Origin: Rhytidiadelphus loreus | Lineage: Eukaryota > Streptophyta > Bryopsida > Hypnales > Hylocomiaceae | Assembly (NCBI GenBank): GCA_947034895.1 | Contig: OX344763.1 | Span: forward strand, 48,731,025-48,795,024 | Direction: 5' to 3' | Length of the DNA stretch: 64,000 bases | Shown here: in pieces, positions 1-64,000 of the stretch | How the letters are laid out: each line of letters opens with the position of its first letter | How positions within the stretch are numbered: position 1 is the first letter of the stretch | Notes under the pieces: generated by a model | Database searches by the model: none | The model's input: the letters and a program-made list of their open reading frames with translations, nothing else | What the model was told of the DNA's origin: nothing | Program-made: the position numbers and the translations under genes

Positions 1-239
1 GAAATTTCATTATTGCGATTTGAACTTCAAATGTGTTTTTAATGTCTACTACATTGAGTACATTCTAAATATATCATGAAATGGAAATTAAGTTTACACT
101 ATGATGGATTCTAATGTCATTGTCCTTGTGATATATACACATAGTGAAAATTTGAAAATTTGAAAATTAATTTTCTATTTGATGTAATTTTGTCGAAACT
201 TCGAATAAAAATCAATTTTCAAAAAAATAAAAATAAAAA

Positions 240-570
240 TTCTGAAGGGCCGTCCAGGACCTTTGGCAAGCCGTCGAGAAGACTAGCAGGCCGTCCCAGA
301 CCACGAACAGGCCGTCGAGAGGATGGGCAGGCCGTTCCCGACCAGGGATAGGCCGTCGAGGAGACAAGCAGCCTGTCCTCTTGGACGGCCTTTGCGTCCA
401 AGAGACGGGTAGGCCGTTGAAAGGACGGAAAGGCCATCCAGGACTAGATCGAAGTTGTCGAGGGGACGGAAAGACTGTCCCCTCCCAGATCCAAGCTGTC
501 GAAGGGATGGGCAGCCCGTCGAGAGGACGGAAAGGTCGTTCGTCGAACTTTCGAGCGACAGTGTAATGAT
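240..570. repeat. GC-rich minisatellite, GGCCGTCGAG units
   Basis: Degenerate tandem array in an otherwise AT-rich context. Two unit types of about 20 and 21 bp alternate: one starts GGCCGTCGAG, the other GGCCGTCCC or GGCCGTTCCC, giving a dimer of about 41 bp. Further GGACGG/CCGTCC words continue to about 710, including the inverted pair GGACGG-ATCAG-CCGTCC near 638. Open frames across the array are low-complexity by-products of the repeat. It lies directly upstream of the coiled-coil/RING locus. A different CCGTCC-rich array lies downstream at 5.4-5.9 kb. Confidence 0.8.
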
Positions 571-964
571 TTTCCGAACCTGTTGACGGCACCCCGAACC
601 TGATGACAGCGTTCCAATCCTATGCCGGACCTTTGTGGACGGATCAGCCGTCCATTCTAGGGCCATCCCACGCCCTGGACGGTCTGGATTTGGGGGGGAC
701 GGGCTGATTAGGTGTTAATTACCCTTCCTAACCGGGTCGGTAATTGGGGGGTATAAGTGAAGTTTTTTTCACAGTTGACCTTGCTTCTTCTTTTGAGTTG
801 CACTGTCCTAGCTTGAGAAAGCTTCGCATTGCAATTTGAGGGGAAGTGTTATACATTTGGCATTGTTTTGCCACATTTCAGTTGCCTTCATGCAACAGAA
901 GGCAAAACAAATTGTCATTGTATTCGCATACAGTATCGTGTGTGTCATTGTGCAGGTATCAAGA

Positions 965-2083
965 ATGGACGCAGAGGATGTAGTAGGAGGTTTGGGACCT
1001 AGAGGTGAACCCCCAAGTAGAAAGAAGAGAGGAAACAGAGCAACTTTGGATTGGGGCACACTTAATGCCCCAGCAATTATGGCAAACCTTAGGTGGATGG
1101 AGGCAGATCCACTATGGACAAGAGCGACATGTCGTCGGTATATAGATTGGGCTCACATCAACCGCCGTTGGCCACACGACCGGTACGAGGTGCATGTGAA
1201 ATCTGGCGTGGTAAATATTGACCAGTGCCAACATCTGCACTTCAAGAAGAGGCTTATTGAAGTATCATTGGCACTTTGGAGTTCAAGATCCAAGAAAGAC
1301 GGGACACTTTCATTGTGCCAAATGGCATATGCGGAGGTTTTTCTTGGCAAGGATGTGGATTGGAGAACCTTTTTGGGCAGACAGCGGAATGGTGAATTTC
1401 CAAATCGAACTCGCTACATTGCACCAAATCCTGCTATGCCACTGGACAATGTACCAAATCCTGCCGTGCCATTGGCTGATGTCCAAAATGTGCAAATGAA
1501 TGTGGTTCCACAAGCAGAGCGGCAAGGGACGGAGTTGATGGAGGTAGAAGTTGGTCAAGATAGCGGTCCAGATGTCAACCAAGGCGATGTGATTGGTGGA
1601 GTGCAAGCTGACGGTGAAGAAGTAATTTGCTTGTGCCAATTAGTACAAACACTGCAAGCAGAAAATAAAGAAGCACTACGACAACATGCTGCAGAGTTGG
1701 AAGTTCAGAGTGCAAGGATGCGGGCCCTTGTAGATGAAAATGTGCGCCTTATCGCACGTGACGTCGAGCTCGTAGAGCGTGAAAGGTGGTTCAGCCCAGA
1801 CTCAGTTCCACTACTCGATGTTGTAGTGGAACGTACTACATACGGTGCAGACGAAGACAAACTAGGCCTGAGCAATACATCTGAGTTTGTGGTGCGATCA
1901 CGGTCCATTTTTCTAAATGCAGAAAGTGCCACATTGGATATTATGCGTGCACGTGCTAAGCGAGCTGAAGCAGAGGTTGGAAGTACTCGCACAAGCATGG
2001 AAGAATTAACAAGTGCCATGCGTGCTTTGGAACTTTGTGCAAACAACGCTGAGGCAGTTGTAGCGGTGCTGACTGCAGCTTGA
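965..2083 (+). CDS. Coiled-coil protein, N-terminal part of a coiled-coil/RING locus
   Basis: Product of unknown function. The ATG at 965 follows a good splice acceptor (TGCAG ending at 955), so an upstream noncoding exon is likely; the frame is open further 5' but looks like leader. A basic stretch (SRKKRGNR, about residues 19-26) precedes a Trp-rich globular part (about 30-150), a low-complexity linker with PNPAMPL/PNPAVPL repeats, an acidic patch, and a heptad-like helical region rich in Glu, Ala, Arg and Leu (about 220-370). The frame stops at TGA 2081-2083 but stays open in the same frame to 2287 with similar Gln/Met/Glu-rich composition, so the TGA may be a mutated CGA. The RING part follows one frame over. 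I read the three pieces as one gene with a nonsense mutation and a frameshift, or an unrecognised intron. Confidence 0.55.
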   Translation: MDAEDVVGGLGPRGEPPSRKKRGNRATLDWGTLNAPAIMANLRWMEADPLWTRATCRRYIDWAHINRRWPHDRYEVHVKSGVVNIDQCQHLHFKKRLIEVSLALWSSRSKKDGTLSLCQMAYAEVFLGKDVDWRTFLGRQRNGEFPNRTRYIAPNPAMPLDNVPNPAVPLADVQNVQMNVVPQAERQGTELMEVEVGQDSGPDVNQGDVIGGVQADGEEVICLCQLVQTLQAENKEALRQHAAELEVQSARMRALVDENVRLIARDVELVERERWFSPDSVPLLDVVVERTTYGADEDKLGLSNTSEFVVRSRSIFLNAESATLDIMRARAKRAEAEVGSTRTSMEELTSAMRALELCANNAEAVVAVLTAA

Positions 2084-2283
2084 ACAGACATGGAGCAAAC
2101 CATGACCGCAATGAGTGCTCAAAATATGTGGTTGGTCCAAAATCCTCAGAAGGAACAGATGTTGCTTCAAATGTGCAACATGAAGTTGACATGCAGCTTA
2201 GCGCGAAACGAGGCTGAGCAAATGCAACGTGAAGTGAAGAGAGTGGCTGCGGAATTCAATGATGGCGGTGACGTTATTTTGGC

Positions 2284-3198
2284 TTGACCTCGTGGCCTCA
2301 GGTGGAAGAAATGTTCATCGATAATTTGCCAATGTTCATCGAGAATTCAAGCATCGATTGGAATGCCTGTCCAGATTTGGAATTCCAATATAATATCAAG
2401 CGCCAACGGTACGGGCCACCCAACCGCAATGGCATTACGCTAATAGTGTGGCCTTGCGTTCTAGATTTTGTACAAGATGGAACAACATGTATAATTTGCC
2501 AAGAACCGTTTGGCCCCGAGGGTGGATGGAATCTTGGTACATGTGGCCATCTATACCACCCCGTGTGTCTCATTCCACACATGGTCACCAGAAAGAGATG
2601 TGCGCAATGTAGGGCTCCATTTCATGCACGACTGTACAAAATGTTTGGCCTTCAAGACCACATGCCTGCACATTACGAGTACAATGAAGAAAATTTACCG
2701 GGCCTCGATAATAGAGTACATTGGGGGTCCGACGTGACATGGCTTTGGAAGTGGGGCCACGACAACCGACACCTCCCGACAGGAACAGTCGCTGAAATAC
2801 ATTGGCAGACAGACGCCCAAGTGACAGAGGTGATCAAGAGGGTGTTTGGAGACAGTGATCTAGGGCATCGACTATATTTTGGTCAGATTGCCAGTGGACA
2901 TTGGAACCAAGACCGCTCCATTTTTGTGCGTGCACCACATCCACAGCGCATCATGTTTAACTCTCAAGGCGCGCCAGTCGGATTTGAGGGTGAATTGAGT
3001 TTTGGGGAACAAGTGACATACATTGAAGACAATACCTTCCATGAGCCAGCGCTCGTGAGTGCCATTTTTTCCCACTTACATGATAGATACGATATAGACG
3101 CATTTCAGCTTCTGACGACTTTGCAATCACGACGAGAATTGCAGCAATTTTTGAGAAGCAGCATAGCACGAGGCGTTGTAATCGAAGAAGTAAAATAG
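2284..3198 (+). CDS. RING-H2 zinc-finger protein, C-terminal part of the same locus
   Basis: Contains a recognisable RING-H2 finger: CIIC, then TCGHLYHPVC, then CAQC, spaced C-x2-C-x(14)-C-x-H-x2-H-x2-C-x(10)-C-x2-C. RING-H2 fingers usually recruit E2 enzymes for ubiquitin transfer, so an E3 ligase role is likely by family but not proven. The frame opens at 2284 with TTG; the first ATG is 2311. It overlaps the end of the preceding coiled-coil frame, so both probably come from one ancestral protein with an N-terminal coiled coil and central RING. About 190 residues after the RING are unfamiliar and contain many Trp and His. The frame ends at TAG 3196-3198. AT-rich sequence follows. Confidence 0.6.
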   Translation: MTSWPQVEEMFIDNLPMFIENSSIDWNACPDLEFQYNIKRQRYGPPNRNGITLIVWPCVLDFVQDGTTCIICQEPFGPEGGWNLGTCGHLYHPVCLIPHMVTRKRCAQCRAPFHARLYKMFGLQDHMPAHYEYNEENLPGLDNRVHWGSDVTWLWKWGHDNRHLPTGTVAEIHWQTDAQVTEVIKRVFGDSDLGHRLYFGQIASGHWNQDRSIFVRAPHPQRIMFNSQGAPVGFEGELSFGEQVTYIEDNTFHEPALVSAIFSHLHDRYDIDAFQLLTTLQSRRELQQFLRSSIARGVVIEEVK

Positions 3199-5400
3199 AT
3201 AGTTTTAGATTAGATTGTGTATAACTAGATAGATGTATAGAATTAAATACCGAAACTTGTACAAAGCGAACATATGTAATTATGTAAAGCCTTTATTAGT
3301 TTACTATGTACTTCAGCGGATTTATAAAATATGTACATTTATCGTTTTCTTTCCACCTTGTGTATTGTTACTTTGCCTTTGTCTATTTTTGTAATCTATT
3401 AGACCTTTTTGTAATAGTATAGAAGAAGCTTGTATGCTTAGATGGTAGGTAAAAGAGTGTTCTATTTTATTTTTGGTGAAGCCCTAAAGTCCGAAGTCCA
3501 TTTTTTGGCCCAAACCACCCTAAACCACCACTTTTGCTATGTTCACCTATGAATTAAATTTTCCAATTTTTTTTTTGAATCGAACCAAAGGATCTTGTTC
3601 TACACTTGTCTTAGATGACGTGATACCAAATTTGTGATGTTTGACCGTATAGATTGAAAGTTATTAGCATTCGAAGTGAAAGAAGCAAATTTATTTCAAG
3701 AAGTTGCTAGGATTGCCCGCTCCACAAAAAAATCCATAACTTTTCCATTCCTAATCCAAATGGGATGAATGAAAGCCTCCCATTTAAAAGAAAATATAAT
3801 CCAAGTGGAAAAAAATATACAAAATTGTATTTCATTCTTTTGTTGATTTTTTTGTCTACCCGGAATCCTGGACCGCCTGGTGTCCCGATCTCCCTTGTTT
3901 GAGGTTATTGTGGCATACCCTTTGCTCCTAGACACCAATTGGAATAGAAATTGTATTATGAATAAACTCATAAGTTTATCTATCATTCTATAATCTATAT
4001 TATCATTCTTATGAAAAAGTTTTCAAAAGTTTTAGAAAAAAATGAGATCATGGGAGCCTATTGAAAATCCATTTTGTCCCTTACAGCAAGGACAATGAGA
4101 GTATGTTACTTTAGGGGCTCAGAAATTAAAACAATGGAAATTATTTACCAAAGCAAGAAATAATTAACAAATTATTTTATTGCTTCATATTTGATGAAAT
4201 CTCCTTTAAATCTTTAGAATTAAACCCTAAATAATTCACGTTTTGTAACTTTTGTTCTATTAGTTTTAATCTTTTTTTAGTTGGACTATTGATTGACTAC
4301 TCCCTCATATTTATTTTTAAATCCAAAGTTTACAAATTAAAGTATTGAACATTTTCCATTTTTTCTCAAATGGCATTATGGAAATCAAATGATCAAAGTC
4401 TAATATCTTGCAATTGCTAACTTGATAAGGTCATGCTACATGAAATTTATTTGAAAATCAATTGAAATAAATGACTTTTTGAATGGCGATCCTATACTTG
4501 AAAGTCTTAAATTGAATAGATTCTAATTTTTTCTTTTCATTTCATTTCAAGATGAACATGGTGAAATGACAACTTGGAGTTTTTTTTGGCAATAATTAGC
4601 ATAGGGCCTACATGGATTAATATATTTGAATTTCTTGCCATATAGTCAGTGTAAAATCAATTTAGCAACTTCTCTTATTAGAAATTCAATAACAAACTTG
4701 AATCCCTAGAATCCTAGATGCCCAAAGCATGTCTTGAGCTTCTACAAATTTGCTGTAAATTGAACAAAATGTCAACATTTTGATTAGGTGACTAGGTGTA
4801 TCAATTAAAAAAAATTGTAACTGTATAAATTCAAACAAGACATGTTACAAATCTCATAGGTTGCTAAAACACAACAATATCACTTATAGAGTAAAAGATT
4901 ATAATGTTTGAACATGAGGGTGTTAAAACTACAAAAATGATGTGAAGTCTTCCAATCCTCTTTTCAGTTTTCACAAGTCAAATTAAAAAAAAAAATTGGC
5001 CAAAAAAATATGAGGTTAAAGTGCCTAACATGTATAACCCCAATCAATTTATGGCTTTTAAAAATATACTCTATATATTTTTTTTAATTTTAAATAAATT
5101 TTGAATGTGATTTTTTCTCCAAGATTTAGTGTTTTTGAGGCACATTTCCAAGAGCTCTCAATGCTACAAGAAGTGAAGATTGCAATGGGTACCCTTGCAC
5201 AAAGTCTTGAATAGAAAAATCACTATCATTTATTTTTAAGAATAGACTATTGATGCTATAACTAGACTTCAAGAAAAACTTCCTAAAAATAGCAATTTGG
5301 ATACTACTAAAAATAGCAACTTGGTTAGGTTTTATTTAACTTCAAAGTTTTGCCAACACCAGATTTGGGTGCCTCGGGCATTTAGGCAAAAAATCCAATC
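3199..5400. other. AT-rich intergenic region with one dispersed repeat
   Basis: No gene is visible. The first 250 bp are probably the 3' untranslated region of the RING locus (repeated TGTA and TATGTA words). Positions 3480-3980 hold a dispersed repeat whose diverged inverted partner lies at about 59,900-60,420. The rest is A/T homopolymer-rich with only short, composition-driven frames. Confidence 0.6.
3480..3980 (+). repeat. Dispersed repeat, inverted partner at about 59.9-60.4 kb
   Basis: The block near 3481-3565 (CCTAAAGTCC, then AAACCACCCTAAACCACCAC, then CTATGTTCACCTATGAA) matches the reverse complement of 60,340-60,420 with scattered substitutions. Similarity continues through the CCATAACTTT and GAGGTTATTGTGGCATA blocks to the reverse complement of about 59,930-60,180. 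It looks like two old copies of one dispersed element in opposite orientation. No coding capacity was seen. Confidence 0.65.
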
Positions 5401-5403
5401 CCA

Positions 5404-5900
5404 CCCGTCTAGATGCCTATCTATTTTTCCGTCCACAGAACCGTCCAGTTACCCATCTACACAACCGTCTAGTTACCCGTCCACACAACCATCCACCCGC
5501 CCGTCCACCCTCCCGTCCACATGCTCGTCCAGTTTTTCGTCCATATACTCGTCCATCCAGGCCGTCCAGATACCCGTCCAGATGCCCGTCCACACAACCG
5601 TCCAGTTACCTGTCCACCCGCCCGTCCACATGCTCATCCAGTTTTCCGTCCACATACTCGTCCATCCCGCCTGTCCAGATACTTGTCCATCCCGTCTGTC
5701 CAGAAACCCGTCCATCCCGCCCGTGCCGTGCCCATCGACGGAAGCTCACCCGTCCAACGCGCCCGTCGATGAAGAACGTCCATTCATTTCCGTAGTTTTC
5801 ATCCTCTGTCAACGGTTCTCGTCTAGATTTCATCCTGATGGACGCCAAGGTTGAATCTTGACGTCCGTCCGGACATCCTGACGGACGGACAGGATGTGAC
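5404..5900. repeat. CCGTCCA-type short tandem array
   Basis: About 30 tandem units of roughly 11-13 bp, most starting CCGTCCA followed by variable bases (ACACAACC, GATACC, CATGCTC). An open frame encoding Pro/Ser/Thr-rich repeats such as YPSTQPSS runs through it, but this is a property of the repeat. The distal part, 5,855-5,900, holds inverted GTCCGTCC/GGACGGAC words. The array lies between the RING locus and the phosphatase-like pseudogene. Confidence 0.8.
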
Positions 5901-6060
5901 GGGGACAACCCTGAATGCTTTTCTCCATTTTATGGGTCGCCTAATTCTGCCTTTCAACAGGTAACTACATCTTTGTCGTGTTTTGTTTGATTAGGTAGTA
6001 ACGGTAGGTCACAAAAAGAAAGTACCGTGGAGTGTGTCCTTGTTAGTGGTCCAACCGCGA

Positions 6061-6796
6061 TAGAAGTGGTTGAATATCGTGTTCAATTTGAACAGAGTAT
6101 TGTGTGAGAGCTAGGGTCAAGGGCCCTATAAGAAGAAAAAACATTACACAATCCGAGATAATATATATTCTCCCATCGAACCCCCATTCTCATTGGAACG
6201 AAGGTCGTCTTCGTTTGTCCCAATGTGCGCGAGTTCTTAGACGAGGTTTCAAAGATTTCGAACCGCGTCGTAGTTTGGAGTTTGATGTTCAAGAAGACGG
6301 TGGAGCCCGTTGCAAGTTTTCTCTTCCAAAACTGCAAGGCTCCCTACCACATCCTAGGTCAGGACAACTGCAGGAGGGTAGAAACCTTCGAAGGGAAATT
6401 TCTTCATTAGGTTGGGAGTCCGTGGAAGAATTTGCTCTTCAAAGTGCTTGATGAAGAATTGTTCCTAGACCTTCATGATCCCAACTCCTTCAACAAGGAC
6501 AATACCATTCTCATTGACGATTCTCCGCAAAAGGGCATCTTCAATGAGAACGAAAATTGCATATACCTTGAGAGTTGAAACCCGTACATACGTGGAGACA
6601 ATGTGCTCATTGGCACTTTCATGAGGATTGTCCACTCGGACGCCTCCGTGAGTTCGTAGATCAGAACCGCATAGGTGTGGCACCTTTGTCTGCATCCGAC
6701 GATAAAGCCCAACTTATATTAGAAGGGATGAGGATGTCCGCCAATGCATTCGAGTCTCGATTCGTGTTGCGGGGGATGAATCTAGTGATTGAATAA
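6061..6796 (+). pseudogene. Decayed FCP1/NIF-like (HAD) phosphatase fragment
   Basis: Conceptual translation over several frames recovers a NIF/FCP1 homology domain. The motif I region reads KWLNIVFNLNRVLC, where elements A and B have LDLNGILC, so the nucleophile Asp is now Asn. Then come VVWSLMFKKTVEPVASFL, YHILGQDNCRRVETFEG, the aspartate motif NTILIDDSPQKGIFNE, a NENCIYLES block, and a tail near 6650-6796 (REFVDQNRIGVAPLSASD). At least two frameshifts and an internal stop separate these blocks. The ILGQD-C signature ties it to gene 2 of elements A and B more than to a generic host NIF protein. It ends about 160 bp before the left terminus of element A. I infer a dead relic of a related element. 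Confidence 0.7.
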
Positions 6797-6949
6797 GAGG
6801 GATGAAGGAAGAAATAGACTTCTCAGTGTCTCAGTCAATCATAGAACTCGTTGTACATTATTTTTGTGAATACGGATTTTTATGTACATTTCATTCTTAT
6901 GAATTAGTAAAATTTGAAGTTTAATCAAGTTTTCTAGACTCTTTTGGGG

Positions 6950-6990
6950 GGTAAACACTATATTCAAAATTTTGAGAGTTTTGGACCCTC
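6950..6990 (+). repeat. Left terminus and TSD of element A
   Basis: GGTA (6950-6953) precedes AACACTATATTCA starting at 6954, followed by a small inverted repeat (TTTTGAGAG and CTCTCAAAA) around GTTTTGGACC. The same GTTTTGGACC word lies in the right subterminal region near 24,911. Confidence 0.8.
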
Positions 6991-7139
6991 TCAAAATAAT
7001 ACTATCTATTTTGAATTGCAATTTTCATTAAAATGATAGTATAGTGATATACAAAGTCCTGAAATAAATTCTGTTGGAATTTGAGTTTTAATATTTTCAT
7101 GAATATATTAACCGATCACAACATCTTCAGAACACCAAG

Positions 7140-7300
7140 TCATGAGCTCTACGGTTGGTTGTAAGGGGTTGTATACTTCATTTAGGCGGTCCGGGTTCGA
7201 TTCACGTTGAATTCGTATGAGCGATTGAGAGACAAACATGACTTGGGGCTGCTAGTGACTTACACAGGCAGGAAAGTTGTAACAACCAACCAGCCCCTAT
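7140..7300 (+). repeat. Possible tRNA-derived SINE-like sequence
   Basis: A stretch with an internal pol III-like look: an A-box-like TGGTTGTAAGGGG near 7155 and a B-box-like GGGTTCGATTC near 7192, separated by about 35 bp. It does not fold into a convincing full tRNA cloverleaf by eye. It lies inside the left subterminal part of element A, before the transposase 3' end. Weak call based on box motifs only. Confidence 0.3.
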
Positions 7301-7708
7301 CCGGAATGTGACAAGTAAAGTACATGTTTATCCAAAACAAAGTGGTTATACCCACTACCCCTTTTTATCATCACTTCACACTTTCAAATGAAATTTCAAG
7401 AGATTTTATAACATATGTGCTTTGATAACCAAGTAAAATTTTACTTTGGAGTAGAAAATAAATAAATAAAACACAAGAGTACATAAATAAAATATATTAA
7501 TATTAAAACTAAATTTTCTTGTTTTTAAAAAACAAGATGAACTTTCCAAAACATACAACTAAGCAATACCAAATTATAAATCCAAACCAACAACATCCAA
7601 ACCTAAACCACCTATTGCAAAATATAAATTTCATCCACTTCACACAAGATGCGGATGTCAAATACAAATCAAAACATGCCAATCATGCACATACGTGCTT
7701 ATGACTTC

Positions 7709-10546
7709 TCAATTATATGAAGCCAAACTTTGGTTGATGACTTCAATTTGTATAGCCGGAATCTTGATCATGCACTCCACACTATCTTTTTGAATCCTAG
7801 ACTTCCATGCAATCATAAGAGCATCTGTGTGTTGCCAAACCGGTGGTTCAGTTTCATCAACCCTCCAACGCAAACCTTTTTCGCTATCCCATCAGGTATA
7901 CAAGTCTTGAACATTTTGATTCCTTGATGTGGGACGAAAATATTGAATGAGGACATAATTCGGATTCTCTGGGTTGGAATTCGGATTAGACAATGCCCTC
8001 GCAATCCAAACTGGATGAGAGTCACCATCTGTGGGTCGAACCGCAACAAAATAGCCTTCGAACAAATCTTGTGCTACTCTGAAGGATGGATTTGGTCGGC
8101 CACTCAATGGTCCAACGTATGCTTCATCCTCCCCAAACTCTTCACGATCCTCACCGTCATCGTCTAATTGATCCACTTCACTTGCTTGAATACGGGTAGT
8201 TGGCCAGAAACCGTCCTTCAAAACATCAAAAGTAGGAAATGGTTCCATCAATGCTACCTTCACGCCACGCCAATACTTCACCAAATGCTCGTAACGTCTT
8301 CGATACTCCCCGGTGACATCGGCATTGCACAAATTCTCCCAATACTTTACAAACCCCGACACACCTTTCACGATGTCTTCCAAGCCTTTCATTGGCTTCA
8401 GTGGAACTGGCAACGGCGAACCGCGTGGCTACAAACTTTGCCCTTCAGCATCTTCTTTCCACAACTTAATGCCTCTTCCGTCTTCCCCTAACCAGTCAGC
8501 ATCTGTGCACAAAAGCTTGTACTTCATGACAGGACATCCTGTTGAATCCAGATAGAACTTTACTTGATGTGGTTTTGTGTGCCCAATAAGGATGTCATCA
8601 CCATCCACAAATGAACCTGCAATGAAACCCTTGAAATCAGGCACCTCTTCAATGAGGTGAGGAATAGTGGGGATGGAATCCACATCCATAAAGGACTTCA
8701 TGAGTGAAGGAATTGTAGGGAAGTTCTCCTTCTTCAAATCCATGCTCCATCTTCCAAATAGCGCATCAATGTCATCATGCGTGTGACCGACAATCATGAA
8801 GTTCACGTAGACTTCACGGAAGATCTTGTTCGCAACAAGAAGAGACCAAAAACAGAAAACATATCTATTCTTATTGTTCCCAGTGGCATTGTCCATTTGC
8901 ACGTTCAGAATTGGTGGTAACCGCATCACCGGGGTTAAAGTATTTGGCACCGGCGGTAGCGATGCTTCGCACATACTTGCACCTTCAAGCACCGCCTTAA
9001 ACAAATTGGTGGACTTCGAATTCTTCAACAACTCCCGAGAAGAAAACTTTGGTTCCAACTCTAGATCTCGCAACAACTTTGCCATTGAACCAATGGTATA
9101 GTTGGAATCATGGGCAAAGACATCCAAGCCATAATGCGCATAGCGCACATCAGCATGACCATGCGCAATCATTCCCGTCACAGAAACAGGTAGCTTCACA
9201 AGGCCATCAAGTTCTTTACTCTTGTGAGAAAAGACTGGAGAAGCGGTTTTGGCATGATCCATCTTGTCATGTATAATTGTAACACATTCATGTGGAAAAT
9301 TGAACGACCAATTCCGGTTTATGTAATACAAATCCCTGTGTGCGCGAGCAGTGATACAATGCTTGGTCAACCTCCTGGACCACTTCATAGAACTTTGGGA
9401 TCCAGCAATAGAACCCTTCATAAGCTCATTCAACTTGTCGCAAGTAGCACACCAAGCAAAATTATCTCCCGGCTTCTTCACATCGTACTCTAGGAACTTG
9501 GTCGACCTAATCTTGCTCAAGTTCGAAGTAGAAATCTCCTTCAAACCAAAAGCTGCATTGGTTTCATTGAGTTTTAGTAATTGAACCTTCCATTGAAATG
9601 AGGCCGGAAGAATCTTGGACACAATCTTCTCACCTGCCTCCAAAGTCCTTGTACGATGCGGCATGTGATCGGCTTTCTTCTCTAGAATGCACTTCAACGA
9701 AGCCGTAGCTTGTTTGGTATGCTCTCTAGGCTTGAGCAATCCCATGTTACCGTGATCCCTTGCTTCTCGATTGTCCTTCATGTATTTCAAATACCGGTAG
9801 AAGGTAGCCTCTGCGACCCTCGCAATATGCATCCATGCGCGCAAACACACATTTATCTCTTCAACCGTGACCATCCGCTTACCACTCGCATCGCGATGAA
9901 TTTGTCTGTGCACTTCAGTCTTCATGAATGCTCTATGTTTGAACGTCGAATTCCGATACATGCGTTCTCGGAAGGCCCTAATCTTCTCCCTAGGAAAGGG
10001 TTGAATGCAATTTTGGTTGCACCACACTTTGCTAGAAACCTCGTTGATTGACTCTTGTGTGAGGAGTTTTTTTGTTTTGACAACAGTCTCACGAGGTGGG
10101 TTCCTTGAAGCACTTGTATATGGTCTAGCAGCTTTCGAGGAAGGTGGGTTCAAGAGTGCCGCTCGCTGACGATTGAAATTGTCCCTAGCTTCATGATCAT
10201 GTAGACTTGCTCCACGACAATGGACCAGTGTAATAGGCCAAGCCAGCAATGAATGTACATGCTCCGTAGGAATATCCACTTCAGAATGTGACTTTGAAAT
10301 GTGCACTGATACATGAGTGTCACCAAGAGGCCCATTGGCACCAAGTACAAGTTCAGAGTTCACACTATGACAAGTACCCTCTCCAACAAGTTCCGCTTCA
10401 CCATTATACAAAGTAACAAATTTTGTATTCCACATTGACCGCGGAAGCCCTTCACACTCCGGAATCCCAACATTCATTTGCTCAAGAGCTTGCAACTCAT
10501 CCTCTGATGAGTCCATCATGTCATCCGGTAAATAATTGGAGCCCAT
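7709..10546 (-). pseudogene. Element A gene T: DDE-type transposase (DUF7869-like), two in-frame stops
   Basis: A single uninterrupted frame of 946 codons apart from two nonsense codons: TAG at 8426-8428 (element B has Trp) and TGA at about 7889-7891 (B has Gly). Start chosen at 10546 (MGSNYLPDD), matching MASVALDVD in B and giving exactly equal length. The N-terminal part has an LYNGEAELVGEGTCHS block resembling DUF8039. The C-terminal half has an RNase-H-like triad: HDKMDHAKT (about residue 427), QMDNATGNNKNRYV (about 550) and GHTHDDIDALFGR (about 591), typical of DUF7869 proteins. By family it should cut and join element ends in the nucleus. Its upstream side faces a dense palindrome array, probably its promoter. 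Closely related to the copy at 40.4-43.2 kb. Confidence 0.85.
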
Positions 10547-10699
10547 CTTGCCAACAATCCAAATAACATAAAACAATTTAGAACTACGTAGAGAATAAAT
10601 AGTAGGAAAGGCATTCAGATTTGTTTCATTTGAAATTCAGATTGGTCCTAATGGAATTACATTATGAGACATAACATTTTTTAACATTCTATTGCAAAG

Positions 10700-11700
10700 A
10701 AAGGGATGCCATTCAGGTCAGTGCAACCTGAAATGCATTAGTAGAATGTTGATTTCGAACATGACTTTTTAGATCGGATCAACCTAAATTGCACACCAAT
10801 ACTATATATTTTTTCAAATTGTAATGTAGGTGTGGGACACAAAATTGAAGATATGCAATTCAGGTTGGTCCAACCTAAAATGCATTAGTGGACTATTGAT
10901 TTCCGACATGGCGTTTAAGGTCGAATCAACCTAAATTGCACACCTATATGAATGAACTTTTCCATATAGAAACCTTGTCTTGAGACTTCGAATTGAAGGT
11001 ATGCAATTCAGGTCGGACCAACCTAAATTGCACTTCTATACTTATGGTTTTTTCATATATAAATCTAGACGAGGGATTTGAAATTGAAGGCATGCAATTC
11101 ATGTTGGTGCAACCTTAAATTCATTTCTAGACAATTGATTTCCGAAATGACATTTCAGGTCGGACCAACCTGAATTGCACACATATACTAATAAACTTTT
11201 TCATATAAATACCTAGTCGTGAGAATTAAAATTGAAGGTATGCAATTCAGGTCAGACCAACCTAAATTGCACATTTATACTTATGGTTTTTTCATATATA
11301 AATCCAGACGAGGGACTCAAGATTTAAGGCATGCAATTCAGGTCGGTGCAACCTGAAATGCATTTCTAGACTATTGATTTCCGAAATGACATTTCAGGTC
11401 GGACCAACCTGAATTGCACTCATATACTAATGAACTTTTTTATATAGAAACCTAGTCGTGAGACTTCGAATTGAAGGTATGCAATTCAGGTCGGACCAAC
11501 CTAAATTGCACATCTATACTTATGGTTTTTCATATATAAATCTAGACGAAGGACTCAACATTGAAGGCATGCAATTCAGGTCGGACCAACCTAAATTGCA
11601 CATCTATACTTATGGTTTTTCATATATAAATCTAGACGAAGGACTCAACATTGAAGGCATGCAATTCAGGTCGGTGCAACCTGAAATGCTCGTCTAGCAC
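10700..11700 (-). promoter_or_regulatory. Array A1: about 13 copies of the element A palindrome
   Basis: Copies at roughly 10,711, 10,768, 10,855, 10,916, 11,008, 11,097, 11,155, 11,242, 11,337, 11,395, 11,483, 11,575 and 11,670. Consensus: TTCAG, then GTCGGACCAAC, then CTGAA or CTAAA, followed by TTGCAC or ATGCAT; inner symmetry is AGGTYG/CRACCT. Three motifs plus spacers make a higher-order unit of about 240 bp, and an almost exact tandem of about 97 bp lies at 11,480-11,680. The array is immediately upstream of the transposase start, so promoter or protein-binding function is likely. Element B has a matching array with a different core. Confidence 0.85.
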
Positions 11701-12622
11701 ATTGGATTTCTATGAATTTAGTGTAGTAACATGTTTTCATTTATAAATCATAAATCATTTCTAAAAATAGATCCGTATTTTACGGAAATCCATTCACACT
11801 TAGGCATTCCTCGGAATACAGAAAAGAAGAAGCTCACAATTGAAATTCCTTGAATGCACTGCAACTGATTGACTACCTACAAATCAAGAGTACGATGTGT
11901 AGAACAAAACATAAGTGCAACGCAGAAATCACTCCAACAAAGTGTTAGAATTCAATCTCATGTGGGAGGACATTATCGGTACCTGCAAGATCAAGACGCC
12001 TACTTCAACAATGACTCGCTCCAGAAATTGAAACAACAACATCAAGAAACTAGAAATTGAACCAAATTTTGAGGGAGCGAAGAGGTGGACGACAAAAAAT
12101 GGAATGAGAGTACGCAAACACAGAAGCCACAAGCGAATGCACAACGTTTTGGCGCGGGGGGGAAAGATCACGCCAAATCAGAAGAGATAGTTCAACTTTC
12201 AAAAATTATTTTGGAAAGATTCGCCTTCTAATTTTTAGCACGTTTTCACGCAAAAGTACTTTCGGGATAAGTGCAAGCCGTCATTCCTTGGAAGATTCTT
12301 CTTCCATTTGACAACAAACTATACACATATTTTCCGGGAAAGACTTTCTTTTGGAGATTCTTCTCCGTATTTCCAGTAAGGGAGAATGCCAAAGTCAACT
12401 CTTTTTCGTGAAGTACCAGCCTCTACAAAGCACCATTACTGCACAATTTTATAAATAGAACAATACATTTCAAAATTAGATGATACATTTCCAGGCATTT
12501 TTTCTTCCGCTTTCCAATAAAGCAAGTGTAAAACACAACTTGAATTTCCAAAAGTGAAAACTTTGTTTTGAATTTAATGTTAATTTTTCAAAATTTCAGA
12601 ATTCTGATTTCAAGCTTCAAAC

Positions 12623-12653
12623 TTAGGGTTTAGGGTTTAGGGTTTAGGGTTAG
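12623..12653 (+). repeat. Interstitial TTTAGGG telomere-type tract
   Basis: Four to five tandem TTTAGGG units, the standard plant telomere repeat. Short AAACCCTAA teloboxes are common in plant promoters, so this may be regulatory rather than a telomere relic. Element B carries a degenerate tract at a comparable distance from its left end (45,305-45,340). Confidence 0.85.
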
Positions 12654-12980
12654 GAATCTCTTTTAAAAAAACTACTTGAAATATTCTAAATGGAAAAAAA
12701 AGAACTCAGAAATCATAAAGAAGAAACTGAAGAATCCAAAAAAATATATGCAAACATGTGGTGGCAATTATTTTTAAATTGCACTTATTCTTAAATTGCA
12801 AGTATTCTTAAGTTGCAATTATTCTTAAATTCATGGATCCAAAAAAATATTCATTTGGTGAAAACATTGAATGACCTTGTACATGAAATTAGAAATAGGT
12901 GCACAAACCTTGCGCTCTAACTTAATGTCCACGAAAATTGGAACTTGTGAAATTCACCCATGAAAGTTTTATGTAAAACA

Positions 12981-13320
12981 TGTTGTAGAAGTTGCAATTA
13001 TTCGTGAACACAAGAATTCAAAAAAATATGCTATTGGTGGTCACTTGCAATGACCTTATTTTAGAAACGAAAAATTGAAGCAAGAAGCTGCCATGTACTT
13101 TCATGTCCAAAAAAATATAAAGTCATGAAATTCACGTCGGAAACAAATGGGAAACATGTTGTAGAAGTTGCAATTATTCGTGAACACAAGAATTCAAAAA
13201 AATATGCTTTTGATGGTCACTTGCAATGACCTTATTTTAGAAACAAAAAATTGAAGCAAGAAGCTGCCATGTACTTTCATGTCCAAAAAAATATGCAATT
13301 GGTGGTCATAAAGAACATTT
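12981..13320 (+). repeat. Direct repeat, period about 176 bp
   Basis: Two near-identical copies starting TGTTGTAGAAGTTGCAATTA at 12,981 and 13,157. Both contain a GGTCACTTGCAATGACC inverted pair and an AAGAAGCTGCCATG block. A third, partial start of the same word series lies near 12,800. Noncoding. Confidence 0.8.
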
Positions 13321-14639
13321 AAAATATTAAAACTACTCAAACTAATAATATCATTGGGTTCGATTTAACTTCAGAGTATTGTATATACTAATAGTAGGGG
13401 CCTTGAACTCTGAATGTGAAAATTTTAATAAAAAATTATCTTCATGGATTGTTACTTCTAGCAAATAGATTTAAATACAAATGTTTTTTTGAATAACCTT
13501 CACCTTCGATGGAATGATTTGGCAGGACAGGGCGGGACAACCATGCGTGAAGTTTGGCCTCCAATTTTGGGCTCCATCTTGACCTAAGTTAAATATAGCT
13601 CTGCGGTGGCTAACCAAACTAATGTATTGTACACAATGCAAGCTTATGCAAACTGATCAGTGATTTTGTTTTTACTTTCCTCTGTGCATTCAATTGATAT
13701 AATTAGTTCAGATAGTAGCATTTGCAGAAGGAGTCCACGTTTGGTCTTGACTAATTCTTGGCACTTGTCCCCCTCCTGTTTTATTTAGATAATTTTTTTT
13801 TTTTCATTTTCTATGAAATGGCAAAGTGTGGATATTAAATGTTATAGTTGTGCACTATGTTTCAACATTCATCCATGTATTGGATTTTAAATTATAAACT
13901 ACGCATCTATAATCCTATTTTCATTTCTAATGTGCTGATTTTCTTGAACTAGGAGTGTAAGTGGCAATTTCATCCAAAATTTTACTAAAAATTTCCTATA
14001 GCTTGTGTTGGCCCAAATTTTTTTGGTACTTTTGAGCACCAAATTGCCCAAAATATACACATTGAATGATGTAGATACCCGCTTTCACATAATGTATCAC
14101 CAATATATCTAAACATGGTGGCAGGTTCATTAAAATCTAATATAAGGTAGTGTGCTCTAAAAGCGCCCACCTTCTTCAAATTGTCCCTGTTTTGAGGTGA
14201 ACAATGGAGACATGGTGATCTTTAAGTGGACCACTCTAGCAATTAAGTGCATTGAGAAAAAAATTAGTTTTCTACTGCAAGAGCCAATCATTGCCTTTGA
14301 TTTTTTCACATTTGTTTACAAATTGCAAGTCGAGAGATTTTGGGGGACCTATGGTCACAAATAGGTGCCTATGCCTTGAATCTTTGAAAATTTATAAGTA
14401 AGCCGAAAATACTTGGAAAAATACAAAACCACTTCTGTTAGTTTCCACATCCATTTTTTTTTCTCTAAAACATGGTCTAAAAATAATTCTGTCCATGTAA
14501 TCCTATAAAAAAGGCGGACCAACTCTTAAATGGTGCATACTACCTTAACGAGTGAAAGAATGGTTGTCTTCCATCTGAACCTCCAAACAAAACAATTGCC
14601 CCATCCACTCACGCCCCGCCACGTGTCCAGGTGGTGGGG

Positions 14640-15610
14640 AGGCACTGAGAAAGTGCGTAGGGTGACTGAGTGATCCGATTACCGGTGCTCGAGCAAGTGC
14701 GTAGGGTGACTCTATGATCCGATTACCGGTGCTCGTGATTCTCGTTGCTCGGTCTTTGAGCGTCGGAGCTAGGGTTTGGTGTGTCGGTGTTTGAACGACG
14801 GAGTTGGATTTTTTTGGCGAATTTTATTTCCATCGATTTACGGTGCTCGTGATTCTCGGTGCCCCGTGTTTGAGCGTCGGAGCTAGGGTTTGGTGTGCCG
14901 GTGTTTGAGCGACGACGGTGGGTTCTGTTTTGCGGATTTTATTCACCGATTAACGGTGCTCGTGATTCTCGGTGCCCCGTGTTTGAGCGTCGGAGCTAGG
15001 GTTTGATGTGCCGGTGTTTGAGCGACGGCGGTGGGTTCTGTTTTGTGGATTTTATTCACCGATTAACGGTGCTCGTGATTCTAGGTGCCCCGTGTTTGAG
15101 CGACGAAGCTAGGATTTGGTGTGCCGGTGTTTGAACGACGGAGCTGCAGTTGGTTTTGGTTTGCGGATTTTATATCTCCACCGATTAACGGTGCTCCTGA
15201 TTCTCGGTGATTCTCGGTGCTCCGTGTTTGAGCAACTGAGGTAGGGTTTGCTGTGCCGGTGTTTGAGCGATGGAGCTGGTTTTGGTTTGCGGTTTAGGCT
15301 CTCGACCTGAGTCTTGGTGCTCGATTCTCGTGTGTGCGTAGGGTGATTGTCTAATTGAGCGACGGAGCTGGGTTTTGTTTTTTTGTTTTTCTCTCTACCG
15401 ATTACCGGTGCTCCTGATTTTTGGTGCTCGTGATTCTCGGTGGTCAGTGCTCGATTCTCGTGTGTGCGTAGGGTGATTGAGCGACGGAGCTAGGTTTTGT
15501 TTTTTTGATTTTCTCTCCACCGATTACCGGTGCTCGTGATTGTCGGTGCTCGCTGTTTGAGTAACTGAGCTAGGGTTTGCTGTGCCGGTCTTTGAGCGAC
15601 GGAGCTGGGT
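14640..15610 (+). repeat. GC-rich tandem array, about 113-130 bp unit, upstream of gene 1
   Basis: At least five units, each containing GATTACCGGTGCTCGTGATT or a variant, TTTGAGCGTCGGAGCTAGGG and GGTGTGCCGGTGTTTGAGCG; unit starts near 14,761, 14,874, 14,989, 15,101 and 15,231, then more degenerate ones. Each unit carries a TAGGGTTT word, a telobox-like promoter element. The array ends just before the predicted first noncoding exon of gene 1. Element B has a different GC-rich repeat at the equivalent place (47.5-48.4 kb). Confidence 0.7.
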
Positions 15611-17852
15611 TTTTGTTTTTTGATTTTCTCTCCACCTATTTTCTCACGCACTGCCTCCACGTTCTGTTCTTCTGTCGTAGGTAGGGTTCGAAATTACTCA
15701 GAATTGTTGTGGCTCGGAGTTCTGGTGGCGGGTTCGGAATTGCGGTGGCTGTTGGCGGTGTTCGAAATTCTGCTGGCGGTGTTTGGAAGGGGGCGGTGGC
15801 GGTGGCGATTTCTGAGCATTCGAAGAAGGTGAGTTCGTTTTTTCAGTTTGCATTGAATTCCAGCTGTTTGGTGGTCTCTTGTTTGGTGGTCATTGTTCTT
15901 GTCACCTGGAAACGGGCAGCTTTCAATTCCTGGTCATTTTTCTTCTTTGAATTCCCGGGCTCCTGTTTGATTGAATTTCCAGCCTTTTTGTTTCAATTGT
16001 CGGGTGTATTGTATTGCTTCAAGTTGGGCGCTTGTTTCAATTCTAGGGCAGCTGCTTCTTCCAATTCCAGGCTCCAATTCCAGCTGTTTCTGTTGTTGTT
16101 GGGTTTGTTCAATTATGTTTTTGTTGATGAAGTCTGTGTGTCACTTGATTGCTTGTTTGTTTCAAGTGTTGGGCGTTGTTTGAGACTTTGTAGTACAATG
16201 TGGATTCGAAGCTCAGTTTGATGTAACAAAGCTTAGTATTAGGATTTACATCTGACAATTAGGTCCATTTAGAGATTGTCAATTTCGTGGTTTAGGGTTT
16301 AGGTTTGTTAGATATTAGTGTATGAGATTCTTTGAAGATGTGGAGTTGCTTGCTGACTATTTTGTTTAGGGTTTAGGCTGCCTTATTGGTTGGTTGTTTT
16401 GCTTGCTTGTTTATTGATTTTTTTTTTTTTTTTTTTTTTTTGCTTGCTTGTTTAGTGTTTTTTCTGGATTTTTTTTTAGTTTCTTTGTAAATGTGTGAGT
16501 TCCTTTCTGAATTTAAAGTTCTTTTTGAAATGAATGATTGTGTGTACTTTGGAATTGTGCAAACGCTCATATAAGATTCTCTTATTTTTAATTTAGCAAT
16601 TTCTTTCAAATTTGAATGCTGAATTTGTTGTGGATATTGAAACTGTTGCAGGAATTGGAGCTCCGTGCGTCTTGGCATATCAGAAGTTTGACAAGTTCAT
16701 CTCTTGTTAAGTTTGCAGGTTAGTTAGAATGCTCATTATTCAAGCAACATGCAGTATGTGGATAATGTCTTCGGGTTTAGAGTATTAGGGTTCAAACTGT
16801 AGGTTTCAGTTTGCCATTCTAGGGTCTCGCATTCAGGTCTTAGGGTTCAGCAAACCCCCAAACTATATTTTTCATCGATTTCCAGTAAATATCAGTGGTC
16901 TATATTCCGGGTATTGAAGGATATCACAAGGTCTTAGGCGGATATCGAAGGATCTTAGGTGGATTCCATAACCCGAATTATCTTAGAATAACAGAAGTTG
17001 TTGTCAAGCGAAACGCAATTCAGGTTGCACCAACCTAAAGTGCACACCTTCCAGAACTAAATGGAGGAGCTCCTCGATCCCGTACTAGATAAAACTTCTA
17101 ATACACAAAAACCTGATTTCCATATCCCCGCCCAAAGCAATTCAAGTCGAACCGACCTAAAACGCACACCTTCCTCAGGTTAATTGACAAGCTCCATGAT
17201 CGTAAACATGATTGTAGTGCAGTCACACATAAACTCAGATCCCTAATCCCCACCCAGAGCAATTCAGGTCGAACCGACCTAAAACGCACACCTTCCTCAG
17301 GTTACTTGACAAGCTCCATAATCGTAAACATAATTGCAGTGCAGTCAGACATAAACTCAGATCAATAATCCCCACCCAGAGCAATTCAGGTCAAACCGAC
17401 CTGAAACGCACACCTTCCTCAACTCAATTGAGAAGCTCCTTGATCTAATACATGATTGAACTCAAGTCACAAATAAACCTAGATACCAAATCACCGCTAC
17501 GAGCAATTCAGGTCGAACCAACCTGAAGTGCACACCAACCAAAACCAATTCGAGATGCTACACAATCCCTTACTAGATTATGCTTCCTTCCCAGGTCAAT
17601 ATAACATAGAGAACATCCAAAAATACAGTAGTAAGCATGTAAATCGATGAAGATTTCCACCAATTACCTATCGATGATAGTGAAATATAGGTCGGACCGC
17701 GCTGAATATCAAATAGAAGAGGTTTCTAACGAAACTTGATACCGCAAAAATGAAATAACCATTGTAGCTTCAGTCCTGGGTATATAATGACATTTCAGGT
17801 CGAACCGACCTAAAATGCACACTCGCCTAACCCGTCTAATGTCTTGTACAGG
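15611..17852 (+). promoter_or_regulatory. Predicted 5' leader with noncoding exons, gene 1 of element A
   Basis: A probable noncoding exon ends at a donor GGTGAGTTCG near 15,828, matching the donor GGTGAGTTCG near 48,117 in element B. A second small exon probably lies near 16,650-16,715 (acceptor GTTGCAG before GAATTGGAGC), again mirrored in B near 48,545-48,620. The final acceptor (TACAG) sits one base before the start codon at 17853. The long open frame at 15,709-16,221 is hydrophobic and compositional, not conserved, and not called. A poly-T tract is at 16,417-16,441. Confidence 0.5.
17011..17820 (+). promoter_or_regulatory. Array A2: six element A palindromes upstream of gene 1
   Basis: Copies near 17,015, 17,140, 17,264, 17,384, 17,505 and 17,793, most in a tandem unit of about 122 bp with CACACCTTCCTCA spacers. 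The core here is more symmetric than in array A1: AGGTCGAACCGACCT within CAATTC flanks. The last copy ends 30-odd bp before the gene 1 start codon. Confidence 0.8.
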
Positions 17853-19296
17853 ATGGACGACATTACCAAACTTCTCAATTGTTACTTCAAGAAAAGAGAA
17901 GACATTGAACCCGAGGACGTCAGCAATGACGAAATGATGATAGAAGGGGACTGGTGGGAGTTCTCAAAAACCTAAGGAAGTGGAGTCATGGACCCTGAAA
18001 ATGGTGCCCTTTAAAGACAATATGCACTTCAATATGAAGTACAAGAACTCAGCCGCATACTTGCCCCTGACCTTCGACGAGAAGATGAAGCGGATCACCC
18101 CCGACATTTTCCCAATTATTAAAATCCACTACGTAACAACAAACAATGATCGCACCCCCGAGCAGTAATATCACTTCACGCTTCTCTTGAACTCCGAGAA
18201 GATTATTTTCAACATATCGCCTTTCCTCTAGAGCCTCGAACCAACACCATACAGTGTCGAACTAAAGCAGTTGGAGCAAAAGATGGATGCCGGTGAATAC
18301 GAGAATCAAGATGGACCTCCCCTGAATGGAAAGCGTCTGTGCACAAAGCTCACACTTCTCATGAATTCATTTCTTGTCTTCAAGGATAAGCATGATATGT
18401 AATGATCGTTCATGACTCCCCAAACCGTCTCCATAGAAAATATTAGCCAATCAGAAGGGCAACCATCAACAGGACGTAAAACCCATGGATCACAAAGTCG
18501 GGGAAGCAAAAATAAGAAACCACCAGTAACTCCTAGGTCTGTAACACCGGGCAGTCCATTAGCAATACTGTCGGCAAAGAAATCGGCAGAGAAAACATCC
18601 GAACAGTCTGGCCTTGACTCGGTGAGCTTAATGGAGGAATTCAACACGGTTCCTGAAGCGCTTAGGACAAACTAGAAGCCCAACTATAAAATTGTGAGCG
18701 AGATGTACAAGAAGTATTGGGAGACGTGCTCAAGTGCATATATCTTTGGTGCGGAAGAAAAAAAAGAGCTTCCCATAGAAAAATTGATTGCTGTTCCGGC
18801 TGAGTTCAACGTCCGCGTCAAGGAGGACACAATTGTACAAGAGCAGTTGAATTACCTTGTCAATATCCCGGACAAAAGCACGAAGCAGACACTTTGCGTA
18901 ATGCCAGTCCTGCGGGCTGGGAACAGGAGGCAACCCAAAAGCTGGGATGAAGTCAAGGATGGCATGTTCTATATCATCAATGGACAGCACAGTGTGGCAG
19001 CTAGTAAACTCATGATGGAGGAGGGAAGTGGTGTAAGTGATGATGTGAGGCAGTACTTCAAGACCTGGAACTGCTTCATTGTTTGGTCTTTCAGTGCAGA
19101 GAAGTTGAGGTCCATCTTAGCCTACTACAACCGTGTCAACCATTTCCAGGTTATTCAACCGTCGTGGGTTACTAACATTCTTGGTGCAAGATCAGTTTGG
19201 ATAGCTATGGGTAGATCGAAGCATCCAAAAGGAGATGGAAGTTCCTCATCAGGGTTGAGCCGCAGAGAGATCACTTCCTTAACGACCAAGTTCAAG

Positions 19297-19420
19297 GTGA
19301 GTAATTCATGTCGGACGACTTGAATTGCATCTCCTGAAGGAGAAATGGCTTTTGTAATGATATCTTGTAGATTTTCTTTTTAAATGACCACCTCACTAAT
19401 AGTTGAGGTCTGAACTGCAG
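19297..19420 (+). promoter_or_regulatory. Intron 1 of element A gene 1 with one palindrome
   Basis: GT-AG intron containing a degenerate motif near 19,305 (CATGTCGGACGACTTGAATT). The homologous intron in element B (51,017-51,136) carries a B-type palindrome at the same relative place. Confidence 0.7.
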
Positions 19421-20773
19421 AAATTCGAGAAAGCCATCACTCAGCGTTTTGCATTGATTGATGTCAATAAGAACCATTTGCTTGCAAAAAAGAGAGGTGG
19501 TGACGACAAGTTAAAAATTGTAAACGAGCTAAAGCTCATTGCTGCACCCGATGATTTGTTTAAGCTGTGGAGCGACGTAATCATGAATGCTGCTCTAGGC
19601 GAGCTATACGACCCCGACACCAAGATGAAGTTCAACGAGCGGGAGAACTGGAAGCAAGAAAGCTGTGCGCTAAGCCGGGACTTCTTCAAGCCGCTTGGGA
19701 ATTTGACATATGACGACATGAGGAAAATGGCGAGACACATTCTCAATCGTTCTGGTCCCAATCGAACACACCTATATCCCAAGGTCACTATCAAGCCTAT
19801 AACTTCAGTCCTAGTGAGTTGCTATAGCTCAAAGGACTGGGTGGAGAGGGTCAAGCGAAAAATGATGGTCAAGAAAGAGATTCACCTCCTCGCCCCAGAA
19901 CTAGGCCTATTCAATGCAAATGGTGAAATCCTTGTTGAAAACTGGAGATCTTTAAAGAGAAGTCGTCTTATCACAAGTGCGACAATGAACTTGCTCCTCG
20001 AGAGGCCGGGTGAAGCATACTTCGCCACGGGCAAGCAAGTCAAAGCAAGAAACAAGACCGCTGTAAATATATCTCCAAAGGCAGCGGAATTCTTCAAAGT
20101 CTTTCTCCAGAAGAAAATGGAGTTCCAAGCACCGACGGGAGTTGCTCATATGCGACCTTATAGCATCGGAGAAAATAAACACTTCGATTGGCCGGCGCAT
20201 ATGTGGACGACAGACACGGCAAGTAAAATTCTTCTAGGAGTTATTGACTTCAGGTCGATTCCAGGGGTGCTAGAGAAGGATGGTTCCACCATTGACCATC
20301 CATTCTTCTACGAGGCGTTATCGTCGTTGTAGGAGAAGAAAGAACCCAAGTTGGAAGAAATCAAAGCGTGGTTGTTTATTGTCGCTGATGAGACCGATTA
20401 GTCTCAAGTACTTGTATATGTGGAGAAGAATAAAGGTCTTAGGTCCTTCAATCGATGTTTCTCCGATTATTACCCGGCAAAGACTGAACGGCTATACGAT
20501 CTGCCTTCAAATTCTGCAAAAGCCCTCAAGAAAGTCCGCCTCATTTTTCTCCAGAGCAAAGACAACGCATTCCAGGCTCGAATTGATCCAGAATTTCGAG
20601 CTCCGGAAACCATCGTTTACAAGGATTCAAGAAGGTTTGATGAACTTCCGTTTTGAATGTACACAATGGAGCTCCACATGGAGTTTTACTTGTGGCTCAT
20701 CAAGATGTTTTGTCTTCCGGGATCTAGTGTTCTCTCAGTCTTTGCGGGATCAAAGCTGACATGCGCTGCACTT

Positions 20774-20989
20774 GTAAGTAGAACCCTACATTTCAGGTCG
20801 GAGCGACCTAAATTGCACCCTCATTTATTTGACCTTATCATTTGTATAAGATTGCATTCTCATAACGTAATTGCGATTCGAACGTCTCTTGCATGGCAAT
20901 TTAGGTTGGTGCAACCTGAATTGCCATTTCAATTGTTGATCTAGTTCGCAACATACAAACTGTTTTTAAACAAAATGGTTGCCTTGCAG
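20774..20989 (+). promoter_or_regulatory. Intron 2 of element A gene 1 with two palindromes
   Basis: GT-AG intron with one clear motif near 20,792 (TTTCAGGTCGGAGCGACCTA) and a second near 20,897 (TTTAGGTTGGTGCAACCTGA). Intron 2 of element B (52,484-52,658) also holds exactly two copies, of the B type. Confidence 0.8.
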
Positions 20990-22292
20990 ATGAGTTCAAT
21001 CGATGTTTTCGCTGTTGTTCCGGATATTGAGTCCGAAACATGGAGCAGCATTGCCACTGTTGGTCTGACTCTAGACTCAACAGATTTTCTAGACACTTCC
21101 TATACCGCAAATGAAGAGGAGGCCCTGGAAATTCATGGTTCCCAGTCCACGCCTGGTTCGACAAGATGGACGACTCGATCATCTGGTGTTGTATCGCCGA
21201 GAACTCGACGAGGAAAGAGGCTAGTGTTGGACAAAGACGACAATGAGGATGACGAAGACGATGATGAAGATGACGATGACTTGAAGCAGGAGACTCAAGA
21301 TGATGCTTGTAGGCTTGAAAAAATGACAACGCCGGCCGCTCCCGCTTCTCAAACTGTGCCTGGGTCATCTAGTTCTTCGGGTTTGAATCCATCGGGGATA
21401 ATGGCTCCTACATCAAACACTCCAAACACTTTGTCGTCTAGGAATTGGCCGTCAAAGAAGAAAAAGATTGATCCTATGCAGGCCCTTGCAGATTCGTTGA
21501 AATCAGTTCTACAGGAGCAAGAACGTCTCAGGGCCGCGCAAGCAGAAGATCGTGCAGAGAACAGGAGGTTCCAAGAGGCTTCAAGCAAGGGCTTTCAGGA
21601 TCTGGCCAAGGCTTTTCTTGACGAGCAGAAAGCTAACAGGGAAGAGAACAAGCAGAATCGGGAAATGTGGAACCAATATCTTCTTAAGAATCAAGCCACA
21701 CCAGTTGCCGTGATTGAACCTGCATCTCCTTCCCAACAATTGATGCTTGGAATTAATCCCTCCGGATCTAACGATAGCGTAGTTTCCGTTCCCCAAAGGA
21801 ATCCAGCAGGACCTCCACCACTACCTCTTGGACATCCTGAATCTAACCCTCCTCCTCCTCTTGCCAAATAAACTCTTGCAGGTCAGAGTACTTCTACAAC
21901 TCAAGGAGGCTCTGCTTCAGAAGGTGTACATGTTGACACCAGTGCACAATCAAGTGAAGGGGAGCAGTCTGGTAGTGGGCATAGTCTGCCCGTGGATCCA
22001 CTAGAGGTAGTACCAGGAAGTGGCACCGATCACAACGAAGATCCACCAGCAAGTTGTGCCCAGTAATCACTCGATGTCATTTGTTTTAGCTCGACTCGAG
22101 CTGATATGTATCATAGAGTTGCAATTGTAGATATAATGTAGATAGATCAATTTTTTGGTGAACCTAAAGTTGTAATGGACTGAACCATGGAGTTCCAAAT
22201 TTTCAAAGCATTTTTGTGTATTAACACTCAGTTTTGAGGCTATAATATATTGACGTCTTACAGAACATCATGTCTCAATTTTGGTATTGCAG

Positions 22293-23466
22293 GCCATCCC
22301 ATATTGCCCACTGTCCCTACTCCCATAATGCCCACTGCCCTTGCTCCTACAAATCAATCATTTCCTGCATTGCATCCATAGCATGTAGTTATACATGATG
22401 TTACATTGCCTATCACATCACCAAGGACATCAAAAAAGGTGATTGAGAGTCCGATCCGTCCCAATGAACAACTTGATGATCAAAGCTTTCTCGCTGAATC
22501 CTCTCAACATAAGGTATGGTATTGTGTTTCATTCTTTGAGTCCAGTATGTGTTGTATTCTATTCTTCCCATGTGTCTTCGGGTTCTCACTTAATGTCAGT
22601 GCGTTCCTAGTTGTAAAAGAGGAATGCAAGATTATAACTGTCTGCGCATTCTTCCGTTTGATAGCAGGAATCCGGTCCTCCATCTGTTCGTGGAGGATCT
22701 TCGGAGGGCGTTAGTCGCCCATTCAGGTCTAGGGTGGCGGACAAGTGGATCAATGTTATCCTGGACCTAAATGGCATTCTTTGTGTTTGCGAAGATTGGA
22801 AGTCCAAAGGATTGTTGCACAAAAAAGTGAGACTTCTCGCAACCACACTCTACGACAGAACCCATTGTAATTGGACCCAAGGCAGTGTGGGTGCGGCCTA
22901 ATTGCTCTAATTTCCTCTCAGAGATAGGGAAAATTGCGATCGTTTCAGTGTGGAGCTCGATGAAGAAGTCTACCACTGAAATGATTTGTCAATACCTTTT
23001 CCGAGACGTAGGGCCACCCTTCCATATACTAGGGCAAGACTCGTGCCAGACATTGAAACAGCGGGAAAGATCGGGGAGGTTGGTCTCATTCAAGGAGCCT
23101 GGGACAGACAAGGACTTGTTTTTAAAGAATTTGGACATGTTGTTCAAAGGCTCCAAAGGGAGCTTCTCGGATGCGAATACCATCATTGTAGACGACAGTC
23201 CCATCAAACACATAATGAACAAGCCTGAGAATGTTATACTCCCAGATTTGTGGAGTTATAAAGGAATTGGTCCTAGGGATTTGTTCCTACTTGATGTTTT
23301 GCTTCCTTGGTTTCAACGCCTTCACGTTGCACGAGACGTGGGTTTGAAGGCATTCAAGGAAAACGGCCCAGGAAGAATTGGACGGCGTATGCTTTGCGAC
23401 GAGAGGAATCGGAAGGACTACAACAAGCTCATGGAAGCAGTTCATGCATCTTCTAGTTTATGTTAG
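22293..23466 (+). pseudogene. Element A gene 2: FCP1/NIF-like HAD phosphatase, frameshifted
   Basis: Exons 22293-22513 and 22668-23466. The exon 2 start reads ESGPPSVRGGSSEGV and aligns with the B protein, which fixes the acceptor. HAD motif I is VILDLNGILCVCEDW: the nucleophile Asp is present, but the usual second Asp (DxD) is Asn, as in many plant NIF-like proteins. A frameshift near 22,830-22,880 interrupts the insert before WVRPNCSNFLSEIG. Downstream motifs are intact: VSVWSSMKKSTTEM, FHILGQDSCQ, and NTIIVDDSPIKHIMN with the paired Asp. Family members dephosphorylate phospho-Ser/Thr, for example in the RNA polymerase II C-terminal domain; the target here is unknown. Exon 1 also has an in-frame TAG near 22,380. 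Degenerate palindromes follow the gene. Confidence 0.75.
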
Positions 23467-23522
23467 GTCATTGTCTAGGGGGATTTAGGTGAGGTGAACT
23501 GTCATTTTTAGTCTTGTTCATT

Positions 23523-23680
23523 TTAGCTTGATCCGACCTGAAATGAACATGTCTCTTTTATAGATCATGTTTATCGATTTTTGTAATTTAGCTCGGTGAG
23601 ACCTAAAGTGAACATGTCTACATGTGTTATAGCCCTTGTTTATCAATTTATGTAATTTAGCTCAGTCCGATCTGAACTGT
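23523..23680 (+). promoter_or_regulatory. Three degenerate A-type palindromes between genes 2 and 3
   Basis: Copies near 23,526, 23,587 and 23,648 read TTAG or TTTAG, a variable core with GACC or GATC, then CTGAA or CTAAA followed by TGAAC or TGTAC. They occupy the 3' side of gene 2 and the presumed promoter of gene 3. Element B has two B-type copies in the same interval (55,142 and 55,216). Confidence 0.65.
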
Positions 23681-23801
23681 ACATGGGTGTCTTACATACT
23701 TATATATGCAAAGTGTTTGCATCAATTGGTGTTGCTTAACGTTTTTCAGTGAATTTGTACGTTGTTATTTCAATTTGTCTAAGCTGCACTTTTTCTATCA
23801 G

Positions 23802-24512
23802 ATGATGAGCATCTCAGAGACACATGTCCCACATGATGGATTAGCTTGCGCTGCATTAGTAGACTCCATCTTGGACTATGGTCAATTTATCATTCTCAGC
23901 ATCGGAAATTTCCTTTGTTCGGCAGCCACGGCAAATTCAACAATGGACTTCTCAACGAAGCCTATTGAGGACAACGTGGTCGACAGTCCTCCCAGTGGGA
24001 GACCACATCCGCGCGTTTCTTGCTCCCCTTCACCGTTGCGATTGTCAAGGCAACCTACTTCGCCAATTTCTTCTGAAAGAGTGGCACAAAGAAAGCTTTA
24101 TGAGGAAGACAGATGTCGTGATACTCCAATAGGACTGAAGTTAGAGGTTGAAGGAGGGATGTGTCCGATTCTTGCCTCTTTGCTTCTGTGTCACCCTTCT
24201 TCGAAAGGCGTGCAAACGAAGCGATCTCGGAGTTCATGCATATATGAAGCAAGGGCTACCATGTTTGAGGGCGTATTGCCTCCTATACCCAAGTGCAGGT
24301 CAATGGGTGTTGCTAAACGCCAGTGCCAAACTCATATTGGAGAACCACTGTTTGAAGGGAGTTGCCGTCCATGGGATGTTTGGGAGCGAAAATCGTTGAA
24401 GAAACAAATGCGAGAGATCATATGTCAAAGGTCTTCAAATAATGGTGGATACAGTCGAGGGCCTGAAATATTCAAGGCACTTGAGGAGTTGAAGAGTAGG
24501 TCACACTCGTAG
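23802..24512 (+). CDS. Element A gene 3: small SP-motif protein, unknown function
   Basis: 236-residue open frame starting at an ATG directly after a splice acceptor (TATCAG), as in element B. Conserved features with B: DSILDYGQFIILSIGNFLCS (about residues 22-41, hydrophobic), NSTMDFS, NVVDSPPSGRP, CSPSPLR, and a C-terminal SRGPEIFKALEELK. The Ser-Pro dipeptides could be phosphorylation sites. The middle is poorly conserved (Cys-rich here, not in B), so it may contain compensating frameshifts. No known domain recognised. It follows the FCP1-like phosphatase gene in both elements, so a functional partnership is possible but unproven. Confidence 0.65.
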   Translation: MMSISETHVPHDGLACAALVDSILDYGQFIILSIGNFLCSAATANSTMDFSTKPIEDNVVDSPPSGRPHPRVSCSPSPLRLSRQPTSPISSERVAQRKLYEEDRCRDTPIGLKLEVEGGMCPILASLLLCHPSSKGVQTKRSRSSCIYEARATMFEGVLPPIPKCRSMGVAKRQCQTHIGEPLFEGSCRPWDVWERKSLKKQMREIICQRSSNNGGYSRGPEIFKALEELKSRSHS

Positions 24513-24924
24513 TGGGTACATATAGAAAAATCAGCCATGTCTCCTTTGTCCATTGTAGTAGGCATGTACAGTACAATATCAAATACGCTCAAGTAGTTTT
24601 GAGTATTCCAAAACTTTGGATTCATTATACTTGGCTATTGTGAAGACTAGAATCCATATGTAATTTTGGGATGACAATGGCTGTCTTACAATGTACAGGT
24701 TCTGTGGAGAAAGTGCTGTAGACATCCTTACCATTACAAGTAGGATGTTGGGATGTGGAGACACAACTAATTGTATATTTGATGAATATTATCATTACAT
24801 TCCATTCTTTTCATGAAGAATTTGCAATTGTATATGTATTTTTTGTATTGATGTATTGCTTTTCACTAGCCCTAGAGCACAAGTTTTGATATATTTATAA
24901 AATATATTGTGTTTTGGACCTCTC

Positions 24925-24967
24925 ATTCTCATGGAAATCTCTCATTTTAATGAATATAGTGTTGGTA
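24925..24967 (+). repeat. Right terminus and TSD of element A
   Basis: TTAATGAATATAGTGTT ends at 24963 and is the inverted form of the left terminus; GGTA (24964-24967) repeats the left flank. Confidence 0.8.
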
Positions 24968-25004
24968 CTGTTTTGTTCAACATGTGTTTGTCTTCTATAT
25001 TGAA

Positions 25005-25112
25005 TTATCTTTGGGTCGAGGATAATTGTGGAGAATGTGTGTTATCTTTGGGTCGAGGATAATTGTGGAGGATGTGTGTTATTTTTGGGTCGAGGATAAT
25101 TGTGAAAGATGT
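25005..25112 (+). repeat. Three tandem units of about 36 bp
   Basis: Units start TTATCTTTGGGTCGAGGATA or TTATTTTTGGGTCGAGGATA near 25,005, 25,041 and 25,078. Each has a short TTATC...GATAA inverted repeat and a GGAGGATGTGTG tail. Noncoding. Confidence 0.8.
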
Positions 25113-25654
25113 TTGTTCACTTCCATTGCTGTAGGTCGGAGGATCCATTCTACACTTTCTCCAACGAAGGGAACCACTGACGAGGAGCTTACTGTCTGGA
25201 TCGGATGTGTCACTTTCAATGAGGTCTGGTGTTGGAATCCGTAATAGTTCAAGACGGATCATAATAGACTAGAAGAAATTAAAGTAGTACAAATTTGAAA
25301 AAAATTAGTTTAGGCATAGAGAAACGGAAACAAATAAATACCTAAAATTAATTTAGACCTAATTCCGGAGTCAGTACAGGAATATGACGGAATTTGACAT
25401 CTGAGAGGGACAAATTTAGAAGCCGGAAAGACGCCAGAATGCAGTCATGAAGACAGTAGCTTGTGATGCTAGACTAGGGATCCGTTACGGCGTTCCGTAG
25501 CCTGCGTTCTCGATGGAGTGAATGTTGGGCACTGGAAGGATATATATACCGCTCTCCTCCTCATTTCTCGCCCTCTTTCAGTTGCTCCGCATCTGGTTGA
25601 TAGTGAGAGAAAGTGTGGTGAGTTAGGGTTACGACATTAGGAGAGGTGAGACGG

Positions 25655-27520
25655 ATGACAAGGGTTAGTAAGTGGTATATTGTACCGGCCCGGAAACTCA
25701 GTCCGGTCATCCCGACGGATCCGGTCTACCTGCGCCAGTTAGAGGATGACTTGAAGGTTTTGGGTTGTGTAGGTTTTCTGAAGAAACCTTGGAGCGTCCA
25801 GAGTGATCAGGTCCTCCGGGAGTTGGCAGTGGGCACACCGAACCAATATGATCAGACTATGCGCAGGCATCCGGACCAGTGGACGGAGCAGCTCTGGGCG
25901 GAAGTTTACGGCTTCCCGCAAACTGGAGATGGATTTGCCACCCGGACGGACCATTTTCACCAGAACAAGTTCGTCAATCCGCCACACGCGAAGGAGGGGT
26001 ACGTCATCAAAGACCGCTAAGACGAGCGGCACAAGCGGCTGCTCCGGTTCCTACTCCCCATTCTGTACCCGGACAAGAGTTCCGGAGTAACGGTCACGAT
26101 GGCCAACACCATCTTCAAGGCGTTCTAGGACCGGATTGTTCACTGGGGATGGGTCATGGCGAGTGTAGTAGGGAGGTGTACCGAAAACCTGACAAAGAAT
26201 AAGCCGAATCCGCTTAGCACCTACCTGCTCCACATGTACCAACACCGGGAGCTCTTGACGGAAGATGAGGCGACGGATTACAAAACCGGGCTAGTGATGC
26301 TGCAATGCAACTGCTCGGATGACAAGGATCCGGAGACGGAGGAGTCGGAAAATGAGGAAGAGGACGTCAAACCGGAAGGGAAGGACAAGTCGGTGGAGCC
26401 GGAAGAGAAGGTGCCACAGAAGGAGAAGGAAGACTAGGAGGAGACATTTGCAAGCCGGAGACGGAAGTCTACGGATCCGGCAGCCAGAGGTAAATTTCCG
26501 GGTCCCTCCCTAACGCATGATGTGAAGACTTGGGAAGGACCGCGATTCTTCGACTGAAGGGAAGAGTGGATCCGGACCGCCAAGCTATACCACGACCAGC
26601 TTGCAGACATCGTGTTGGGGTCGACAGATGTGATGTAGTGCGATCTGGAAAAGCTGGTGAACGTGTTGAAGACGTTGCCTCTGGAGAAAGAGTAGGACGA
26701 GATGAGGATGGAAATCCGGAAACTCAAGACGGAATGGGAGGAGCTGACGGCCAAACTCAACTAGACGAAAGGGGAGCTGCACTAGTCCCAGAAGGCAACA
26801 CAGAAGGCCCACCAGGCATTCCAAACGTTCCAGAAGTGGATGGTGAGCCCGGCCGACCTTTACAACAAGACAGCCCTGTATGACAAAATGTAGAAAACTT
26901 CCGTAGCCCTCACCAATACCAAGATCGTTCGGGTTATAGTGGAGATGGCGGGACGGATGGAGGCGTCACTGAAGGAGTTCCGATCCATGATGGCGAACAT
27001 GGATCCGAACAAGCCCCTCGACTTTGGTGGCTTTCCGGAAGTCCCGGATGTCATTGGAACTCCATCTACGCAACCGCCAATCTCACCAGCAAAACGTTCA
27101 GGTCAGTTTGGATCATTGATCAATATCGTGACTGGAAGAGGACAGAGTCTCACATTTCTGAATACGTGGATTCCGGTTTGGAGTAGCCTGGACACCCGGA
27201 TTGAACTCGTGCAGAATCCGACACGCACGCATCCGGAGCAATTCGCGGACATAGAGCCTCCACCAACCGAGTCAATGCTTACACCGGATCCTATTCACAT
27301 AGAGATCTCGGAGGAAGTGGAGGTAGAGGAGGATCCGCAATCCTTAGAGAAAGCGGATCGATCTCTGGTCCATACGGACGATACGGAGTCAGACAATCCC
27401 CTTGTTCGGAAGACCTCGATCATCACCCGGGCGTCTCTTTGGACACCACAAGGAAAGGCCAACATCCGGGGACAGTTAGGGTTTGACAGCAGCTCGAAGA
27501 AACAACGAAAGGGAAAGTAG
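25655..27520 (+). pseudogene. E1: unknown gag-like or structural ORF with nine in-frame stops
   Basis: One frame stays readable from MTRVSKWYIVP to the TAG at 27518-27520 without a frameshift, but carries nine stops: TAA near 26,018, TGA near 26,550 and seven TAG. It is homologous to the E2 gene: KPWSVQSDQVLRELAVG against KPWGFKEGKVVREILGK, W-x3-WAEVYGF against W-x3-WREVYGF, and PNPLSTYLLHMY against PTPLSPYLLHLY. Then follow a very acidic Glu-rich segment, a coiled-coil-like helix (about 26,690-26,880) and an acidic Pro-rich tail. Codons strongly favour G/C and the words CCGGA and CGGA, unlike neighbouring DNA. I recognise no enzyme domain. It may be a gag-like protein of an LTR element or an accessory ORF. 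Confidence 0.65.
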
Positions 27521-28550
27521 GTAGTTAGACTAGCTATTTAGGTAGTTGTTCATTTTGTTAGACCGGAGTTTCGGGTCTTCATGCAGAACCCGGATCCCAG
27601 ATTTTTAGGCTTTGTATTCAGTTATCTTATCTTTTCGGATTTTCAAGGCAGTTTAGGATTGGACAAAGCGGTGCTGTCCGCGAGATTTCCGGCATGTAGT
27701 TTTCTTTTAAAAGGGAGGGCCCACATGTGGTCCCTCATTCCTTTTCTTGCTATTCCTTGTTTTGAGCAATAAATATATTTTTGCATTTTCTGTCTTTTTA
27801 CTCATTACCTTAGTTTTCATGTGGGTCCTTGCTTTCCTTTTCCTTGTGTGTTTAAGGTTGTTAGGGGCGTGTTTGAAAGTTTTGGCTGAAAGATAGAGAG
27901 GTGGTAAGGAGGAATCCAAATTCAGGGCTTTCCTAGGTCTGTGAACTGTGTGTGTGTCTAGGGAAGGGATTTAGAATTGTGAAGGAGCTGTGCAAAATCC
28001 AGAGTTAGTGGTGTGGATGCGAGTCCGGAAGGCTAGGGAGGGTTCCATGCGGAGATAAGCAACCGCCTGTGGAAACCCCCCGCTCACCTAGAAGGTCTGC
28101 CGGCTTACGAATCAAGTTGAAGTTCTGGTACCAGACCCCGTCTCAGTTTTCGGGTAGTTCTGTATCTGTCATTGTAGTAAAGAGGGACGGGTTCTGAGTG
28201 ACCTGCTTTTGGAGTAATCTAGGAGTTGTGAGGGTGAATCAGTTCGTACCTTGTTTATAACAGAAAGTATTTTGGGTCCGTGTCATTAGGAAGTTAGAGT
28301 TTGTGAGACAATAAGGAGTGATGATGTCCCTACCCCTCATAAAAGAACAAGTTAGGACACTCTGAGGGTAAAACAGAAGTATAACAAACCAGTTTGAAGT
28401 TACAGGTCTGGTGACGGGTGAGATCCGGATCCGGTAGTGAGTTCGGGAAGTAGTGGAATCCGGGTGAGGAGTGAGATTTGGAGTGAATTATGTTAAAACC
28501 GGATTAGAAGGAGTTTAGAACACCCTCTGGGGTCCCTAGGACGATATTCC
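27521..28550. other. Noncoding 3' region of E1, CCGG-rich
   Basis: No gene. Moderately GC-rich sequence with CCGGAT words (for example ATCCGGATCCGG near 28,422) and a TCTGGTACCAGA palindrome near 28,125. It probably belongs to the same element as the E1 gene, but I found no convincing terminal repeats or target duplication. Confidence 0.45.
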
Positions 28551-28604
28551 GTGTCATCTTACCACATAGTTGTGGCTAAGAGCGCTTACTACCATATTGC
28601 GCAT

Positions 28605-29443
28605 ATGACATCCAGCTTGATTGGGGGGAGCTTCGTGTCGTCCTCCTATTCTAAGCCTTACCTCCTAGGCTCGGCCACCAATGCAGCTTCAACGGCCATC
28701 GACTTCTCGAAGGGAAATGTGGAGGAAGGTGTGGTAGATAGCCCACCTAGTCGGGGTCCGGTGAAGACCCCGATATGCTCACCGTCGCCAATGAAGAGGG
28801 CGTGCTCCACCCCAAGTCGATTGCGTTCATAGTCGCCGACTTTGTGAACCCCAAATACCCTACACAGAAAATTATATGCGGATGACGAAAAGCGGGATAT
28901 GGATCCTCGTCTCGAGGATGAAGTGTTGTTGCCGGTGACAATCCCACATCACGTTGTCTAAAGCGAGGAGCTCCATATAGATCCCACGGTTGGGGATCGA
29001 ATAAATGAGGTACCGTTGGGTGCATGTAGTACATAGCAGGTTCCATGCCTCATAGAGATTCCTATCTTGTTCCCCTCCAAATCCATGGGCGGAGTATCTT
29101 TGCCTTTGGTTGTACTTATTTCCTGCCGAACGACTCTTCGAGACCTACGGCAGTCAAATTACACACGATCAACAACAATTGCCGATCCTTACATAAGCAC
29201 TGGAATAGATCGATACCACGCCCGCCTCCTCGAGGTTCTAGGTCTCTTTCGAATAACGAGATTCCTCAACTTGAACGAAAGCGAAAGAGAGAGGTCAAGG
29301 ATTTAATGATGATGGGGATGTTCAATACTTTCAGTAAAGACAATGGACCACCGAAGCCTTCTCGACGCGAGGATATCTTCAGAGGATTGGCCAAGTTAAA
29401 AGCCTTGGAGGCAGCCAAGGAGGCAACAAATAGCAGTTCTTAA
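28605..29443 (+). pseudogene. Relic of element gene 3 (SP-motif protein), third copy
   Basis: The N-terminal piece reads GSATNAASTAIDFSKGNVEE then GVVDSPPSRGP and CSPSPMK, collinear with CSAATANSTMDFSTKPIE and NVVDSPPSGRP in element A. After stops and a frame change, RKLYADDEKRD matches RKLYEEDRCRD. The C-terminal end SRREDIFRGLAKLKALEAAK (to TAA 29441-29443) matches SRGPEIFKALEELK. It is therefore a full-length but broken homolog. No phosphatase or transposase remains beside it. Confidence 0.65.
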
Positions 29444-29449
29444 TCCAAG

Positions 29450-29920
29450 AACGATGGTTTGCCGAGTGATCCTCGTTCATAGTGGTCTGCGCTTTGTGGA
29501 AGGATCATTACTATTAATAGAATAGTCATTCATATACAAAAACCAATTTTTAGTAAGGGTGAGTGCTCTCTCTGTACATAGCCTCTACATTTTTATACAA
29601 GACATTCAATCATTAGACTTAGCAAGATTAGATTTACTGGGATTTCATTTCCTAGGAAGTGAAGTATATAGAGAAGTGAGAGAAGTTGATTCAAGTAAAT
29701 TCATGTTCTTCAATGTAAAGGGACCCGCTTTTATAAATATTACATCTTATTACACAACTCATGCGGAATTGCATTTTGCACATTCACGTTTCTTAATTGT
29801 TTTGGTGTTGGATTGCTCTAAGCCTTCTAACGATTTGCCTATTTTTATCTTAGCCTTCAACAATTTATCTTTGAATGGAGGGGCCTTAAGATCTCAAAAT
29901 GACCATATTGTCTCAATTTA
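29450..29920. other. Spacer between two gene 3 relics
   Basis: AT-rich, no supported gene. A 120-codon frame here has no conserved motif and biased composition. The junction TTTAATGAATATGG near 29,918 resembles the element terminus word TTTAATGAATATAG, but without the AGTGTT end. Confidence 0.4.
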
Positions 29921-29923
29921 ATG

Positions 29924-30256
29924 AATATGGCCTTTATGGATGATAACGTGGTGGACAGTCCCCCAAGTGGAAGGCCATGTCCGCCATTTAACCCATTTTC
30001 TTGCTCCCCGTCTCCACTGAGGTCTACTAGCCATCCTACTTCTTTGTTGCCCTTTGATAGAGTGACTCCAAGGAAACTTTACGGGGATATTGATTGTTCA
30101 TTCCATCCAACGACATTGAAGTCCGAGGTATCAGTGCATACATGCCCGACCCTCCCTCCTATTGCACCATTGCTTCCACATCAACAAGCATTGTTTGAAG
30201 GGATTCAAATGAAGCATTCACATGGCGAAGTCTCCCGTAGGGTTGCTATTTTGTGA
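29924..30256 (+). pseudogene. Relic of element gene 3, fourth copy, truncated
   Basis: Reads DDNVVDSPPSGRP, CSPSPLRSTSHPTS, DRVTPRKLYGD and later ALFEGIQ, closely following the element A gene 3 order (NVVDSPPSGRP, CSPSPLR, ERVAQRKLYEE, LFEG). It lacks both the N-terminal hydrophobic segment and the C-terminal SRGPEI box. The frame ends at TGA 30254-30256, 28 bp before element E2. Of the relics, it is the nearest to A in sequence. Confidence 0.65.
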
Positions 30257-31570
30257 GCCTACGAGCTTGAGCTTGTGAGCTTGTGTCGCAATATAGGATA
30301 AGCAATTCCCATGTTATACTACCAAAAACCACTCTAAAGTATAACAAAAGTGACTTTAAAGATCGAACCCACGAGATTCTGTGAAGTATTCACCCTATTT
30401 ACGATTCTAAGCTAAGTCAGTCTCCAACAACACCTTTCCGGTCCTACTCCTGCAACCGGAAAACCACACAACCCGCAGAAATAACTCCCGAATTCTATTC
30501 AACTTCCGGTCAAAGACATAATCCGGTCCTGGAAGTAATCCGGCTAGTAAATCTACGACAAAACCAGGACTTTCTAACTTCCGGTCCTGGGTACGACTCT
30601 GAGACCAACCAATTCCAGTCTCTTCGCACTGACTCAAGTAACCTATCCGGTTTGATTTAACCTCTGTTTCACCATCAGAGGGATCGCCGCTTGAATTTGA
30701 GAGTGGCAGGCCCGCCGCTCCTTCCGTGACTTATAGTGGCTGAAGACCCACTTCTTCTACTCTAATCTCCTATTCTAATCCGGATCCGGTTTGATCTTTC
30801 ACAGTAACCCTGAAACAAATCCGGACTACAGATCACACAAAGACCCCCCGTACGATCCACTCATATTACAACGACGATGGTACTGCATTCAGGTAGTACG
30901 AAGCAAGGCGGCTACATGTCTATCCATCCGTTCCAATTCTACAAAGATTCTTCCATTCGCCACTACAACAATGAGACCTCACAGGAGTTCGGACACTCAA
31001 CTGGATCCCCTACCCAGGAGTTCTAGCGCGCCTAAAGATCCCTTCCCTATTCGCCTAGCCTAGCAACGGCTTTCTCAACCGGAATACTGAATCTCAATAG
31101 AACTCAGGCACTGGAATAGATTCCCAACTCTTACTACCTGCCCACATGCACTAAGAAACCGGAACACAAACACCAAAGGGAGAAACCCGAAGTCAAACTC
31201 TAAATGCACTCCTAACTCCTCACAAATCTGTCCTGCCAATCTTTGGGAGACCACACAAACAAAGAGCAAATAGAACACAAAAGAAGTTTAAACAATGGAA
31301 TGACTCTTATTCTCCATCTCAGAGAATGTTTTTATATACACTGAAAAGTTCCCAAAGCGCATAAGCGTCCCAGAAAGTCCGCACAGAAAATCCGCGCAAA
31401 ACTTTTGGGATAAGATTCGCCGTCAAAACTGGATCTGATCCGGTTACAAAACCCTAACTAAAACCGGGAACGAATCCGGTTCCTAACTAACAGACCGGGA
31501 ACTAATCCGGTCTGGTTACAACTAACAATCTGAATGTACATCTAATATTTACCAACAAGGGGAACTCCTA
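30257..31570 (-). other. Noncoding 3' half of element E2
   Basis: About 1.3 kb without a supported gene. CCGGA/TCCGG words are frequent; six CCGG sites lie within 31,430-31,540. On the minus strand a GTGTATATAAAAACATTC block near 31,330 resembles a second TATA-type promoter, which would fit an LTR-like segment. Confidence 0.45.
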
Positions 31571-33734
31571 CTATTTAAGCTCCCGTACTTGCCTTCGGTG
31601 CGTCACTCCCAGGCTCTGGCGGAAGTTCATTGAAGATGTCCTGCAAATTCCGGGCTCGCTCACCAGTAGCAGGATTCGGCTTCTCTGGTGATGAGTCCAC
31701 CTCAATAAGTTCTGACAATCCGGTTCTCGCCGCCGACCGCTCCTTCTTCGATTGAGGAGTGACTTCCACACCTTTCGGAAGTAACTCTGGCAAAGAGAAA
31801 TCCGACAAGCAGAGACTCCTCGAGAGTACTGTCCCGGTCAACCTCATGCTGCTCTGGCTCATTTGGTCCGCAGCTTCCCGAGCTCCTACCAGAATCGTCT
31901 CCAACTTCTCGGAGAAGTTTGACAGAATCCGGACCATCCGGGAACCGGATGGCTTCTTGTCCGCTAGCCACCCTTCATCAAACAGCTTCGCCTTCGCTAA
32001 TACCATTCCGGATTCCCCGAACGTTTTGGTCATGAGCTTTGTTGTCTTCTGGATCGCATCCGCCATTTCCCTTGTGGCGGTCATATCTTCCTTGAAGGTG
32101 GCAATCTCCCCCTTCAGCATGTGGACTTCGTTTTGTAGTTGACCATTGTCCTGCCTCAGCTTCCGGTCCTCATCCGGATTACTGATAAGGTTTGCTATTA
32201 CCTTGGGCAGCTAGCAATCTAGTGATGCTCCTACCAGCTTCCCGATCTTCTCGAGTGTAATTCGCTTACACTCACAGTCAACACGGATGTCAGCGATGGC
32301 TAACACCAGAGTGTTGAAGAGGTTAGTCGAGCTACCTTCCCTAGTTACCGGTTTCTTGTCCAGTTTTCGTTCGGGTTCTGCTGGCTCCCTGGTCGGTGTA
32401 CCTCTCTCGTATGGAGGCGTCGTCTTCTGCCTCTTCACCCGTTTCAACTGCTCATCCTCGTCCTCCGTGTCTTCTTCTTCAGTTTCCGTCCCTTCGTCTT
32501 CCGGTTCTTCGTCGGTCTCCGACTCCCCGTACTTCAGGATGGACTCCTGAGCTCTCCAGGTCTTCTCCTCCGTCTCCGTCAGGACCTGATCATGGTGATA
32601 CAAGTGAAGGAGATAGGGAGAGAGAGGTGTTGGCCTACTCTTCCCTATCCGGGGTACCAGATTGTTCACCAGGTCACTTAGTATCCGGGCCCAATCCGCC
32701 TTTCGCTGACCGGAAAGCACACCGAAGATTGTATTTCCGAGGGTCACTGTTACCCTCGTCGGCCGCTCCGGATGGAATATTGGAATCAAAAACTTGAGTA
32801 GGTTCCGGTTCCGCTCATCCACGCAATCGTCCACTGCGAATCCGTCCTTCGGGTTGGCTGGTTCCGCAAATTTCCCCTTAATGTACTTGTCCTTCCGGCT
32901 GGCGGTACTCGAACCCCCTGACCAGAAACCGTATACTTCCCTCCATTTGTCTTCCGTCCAGCGGCCTGGGTTGCCTCTGACGGTGTTGTTGAAGGCGTTC
33001 GAGACTTTCCCCAATATCTCCCGAACTACCTTCCCCTCCTTAAACCCCCAGGGTTTATCTATCAGATCCGCGCAGTCCAAAGTGGCGAGATCCTCCATGA
33101 AAGCGGCCTTTTCCGATTCCCGTGAAGGGATGACCGGAATCACCTTCTTCAGTTTGATCTCTGCCGTGGCTATGCTTTGTCTAGGCCTACGTAACTGAGG
33201 CATGGATGCACTCCGCTCAAAACACTTACCGATTCTACCTTCCTTTCCACTCCTAGCCGCACGTCCCGTATCTCACTTTCCCTCACAGCGCATAACCGGA
33301 AAGCAACAAATTTGCAACTGCGGATTTCCAACCCCGCAGCGCACAAAGACAACAATCAATAATTTCACTCTTCCTCACAGATATGACAAGAAACCCAACT
33401 AGACAGCACAACTGCAGCTCCAGCAGCGAGAGGGCTCCTACACACAGGGTTTGAAAAAGGGGAACTAACTGGCAGGGCGCTCCCTTATATACTGCCAGCT
33501 CCGCCAAATTAGGTCATCATTAACTAATCCGGTTAACCTAATCTAATCCGGTCAGAATTCTTCCGATCCCGAACTATTCCGGTTCAAGCTTGTTATCCGG
33601 TTAGCTACCTTACTTCATTCCTGTCCTAATTTTCGGTTCTTACTTATCTGTAAACCGGATAGGAGTTCCTGCCAAGAACTTCTGATTCAAATTTGTAGAT
33701 AACTTAAGAAAAAAACAAAAATCATGTTGCGACA
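30284..33734 (-). mobile_element. Element E2, 3.45 kb, ends TGTCGCAA/TTGCGACA, TSD GCTTG
   Basis: Starts TGTCGCAA at 30284 and ends TTGCGACA at 33734, a perfect 8-bp inverted terminus opening with TG and closing with CA. The 5-bp GCTTG flanks it at 30279-30283 and 33735-33739. TG...CA ends plus a 5-bp duplication are typical of LTR retroelements, but I see no obvious direct repeat between its ends and no reverse transcriptase, so it may be a non-autonomous derivative or another class. It carries one minus-strand ORF with a TATA-like GTATATAAGG upstream (plus-strand 33,484-33,493). Its noncoding flanks are dense in ATCCGG/CCGGAT. Confidence 0.7.
31575..33203 (-). pseudogene. E2 gene: homolog of the E1 ORF, one in-frame TAG
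   Basis: 543 codons in a single frame with one TAG at 32211-32213 and no frameshift. N-terminal globular part (MPQLRRPRQS to about residue 220) contains LIDKPWGFKEGKVVREILG, GRWTEDKWREVYGF and PTPLSPYLLHLYHHDQVLTE; then an acidic region (EEPEDEGTETEEEDTEDEDE), a basic KRVKRQK patch, an amphipathic helical region rich in Lys, Met and Glu, and a Pro-rich acidic C terminus. Same architecture as E1 at 25.7-27.5 kb with moderate identity. Function unknown; gag-like is a guess from size and element context. It may still be expressed as a truncated 330-residue product. Confidence 0.65.
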
Positions 33735-34139
33735 GCTTGTGAGCATACATTTTTCTGGGATGAAATTTAATGTTTGACCTATAACCGTGGGTTTGAAATA
33801 ATACTGAAGCAGGCTTAAATATAGAATTTTTTTGCCCATTTTATACATCCAAAGTAGGACTTATCCGTAAATGATATTTTATGTGTAATCATTTTTGGAC
33901 TTCATTATATTTAAACCAATCAAAACTCGTTCTTAGAAATTATATATATTTTATATAGTAATATATGTGTACTATTTAGGCTCTTTATCTTTAGGTTTTA
34001 GAAACATTGATTTGAATTTGTTATTATATTGTACATAAATTGGTTACAATAAATCATAATAATTTAGAAAAATCAAAAAGTAGGAAAAAATAATAAACTA
34101 AATAATATTAGAAAGGAATTGAGGCCTTTGGGAGACCTT

Positions 34140-34175
34140 CCGGCCATGGTTCCCCATACTGCGAACCATGGCCGG
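34140..34175. repeat. Perfect inverted repeat, 12-bp arms
   Basis: CCGGCCATGGTT (34,140-34,151) and AACCATGGCCGG (34,164-34,175) flank a 12-nt loop. It is a GC island in very AT-rich sequence. No U-tract terminator logic applies in this nuclear context; it could be a protein-binding site or an element terminus remnant. Confidence 0.75.
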
Positions 34176-35264
34176 ACAGTCTGAATAAAAAAAATAAAAA
34201 AATAAAAAATCGTTTTTTTGGTACATCTTGAACTAGTTAGGCACTTATCTACTTCTTCCCAGTTGAAAAAATCGTATAACTGGAGCAAGCTTAATTTCCA
34301 ACACATTGTCATACAAAGTTCTGTAAACTATAGTTTCCATTCATTGTCCATATATGACTAGCTATGATAAACAAGACTTTAATCGAAAGTGGTAGAATCA
34401 ACAAAATAGAATAAATCCATGTAATAGAGTTTTGGCATAACCATTTGAACATGGAGAACTTCTAAAACATTTAAGCAACATCAAAGTATGAGAATATTGT
34501 AGATAATCGCAATTATCTTGAGTCCAAAATTCCTCCAAGAGGTTTGGGGCCTCACTTGTGCCCATCCCAAAAATCAACACACAAAAATGCAAGATTAGTG
34601 AGGATACAACAGGTGTCTTAAGCCCACAAACGCGTGTTATAGCTTTCGCTTGGAAAAAAACATAAACAACATGTATGCAATAAACTCAATCAATCAAAAA
34701 AACCTGTGAAGCAGTGGTTTGGGAAGAAGCCATGTGTAGCAATTAGGTGAAAATCCACAGCAGCTAGCAGTTAAGCGAAAATCCACAGCAGGTAGCAGTA
34801 AGCAGAAAATTCTGAAATGCCCTCTTCATAGTTCTACTACTAATATGCAGCAGTGCTACATCCAGGCATTCAGGCCGAAATTGCCTCAAGTCATAATAAG
34901 GCAGTCAAGTCCAGTACTAGCTTGTGCAGGCATAGTTTGACATAATGGCTAGTTATTGTAAATGCTTCCATAATCAATTTCATAACTCTTGCTGATGTGC
35001 TTAGATACCACTAAGCATCATATACAAATATTCAAGATCTGAAAAATAAATGCGTTTAGCTGTGTTGGTTAATTGCTAGCAAAACCTCTCATAAATCTTT
35101 AAGCAAGCGGTAGAGTGGCAATTAGTAAGCCATGTTACTAATATGTTTAGTAAAGAGGCTAGAAGCATATAGTTATCATTTCAAGTTTATTAGCACAATC
35201 AGCCCTATGAGGATTTCAATGTACCAACAAACTAGTAGTTTACTTGCTAGCAGAGCCTTTAAAG

Positions 35265-35482
35265 AAAAAAAATAGGGAATCAAAAAAATGTAAAATCATT
35301 GTTCAAACACATTCTATTTAAAGAAATAGAATGTAAAAAAATAGGGAATAAAAAAAAAAGTGTAAAATCATTGTTCAAACACATTCTATTTGAAGAAATA
35401 GAATGTAAAAAAATAGGGAATCAAAAAAATGTACAATTATTGTACAAACACATTCTATTTGAAGAAATAGATTGTAAAAAGG
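35265..35482 (+). repeat. Threefold tandem, about 75-bp unit
   Basis: Each unit has CAAACACATTCTATTT, GAAGAAATAGAATGTAAA and AAATAGGGAAT. AAATAGAATG and CATTCTATTT make an internal inverted repeat in each unit. The overlapping open frame is a repeat artefact. Confidence 0.8.
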
Positions 35483-35698
35483 CTCTTGTGGATATTTAAT
35501 TAAATTTCAGGGCTTTATTCCTGCAAGTGTTAGTTTTGGGAAATTAAATCCCAAAGCTTTTGTCACCATCTTGCTATTGTTAATTTCTAGTATTCTATCT
35601 TAAACACATGTCATGTGACTAGTGCTTAAAAATGAAATCTAGAAAAAAATTAAAAATAAAAATAAAAATAAAAATAAAAATTTAATTCATTCATTACT

Positions 35699-35777
35699 GC
35701 AGTCCGACCTGGTAGTCTCCGTGCCAAGTCGGACTGCTGGTTCTTCGACGTTCCCACAGTCCGGGAACGTCGGAGAA
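35699..35777. repeat. Two adjacent GC-rich hairpins
   Basis: Hairpin 1: GCAGTCCGAC (35,699-35,708) pairs with GTCGGACTGC (35,728-35,737). Hairpin 2: TTCTTCGACGTTCCC (35,741-35,755) pairs with GGGAACGTCGGAGAA (35,763-35,777) with one mismatch, around a 7-nt loop. Only 3 bp separate them. Not a tRNA. No function assigned. Confidence 0.75.
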
Positions 35778-36127
35778 CTCAGGGTCTTCCACTGGCTTGA
35801 AATCTAATGTAATGATAGTGGAAGACATAGTGTTGAAAATGACATAACATAGTCATTGAGTTTGAAATCCTCAAAAATGAAATAAAAACAGATGGAAGGT
35901 TCTTTGTATTGTATATTGAGGACACTATCTTTGAAGTGTACAAAAACCACAATTTTAATAGTTCCGGACACAATTTGAAAGAACTATAAATTTTTAAAGT
36001 ATAATATCATTTGAGTTTGAGAGATCGCAATGCTATTCAGATCCTAGCTTGCATTGTGATCTAATGGGTTCCAAAACAGGTTATGTTCAGGTGAATTGGA
36101 GATCATAACACAGCCTTGCCATTCCTT

Positions 36128-36143
36128 CTCTCGGCCCCGAGAG
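36128..36143. promoter_or_regulatory. Gene C palindrome, downstream copy
   Basis: CTCTCGG, spacer CC, CCGAGAG: perfect 7-bp arms. It lies about 300 bp beyond the 3' end of gene C. Related copies cluster in the 5' part of the gene (38.8-39.6 kb). Confidence 0.65.
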
Positions 36144-36436
36144 GTATCACATGGCAAGAGAACATTGATCAATCCAAAATGGAACTTGCGTGAAAAACAT
36201 ACTTGATTTTGAACTAGTCGTTGAGAATTAAGAGACCATTACCAACCCAAAATATTGAAGACTAGATAGTATAATGTGTACATATCATATTTGACCCTAT
36301 AACAAAATAACTATAGAAATAAGAAGTTCAAAACAATAAAATTATAGTTGTATTGCTTATTATAAGCCATGCAAAAAAACAAGGTAATAGAAAAGGAGGA
36401 ATGTGATCCAGAAGAGTGATCTACCTAAAAGTAGAA

Positions 36437-39400
36437 TCACGTAGATGAAGAAGACATTGACTGACAGTCGTCACTACTGTCAATGCAGGAAGGCTCCTCA
36501 TCTACTTCGACGGTGGTCACATCTAAAAACTGCAATACCCTAGGGTTTAAAGTGGCAGTCTTATCCCGTCTCGGGATCAATCTGTGGGATGCATAATCCA
36601 TTGCTAAAGCCTCAGCATACGGGGGTAGTATATAGGGTTTATCCGGGCTCGAAAAAAACTCGGGAAGTGAATAGAACGGCTGGTATATAGCCTCGGTGCA
36701 AATCACGCTGCGAAAAGAACATGGAGAGTTAGAAATGATAATGCTTTGTGGCAACACTTGACAGTGAAGAAGAAAAACAAATTAAGGGAAAACTTACTTA
36801 TTGAATCGAGATTTCTTCACGACCTGTAGTACAAGAACATCCTCAACGTCAGGGTCATCTGATACCAAAGACACAGGTGCCGGTGTGACTAGGACAACCT
36901 CATCCTTACGAATAAGAGGAGCCAGGAGCGCATCGAAGATTGTCTTGTCTTCTTCCAAGGCAATGATATGCCTGTCTAAAAGCCTACAAGCGTGGATGGC
37001 GGCACCTGCATCATGTGAGGAGAGTTTATATTTGAATACTAATAGAATGTGTAGAACAAATTAGGAGCTTCAAATGTCATTAGAATGTGAAAGAAAGTTT
37101 GTAGAAATTACCAGTTGAGGCTGTACAATCCATAACAATGTCACCCGGCAAAGATGATGCTTCAATGAACATCTGCATAAATCGAGGGTCTTTCTCACGT
37201 GCCCCCCTCCAAGGAGTATTGTTGTCCCTCGCTCTTGTCTCCGCCTTTGTATAATTCTGTAGAATGTCATCGCGGGCAACATCTACTCCAAGTGCCTTCA
37301 ACTTTGGGCATTCTTGGAATGCGAACTTTGAAGGTCCAACCTCCGGCAAATTCCTCACCCACAGTGAGATTCCAAAACGCAACGTCTGTACAATAAGACA
37401 AGTCAATGTCAAAAAAAAATTGTAGAAATTAGAAGAGAATTCAATAATATCTCAGAAACTACAGATGAATGCAAAACATATCGTAGAAGAACGATCCAAA
37501 GGTGACTCAACCACAGTGTCCTCTTTGTAGGACCGTACAGCAGTGTCCGCTGCAGCCGCAATCTCATACTGTAGTAATAAATAGATAAAAAGATGTGAGA
37601 TACAAAATTAAAACATATAATAAACGAAAAGGCACAATAAAATGTAGATGATAATTGGGAGAACATACACGATATATAAATGCCGTGAAAACCTCCGTCG
37701 ACATGTTGTACCAAGATTTTCTTAAATTTTGAATGCACTTAGTCATCTCCGAGGGACTAAGATGCTTAGAAAACTTGTCCAAAGACATGACACCATATTT
37801 GCGCACACGATATAACGTGTGTACCAAGTTGGTCTTGATGAATGAATTCTCCGTATGTCTGCAATAATTGGAATAAGAATTTAATAGACATTACAGTTTT
37901 CATAGAGAAAACAACGAAAGGCAAAGACAATTGAGGATCTGGGTAAACGTACTTGTTGATGTCATGCATAACATGCATGACAGCTCCAATACGACCCTTG
38001 GTCTCTAATATAATAAAATCCACCGAAACATGCCAATTTCGATCATCTGAATGGTGTTTCGAAATGTAGGATGTCCATACAAGCAGTCGATGGTTGCTGT
38101 CGCAAACGAAGAATTTTGAATTCTGCAGATGCTGTAACGCAGGGGTACCAGTCAAATAGGAATTGAAAATGTCGTTTTCTTCATTCCAATGTGGTCCCCA
38201 AGAAGCTTTATCACTTGCAGTCACGGACTCTTCCTCGCCCTACTCATTCATAACTGAAATATATAAGGTTGCCCTGCCTTCAATATAACCGTGGACATAA
38301 TCTTGCTCTAGCCTAGTCAAGTGACATTGTAACGTTGGCCTAACCATTGGCATCTGCACAAGACGACACAACGGAATTCGAAGTCGAGAAACCCCATAGG
38401 GTTTCATACGAAGGTCAGAGATGGTAGCCACGGAATTGACTTTCTGAGATCTGCGAAAAGCATCTTCGGAGGTCCAATTATTTGTAGGCTCCTCATCATT
38501 GCATGCATCATCTTCCATGTCCTCCGTCGTCCCAATTCCAGGTTGTTCAATTGTGTGGGATTCAAGCATAGATGATTGAACGCCAGCCTCTGCAACTCGA
38601 CGTACTTGTTGAGGCTCAACCTGCAAAATCGAGAACATGAAGCACTACATCAACATCAACCCTAGGAGATACGGTTGTACTCATTTCATGGACTAAGTTT
38701 TCACATAAACTAAACAAACAGTGCAAGGGAAGAAAGTGACGACCTAGAATTCAGGCATTAAAATAGAAACTGTGTCCTGTTATAATACCCAAAAACCAAT
38801 TCGATAAATCTTAGTCTTGCTCTCAGTGCCGAGAGGACAAAAAATGACACTTACCATTGATTACACAATAATGACAACCCTGCACACAATGGTCAAGCCT
38901 TACCGTATTCATAGCGAACCTACCCACGACCAAATCGCTAACTCCTGTCTGGGTCAGAAGCTCATAGTCACACCTGCAAGTAAAAATAGTTCGCCTTGGG
39001 GCCGAGAGGAAGAATTCTCTCCTGGCATCTGATAATATATGGTACATGATCCTAATTTCATAATCAAAAGTCCTTAACTAGAATTATCTCTCGTCCTCGA
39101 GAAGTAGCCAATCCAAAACAATGACTACCAAGAATCCACTGTGAAGGACACTTCTAGGCGCCAAGAGGTAGAATATCGAGCATGATGATTTCCGAAGAAT
39201 TCAAATACTACTGAACGTACATATCAACATTCAGAGGACGCGGTCACCTCTCGGAGCCGAAAGCGGAGTGTTTCGTATCAGGTGTTGATGGGAACTATAT
39301 AATTTTCAATTTTCCGGGAACTAATGGCATCTTTCTAGAATTTCACGAAGAAAATCTGAGTACGTAATTGATCAGTGCTGACCCACAGATTGTCAAAAAC

Positions 39401-39884
39401 CTGGAGCGAGAAGGGAAGAGGGCTCTCTACGAAGGAAAAAAAACTAGGCCCCGACGCCGAGAGGACTACTTGTGGATGTCCAAGCTGATCCACAGCTTGT
39501 CAACAAACCAAAGCGAGAAGGGATCAGGGCTCTCCCCGAAGAAAATAAAAATGCAATCTGGCGCCAAGAGGACTACCTGAGGACTACCATATGATCTAGT
39601 GGTGAATTGCCTTCAACGGGTTCTCGTAGATCACGCCCTTCAATTGTCATTGCCGCCAAGGCATTTCAAAGTTCTTCGATATCTCTTTGCTACTTCGCGA
39701 TGATGTCATTCTTTTTCCATACTTGGATAGTCAAGTTATTGGAATCTTTGTTCAACTGATGAATGACACCGTTCTTCTCTTCCAATTCAGTCCTCAAAGT
39801 ACAAATTATAAGAGCTGCGATTTCTTCATCCCTGACCTCGACATCTTCATCCACTTGAGTAAACATGGCTACTTCTAAGGTCAT
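36437..39884 (-). pseudogene. Gene C: ParB-like plus methyltransferase-like protein, multi-exon
   Basis: Minus-strand gene. Exons I can place: 39884-39690 (MTLEVAMFTQ, coiled-coil-like; stops at TAG 39690), 38620-37953, 37858-37669, about 37568-37463, 37385-37112, 37005-36798 and 36707-36437, most with clean GT-AG ends. ParB-like box: FFVCDSNHRLLVWTSYI, which recalls DGNHR of ParB/sulfiredoxin folds. Methyltransferase motif I is split by an intron: EASSLPGDIVMDCTASTG then AAIHACRLLDRHIIALEED, the clearest SAM-site-like segment in the window. No DPPY box is seen. An in-frame TAG at 38240-38242 interrupts the ParB-like region, and one junction (near 37,463) does not keep frame, so the copy is probably inactive. 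Sequence is far from gene 1 of A and B, but the domain order is the same. Element B is inserted just upstream of the start codon. Confidence 0.65.
38800..39600 (-). promoter_or_regulatory. Cluster of gene C palindromes in its 5' intron region
   Basis: About seven variants of CTCTCGG-NN-CCGAGAG: near 38,820 (CTCTCAGTGCCGAGAG), 38,993, 39,089 (CTCTCGTCCTCGAGAAG), 39,151, 39,248 (CTCTCGGAGCCGAAAG), 39,448 and 39,558. The last two lie in a direct repeat of about 105 bp (39,375-39,590). The cluster lies between the first coding exon and the 38,620 exon, so it is probably intronic, as in genes 1 of A and B. Confidence 0.65.
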
Positions 39885-39912
39885 TCAATTGGCCCTTTTG
39901 GCTTTGTTGCGC

Positions 39913-39945
39913 CATTAACGCTATATTCATTATAATGGGATGTAA
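39913..39945 (+). repeat. Left terminus and TSD of element B
   Basis: CATT (39,913-39,916) followed by AACGCTATATTCATTATA and ATGGGA. The left end differs from the right by G for A at position 4. Confidence 0.85.
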
Positions 39946-40366
39946 GGGCTCTTCCAAAATAATATTAGACATTTGAAGACACAATTAGCGGTTCAAACAA
40001 GTTGCAATTTAGCTCGATAATCACTCAATTAAATAGTTCAAAGTTACAGTTTCCATTAAAATGGGAGTCATATGATCAATAAATGCCTTAACAAAAACAT
40101 CATTTGAATTAGCAAGCCAAGAATTTCAAGAATTCCAGACACAAATATACGTAAAATGTAATAGCAAATATATTAATAATGTATACATATTGCACTTGCT
40201 ACATAAATATTGAAGATACAACACCAAAACATATTTTATGCACCTAAAATCGACATAGCACTCCACGACAATGTGAAAGCTTAGTTTACATAAACATCAA
40301 AATCAAATAGCACTCTACCAAATACTCCTATGAAAGTAGTGAAAATCACTCCAACCACCGCTTTAT

Positions 40367-43204
40367 CTACGACGAAGCATATAAATTCAAGCTCTGGTTA
40401 ATGACTTCAATCTGAGCAGCTGGGATCTTGATCAAACATTGTCGAGTACCATTTCTGATATGAGACTTCCACGCAGTCATGAGAGCATCTGTATGTTGCC
40501 AAAGTGGCGGTTCAGTCTCATCAACCTTCCGAAGTAGGCCTGTTTCGCTGTCCCATCCACTGTATAGATCTTGGACATCTTGATTCCTTGATGTTGGACG
40601 AAAGTATTGAATGAGCACGCAATTCGGATGTTCAGGGTTACAGTTTGGATTAGACATCGCCCTTGCAATCCAAACTGGATGGCTATCACCATCCGCGGGT
40701 CGAACTGCAACAAAATAGCCTTCGTAAAGATCTCGAGCCACCCTAAAGGACGGTTGTGGGCGACCTAACAAAGGCCCCCCGTCATCCTCTGCAAACTCTT
40801 CACGGTCCTCACCATCTTCATCTAATTCATCCACCTGAGTTGCTTCAACACATGTCGTTGGCCAAAAACCATCCTTCAAAACAGTAGAAGCTGGTACCGG
40901 ATCTAGCATGGCAACCTTTACATCACGCCAATAGTGCACCACATGCTCGTAGCGCCTCCGATTTTCTCCACTAATGTCTGCCGTGCACAAGTTCTCCCAA
41001 TACTTAAGAAATCCTGATATACCTTTCAAAATTTCATCCAAGCCTCTCATTGCCTTCTGCGGAACTGGTAACGGCACTCCACGTGGCCATAAGCTTTGCC
41101 CCTCCACATCTTCTTTCCACAATTTGATACCCCTGCCTTCTTCTCCTAGCCACTCCACATCAGTGCAAAACAATTTGTACTTCATGACTGGGCATCCAGT
41201 TGAATCCAAATAGAACTTCACCTGTTGTGGTCTTGTGTGACCTACTAGAATCTCACTACCATCCACAAATGTGCCTGCAATGAAACCTTTGAAATCAGGA
41301 ACCTCTTCAATGAGGTGAGGGATGGTGGGAATAGATTCCACATCCATAAACGACTTCATAAGTGTCAGAATTGTAGGGAAGTTCTCCTTCTTCAATTGCA
41401 TACTCCATCTCCCAAACAACGCATCAATGTCGTCATGCATATGCCCAACAATCATAAAGTTGACATATACTTCACGGAAGATCTTGTTTGCCACAAGAAG
41501 AGACCAAAAACAATAAACATATCTGTTTTTATTGTCCCCAGTGGCATTGTCCATTTGCACATTTAGAATGGGGGGCAATGGCATATCTGGAACTAAGACA
41601 ACCGGTCGCGGAGGAAGTGATGCTTCGCACATCTCTGCACCTTTGAGGACGGCCTTGAACAAATTTGTAGACCCGGCACCCTCAAACAATTTCTGAGTAG
41701 AAGATTTTGGCGACAATTCAAGATCTCGCAATAACTTGGCCATGGAACCAATGGTATAGTTTGAATCATGTGGAAAGAGATCCAAGCCATAATGTGCATA
41801 ACGCACATCACCATGACCATGCGCAATCATGCCAGTCACGGACACAGGCAACTTCATGAGGCCATCAACATCCTTTGTCTTGTGAGAGAAGGCTGGACAA
41901 GCTGTCTTTGAATGATCCATCTTATCGTGCATGATCGTGAGGCACTCATGAGGAAAATTCTGTGAACGGTATCGATTTGCATAGTACAGCTCTCGGTGAG
42001 CGCGAGCAATGGCAAGATGTTTGTCTAGCCTCCTGGACCACTTTAGAGCACTATGAGACCCTGCAAGACAACCTTTCCTGAGCTCTTGCAATTTGTCACA
42101 AGTACCGCATCGAGCAAAGTTGTCACCTGGCTTTTTGATGTCAAACTCAGAAAACCTGGAAGATCTAATCTTGCTCAAGCTAGAAGTTGAAACCTCCTAC
42201 AATCCGAAAGCAGCGTTGACCTCATTGATTTCTTTCATCTTCCCCTTCCATTGAAAGGTAGCCGGGAGAATCATAGACACAACCTTGTCCCCTGATTTCA
42301 ATGTCCGAGAACAATGTGGCATGTGATCTGCCTCCTTCTCAAGAATACACTTCAAAGTAGCAGTAGCTTGTTCAGTGTGTTTCCTTGGCTTCAACAATCC
42401 CGTATTGCCGTGGTCCATGGCCTCCTTACCATGCCTCATGAACGACAAGTAGCGGTAGAATGTGGTCTCTGGAACTCCAGAAATATGCATCCAAGCTCGC
42501 ATGCACACATGCACCTCTTCAATTGTCACCATCTTCCTCCCACGTGAATCAAGATGAATTGACCTATGCACCTCAGTCTTCATGAACGCTCGATGCTTGA
42601 ACGACGAATTATGATACATGCGTTCACGGAAGGCTCTAATTTTTTCCCTTGGAAATGGTTGAATGCAATTGTGACTGCAGCAAACTTTGTTAGACATCGC
42701 ATTGATAGAATCTTGAGTAAGGAGTTTCTTGTATCGGAGAGAAGACTCGCACGGCGGGTTTCGTAGGATACTTGTGTAAGGCCGAGCAGATGTCAAAGAT
42801 GGCGGGTTTAGCAGACTTGCTTGTTGAGCGTTGAATTTAGCCCTCAACTCATGGTCATGCAGACTTGCTCCATGGCAGTGGACTAAAGTTATAGGCCAAC
42901 CTATCAATGAGTAAATTGCCTCATGGGAAATGTCTACCTCAGAGTACGTGTTTGAAATGTGAACTTCTACATGCGTATCACCCAGAGGACCATTCGTACC
43001 CAGAACCAGATCAGAGTTCACGCTATGACAAGTACCTTCTGCCACAAGTGTCCCTTCGACATTGTAAAGAGTAACGCATTTAGTATTCCAGAGTCGACGT
43101 GGAAGCCCTTCGCATTCTGGAATGACATCATTCCTCCGCTCAGGAGCTTGTAGTTCATCATCAGATGTATCCATATTGTCAACATCTAGCGCAACGGAAG
43201 CCAT
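40367..43204 (-). pseudogene. Element B gene T: DDE-type transposase (DUF7869-like), one in-frame TAG
   Basis: 946 codons, exactly the length of the element A copy, with a single TAG at 42197-42199 where A has Lys. Start at 43204 (MASVALDVDN) by alignment; the frame opens 11 codons earlier. The N-terminal region contains LYNVEGTLVAEGTCHSVNS, DUF8039-like. Catalytic-core candidates: HDKMDHSKT, QMDNATGDNKNRYVYCFW and GHMHDDIDALFGRW (A has GHTHDDID). C-terminal Glu/Asp-rich segment, then PVWIARAMSNPN and QYFRPTSRNQDVQDLY, shared with A. Suppression or repair of one codon would make it full length. The 5' side faces the B1 palindrome array. Confidence 0.85.
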
Positions 43205-43289
43205 GATCCCTGGACGAAAAGAATTAACCACAAGCATTAGAATTGGTCGAGGACCTGACGCAGGGTGGCCAACATAGAAATCGAATTAC

Positions 43290-44215
43290 AAGAAGCTCGA
43301 AAGCACTTCAGCGCGACCCGTGCTGAACTCTACATCTTCTTGAAATGATTAGTCTTTCTGAAGTTAATTGGGGTCTATACATCTGATCTGGTCAAGTTGA
43401 TGTATCATTTCAAGTGAGGAAATTGTTTCAAATTACTTGGAGATCACACTTCAACGCGATCAGCGCAAAAGTATAATTTAGGGAACGTCTCTCAGAAGTG
43501 TCGTCACCAAGTCACTTCTGTCACCAAATCACTTTAGAGAGACCAGCGCTGAATTGTAATCTAGGATGGAGGCATAGAACTTCATTTCACCATGACTAGC
43601 GTTGGATTGTAGTTTTGTTCTCATATCCTGGAAATGCATTTCAGCACTGGTCACGCTGAATTGTAGTTTCCTGATGTCATCCAGGAAATGCATTTCAGCG
43701 TTGGTCGCGCTGAATTGTAGTTTCATGATTACATCCCGGAAATGCATTTTAGCGCGACTATCGTTGATAGTAGCTTCATGATGACATACCCGAAATGCAT
43801 TTCAGCGTTGGTCGCGTTGAATTGTAATTTCATGATTACATCCCAGAAATGAATTTCAGAGCGACTATCGCTGAATTGTAGCTTCATAATGACATACCCG
43901 AAATGCCTTTCAGTGCTGGTCGCGCTGATTGAATTGTAATTTCATGATTACATCCCGGAAATGCATTTCAACGAGACTAACTCTGAATTGTAGCTTCATG
44001 ATGACATATCCGAAATGCATTTCAGCTCTGGTCGCGCTGAATTGTAGTTTCATGATTACATCCCGGAAATGCATTTCAGAGTGACTAGAGCTGAATTGTA
44101 TCTTCATGATGACATACCCGAAATGCATTTCAGCTCTGGTCGCGCTTAAATGTAGTTTCGTGATGCCATCCAGGAATTGCATTTCAGCGTGACTAGCGCT
44201 GAACTGTAGTTTTTA
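43290..44215 (-). promoter_or_regulatory. Array B1: about 15 copies of the element B palindrome
   Basis: Tandem array with a unit of about 55 bp from 43,580 on, more degenerate before. Consensus TTCAG, then CGTTGGTCGCG (or CGCGACTATCG), then CTGAA with TTGTAG after it, separated by TTTCATGATTACATCCCG or TTCATGATGACATACCCG spacers. It occupies the same place as array A1 and has the same outer arms with a different core. Minus-strand frames such as MHFRDVIMKLQFSA are repeat artefacts. Confidence 0.85.
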
Positions 44216-45304
44216 TTTGTTTTGCAATACAAGTTAAAGGAATTATTTACGTAATATTTTCTATATTTAGAAAGTCCATAATTTACGGCATCATTTAAAG
44301 AGGTCTTCCACATTCTCGAAGACGCAATCTTCGAATGTCGTAAGAAACTCAAAATCTGAAGGACAGTCTGAGCTACTCCTAATCGCAAAATGAAATGCAC
44401 AAAAGAAAACTAAACACTTGCGCAGAATCATTGAAAAAGTAGGATTGACAGGACATATGCACACCTAGAAACTGCTGAATGAAGAATGCTTGTATTTTCC
44501 AGAAGGGAGGTTTCACTTACTGTAATAGCTATGCAATGGATCTCCTCCTCCAACAATACGTCGAACAAAAACTGCCGCGGTACTACTACAACTACAAAAC
44601 GATACTACAACAACTCATCAGAATACAGAACAATACAACCGTAAAGCTAAGCAGCCGAAAACAATGCACGCAGAAGTCGACGCAATTGAAGAGAAAGATG
44701 GAAGCAATCGTCTGCAACTGAAGTGCGGCGTCAACTCAACTCTTCAGCGGGAAAGAAACTGCGCGAACTGAGTCCTCCATTTTGAACACTCACATTCTAA
44801 ATTCATGTGTTCCTGAAATCACGTCCAGGTTTTCCCGAAATCATGATGGCCTTACCAATTGTACAGCAGAATATGGCATGCACTTTATAGTTCTATGACT
44901 GGCCTCACATAAATTGTCGGGTCACCACACTTTTTGCTAAATTCCATCCACAAATGCGTGTTGACTTTAGTACATTGTAGTGGCATCTTTTCCCTTACAA
45001 TCTTGAAATGTCGCCAGTAGAAGTTGTTGTGCATATCCTTCTCTGCACTTGAGTTTAATATTAGGAAATGAAGGTTCTCTTATATAGAATAACCAACTGG
45101 CGGCTACTTAGGTTCGCCATATATATATTAGAAAGTAGAAAATTTTATTATTTTTCGGAGGAATTTCTACTGGAGAAATGCACCTTCATTCCTGTGTCCT
45201 TCATCTTCAGTGGGCCCTTTTTTTGGAAATGAGAACGTTCATTTTCCAAATAAATTGTAAATAAAGAATGTTCAAGGAATGTTTCTTTCTTGGAATACGA
45301 ATGG

Positions 45305-45340
45305 AGGGTTTAGGGTCTTAGGGTTTGGGGTTTAGGTTTG
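45305..45340 (+). repeat. Degenerate telomere-type tract
   Basis: GGGTTTAGGG, TCTTAGGG, TTTGGGG and TTTAGG in succession, 5.4 kb from the left end of element B; element A has its tract 5.7 kb from its left end. Confidence 0.7.
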
Positions 45341-45833
45341 AAGAGCCACGCAGAAATTACAAATAAATTACTTCTCATACCTATTAAGAAAAATAAAATT
45401 TACGGTTCCAGAACTTCAATCTTCTAACATACAAAATGCGTAAGTAACAAAAAAATCCGCATGCTTGCCCTTTAATTTTAGGGTTCTTGTAATCTCTATT
45501 CAAACCAAAAGAATAAAAAAATAGTGCAAATGCAAAAAATGCAAGGAAGATTGAAATTGCGAAAAAAATTATGTAGCGAACTTTACAATTTAGTATGCAA
45601 AATATTTCGTGAAATATTCCAAGACAATTCAAAAATTACATACGCAATTGAAAGTCTCCATTTTTAGTATATTTAAAACAATAAAGGACATGTAAAAATC
45701 ATGAAGAACTCCAATTCAATGTGAACATAATACAAACATTATACATCCTACTAAAAAGTATGAAATTTTAAGCCAATGAAAAAAAAATATTGAATGTAGA
45801 AGTTTGAAATGGACTAAATCTCAATCATTCGAT

Positions 45834-46268
45834 AAAATATAATGTTCAAGTTGCAAACGGCCGAAGCACTTGCAACATGTAAAAAAAATAGGATTTGCAT
45901 AATTGTATGGAAATGCAAACAAGAGTAAAATAATGGAAAAGAGAAAACACACGTGTGAGTCCTGTACTTTGAAGCCCACCAATCACAAACTCATGGAATT
46001 TGTACGTGGAAGAGTGAAAAAAAATATAATGTTCAAGTTGCAAACGGCCGAAGCACTTGCAACGTGTAAAAAAAAATAGGATTTGCATAATTGTATGGAA
46101 ATGCAAACAAGAGTAAAATAATGGAAAAGAGAAAACACACGTGTGAGTCCTGTACTTTGAAGCCCACCAATCACAAACTCATGGAATTTGTACGTGGAAG
46201 AGTGAAAAAAAATATAATGTTCAAGTTGCAAATGGCCGAAGCATTTGCAACGTGTAAAAAGAAATAGG
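45834..46268 (+). repeat. Tandem repeat, period 187-188 bp, about 2.3 copies
   Basis: AATGTTCAAGTTGCAAA recurs at 45,841, 46,028 and 46,216, followed each time by CGGCCGAAGCACTTGCAAC or a close variant. The copies are almost identical, so the duplication is recent. Confidence 0.85.
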
Positions 46269-46284
46269 ATTTGCGTAATGGAAA

Positions 46285-46630
46285 TCCAACAGACAGGTGC
46301 AATTATTACCGCCTACTGATTCAAATCCAACCTAATTGTAGGTGCAGTTATTTCTGGCTAGTAATTCAGATCCAGCTTACATGTGTAGTTATTTCCGAGT
46401 AGTGATTCAAATCCAACCTAAGTGTAGGTGTAAATATTTCCATATTATAGTAATTCAAATCCAACCTATAGGTGCAATTATTTTCAACTAGTGATTCAAA
46501 TCTATTCAAATCCAACGTAAGTATTGGTGTAACTATTTCTGACTAGTTATTAAAAAAAGAATAGGTAGGACCATTTATTCCCAAGGAGTGATTTGAACTA
46601 AACTTGTAGGTGCAATTATTTTTTATTACA
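46285..46630 (+). repeat. Degenerate array of about 60-bp units
   Basis: Repeated pattern AATTCAAATCCAACCTA, GTGTAGGTGCAATTATTTC, in about five to six diverged units. Noncoding. Confidence 0.65.
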
Positions 46631-47559
46631 ATTTTTTATTTCTGGCTACATTTTTTGAATCTAGGAATGTTGTTTTTCAAATTTGTGAAGATTAGAAATG
46701 TCAAAATTTGAAGAAGAGTAGGAATGTGATTGAAAAGTCTTTTCTAGTCCAAGAGATGGATGAATGCTGAAATGCAATGCTTCACCAAATCTTAAGCGAT
46801 CGCTGTCTTGGCGTTTTCTAAAAAACCAAAAAAAGGGCTAATTGTGACCATGCAATTGTACGCATTAGACGTAAGAGCCTACTTTGATTGGGTTGGGTAT
46901 TTGTGTGTTGTACTAGTGACAAGGATCAAAGATTTTGTAAATTTTTTGGAGGGTCCGGGTATGGTTTTTGGATATGGTGCCCACGTATGGGGTCTGCATA
47001 TGATGTCCGGGTATGGAGTCCGGTTTTGGTGTTTGGTTTTGGTGTCGGGTTTTGGTGTCCACGTATGGGATTTGGGGTATGGAGTCCGGATATTGTAAAT
47101 TTTTTTGAGGGTAATGTAAATTTTTTTGATGGTCTGGGTATTAGGGTTTAGGGTATGGGGTTTTTTGTATGGGGTTTGCATATGATGTCTGGGTTTGGGG
47201 TCCGGGTATAAGGTCCGGGGTATGGTTCCGGATATGGGGTACGGGTTTAGTGTACTTGTGTAGGGTTCCGGTATGGGGTTTTAGGGTATTGTACTGCTGT
47301 CAATCCTCTCTCCCACTTCCTTCCTGCCAGGGCACCGGCGCTTCCGGATCCTCGTGCATTTGTCAGGAATTACTTTAGTTTAGGGTGTCGGTCGTCGTTC
47401 GTTCCGTTTGAAGTGGAAGTGGGGGGACGTCAAAGTGTGCGGTTTCGAGCTGTTTTTTTGCATTGCGTAGTTTTTCGGCGTTGAAGGGAAGATTTTGGAT
47501 CTTTCAAGCTGCACGTGGACTCACATTTAGAAACCAGAACGCCAGCACGAGGATCGGAA

Positions 47560-48440
47560 TTTCGGTGTTTTTGGTTTGATTGTTCCGCACAAGGCGCGGG
47601 TTCGACGCTCTGAGCATTTTCGGTAATTCCTTACGCTGTTTTTTGTAAGATTTGCTTTGGGTTCGGAAGTTCGGGGGTTAGGGTTTGATTGCGGTCGGGC
47701 GCAGAAGGCAAAGCATGGGGGTGAGCATTTCCGGTAATTCATTACGCTGTTTTTTTGTAAGATTTGCTTTGGGGACGGTTTGCTTTGGTGTCGGAAGTTC
47801 GGGGGTTAGGGTTTGATTGCTGTTCCGCAGAAGGCAAAGCACGGGGGTCGGAATTCCTAGGTTCAGGGTTTGATTGTTCCGTAGAAGGCAAGGGTTTGTC
47901 GGTCTGAACGTATTCCAAATTTTTAGCATTGTTTTCTAGAAGAGTTGCTTTTCTGATTCCTCCCATGCGCTGTGTTCTGCTTCGTGATTCAACTGCGGAG
48001 AAGGTACGAGAAGGTCAGTTCTTGTGTGGATTGAGGTTGGCGAAGGTTGGTAGGAGCAGCTGACGACAGACATAATCTATTGCGGTGTGGCTTAGGCAAA
48101 CTGCAGAAGAGCAGCGGTGAGTTCGTTTTCATTCTTCTTGTTTTTCGGTGACGGGAGTCGGGGAGTGGCTTCGGGAGTCGTCAGGATGTATCAGGAGTGC
48201 TGGTGATGGGAGTGAGAGTGTCGGGAGTGGAGGCGTCGTGTGGTGAGGACGTATCGTGAGTGGTGGTGGCGTGGTGAGTGGTAAGGACGTATCGTGAGTG
48301 GTGAGAACGTATCAAGAGTGGAGGCGTCGGGAGTGGGAGTGGTGGTGTTATGACTAGTGAGGACGTATCGGGAGTGGTGGCGTCCTGAGTGGTGACGACG
48401 TATCGAGAGTGGTGGTGGCGGTAGTGGTGAGCTGGTTACA
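47560..48440 (+). repeat. GC-rich repeats upstream of gene 1, element B
   Basis: Two blocks. 47,560-47,960: repeated GGTTAGGGTTTGATTG, TTCCGCAGAAGGCAA and GCACGGGGGTCGGAATT units. 48,160-48,440: repeated GGTGAGGACGTATCGTGAG words about every 30-40 bp. Position matches the GC-rich array of element A, but sequence differs. Likely promoter and leader region of gene 1. Confidence 0.6.
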
Positions 48441-48540
48441 ACTCGGTTGACTGCAGTTTCTTTAGTTTCATACTGCAGTTACTTTAGTTTCATACGATTT
48501 TCTTCATAAATTGTAACCTTCCGTGAATATTTAATTCATT

Positions 48541-48620
48541 GCAGATTACTACTAAGCGGCTGCGCAATCTGGAACTTTGAAGTACAGTAGAATCCGAAGC
48601 TCCTCCGTGTAGCATTCAGG
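48541..48620 (+). other. Predicted noncoding exon of element B gene 1
   Basis: Acceptor TTGCAG before ATTACTACTAAG and donor CATTCAG/GTGCGTAAAA near 48,620. An upstream noncoding exon probably ends at the GGTGAGTTCG donor near 48,117. Both positions are mirrored in element A. Confidence 0.45.
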
Positions 48621-48889
48621 TGCGTAAAAATTCTTCCTTTCTTCATTTATTCCTTGTATGCTGTCAATGTGTCCTTGCAAACGGGTCTCATGCTTGTGCT
48701 GTCAGCATTGCAAGCAAGTCTTATGTTTGTGTGTTGTTACCATAATGAAATTGAATCCAGATGGATCTTATCGCAATGAAATCCAAACTATGCATTGCCC
48801 TAAACGAGAAACCCTAAAAAATTTGAACAGAAAAACCAGCGACAGGAAGGGAAAAGAAGTAGTAAAAATCCCAGAAACCCTAAACCTAG

Positions 48890-49500
48890 AGTGCGCAGAT
48901 CAGCGCGAGCTGCGCTGAACAGTTACATAGGACTCCCCAGAACGAGATCGGGTCTCGTAACTTCATTAAAAATAAAAAAGAAGACATCAGGCAAACATAC
49001 AGATATACCAAAGCAGCATATCAACGCGACTCGCGCTGATTCGACACACCAGACACTGAAATTGACGAAAGACATATGCTACTCGGAACATAAATAATAA
49101 TATCAAAAACCATAGAAAACAACATACGTAAAGCGATTAGCAAGATAATAAAGACAAAAGCTCAACATGACCGAAGATATCAAATAAAATCAACCTTAAC
49201 AAAGAAAAAACTATAAGAAAATTAAACACCGAAAACGGATCAGTGGGAGTCGCGCTGATCCGTAAAGTAGTTTGCAGAGCTACACATTCATAGACAAAAC
49301 CATAGATTTAATTGGAAGACAGTAGGAGCGACCGGCTACTCAAATTCACTAGCTGTACACGTAACTATGAAGAAAAATATTTCTAAGGTGAGTCCGTCGA
49401 TAGATAGGACGCTAAATACAAAAAGGAAATCAAGAATCTCAAATAGATTAATAACAATGTCAATTCAGAGCGACTCGCGCTGAATCGACAGACAGTACCA
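48890..49500 (+). promoter_or_regulatory. Array B2: four element B palindromes upstream of gene 1
   Basis: Copies near 48,898 (ATCAGCGCGAGCTGCGCTGA), 49,020 (TCAACGCGACTCGCGCTGA), 49,238 (TCAGTGGGAGTCGCGCTGA) and 49,464 (TTCAGAGCGACTCGCGCTGA). Counterpart of array A2. The intron before the start codon holds them. Confidence 0.8.
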
Positions 49501-51016
49501 CTCATGTGAAACTGTGAAATTCTGTGCGGTGTGGCTAACAATAATCTAAATATTTTGCAGAATGGAGGATCAAATGGCATCATTGAACATGTATTTCAAG
49601 AAATGTGAAATCCAGTTCGCAGATGATCCCAATGAGGTCGACCCATCTCTCCTCGAAGGAGAATTCTGGGAATTCAAAGAGCCAGAGCGAGTAGAGTCCT
49701 GGGGACTAAAAATGATCCCCTTCCGAAACAATTTCTGCTTCGCATACAAGTTCAAAAACGCGGCAGTTTTCCTGAACTTGTCATTCGAAGAAAAGGTCAA
49801 GGATGTTGAAGCTGATGCCCATCCCCTCGTCAGAATCAAGTGCGTGACAACAATACCGCAAGTCGAAAGCAATGAGCAGTATTACTTCGCAATCTGTTTA
49901 GACTCCGTCCTGATTCCGTATGTCATGACTCCTCTTCTTGAGAGTCTAGAGCCAACTCCATACAGCGCTAAAGTAAAGGAACTAGAAAAGAAAATAGACA
50001 ATAATGAGTGGCTCAATGCAAATGGCACACCACTGGTATGGAGAAAACTCGTTTCCAAACTCCGCTCCTTGTTCAGTGATTTTGATCAGCTGAAAAAAAA
50101 GCTTGCAATGCAGAACGAGATGAGCCGGCCGAGAACCGTATCCGTGGACACTCTCAATAACAGTGGTAGTCAGGCCTCAAAGCTGAACGCAACACAAGGA
50201 TCCGCAGGCATTCGCGGGACCAAGAACACTAAGAAGTTGCCAGAAAAGATGCTTGACAAAACGAAAGGAAAACAAAGTAGGGCGTCCCAATCATCGAAGA
50301 TGATACTGTACAAGTCCTCAGAGGTGTCCGAAGTTGCCGACGTGAGTTACGCTGAGGAAATGGCAATGGTTCCACACTCCCGAGCAACAGAGAAGAAGCC
50401 AGATTATGCAGAGGTGAGCAAGGTTTACCAGCAGTTCTGGACCACCTGCGAGGACGCCTTCTTGTACCTACAAGATGATAAGAAGGAGATTGACATCTCG
50501 TAGCTCATCCCGCCCCCTGCCACATTCAATATTCGTTCCCAAGAAAACCGAATTATGGAAGACTTAGTGAACTAGCTACTAAATATGCCCGACAAGAGCA
50601 CGAGGCAGACGCTGTGTGTCATGCCGGTAAAGCAACCCGCCAGACCAAAGGAATGGTCAGGGATCGAAAAAGGCAATTCTTACATTATTAATGGCCAACA
50701 CAGTGTGGCCGCAAGTAGGTGGATGATGGATGATGTTAACAAAGTCAATAAGAAGGAGAGAGAGTACTTTAGAAAATGGAAGTGCTTCGTTGTATAGACA
50801 GAGGACGCGGAAAAGCTCCGACTCATTTCTGCATTCTACAACAGAACCAACCACTTTCAAGTGGCCCAGCCATCATGGGCGACCAATATCCTTGGAGTGC
50901 GGACAGTCTGGGAGACTATGGGGAAGCCAAAGAATCCGACGCAGGTAGCGTCTGTCGGCACAACAACGGCGACGAAGAGAACCGTCGAAGCAAGAAGGAA
51001 CAAGGAATCCTTCCAG

Positions 51017-51136
51017 GTAAGCATATCAGCGCAGCTCGCGCTGAACTGCACGTTGTGGTTTGGTCAATTTAGTTCCATTCACCTTAACTAAAATGGGAAC
51101 ACGTTGTTTGACAAGTGCTCTATACACTGAATTCAG
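51017..51136 (+). promoter_or_regulatory. Intron 1 of element B gene 1 with one palindrome
   Basis: B-type motif near 51,022 (ATCAGCGCAGCTCGCGCTGA), at the same place as the degenerate A-type motif in intron 1 of element A. Confidence 0.8.
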
Positions 51137-52483
51137 GATTTTGAAAGAGCCGTTTTCTTGCGGTTCTCTCTAATTGACGTGAACAAGAACCTCCGCATTG
51201 CGAAGACAAAAAAAAAGGAGGAGAAACTCAAGCTCACTAACGAGATAAAGTTAATCACGGCTCTGGAGGAGGTTTATAAGCTATGGAGTGAGGTAATATC
51301 CGCAGCAGCATTTCGAGAGCTCACAAATCCTAATACGGAGAAGAAGTTCAACGCTCGAGTTGGATGGAACCCAGAGAGCTGCGTTCTCAGTCGCGAGTTT
51401 TTCAAGCATCTTGGAAATCTGAGCTATGATGAGTTGGCCACACTTGCCAAGCACATGCTCAACCAGACAGGCTTGAAGCGCACCCACAAATATCCGAAGG
51501 TAACGGTGAAGGCGATATCATCAGTGCTGGAGAGCTGTTACACCGCGGGGGAATGGTCCGAAAGGCGGAAGCGCAAACATTTGGTGAAGAAGGAGCTTCA
51601 CCAAATTGATCCGGATCTGGGTCTTATGAATGCAAAGAACGAGATCATCGTAGATAACTGGAAGGCGTTCAAAACATCACGCATGTTCTCAAGAGCAACA
51701 ATGGACATCCTCTTGGACAGGCCTAGGGAAGTCTACTTTGGAAGGGCGAAGTCAACTAGTCAAAAAAACAAGACCTGCGCCGAGCTTTCCCCGCATGCTT
51801 TTGAATTCTTCAATGCATTTCTGCACCATAAGAATAAATTTGAAAAACCGACAGCCGTGGCCCACTACCGCCCCTATGTAGAGGCCTCAAACGTCATCAT
51901 GGAGTGGCCAAGACGTTCATGGACGCCGGAAACAATAACGAGAATGTCATTGGGCGTGATTGACTTCAGGACTTTGCTAGGAATTGAAAACAAAGAGACT
52001 TCAAATACCAGCAGTCCATACTTCAAGGAAGTAATGACCTCGCTGCGCAAGAAGAAGGACCCGGCTCTTCAGGATGTAACATCCTGGCTCTTCATTTGCG
52101 GAGATGAAAAGGAACAATCACAGGTCATTAAATTTGTAGAGTCAGACGAGGTGCTCAACTCCTTTGGTATAGACTTCTCAATATACTCTGCATACAAACA
52201 TGATCGCCTCGGGGATATCTCGGTGTCCCATAAGCCACCGAAGGTGCTTCTTGTTTTTCTTCAAAGTCCATCAAACTCATCCTTAGTAACTATTCCTGAT
52301 GAGTTTATTTGCCTGGAAACAAACCGGTATGTGAAGGCACGTGCATACAGTGAACTCGAGTACCGGATTCACAGTCTTGAGCTACGCATGGAGTTCTACT
52401 TATGGCTCGTCAAGGAATTCTGCACTCCTGGAAAGTATGTCTTTTCGGTATTCACTGGAGGGAAGTTGACATGCGCAGCAGTG

Positions 52484-52658
52484 GTAAGTCCTGTCACCGC
52501 AGATCAGCGCGACTAGCGCTAATTTGCACATTGTCTTTCCATGAATTTCCATTGATCCTTGACCCTGCTTGTCAATGATTTTTACAGTTCAGCTCCTATC
52601 GCGCTGAATTTCTTTCTGGTGTGACAAGTTCATAACGCTCCTCGTTTGTCATTTGTAG
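52484..52658 (+). promoter_or_regulatory. Intron 2 of element B gene 1 with two palindromes
   Basis: B-type motifs near 52,502 (ATCAGCGCGACTAGCGCTAA) and 52,588 (TTCAGCTCCTATCGCGCTGA). Same number and order as in intron 2 of element A, whereas the remaining intron sequence has little similarity. Confidence 0.85.
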
Positions 52659-53687
52659 ATGTTGTCCGTTGACGTGTATGCTATTGGGCTCTCCGATGAA
52701 TCCAATCATTGGGAGCAGATCTGTACTCGTGCTTATACATTGGACAAGGCCGATTTCCTAGAGAATGGATACCCGACCAGCAATGCAGGAGGCCGTAGTT
52801 CCTCCACGAAAAGGAAATTGAGGTCCAGTCAGAAGTCCCTCGGAAAGATGAATCGAGCTCCGATCTACGAAGACGTCGAGGATCTATCATCTGACGACGA
52901 AGACGAAGATGACGATGAAGAGGATTACGATGAAGACGTCGGCATAGAGGAGATGCCTACACCAACCCGACGTTCGAACGATGTACCGGGTTCGTCAGCT
53001 TCATCTATGCTTCCTCCCCTCTCGCAGACACCGAGGACTCCTATTGCATCTGGGCGGCTTCTGAAGAAGAGAAAGAGGGACACAATCACCAGTGTCGTGA
53101 AGCAGATGGCCGACATTCAAAGGCAGACTGCACTATCTTTGGAAACAATGCGTCAACAGGCCGAATTGCTGCAAAAGCAGACCGAGCTAGCGATGGCTCA
53201 ACTGAGGGCCGATAGCGCGAACGAACGTCTGCAGAACATGGAGATGCACAAGACCAACACGGCGTGGATGCGGGAGGAGTCCAAGCACAACCGGGAACTA
53301 CTGCAGTTGTTAATGACCAAGGTTGGAATCGAGCCAGTCGCACAACTTCATCCCGCTGCACATTCACCGCCGATGCTGCTGCAAGGGCAGCCCTCAAGCT
53401 CCAATATCAGCAATGCATCAAGCCCGCTGGATCTTGCAAATGTGCCTCCACCTCTGCCTACTGAGATACCTACCCCTGTTCCGTTACCACCTGCGAATAA
53501 TGTACCTATAGCGAGAGAGCCCGACGCTGTCCAGAACGATGACACGGAGATCGCTATGAGCAACGTTGGGGTTGGGCTCAACCTGGACGAGTACTCTTCC
53601 GAGGCGGAGCTCGGAAGTGCTGACCAAACCGTTGACGACGCGCCTACAGGTTGTAACCAATGACCATTCAGTGTGCATGTGTGTAAT

Positions 53688-53710
53688 TTCAGCGCGACAC
53701 GCGTTGATTT
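53688..53710 (+). promoter_or_regulatory. B-type palindrome after gene 1
   Basis: TTTCAGCGCGACACGCGTTG, 25 bp after the gene 1 stop codon, within the presumed 3' untranslated region or gene 2 promoter. Confidence 0.75.
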
Positions 53711-53904
53711 GTATTGTAGAGATTGAGATGTAGATATTATTGTAGATAGTCCAGTCGTCTTTTTTGTTGGAGCTCCACTTCAAGTGGTTGCAGCCAAGGT
53801 TTTCAGATGATCTAGACAAAGTTTTGTAAAATGAAAACTCATTTCGTGAGATTGTAATATATAGATTTCTCACGGACATTGATTTTTTCATTATTGAATC
53901 GCAG

Positions 53905-55132
53905 ACCCTGTGAATCTACAATCCCTGCCTAAGGAGGTGACTTCTGTTGTCGCTTATTGTAATCCACAGGAAACTTTGTCCCCTCCGGACGTGCAAAAGT
54001 CACAACCATTTGTTGAGCAGTCTGCATCGTTGGCTCTAGATGCAGCGCAATTGGAAAACGATTTGACCCATCCAATCGTGGAAGAATCACAACTGAGTGT
54101 TGAGCAGTCTGCATCGTTGGCTCCAAAACCAGCGACATTGGAAAACGATGGTGAACCATCAGGCTTTACGCGGAGGAAGGTAAAATGCGCTCTTCAATTC
54201 TGATGGCTTATTAGATTTTAATCTCCTTTTCAGCGGTGCTGCATCATGGACTTCGTGTACTATGGGATGGCCTTGGCATTCAACCAGTTCCACGATCGTA
54301 ATTGGACACAATTTCGTCGGTTTGTTAGCAGGGGCCTGATATTACGGTCCCTGATATGGGATCCTCGGAGGGAGTCCATAGGTCATTGAGGTCCGGGCTG
54401 GCGGACAAGTGGATCAACGTTGTCCTAGACCTCAATGGCATTCTATGTGTTACAGAAGATTGGAAGTCCAAGGGGTCCGGCAAAGTGTACAACCAAAAAT
54501 CGGAGCCGCACTCAGCCACGATTGGCACCATCGTAGGTCCCAAGGCTGTCTACGTCAGGCCTAATTGCTCCACGTTTTTGAAGGAGTTAGAGAAGATAGC
54601 ATTCGTGTCAGTATGGAGTTTAATGAAGAAATCCACCACTGAAGAGATTTCTGCATATCTCTTCCGACATGGAGGGTCTCCCTTTCAAATTCTGGGTCAG
54701 GGCTCCTGCAAAACGGTTAAGTGCTGGGATGGAGCCGGCATGTGGATCCAATATAAAGAACCGGGAACAGACAAAGCATTGTTCTTGAAAACCCTGGATG
54801 CTCTTTTCGGTGAGTTGCGAACGAGTTTCGCACCTGAGAATACCGTTATTGTGGACGACAGCCCTCGGAAGCACATTATGAACAACCCACACAACGTCAT
54901 ACTCTCGGATTCCTGGACTAACAAGGGAAATGGATCCAAGGGCACATTTTTGCTCGCTGTTCTACTTCCTTGGTTTCAACAGTTGCACCAGAGCCGTGAC
55001 TTGGGACTCAAGTGCTTCCGCCAAGTTAAGAAGTGGAAAATCGGGAGGAAAATGATGTGCGAGGAAAGGAATCATCGAGAGTACGACGAGCTCATGGAGA
55101 TTGTTCGGAGGTCACCTAGTGGTACTAGATAG
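53905..55132 (+). CDS. Element B gene 2: FCP1/NIF-like HAD phosphatase
   Basis: Exons 53905-54179 and 54332-55132 join in frame. Exon 1 starts at an acceptor (CGCAG) and has no ATG of its own, so an upstream exon or a start at ATG 54356 (258 residues, MGSSEGVHRS) is needed. Exon 1 repeats EQSASLA twice. Phosphatase domain: NVVLDLNGILC (Asp nucleophile, Asn at the usual second Asp), VYVRPNCSTFLKELEK, FVSVWSLMKKSTTEE, FQILGQGSCKTVKC, KEPGTDKALFLKTLDALF, NTVIVDDSPRKHIMNN. Order and spacing fit plant NIF/FCP1 homology domains, which remove phosphate from Ser/Thr. No stop or frameshift in the domain, so it may be functional. Next to a small SP-motif gene; two B-type palindromes follow. Confidence 0.8.
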
Positions 55133-55141
55133 TTGGAGGTA

Positions 55142-55240
55142 TGCAGTTCAACGCGAGTGGAGCTGATGTCTAACATTTGCAAGCGTCGTACAGTAGTTTT
55201 GTATTATTGACGTTCCAACTCGGGTCGCGCTGATTTGCAA
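55142..55240 (+). promoter_or_regulatory. Two B-type palindromes between genes 2 and 3
   Basis: Near 55,144 (GTTCAACGCGAGTGGAGCTG) and 55,216 (AACTCGGGTCGCGCTGATTT), both degenerate. Matching interval in element A has three. Confidence 0.65.
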
Positions 55241-55378
55241 CTTCTGGGATCACTTTGTATTATGAGTTACGTCTGTTCGTTTTCTTAATTTTCTCACTTG
55301 AGAGATTGAATCCCTGACATTTGTTCAATTTGAAATTTGTCTTCAATTTGTTTCTCATGTGGAATATGTTTGTCATAG

Positions 55379-56023
55379 ATGGAGAACACAACGACGCTCC
55401 CCAAACTAGAAGAAGGTCTCCCTTGCCAAGCATCCGTGGACTCCATCCTCGACTATGGACAGTACGTCATTTTGAGTATTGGAAACTTCCTGTGTTCAGC
55501 ACCCACGGTCAATTCCACTATGGATTTCTCTGTAAAACCCATTGACGAAGGAGTGGTGGACAGTCCGCCAGACAGGAAGTTACGCTTGAGAGTTTCGTGT
55601 TCACCATCTCCTCTACGTTCCAAAGATCTCCGATCTTCTTCAATGTCCCCAACTACATCCGATAAAGGAACTCAAAGGAATCTTTATGGAGATGCTAATT
55701 ACCCAACCTCTATAGCGGAAGCGAAGCCTGAGATCCAAAATCATCCACCTAAGGCAACTGCTACGGTCATGAAAATTGCGCCATCGATTCCACGTCAACA
55801 GATATCGTCTCAGCTGGGCAGATTGAAGAAACCGAAACATAGTGGATCATTTTGCACTGCTGTCTCAACATCAAGTTGGGACTCTTGGGAAAGAAGATCG
55901 TTGGAAGCGCAGAGTCAGCAACACATGCGCGAGCTGGGGGGTCAGATTAACAAAGGGGGGTACAGTCGAGGACCGGAAATTTTGAAAGCTTTGGAGAAGA
56001 TGAAAACTGCATCGCGTAGTTGA
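55379..56023 (+). CDS. Element B gene 3: small SP-motif protein, unknown function
   Basis: 214 residues, intact. ATG directly follows acceptor CATAG. Features shared with element A and two relics: DSILDYGQYVILSIGNFLCS (residues about 20-39), NSTMDFS, GVVDSPPDRK, CSPSPLR, TQRNLYGD, and C-terminal SRGPEILKALEKMK. Small, Ser/Pro-rich and mostly disordered in appearance except the N-terminal hydrophobic block, which is too polar at its edges for a clear signal peptide. No known domain. The strongest constraint is on the VDSPP and CSPSPLR blocks and the C-terminal box, which suggests short interaction motifs. An FCP1-like phosphatase is encoded next door. Confidence 0.75.
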   Translation: MENTTTLPKLEEGLPCQASVDSILDYGQYVILSIGNFLCSAPTVNSTMDFSVKPIDEGVVDSPPDRKLRLRVSCSPSPLRSKDLRSSSMSPTTSDKGTQRNLYGDANYPTSIAEAKPEIQNHPPKATATVMKIAPSIPRQQISSQLGRLKKPKHSGSFCTAVSTSSWDSWERRSLEAQSQQHMRELGGQINKGGYSRGPEILKALEKMKTASRS

Positions 56024-56257
56024 AATATAGTTGTATATGCTAGAAGTTCAAATATTGTACATATAGGCTTACATACACTGTACATGAGTTTTGTCTATTA
56101 ATAGTAAACTATGCCAAATTTCACGTGTGGCATTTCCAAATTCTTCGCTTGCAAACCTCTTATCGATGTCACTAATTAGATGCTAGTAGGCTTTGATTAA
56201 CAATTCTATGCCTCTGATGATTTCCATGTCATTGTAAGAGACTCCCAATTCACTGGA

Positions 56258-56289
56258 AAACTCCCAATATAATGAATATAGTGTTCATT
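56258..56289 (+). repeat. Right terminus and TSD of element B
   Basis: TATAATGAATATAGTGTT ends at 56,285, then CATT (56,286-56,289) repeats the left flank. Confidence 0.85.
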
Positions 56290-56429
56290 GTGCCTTTACA
56301 CAATGGACGCAGTGGAGTGTGAGTCCCATCTGAGCTGGGGTGATCTAGTGAGTCTGGAGTTTCGTACCCATGAGAATTAGGGTCCTCTCGCATTATCCTA
56401 CGAATGCTTAGTCCCCCCTCTGTATACTT

Positions 56430-56612
56430 TCAACATCCCGTTGGAATGAAGCCGTTTGCTAGGCTTGGTATATGAATTTTTTTGCCTCTCTCTTTTAAAG
56501 TAGACCAATCCACTCGCTTCCTCAACTTCAATTCGACATGGATGCCACGTGCAATGAAAAGTGGACTTTCATTTCGTTTGACCATGGCTTCATCGTACAA
56601 CTTTTGGTACAC
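56430..56612 (-). pseudogene. Short coding-like fragment, unknown
   Basis: A 60-residue frame (MYQKLYDEAMVKRNESPLFI, ending GFIPTGC) with natural-looking composition; upstream in the same frame it continues as KEHCIEV, and a preceding block in another frame reads MTQLPPPLPQSEFEALHY, which suggests a frameshift. Before element B inserted, it lay on the same strand as gene C and just upstream. No family recognised. Confidence 0.3.
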
Positions 56613-56989
56613 CTCAATGCAATGTTCCTTGATGCTTCATTAGTGTAGTGCTTCAAATTCGCTTTGTGGAAGAGGCGGTGGAAGTTGTGTCATTCTTCTA
56701 GAAAGGCTTTGTACATGTGGCACCATTCTATTTATTGTATGCACATGTCTATAGACTAGGGATCAAGTTCTGCCTCCCAACCCCTAAAGGCAAGCTTTGC
56801 TAGATTTTGTAAACTTGCAATCATTTTTGATGTTTTAAGCCCGCATGGACACATGTCTTGTCTCTTTGTTCTTTCCTAAGCATTCCCGGTGTCGACATTG
56901 TTGGTGGAGTGCTGAAAAATGAGTGTGTGATAAAAAAGACCTCACAAAAATGCCCAAGCAACCAACTCAAAAGAAGTGGAGGACAAGGG

Positions 56990-57500
56990 AACTTGTGAGG
57001 CGGGTTGCGAGGGGTGGGGATGGATTTATATACCAAGTGGGTGCACAAACAACTCGCAGGGGCGTAAACGGATGGGTGGTGACATAGGGTGTTGGGCGGA
57101 GGTGTTTGGTCCGAGCGGTGACGAGGTTGGGGCGGAAACTCATCTGCCCAGGCAACAACCCCTTGAATTGGATGGGGGCGTTTGTTGGGTCAGGGCAATG
57201 ACGTAGAGGAAAGAGCGGGATCATTCATTGTCAAGCGAGAACGCCATGACCGGGCGGGAACAGTTCGCGCCCAAGCGGTTACGCATTTGGCAAGGCTAGA
57301 TTTAAACAGGGTGGGAACACATATGAACGGGGCGGAATCACACGGGTACGAGTGGGTGCGCATAGTCGTCGGGGCGGGAACGCTGTTGGGCGAGGATGGA
57401 AGCGAGCAGGAACGCAAGGTGAGTTAGGGTTGGGCGGAGACAGTAGTAAATAAGGCGGGAATGTGGGACGGGGCGCAAGCAGGAAGGGGAGGCAGGGACT
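56990..57500 (+). promoter_or_regulatory. GC-rich promoter-like stretch with GGCGGGAACG words
   Basis: Repeated GGCGGGAAC/GGGCGGGAA words in an otherwise AT-rich region, then a TATATATT box at about 57,500 and a CT-rich tract, followed 200 bp later by the start of the kinase-like ORF. Fits a GC-rich promoter; GGCGGGAA also resembles E2F-type sites. Confidence 0.45.
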
Positions 57501-57706
57501 ATATATTCTCGCTCCCCCTCATTGTTTCTTTGCCAAGTCCCCTCCAAAAGCCTTATAAGCTAGCTTGCTTTGTAGTCCAGCTTTGTTGAGTTGGCTGGAA
57601 GGTAGGGCTTGGCCTTTATAGCATACCCGCCTCTTTGTTTTTTTTAGCATCAAAGACTTGAAGGATTTGAAAGGTGGTTTCAAAGGGTTATTGGAGAATT
57701 AAAATT

Positions 57707-59280
57707 ATGGCTACAGAGGAGAGTGGTTTGTCTTGGAAGCGCAAAATGTATATGGATTTGGATAGGTCCGTTGAAGAAAAGTCTCTACAAGTAGACACGT
57801 CCATGACCTTGGATTCAACAGGTCCATCGTCCACAAGCAAGAAGAAAAAGAGGATCACAAATGAGCATTGGCCTCCAGTGAAGTATACAGAAGAGTGTCG
57901 GGCTACAGGGCTCCAATTCTATGAGCGGCAAAGCTTTAAAATGTTGCAGAGAGAGTACATGAAGGATGACAGAGATGGCTACCACAAGCTGATTGAGGAT
58001 TTGCATGTCAAATTTGTGAGCTTGGATGAATCTGAGAAATTCAACAATTTCTCAAATTTTTGGTTGCACTCAAACTGGCTTGACAAGCAAGTAATTGCAT
58101 TGATGACCAATGTTTTGGAAATGTGGCATTGCTGCACAAAAAAAAAGATTGGTGATCCTACCTTGAATGACGTTGAAAGAGAGTTCTTGAACAAGTTGAC
58201 TATAGTTGAAAAATGGTGTCAACAATATTCAAAGTCTCATAATAAAAAAGCATTGTGGCAAGAAACAAGTGAGACTTAGATTGTAAATCAATGTGCAAGT
58301 GCATCAGTATTTTGTCTTCCGCCTAAAGTCAAAGTCTTGCCAATGCCTGGTTAAAAGATGGAAGGTGCACATGGCACTGTGAGGCAAGTGCGGTTGACCA
58401 AAATTGAAGAAACCATTCTAAGCTTTATGATGTTTGTTGGGAAGACTTTGAAGGTGAAGAATGAAAAAAAAAGCCCTGTGCCATCATGTTTGAGTCTATG
58501 GCTTGTCTAGTGAACCATCCAATCATCATCAGACTTACATACCTTCACCCAAAATTGATGGAAGGTTATTTTCTTTAGTGGAACGGTGGATTTTTACTTT
58601 CTTTCTTGTCTCGTTATAATTACAAGGTGTCTGAATCAACAAGTGTGAAGGACATTGTGAAGGACGAGGGAATTAGGTTGTCAAAAGAGGAACTGGAGTA
58701 TGTGGCCACATATTGGAAGAATCTTGTGAAATTGGCACTATCGTTGCTTATTATCGCAGGGCAGTGCCACGAAGTCGACTTCATCCACAACGACATTTCA
58801 ACATTCAATGTTTTGCTCCATTTTGATCCTTAGAAAAAATATATGGTGTACATAGGGATTTGTGATTGGAAACTTTCCAGCACAATCTCTGAAAAAGAAC
58901 CATCCAAGTAAGATTTTAAGGATCAAAAGCAAATTGATGATACCAAAAGGAAACGGAAGTTTGTTACTTTAGAATTGTTCTATCTATTTGGAGATTAAGG
59001 TGGTGAAACGTCACTTGAAAACACACAAAAAACACACTTGTATTCTAAAGCAGCTGATGCATATGCGACTGGATGGATAGCTGAAAGGTTTTGGAATGAA
59101 GAGTGGGATAGCCAGTATTTCCCGAAGTCAAATCCAGAGAAGTTTTTGCTTCTTCAACTAAATTGAAGGTGCTCAAAAAAAAATGTACAAGAAAGGGTGT
59201 CTATTCCAAATGTTCTCGATACATTGAAGAGGGCACCATATTGTTGGGAAATGCCGAAATGTTGCTTTCAGACATAGTTT
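57707..59280 (+). pseudogene. Decayed protein-kinase-like gene
   Basis: The N-terminal 191 codons are open (MATEESGLSWKRKM to TAG-terminated SET near 58,279) with a basic SKKKKRI patch and no known domain. Beyond it, in mixed frames, kinase landmarks appear: GAHGTVRQVRL (Gly-rich loop), VGKTLKVKNE (candidate ATP-binding Lys), FIHNDISTFNVLL (HRD-like loop with HND), VYIGICDWKLSS (DFG-like Asp), and ADAYATGWIAERFW. Several stops and frameshifts break it. The HND and DWK variants suggest an atypical kinase family, perhaps one linked to plant mobile DNA. Inactive in this copy. Confidence 0.6.
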
Positions 59281-62200
59281 TTTTTAGCTTTGAATTTTGA
59301 AAAGTTATATTGTGGATTTGTAATAGGGATCTAGATTTTGGAACAATGGGTGAGGCCACAAGGGGCTTGACTAGAAATCTTGCTATTTTTTTAGAGGATT
59401 ATATGTATTTGGCATTTACTTCCAAAGGAGGCTATATATAAAACTATACATTTTTAACTCGAAAGTCCAAAACTGTATTTTTTGGCAACATAGCAATTTA
59501 AGGTAGCTCACTACAAATAGAATTTTCATTTTTTTTCTTTGAAATCTTCACACAGCATGTGCCCAAGGAGTGGCTTGAAGGCCCAACAATTTTCATAACT
59601 TTTGACTACATTGGCAAAAAGTTATAGTATGATATGTCATTTTCATTGCTTGGCAGGCAGCTTGGGCAGCATAAATTTTTTTGGAAAAAATCACTTTTTA
59701 AATAATTAAGAAAAAAATGGCTTTCTAAATTTATATACATGTGGAAAGCTTTGAATCATTCCATTTTGATGAATGAGATGAAAGTTATGAGGAGTTTTAG
59801 TTTGTAGGTAGTTATAGATTCTCCACTCTATCATAAACTTTGAAGTCCTTCATTTAACCCCTATGGTGGATTTCGGCAAGCTCTTACGATCTCAATTTTT
59901 ATTGAAACATTTTGAAACTTTCTCATAAGATAAATAAACTTATGAGCTTTCTAAGAATATAATTTTTATTCCAATCAGTGCCTGGGAGCAAAAGTTATGC
60001 CACAATAACCTTAAAATGGGGGAGACCGGGCAGCAAAAAAATCCACCAAAAATTGATATAAAAATTTTAATATTTTTTTTCTTGTATATTATGTTTTCTT
60101 CTAAATGGGAAGCTTTGATTTATGACATTTGGATTAGTGATGTGAAAGTTATGGAGTTTCTTGTCTTGTGGGCAATCATAGCAACTTCTTGAAAGAATTT
60201 TTTTCTTCCACTTTGAATGCTAATATCTTTCAATCTATAAGGTCAAAAATCACAAAAAATTTGTCACATGATCTAAGATAAGTGTAGAACAAGATACTAT
60301 GGTTAGATTCTAAAAAAATATTTTTAAAATTCATTTCATAGGTGAACATAGAAAAAGTGGTAGTTTTGAGTGGTTTTGGCAAAAAAATGGCCTTGGGACT
60401 TTAGAGGTTAACTCAATTTTCAGTATATTTGGAAATAAAATAAAATCATAGGATGTAGATTGTGTATTACAATATTGGAACTATTGGGATTGGCATTTTT
60501 CAATTTCATAATTAAGTTCTTAACAATTTAGTATTTTGATTCACTCTCTATTTCTTTCTACTTACTATTTTTTTCCTAAATGTTGTACAACTCTGTGAGT
60601 GATTATTTACCCACCCATAGTAAACAACTTCACAACCAAGTTCTTGGTAATTCCTAAGTTTTTCTGCTATTGGGTGCCTAGGCGTTGGTCCATTGTGCCT
60701 TCCAAGTAATGGATCTTTTCGAAGTTTCTAAATTTCACATAATTCCTCAAAAACCTACCCGAATTGCAAAGGTCAATTCCAACTCTTACTAAGTCTTCAA
60801 GCCACTGTGGTTTCTAGGGAAAACTTGGGACAGTCTAAATTTAGATACATAAGATGGAAGAAAATGTCATGCCATTTCTAAAAATATAAAGTTCAACTCC
60901 ATATGACTTTCCTACTAGGAGTTATCAATGGATGAAGTTTGATCGCTAATCGGTGTTTGAAACTTCATCCATTGATTTCTACCAATCTATAATGCAAAAT
61001 TCACCTGTGACTTTGGATTTAACTTCTATATTTTAGCTTCTATCCAAGTTTCTATTCTTGTCCTTGTGGGATGAAAGTTATTTACTTTCATCCAAAACCA
61101 CTACCAAACTTCATTCAGCCTCATCTCACTCAATTTAACTCCGATCTTCAAGTGTGATACGGTTTTGGAATCCCCTAACTAAGATCTACAACTTAAACTA
61201 CCTGAATTATACAAAAGTTCTACCTTAGGCACTCTGACTTAACATTTCAATGTGGTCCTAAGCGAGAATGTCAATTTTTGATAATTAAAAAGTATGAGTA
61301 GAAGCTAGTAACTTACCTCGGAGTTGGTATCCTCATGTAGGTAGTCATATACCCTTCGAACTCCCCATCATTTGCCATGGTTTGAAATCGTTGAGTAGTT
61401 TTTCCCACGGCTTAAAGTAGGGCTGAAAATACAAAAGATAAGGCTTGTACTATTTTTTTTCTTTTACTATCACTCCTTTCCCTTCTACACTATTCCCCCT
61501 CCATTATTGTATTCTAATGGTTGACTTTGAAATAATAATTGACCCTTGAAGATCTAAAGTCAATTATTATTCTATCTTCTTTTTCTAATGATCTAAACTC
61601 CTTCTCTAAGATTTCCTACCTAATCTTATCAACTTTTAATGACACCTTAACTTCCCAATGAACTCTTCATCTCCTTCACTTGTTCTTTGAGGTTATTTGA
61701 ACTCCTTCTACTTGACTTGAGAGGTCCTAATTTGACTCCTATTTCTCTTCTATGTTGGGACTCCCAATTAGTAATGGAAACGTTGCTAACTCGGAACTTC
61801 TCAACTTCCTACCTTCTAATTGTGACACTTCCTACTCTTTGTGATGCTAATTTATTTCTAATTTTTCTTCAATTTGTGTTATTTGGTTAATCACTACTAT
61901 AATATGAAATTTAGTTTCCCCTTAGCTTCCTATCTAGTGTTTTGAATTTGTATGAATTAGGACTCTAACTGGTCATAAAATCAAATTATGCAACCAAGCA
62001 ACCAAGTCGCCCAAGTTCTATTGCATTCAGTTCAACTCGCAGCAAGTCAGTTCAAGCTCGCAAGCCAGGCAGTACAGTCTGCGACCAGGTTCATTCAGTT
62101 GCAGCCAGGTTGATGCCCTTGCTACGTCTAGTTGAGGCCCTTGCCACGTTCGATTGATACCCTGCTACAACCGGTTGATATCCGTCAACTTGGGTTTTTT

Positions 62201-64000
62201 TCAAAAGGCCCCTTGTTCGTTTGGAGGACCTAGGGAGCCTGAGTCAGTGATTGCTTGAAGGCCCGGGCTACCAAACGTGTTTTTTAACACGAGTTTCTAA
62301 TTTTTGGAGGAATTTGGAACACCAAGAGTCGTTTTTTCTCGGCAACTAATCGCACACTAAATTGGAATGCTAAATTGACACTTGGAGCACTAAGTTTTGG
62401 GGCTAAACTTTGAGGAAATTCCCAATATTTTGGGAACTAGACTTGAGAATTAATTGTAAGGAAGCCAAAGTTTTGCCATGATTTTGAAATACACCTAAAT
62501 TCTAAGACTGAGAGCTATAGCTTTGCCGTATTTTCTCTAACACCTAAAATTCTAAACATAAAAAACTATAGCTTCGCCGTATGTTTTGAAAATACTATAG
62601 AACTCTCCTAACTTCCAAACAACCAAAGTCAAAGCTTCGCCATGAAACAAGGAGAATACGGACAACCACAAGGGAAATGATTTGTTAGTGAACAATAAGC
62701 TACCAAATGTTAGTGCTAAAATAACTTAAACGACGCTAGAGAATTTCCTCAAACAACATCGCTAGTCATAGGGGAAGGAGACTCTAGGATTAGTACAAAG
62801 TTAGTTCAAAACACCTACAAAACGTCAACAAAATACAAGAACTCCACAAAACATCACCCAAGCTTCAAATAATCCACAAGAAATGCCACAAGAAGATAGC
62901 TAAGCTTGAAGGGACCCCAAGTCCTTCAAGAGAGCTCCAGAAACAACAACAAAGGAGCTTGAAATGCTCCAAAAACAAGGAAAATTTGGCAACGTGGCCT
63001 AAATGGCCAAAATCCAACTAAATGGACCTAAATGAAAACAAGGTGGTTCAAAAATGAACCTAAGGGGTGGTTTGAGAGAATAATGAGCCCCCTTATATAC
63101 TCTTCCAAGGTGGATCACCCCCTCTCAATTCCTAAGCCGTAATCTTATCAACTAAGATTTTCATCTTAATCTTCAATTTTTAACTTTCTACGCTAGTCCG
63201 AAACTTTAACTTTTGGAGAAATGCTCCAAATCACAAACGAATTGCGTCATTGGCTTCAGAAGGCCATTTTTAGTTTAGAAGAACCTCCCACCCTTTTTTT
63301 TTATGCTAAAAACTCAATGAATCCTAACGCCAACTTAACGATCAAAAAAGGTAAAAATCCAACTTCTGGAGGTTGACTTTTCTATGAAAAGTAACTAGCC
63401 TAGGCTCTTAAGTAGGTACAAGGGAGTAAGAAAAGACCCCATTTCAACCTCATTCCAAATTTGTATGCCGCCAGAACGCCGGTCAACTCCCCGAATTAAC
63501 TTAAATTTCACCAATTTCGAGGAATCTTGTTGGTTTACTGTCTTCTGGTTATCAGAATGTCTTAAAACTTGTTGGAGCATCTTATTATCATAAAAAAACC
63601 TATACTAATTTTTGGTGAGATTTTACCGCCATCTGGGTAATTACTAGGAATTTCCTATTGTAGGTTTAAGTAGTTGACCGCTCGAAAAAAGATCCTTCAA
63701 TGATCAGAAAAAATCGAGACTTTTCATGGAGTCTCTCATAGAACTCCATGACCCAAGTACAAGCATATATTCTCACTCTACACTTCGGGATAGCATCAAT
63801 TAAATCCTCATTTGTCTTGAATTACCGGCAGTCAGGGAATCTTTCACATATAAGGGAATCTTGGCGAATCAACTTCGCTTTTGATTTCCTGGCATGCTTC
63901 TAGTCCAAGAACACAATCCAGCAACCCCAGATTCCTCCGTGGGCCCATCTTGAGAATGTAACTCCTGTAGGTTAACCATTGGGGTTTCTACTATTTCGTT
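59281..64000. other. AT-rich region with dispersed repeats, no gene seen
   Basis: 4.7 kb without a credible gene. 59,580-60,420 contains two diverged, roughly parallel copies of a repeat with GAAAGCTTTGA, GATGTGAAAGTTATG and TAGTTATAGATTC/CAATCATAGCAAC landmarks; its second half is the inverted partner of 3,480-3,980. 60,700-62,000 is low-complexity with Leu/Ser-type frames only. 61,995-62,170 has a repetitive CAAGTC/CAGTTC/GGTTGAT stretch. 62,500-63,650 resembles noncoding retroelement sequence, but no terminal repeat was found. Confidence 0.5.
59900..60420 (-). repeat. Dispersed repeat, inverted partner of 3480-3980
   Basis: Reverse complement contains CCACTCAAAACTACCACTTT, CTATGTTCACCTATGAA and ATGCCACAATAACC-type blocks found in order at 3.5-3.95 kb. 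Divergence is substantial, so the copies are old. Confidence 0.65.

What the first reader, a model, noticed from the sequence alone, without database searches (positions are those of the whole stretch)
10700..55240. Two sister transposons use the same palindrome frame with different 11-bp cores
In element A the repeated site is TTCAG, GTCGGACCAAC, CTGAA followed by TTG. In element B it is TTCAG, CGTTGGTCGCG, CTGAA followed by TTG. Outer arms and spacing are identical; only the core differs, and each core is confined to its own element. This is what a switched binding specificity would look like: the site and a cognate element-encoded protein evolving together. The logic resembles VANC proteins and their motifs in Arabidopsis VANDAL elements (established), but the proteins here are unrelated (inference).
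Basis: partly seen in the sequence, partly recalled or inferred. Interest (0 to 1): 0.95.

Follow-up and report, generated by a model that had tools for sequence, protein, structure and literature searches.

The report
Moss transposons with switched palindrome sites
Two related transposons, likely from a moss, each carry about 25 copies of a 21-letter mirror-image DNA site in their non-coding parts, with the same outer letters but a different core in each; the sites are likely where a protein made by the element itself would land, its target having changed along with it.

Summary
Confirmed, and larger than reported. Two whole transposons lie in the window: A (6954-24963, TSD GGTA) and B (39917-56285, TSD CATT), sharing TIR AACACTATATTC. 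A carries 26 and B 25 copies of a 21-bp TTCAG-N11-CTGAA palindrome; in the matrix scan none of the 51 overlaps coding sequence and none lies outside the elements. The switch is in the half-site: TTYAGGTYGG in A, TTCAGCGCGA in B, mainly positions 6-7. In the introns, sites keep similar offsets while cores changed and flanks became unalignable. DUF7869, the candidate transposase, is 70-77% identical between A and B; gene 1 only 45-49%. Database ORFs reading into gene 1's first intron show the site in 28 of 31 cases, with further cores (AT-like, CT) that broadly follow the gene-1 tree. Exceptions exist: one B-like site in A, and mixed sites elsewhere. The anatomy parallels VANC and its motifs in Arabidopsis VANDAL elements, with unrelated proteins. 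Binding by gene 1 and anti-silencing are inferred. The host genome could not be searched: that tool did not complete.

The parts
6954..24963 (.). Element A, whole transposon (18,010 bp)
   Evidence: TIRs and matching 4-bp TSD GGTA
6950..6953 (.). TSD of A, left copy GGTA (right copy 24964-24967)
6954..6977 (+). A left TIR, AACACTATATTC...
24940..24963 (-). A right TIR
7715..10546 (-). A DUF7869 gene, candidate transposase (in-frame stops at 8429-8431 and 7892-7894)
   Evidence: PF25273 E=9e-43; ORFs; tblastn with B
10712..11685 (.). A array 1, 13 palindromes upstream of the DUF7869 start codon, core about GTYGGWCCRAC
   Evidence: tandem periods 239 and 90-91 bp
17019..17814 (.). A array 2, 7 palindromes upstream of gene 1 (17686 is half B-like)
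   Evidence: tandem period 122 bp
17852..22063 (+). A gene 1 (decayed: frameshift and stops), exons about 17852-19296, 19421-20773, 20989-21871 and beyond
   Evidence: splice sites inferred
19305..19324 (.). A intron-1 site, 20-bp decayed form, offset 8 from the first intron base; below the matrix cut-off, not among the 51
20792..20812 (.). A intron-2 site 1
20900..20920 (.). A intron-2 site 2
22085..22105 (.). Exceptional B-like / CT-core site in A (TTTAGCTCGACTCGAGCTGAT)
22694..23466 (+). A FCP1/NIF-like part, fused to gene 1 in 4 of 7 Physcomitrium patens entries
23522..23676 (.). A sites 23522, 23587, 23656 between the FCP1 part and the last ORF
23801..24512 (+). A last ORF, unknown function
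   Evidence: 44% identical to B
39917..56285 (.). Element B, whole transposon (16,369 bp)
   Evidence: TIRs and matching 4-bp TSD CATT
39913..39916 (.). TSD of B, left copy CATT (right copy 56286-56289)
39917..39940 (+). B left TIR, AACGCTATATTCATTATAATGGGA
56262..56285 (-). B right TIR
40367..43204 (-). B DUF7869 gene, candidate transposase (in-frame stop at 42197-42199)
   Evidence: PF25273 E=4e-40
43307..44203 (.). B array, 15 palindromes upstream of the DUF7869 start codon, core about CGCGACTMGCG
   Evidence: tandem periods 54, 108 and 220 bp
48899..49484 (.). B sites 48899, 49020, 49239, 49464 upstream of gene 1
49562..53663 (+). B gene 1, exons 49562-51016, 51137-52483, 52659-53663 (three in-frame stops)
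   Evidence: splice sites inferred; P. patens relatives
51025..51045 (.). B intron-1 site, offset 8 from the first intron base
52503..52523 (.). B intron-2 site 1
52588..52608 (.). B intron-2 site 2 (weak score)
53688..53708 (.). B site between gene 1 and the FCP1 part, at the corresponding place to 22085 in A
54230..55132 (+). B FCP1/NIF-like part; motif I reads DLNGIL
   Evidence: PF03031 E=5e-14
55147..55234 (.). B sites 55147 and 55214
55379..56023 (+). B last ORF, unknown function

Best explanation
Elements A and B are sister transposons whose non-coding parts are studded with 21-bp palindromes that differ between them mainly at positions 6-7 of each half-site, and these palindromes are likely the binding sites of the large fast-diverging element protein (gene 1 fused to an FCP1-like domain), which would have changed its target in step with them. 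Shown: the elements, the sites, their non-coding placement, the different core at corresponding places, and the faster divergence of gene 1. Inferred: a dimer of the gene-1 protein binds one palindrome, each subunit reading a 10-bp half-site and discriminating mainly by positions 6-7. Inferred: binding across introns, leaders and intergenic stretches keeps the element transcribed and free of silencing, as VANC does for VANDAL. Inferred: a new core spreads by tandem duplication in the arrays and by site-by-site replacement in introns, passing through mixed half-sites.
For: Whole elements with TIRs and matching TSDs. 51 sites in the matrix scan, all inside the two elements; 27 of 28 sites outside the training rows match their element. 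0 of 51 overlap coding; in the gene-1 half of each element, where 75-79% is coding, all 8 and all 10 sites are non-coding (chance 2e-5 and 2e-7). Intron-1 site at offset 8 in both elements, first intron-2 site at 18 and 19, while intron flanks align within the range of shuffles; blastn at E 1e-8 aligns A with B only in coding DNA. DUF7869 70-77% identical, gene 1 45-49%, FCP1 part 60% (82% over a 39-residue piece). Read-through tails: 28 of 31 ORFs crossing the intron-1 donor by 9 or more residues carry a site-like peptide, shuffled mean 0.21, maximum 3; stricter pattern 24 of 31, mean 0.10, maximum 3. Core class on the gene-1 tree: 5 changes, shuffled mean 13.0, minimum 10 (30 labelled of 45 rows); position 6 over 34 of the 45 rows: 4 changes, mean 12.9, minimum 9; position 7: 2 changes, mean 5.7, minimum 4. 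All five rows read as CG lie in one clade supported 100/99. Half-sites vary independently, as expected for half-site reading by a dimer. Sites stay 3.4-3.8 kb from the left ends and 1.1-1.3 kb from the right ends, unlike subterminal transposase sites.
Against: No binding data for any element protein. No DNA-binding domain was identified in gene 1: no Pfam, NCBIfam or PDB match to its NGQH part or full length beyond the FCP1 part, and the AlphaFold model is unusable (mean pLDDT 34). The last ORF is as diverged (44%) as gene 1 and could be the partner. Site 22085 in A is B-like; P0167 mixes G-left with GCN-right; P0137 and P0241 mix C-left with GAY-right; A's nearest relatives P0173, P0180 and P0214 have A, not G, at position 6. 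P. patens-like copies carry both AT-like and CT sites in intron 1. P0170, inside the B clade, and P0160 and P0201 show no site. Clade tracking is partly common descent: with ten near-identical rows removed, 4 changes against 7.5 expected, and the lowest shuffle also gave 4. In B the two halves of a site agree slightly less than shuffled halves (166 of 250 against 175.7). Both window copies of gene 1 are decayed.
Confidence: 0.57

Rival explanations
1. The palindromes are binding sites of the transposase-like DUF7869 protein, used for transposition or self-regulation, as TNPA uses subterminal repeats in CACTA elements.
For: The largest arrays lie just upstream of the DUF7869 gene in both elements. 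Subterminal motifs of CACTA elements also diverge between families (PMC2613891, passages).
Against: Sites are 3.4-3.8 kb from the left ends and 1.1-1.3 kb from the right ends, none near the TIRs; they sit in introns and leaders; DUF7869 is the most conserved protein, 70-77%, while the sites changed.
Confidence: 0.12
2. A host transcription factor or chromatin protein reads the sites, and A and B have come under two different host factors.
For: Nothing tested here excludes it; sites lie in leaders and introns like regulatory elements.
Against: Two elements in one genome would each need about 25 sites rewritten for a different host protein. Core class broadly follows the element's own gene-1 clade across copies. 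No site of the matrix scan lies in the other 30 kb of the window.
Confidence: 0.14
3. The sites act as RNA hairpins in introns and leaders (splicing, processing or small-RNA control).
For: Most sites are in likely transcribed non-coding RNA, and each could fold as a short hairpin. In the A array the mismatches are 19 G-U to 1 A-C on the minus (DUF7869 sense) strand.
Against: Half-sites within one site agree no better than half-sites swapped between sites (A P=0.51, B P=0.99). Sense-strand mismatches favour A-C over G-U elsewhere: 15 to 6 on the gene-1 side of A, 7 to 5 on that of B, and 18 to 9 in the B array.
Confidence: 0.07
4. Satellite drift: the arrays are tandem repeats that homogenised separately in each element, without a binding function.
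For: The main arrays are tandem repeats with different periods (90-239 bp in A, 54-220 bp in B), and tandem repeats homogenise by themselves.
Against: Single sites in introns and intergenic DNA, outside any tandem repeat and with unrelated flanks, carry the same core class as the array, 22085 excepted; the intron-1 site persists in 28 of 31 other ORFs.
Confidence: 0.06

Closest known systems
VANC proteins and their motifs in Arabidopsis VANDAL elements (PMC5735166, parts 1-3 of 6 read; PMC10398659, abstract and introduction read)
   Same: Short motifs repeated in introns, intergenic and other non-coding parts of the element; arrays formed as tandem repeats; motif differs between related families and is specific to each; transposase more conserved than the second protein.
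   Different: Different transposon type (4-bp TSD, DUF7869), unrelated protein with an FCP1-like domain, a 21-bp palindrome rather than the 9-base YAGTATTAY, no sites found in the terminal regions, and no binding or demethylation data.
CACTA (En/Spm) elements with TNPA and subterminal repeats (PMC2613891, passages)
   Same: A conserved transposase plus a poorly conserved second protein that reads repeated motifs differing between families.
   Different: CACTA motifs are subterminal and the TSD is 3 bp; here sites are internal and the TSD is 4 bp, and no CACTA transposase domain was found.
Physcomitrium patens 'FCP1 homology domain-containing' and DUF7869 proteins
   Same: Homologues of gene 1 (45-55% identical, 4 of 7 entries with the FCP1 domain) and of DUF7869 (59-71% among the P. 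patens entries listed).
   Different: Named only as domain-bearing, uncharacterised or predicted; no sites or function attached in what the calls show.

Membership tests
VANDAL / VANC | MULE-type transposase (VANA; type recalled) | tested here: not met
   Pfam finds DUF7869, no MULE domain
VANDAL / VANC | VANC protein with DUF1985/DUF287 | tested here: not met
   Neither listed for the window's gene-1 pieces or 8 relatives
VANDAL / VANC | Family-specific motif repeated in non-coding parts of the element | tested here: met
   51 sites, 0 coding, 27 of 28 sites outside training of the matching type
VANDAL / VANC | Protein binds the motif and removes DNA methylation in trans | not testable with these tools
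   needs bench work
CACTA (En/Spm) | 3-bp TSD and termini beginning CACTA | tested here: not met
   TIRs hold CACTA two bases in (CGCTA in B left), but the AACACTA boundary gives the matching flanks, 4 bp in both copies
CACTA (En/Spm) | TNPD-type transposase domain | tested here: not met
   not among the Pfam hits
CACTA (En/Spm) | Motifs in subterminal regions | tested here: not met
   none of the 51 sites within 1.0 kb of an end
DUF7869 family (PF25273) | Pfam match above gathering score | tested here: met
   146.5 and 137.9 bits against a cut-off of 26
DUF7869 as DDE/D transposase | RNase-H-like fold with acidic triad | tested here: inconclusive
   model poor around the catalytic candidates, no fold match at E 0.001; D427, D430 invariant and D552, D594 nearly so in 33 aligned sequences
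FCP1/SCP phosphatase (PF03031) | Pfam match above gathering score | tested here: met
   52.8 bits against 21.8; no PDB match by single sequence at E 0.01
FCP1/SCP phosphatase (PF03031) | Catalytic motif DxDxT (motif recalled) | tested here: not met
   reads DLNGIL in A, B and the P. patens rows that reach it
ParB/parS-like | ParB N-terminal domain | tested here: not met
   INGQHSVAAS looked ParB-like by eye; no ParB match in Pfam, NCBIfam or PDB searches

The most novel reading that the evidence does not exclude
Mosses hold a second, independently invented sequence-specific anti-silencing system, unrelated to VANC: a transposon protein with a pseudo-phosphatase FCP1-like tail binds 21-bp palindromes through the element's introns and leaders, hooks RNA polymerase II by its CTD, and holds the element open. 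At least four specificities (CT, GT, CG, AT at half-site positions 6-7) exist, so element families escape silencing without waking each other.
Probability: 0.35. Interest if true: 0.92.

Novelty: new variant of a known kind. Interest (0 to 1): 0.78.

Why it matters
Sequence-specific anti-silencing has been shown for the VANC proteins of Arabidopsis VANDAL elements; PMC10398659 (introduction read) sets it against global anti-silencing known in other TEs. An unrelated element with the same anatomy, likely in mosses, would mean the strategy evolved twice. The sites form a natural series of one palindromic frame with several cores, mixed half-sites among them, and gene-1 clades to go with them. 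That makes the question of how a DNA-binding protein and dozens of its sites change specificity together directly testable, in a plant (Physcomitrium) that is easy to engineer (recalled).

Tried and rejected
Viral-contig scans with P0008, the DUF7869 alignment and the A-type palindrome found nothing usable; the gene-1 alignment was not conserved enough to scan with; PLSDB gave no match to P0008. AlphaFold of gene 1 failed (12-row alignment); DUF7869 (33 rows: the window and 32 of the 120 listed relatives) gave a partial model without a significant fold match. ParB/parS was considered because of the INGQHSVAAS motif and dropped. RNA hairpin, satellite drift and transposase-site readings are argued under rivals. 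Rfam lists nothing in the window at gathering scores. No paper in the library mentions DUF7869, and none holds VANC, 'binding motif', 'transposable element' and 'moss' together; a looser search listed 4 papers, none on moss anti-silencing by title and start of abstract.

Limits of the read-through test: the site pattern was widened (Y, N, W, G, C allowed at two places) after I had looked at the tails; the stricter form gives 24 of 31. P0008 was left out of the 31 by the donor rule although it shows a CT site. The protein searches listed and fetched only the best 120 of 269 gene-1 relatives and 120 of 174 DUF7869 relatives. In the first label count, P0137, P0181, P0192, P0216 and P0241 were left unlabelled because mixed, one-sided or displaced, and winA was labelled from its whole element; one search adds those five and drops winA. 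Six more ORFs with mutated or cut-off intron-1 sites (P0135, P0139, P0143, P0148, P0203, P0227) were never put in the tree. The labels are my own codon readings; AT-like could be AC at some sites, and the species of most ENA, JGI and lgn ORFs is unknown. Outside the tails the widened pattern also matched 2 times in 9,837 coding residues and 6 times in 77,032 residues of DUF7869 relatives, one of these (P0056) ahead of its start region.
Full report
WHAT IS THERE. The window holds two complete, related DNA transposons. Element A spans 6954-24963 and element B 39917-56285. Their ends share the inverted repeat AACACTATATTC (AACGCTATATTC at the left end of B), and each is flanked by a matching 4-bp target-site duplication, GGTA for A and CATT for B. 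Both have the same layout: a DUF7869 gene on the minus strand near the left end (PF25273), a gene-poor centre of about 5 kb, then on the plus strand gene 1, an FCP1/NIF-like part (PF03031) and a last short ORF. In 4 of 7 Physcomitrium patens entries, gene 1 and the FCP1 part are one protein of about 1,500 residues. The few organism names shown among the relatives are P. patens and Ceratodon purpureus. The host is therefore probably a moss; this is inference. Both window copies are decayed: DUF7869 has two stops in A and one in B; gene 1 has a frameshift and stops in A and three stops in B.

THE SITES. TTCAG-N11-CTGAA occurs exactly 16 times against 0.19 expected. Matrices built from the two main arrays and scanned over the 64 kb find 26 sites in A, 25 in B and none elsewhere. 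Looser scans add a few hits outside the elements and one in B's coding DNA, about as many as expected by chance. The A half-site is TTYAGGTYGG and the B half-site TTCAGCGCGA. Position 6-7 is GT in 44 of 52 A half-sites and CG in 34 of 50 B half-sites; the intermediate CT occurs in both elements (5 and 6 half-sites). Among the 28 sites that were not training rows, 27 match their element. The exception, 22085 in A, reads TTTAGCTCGACTCGAGCTGAT, a CT core.

PLACEMENT. None of the 51 sites overlaps a coding interval (intervals drawn by me from ORFs and inferred splice sites). They lie upstream of DUF7869, upstream of gene 1, in introns of gene 1, between gene 1 and the FCP1 part, and just after it. 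None lies in the central 5.3 kb of A and 4.7 kb of B, nor in the outer 3.4-3.8 kb on the left and 1.1-1.3 kb on the right.

SAME PLACES, DIFFERENT CORES. The first intron of gene 1 has a site at offset 8 in both elements; the one in A is a decayed 20-bp form below the matrix cut-off. The second intron has sites at 18 and 126 in A and at 19 and 104 in B. With the sites masked, the introns align within the range of shuffled sequence. A blastn of the window against itself (E 1e-8, 60 bp or more) aligns A with B only in DUF7869 (76% over 2.8 kb), part of gene 1 (65% over 400 bp) and the FCP1 part (68% over 638 columns). So the positions were kept while flanks were lost and cores changed, in single sites as well as arrays. 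The arrays themselves are tandem repeats with different periods, so they likely expanded separately.

WHICH PROTEIN. Between A and B, DUF7869 is 70-77% identical, the FCP1 part 60% (82% over a 39-residue piece), gene 1 45-49% with a low-complexity end of 28%, and the last ORF 44%. The fast-changing large protein is the natural candidate partner; the last ORF is as diverged and cannot be excluded. No DNA-binding domain was recognised in gene 1.

OTHER COPIES. Many database ORFs run from exon 1 of gene 1 into intron 1, so the site can be read in translation. Of 31 ORFs crossing the donor by at least 9 residues, 28 show a site-like peptide in the first 40 residues, against 0.21 in shuffled tails, maximum 3; with a stricter pattern 24 of 31. 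In the coding parts of the same ORFs there are 2 matches in 9,837 residues, against 30 in 779 tail residues. Reading the codons gives further cores: AT-like (S-D-R-V-D-L-M and variants) in 12 P. patens-like copies, CG (S-A-R-L-A-L and variants) in four relatives of B, and CT (F-S-S-T-R-A-K, Q-L-E-S-S, Q-L-D-S-S) in distant copies. On a gene-1 tree the CG rows fall in one clade (100/99). Four core classes need 5 changes, against 13.0 in shuffles, minimum 10 (30 labelled of 45 rows). With the mixed rows added, position 6 needs 4 changes against 12.9, and position 7 needs 2 against 5.7 (34 rows); thinned of ten near-identical copies position 6 needs 4 against 7.5, and the lowest shuffle also gave 4. 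The tracking rests on few independent switches, and relatedness alone produces part of it. A's closest relatives have A, not G, at position 6; P0167, P0137 and P0241 are mixed; P. patens-like copies carry an AT-like and a CT site in the same intron. The CT core in the most distant copies and at 22085 suggests that CT may be the old form; this is inference. Six contig lengths appear in both the DUF7869 and the gene-1 hit lists (312168, 313938, 460842, 544549, 579495, 1005336; read by eye), which points to the two genes being linked elsewhere too.

HOW IT MOST LIKELY WORKS. I commit to a VANC-like reading: a gene-1 dimer binds the palindromes across the element's own non-coding DNA and keeps it expressed, each element family having its own half-site code. 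Hosaka et al. (PMC5735166, parts 1-3 of 6 read) show for VANC21 binding in introns, intergenic and terminal non-coding regions, a short motif in tandem arrays, and a different motif for VANC6, with a more conserved transposase. The anatomy here matches except that no sites were found in the terminal regions. The proteins do not match: no DUF1985 or DUF287 and no MULE transposase. It is not a VANDAL element; it would work like one. The FCP1-like domain has motif I DLNGIL instead of the recalled DxDxT, so it may bind rather than dephosphorylate the polymerase tail; this is speculation.

WHAT IS NOT SHOWN. Binding, function and genome-wide distribution are untested. The host genome could not be searched.

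Noticed in passing
window 6189-6632 (+): A broken FCP1/NIF-like fragment (36% identical to B's) just outside the left end of element A, likely a relic of another such element; no palindrome of the matrix scan near it.
   Followed up: partly
window 28662-28883 and 29936-30187: Two fragments resembling the last ORF of the elements (39-45% identical), between A and B; no palindrome of the matrix scan near them.
   Followed up: partly
window 3476-3984 and 59929-60412: An inverted pair of ~500-bp sequences, 77% identical, outside both elements.
   Followed up: no
window 54230-55132 and P. patens relatives: The FCP1-like domain carried by the element has DLNGIL where FCP1/SCP phosphatases have DLDxT (recalled), hinting at a non-catalytic domain.
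   Followed up: partly
window 12976-13294 and 45834-46279: Each element's palindrome-free centre has its own near-perfect tandem repeat (176 and 188 bp, 97% matches).
   Followed up: no
window 12623-12651: About four copies of the plant-type telomere unit TTTAGGG inside element A.
   Followed up: no
window 2272-3195 (+): ORF with a RING-finger domain at the left edge of the window.
   Followed up: no
window 5429-5721: Irregular C-rich tandem repeat built on GTCCA units, just left of the FCP1 relic.
   Followed up: no
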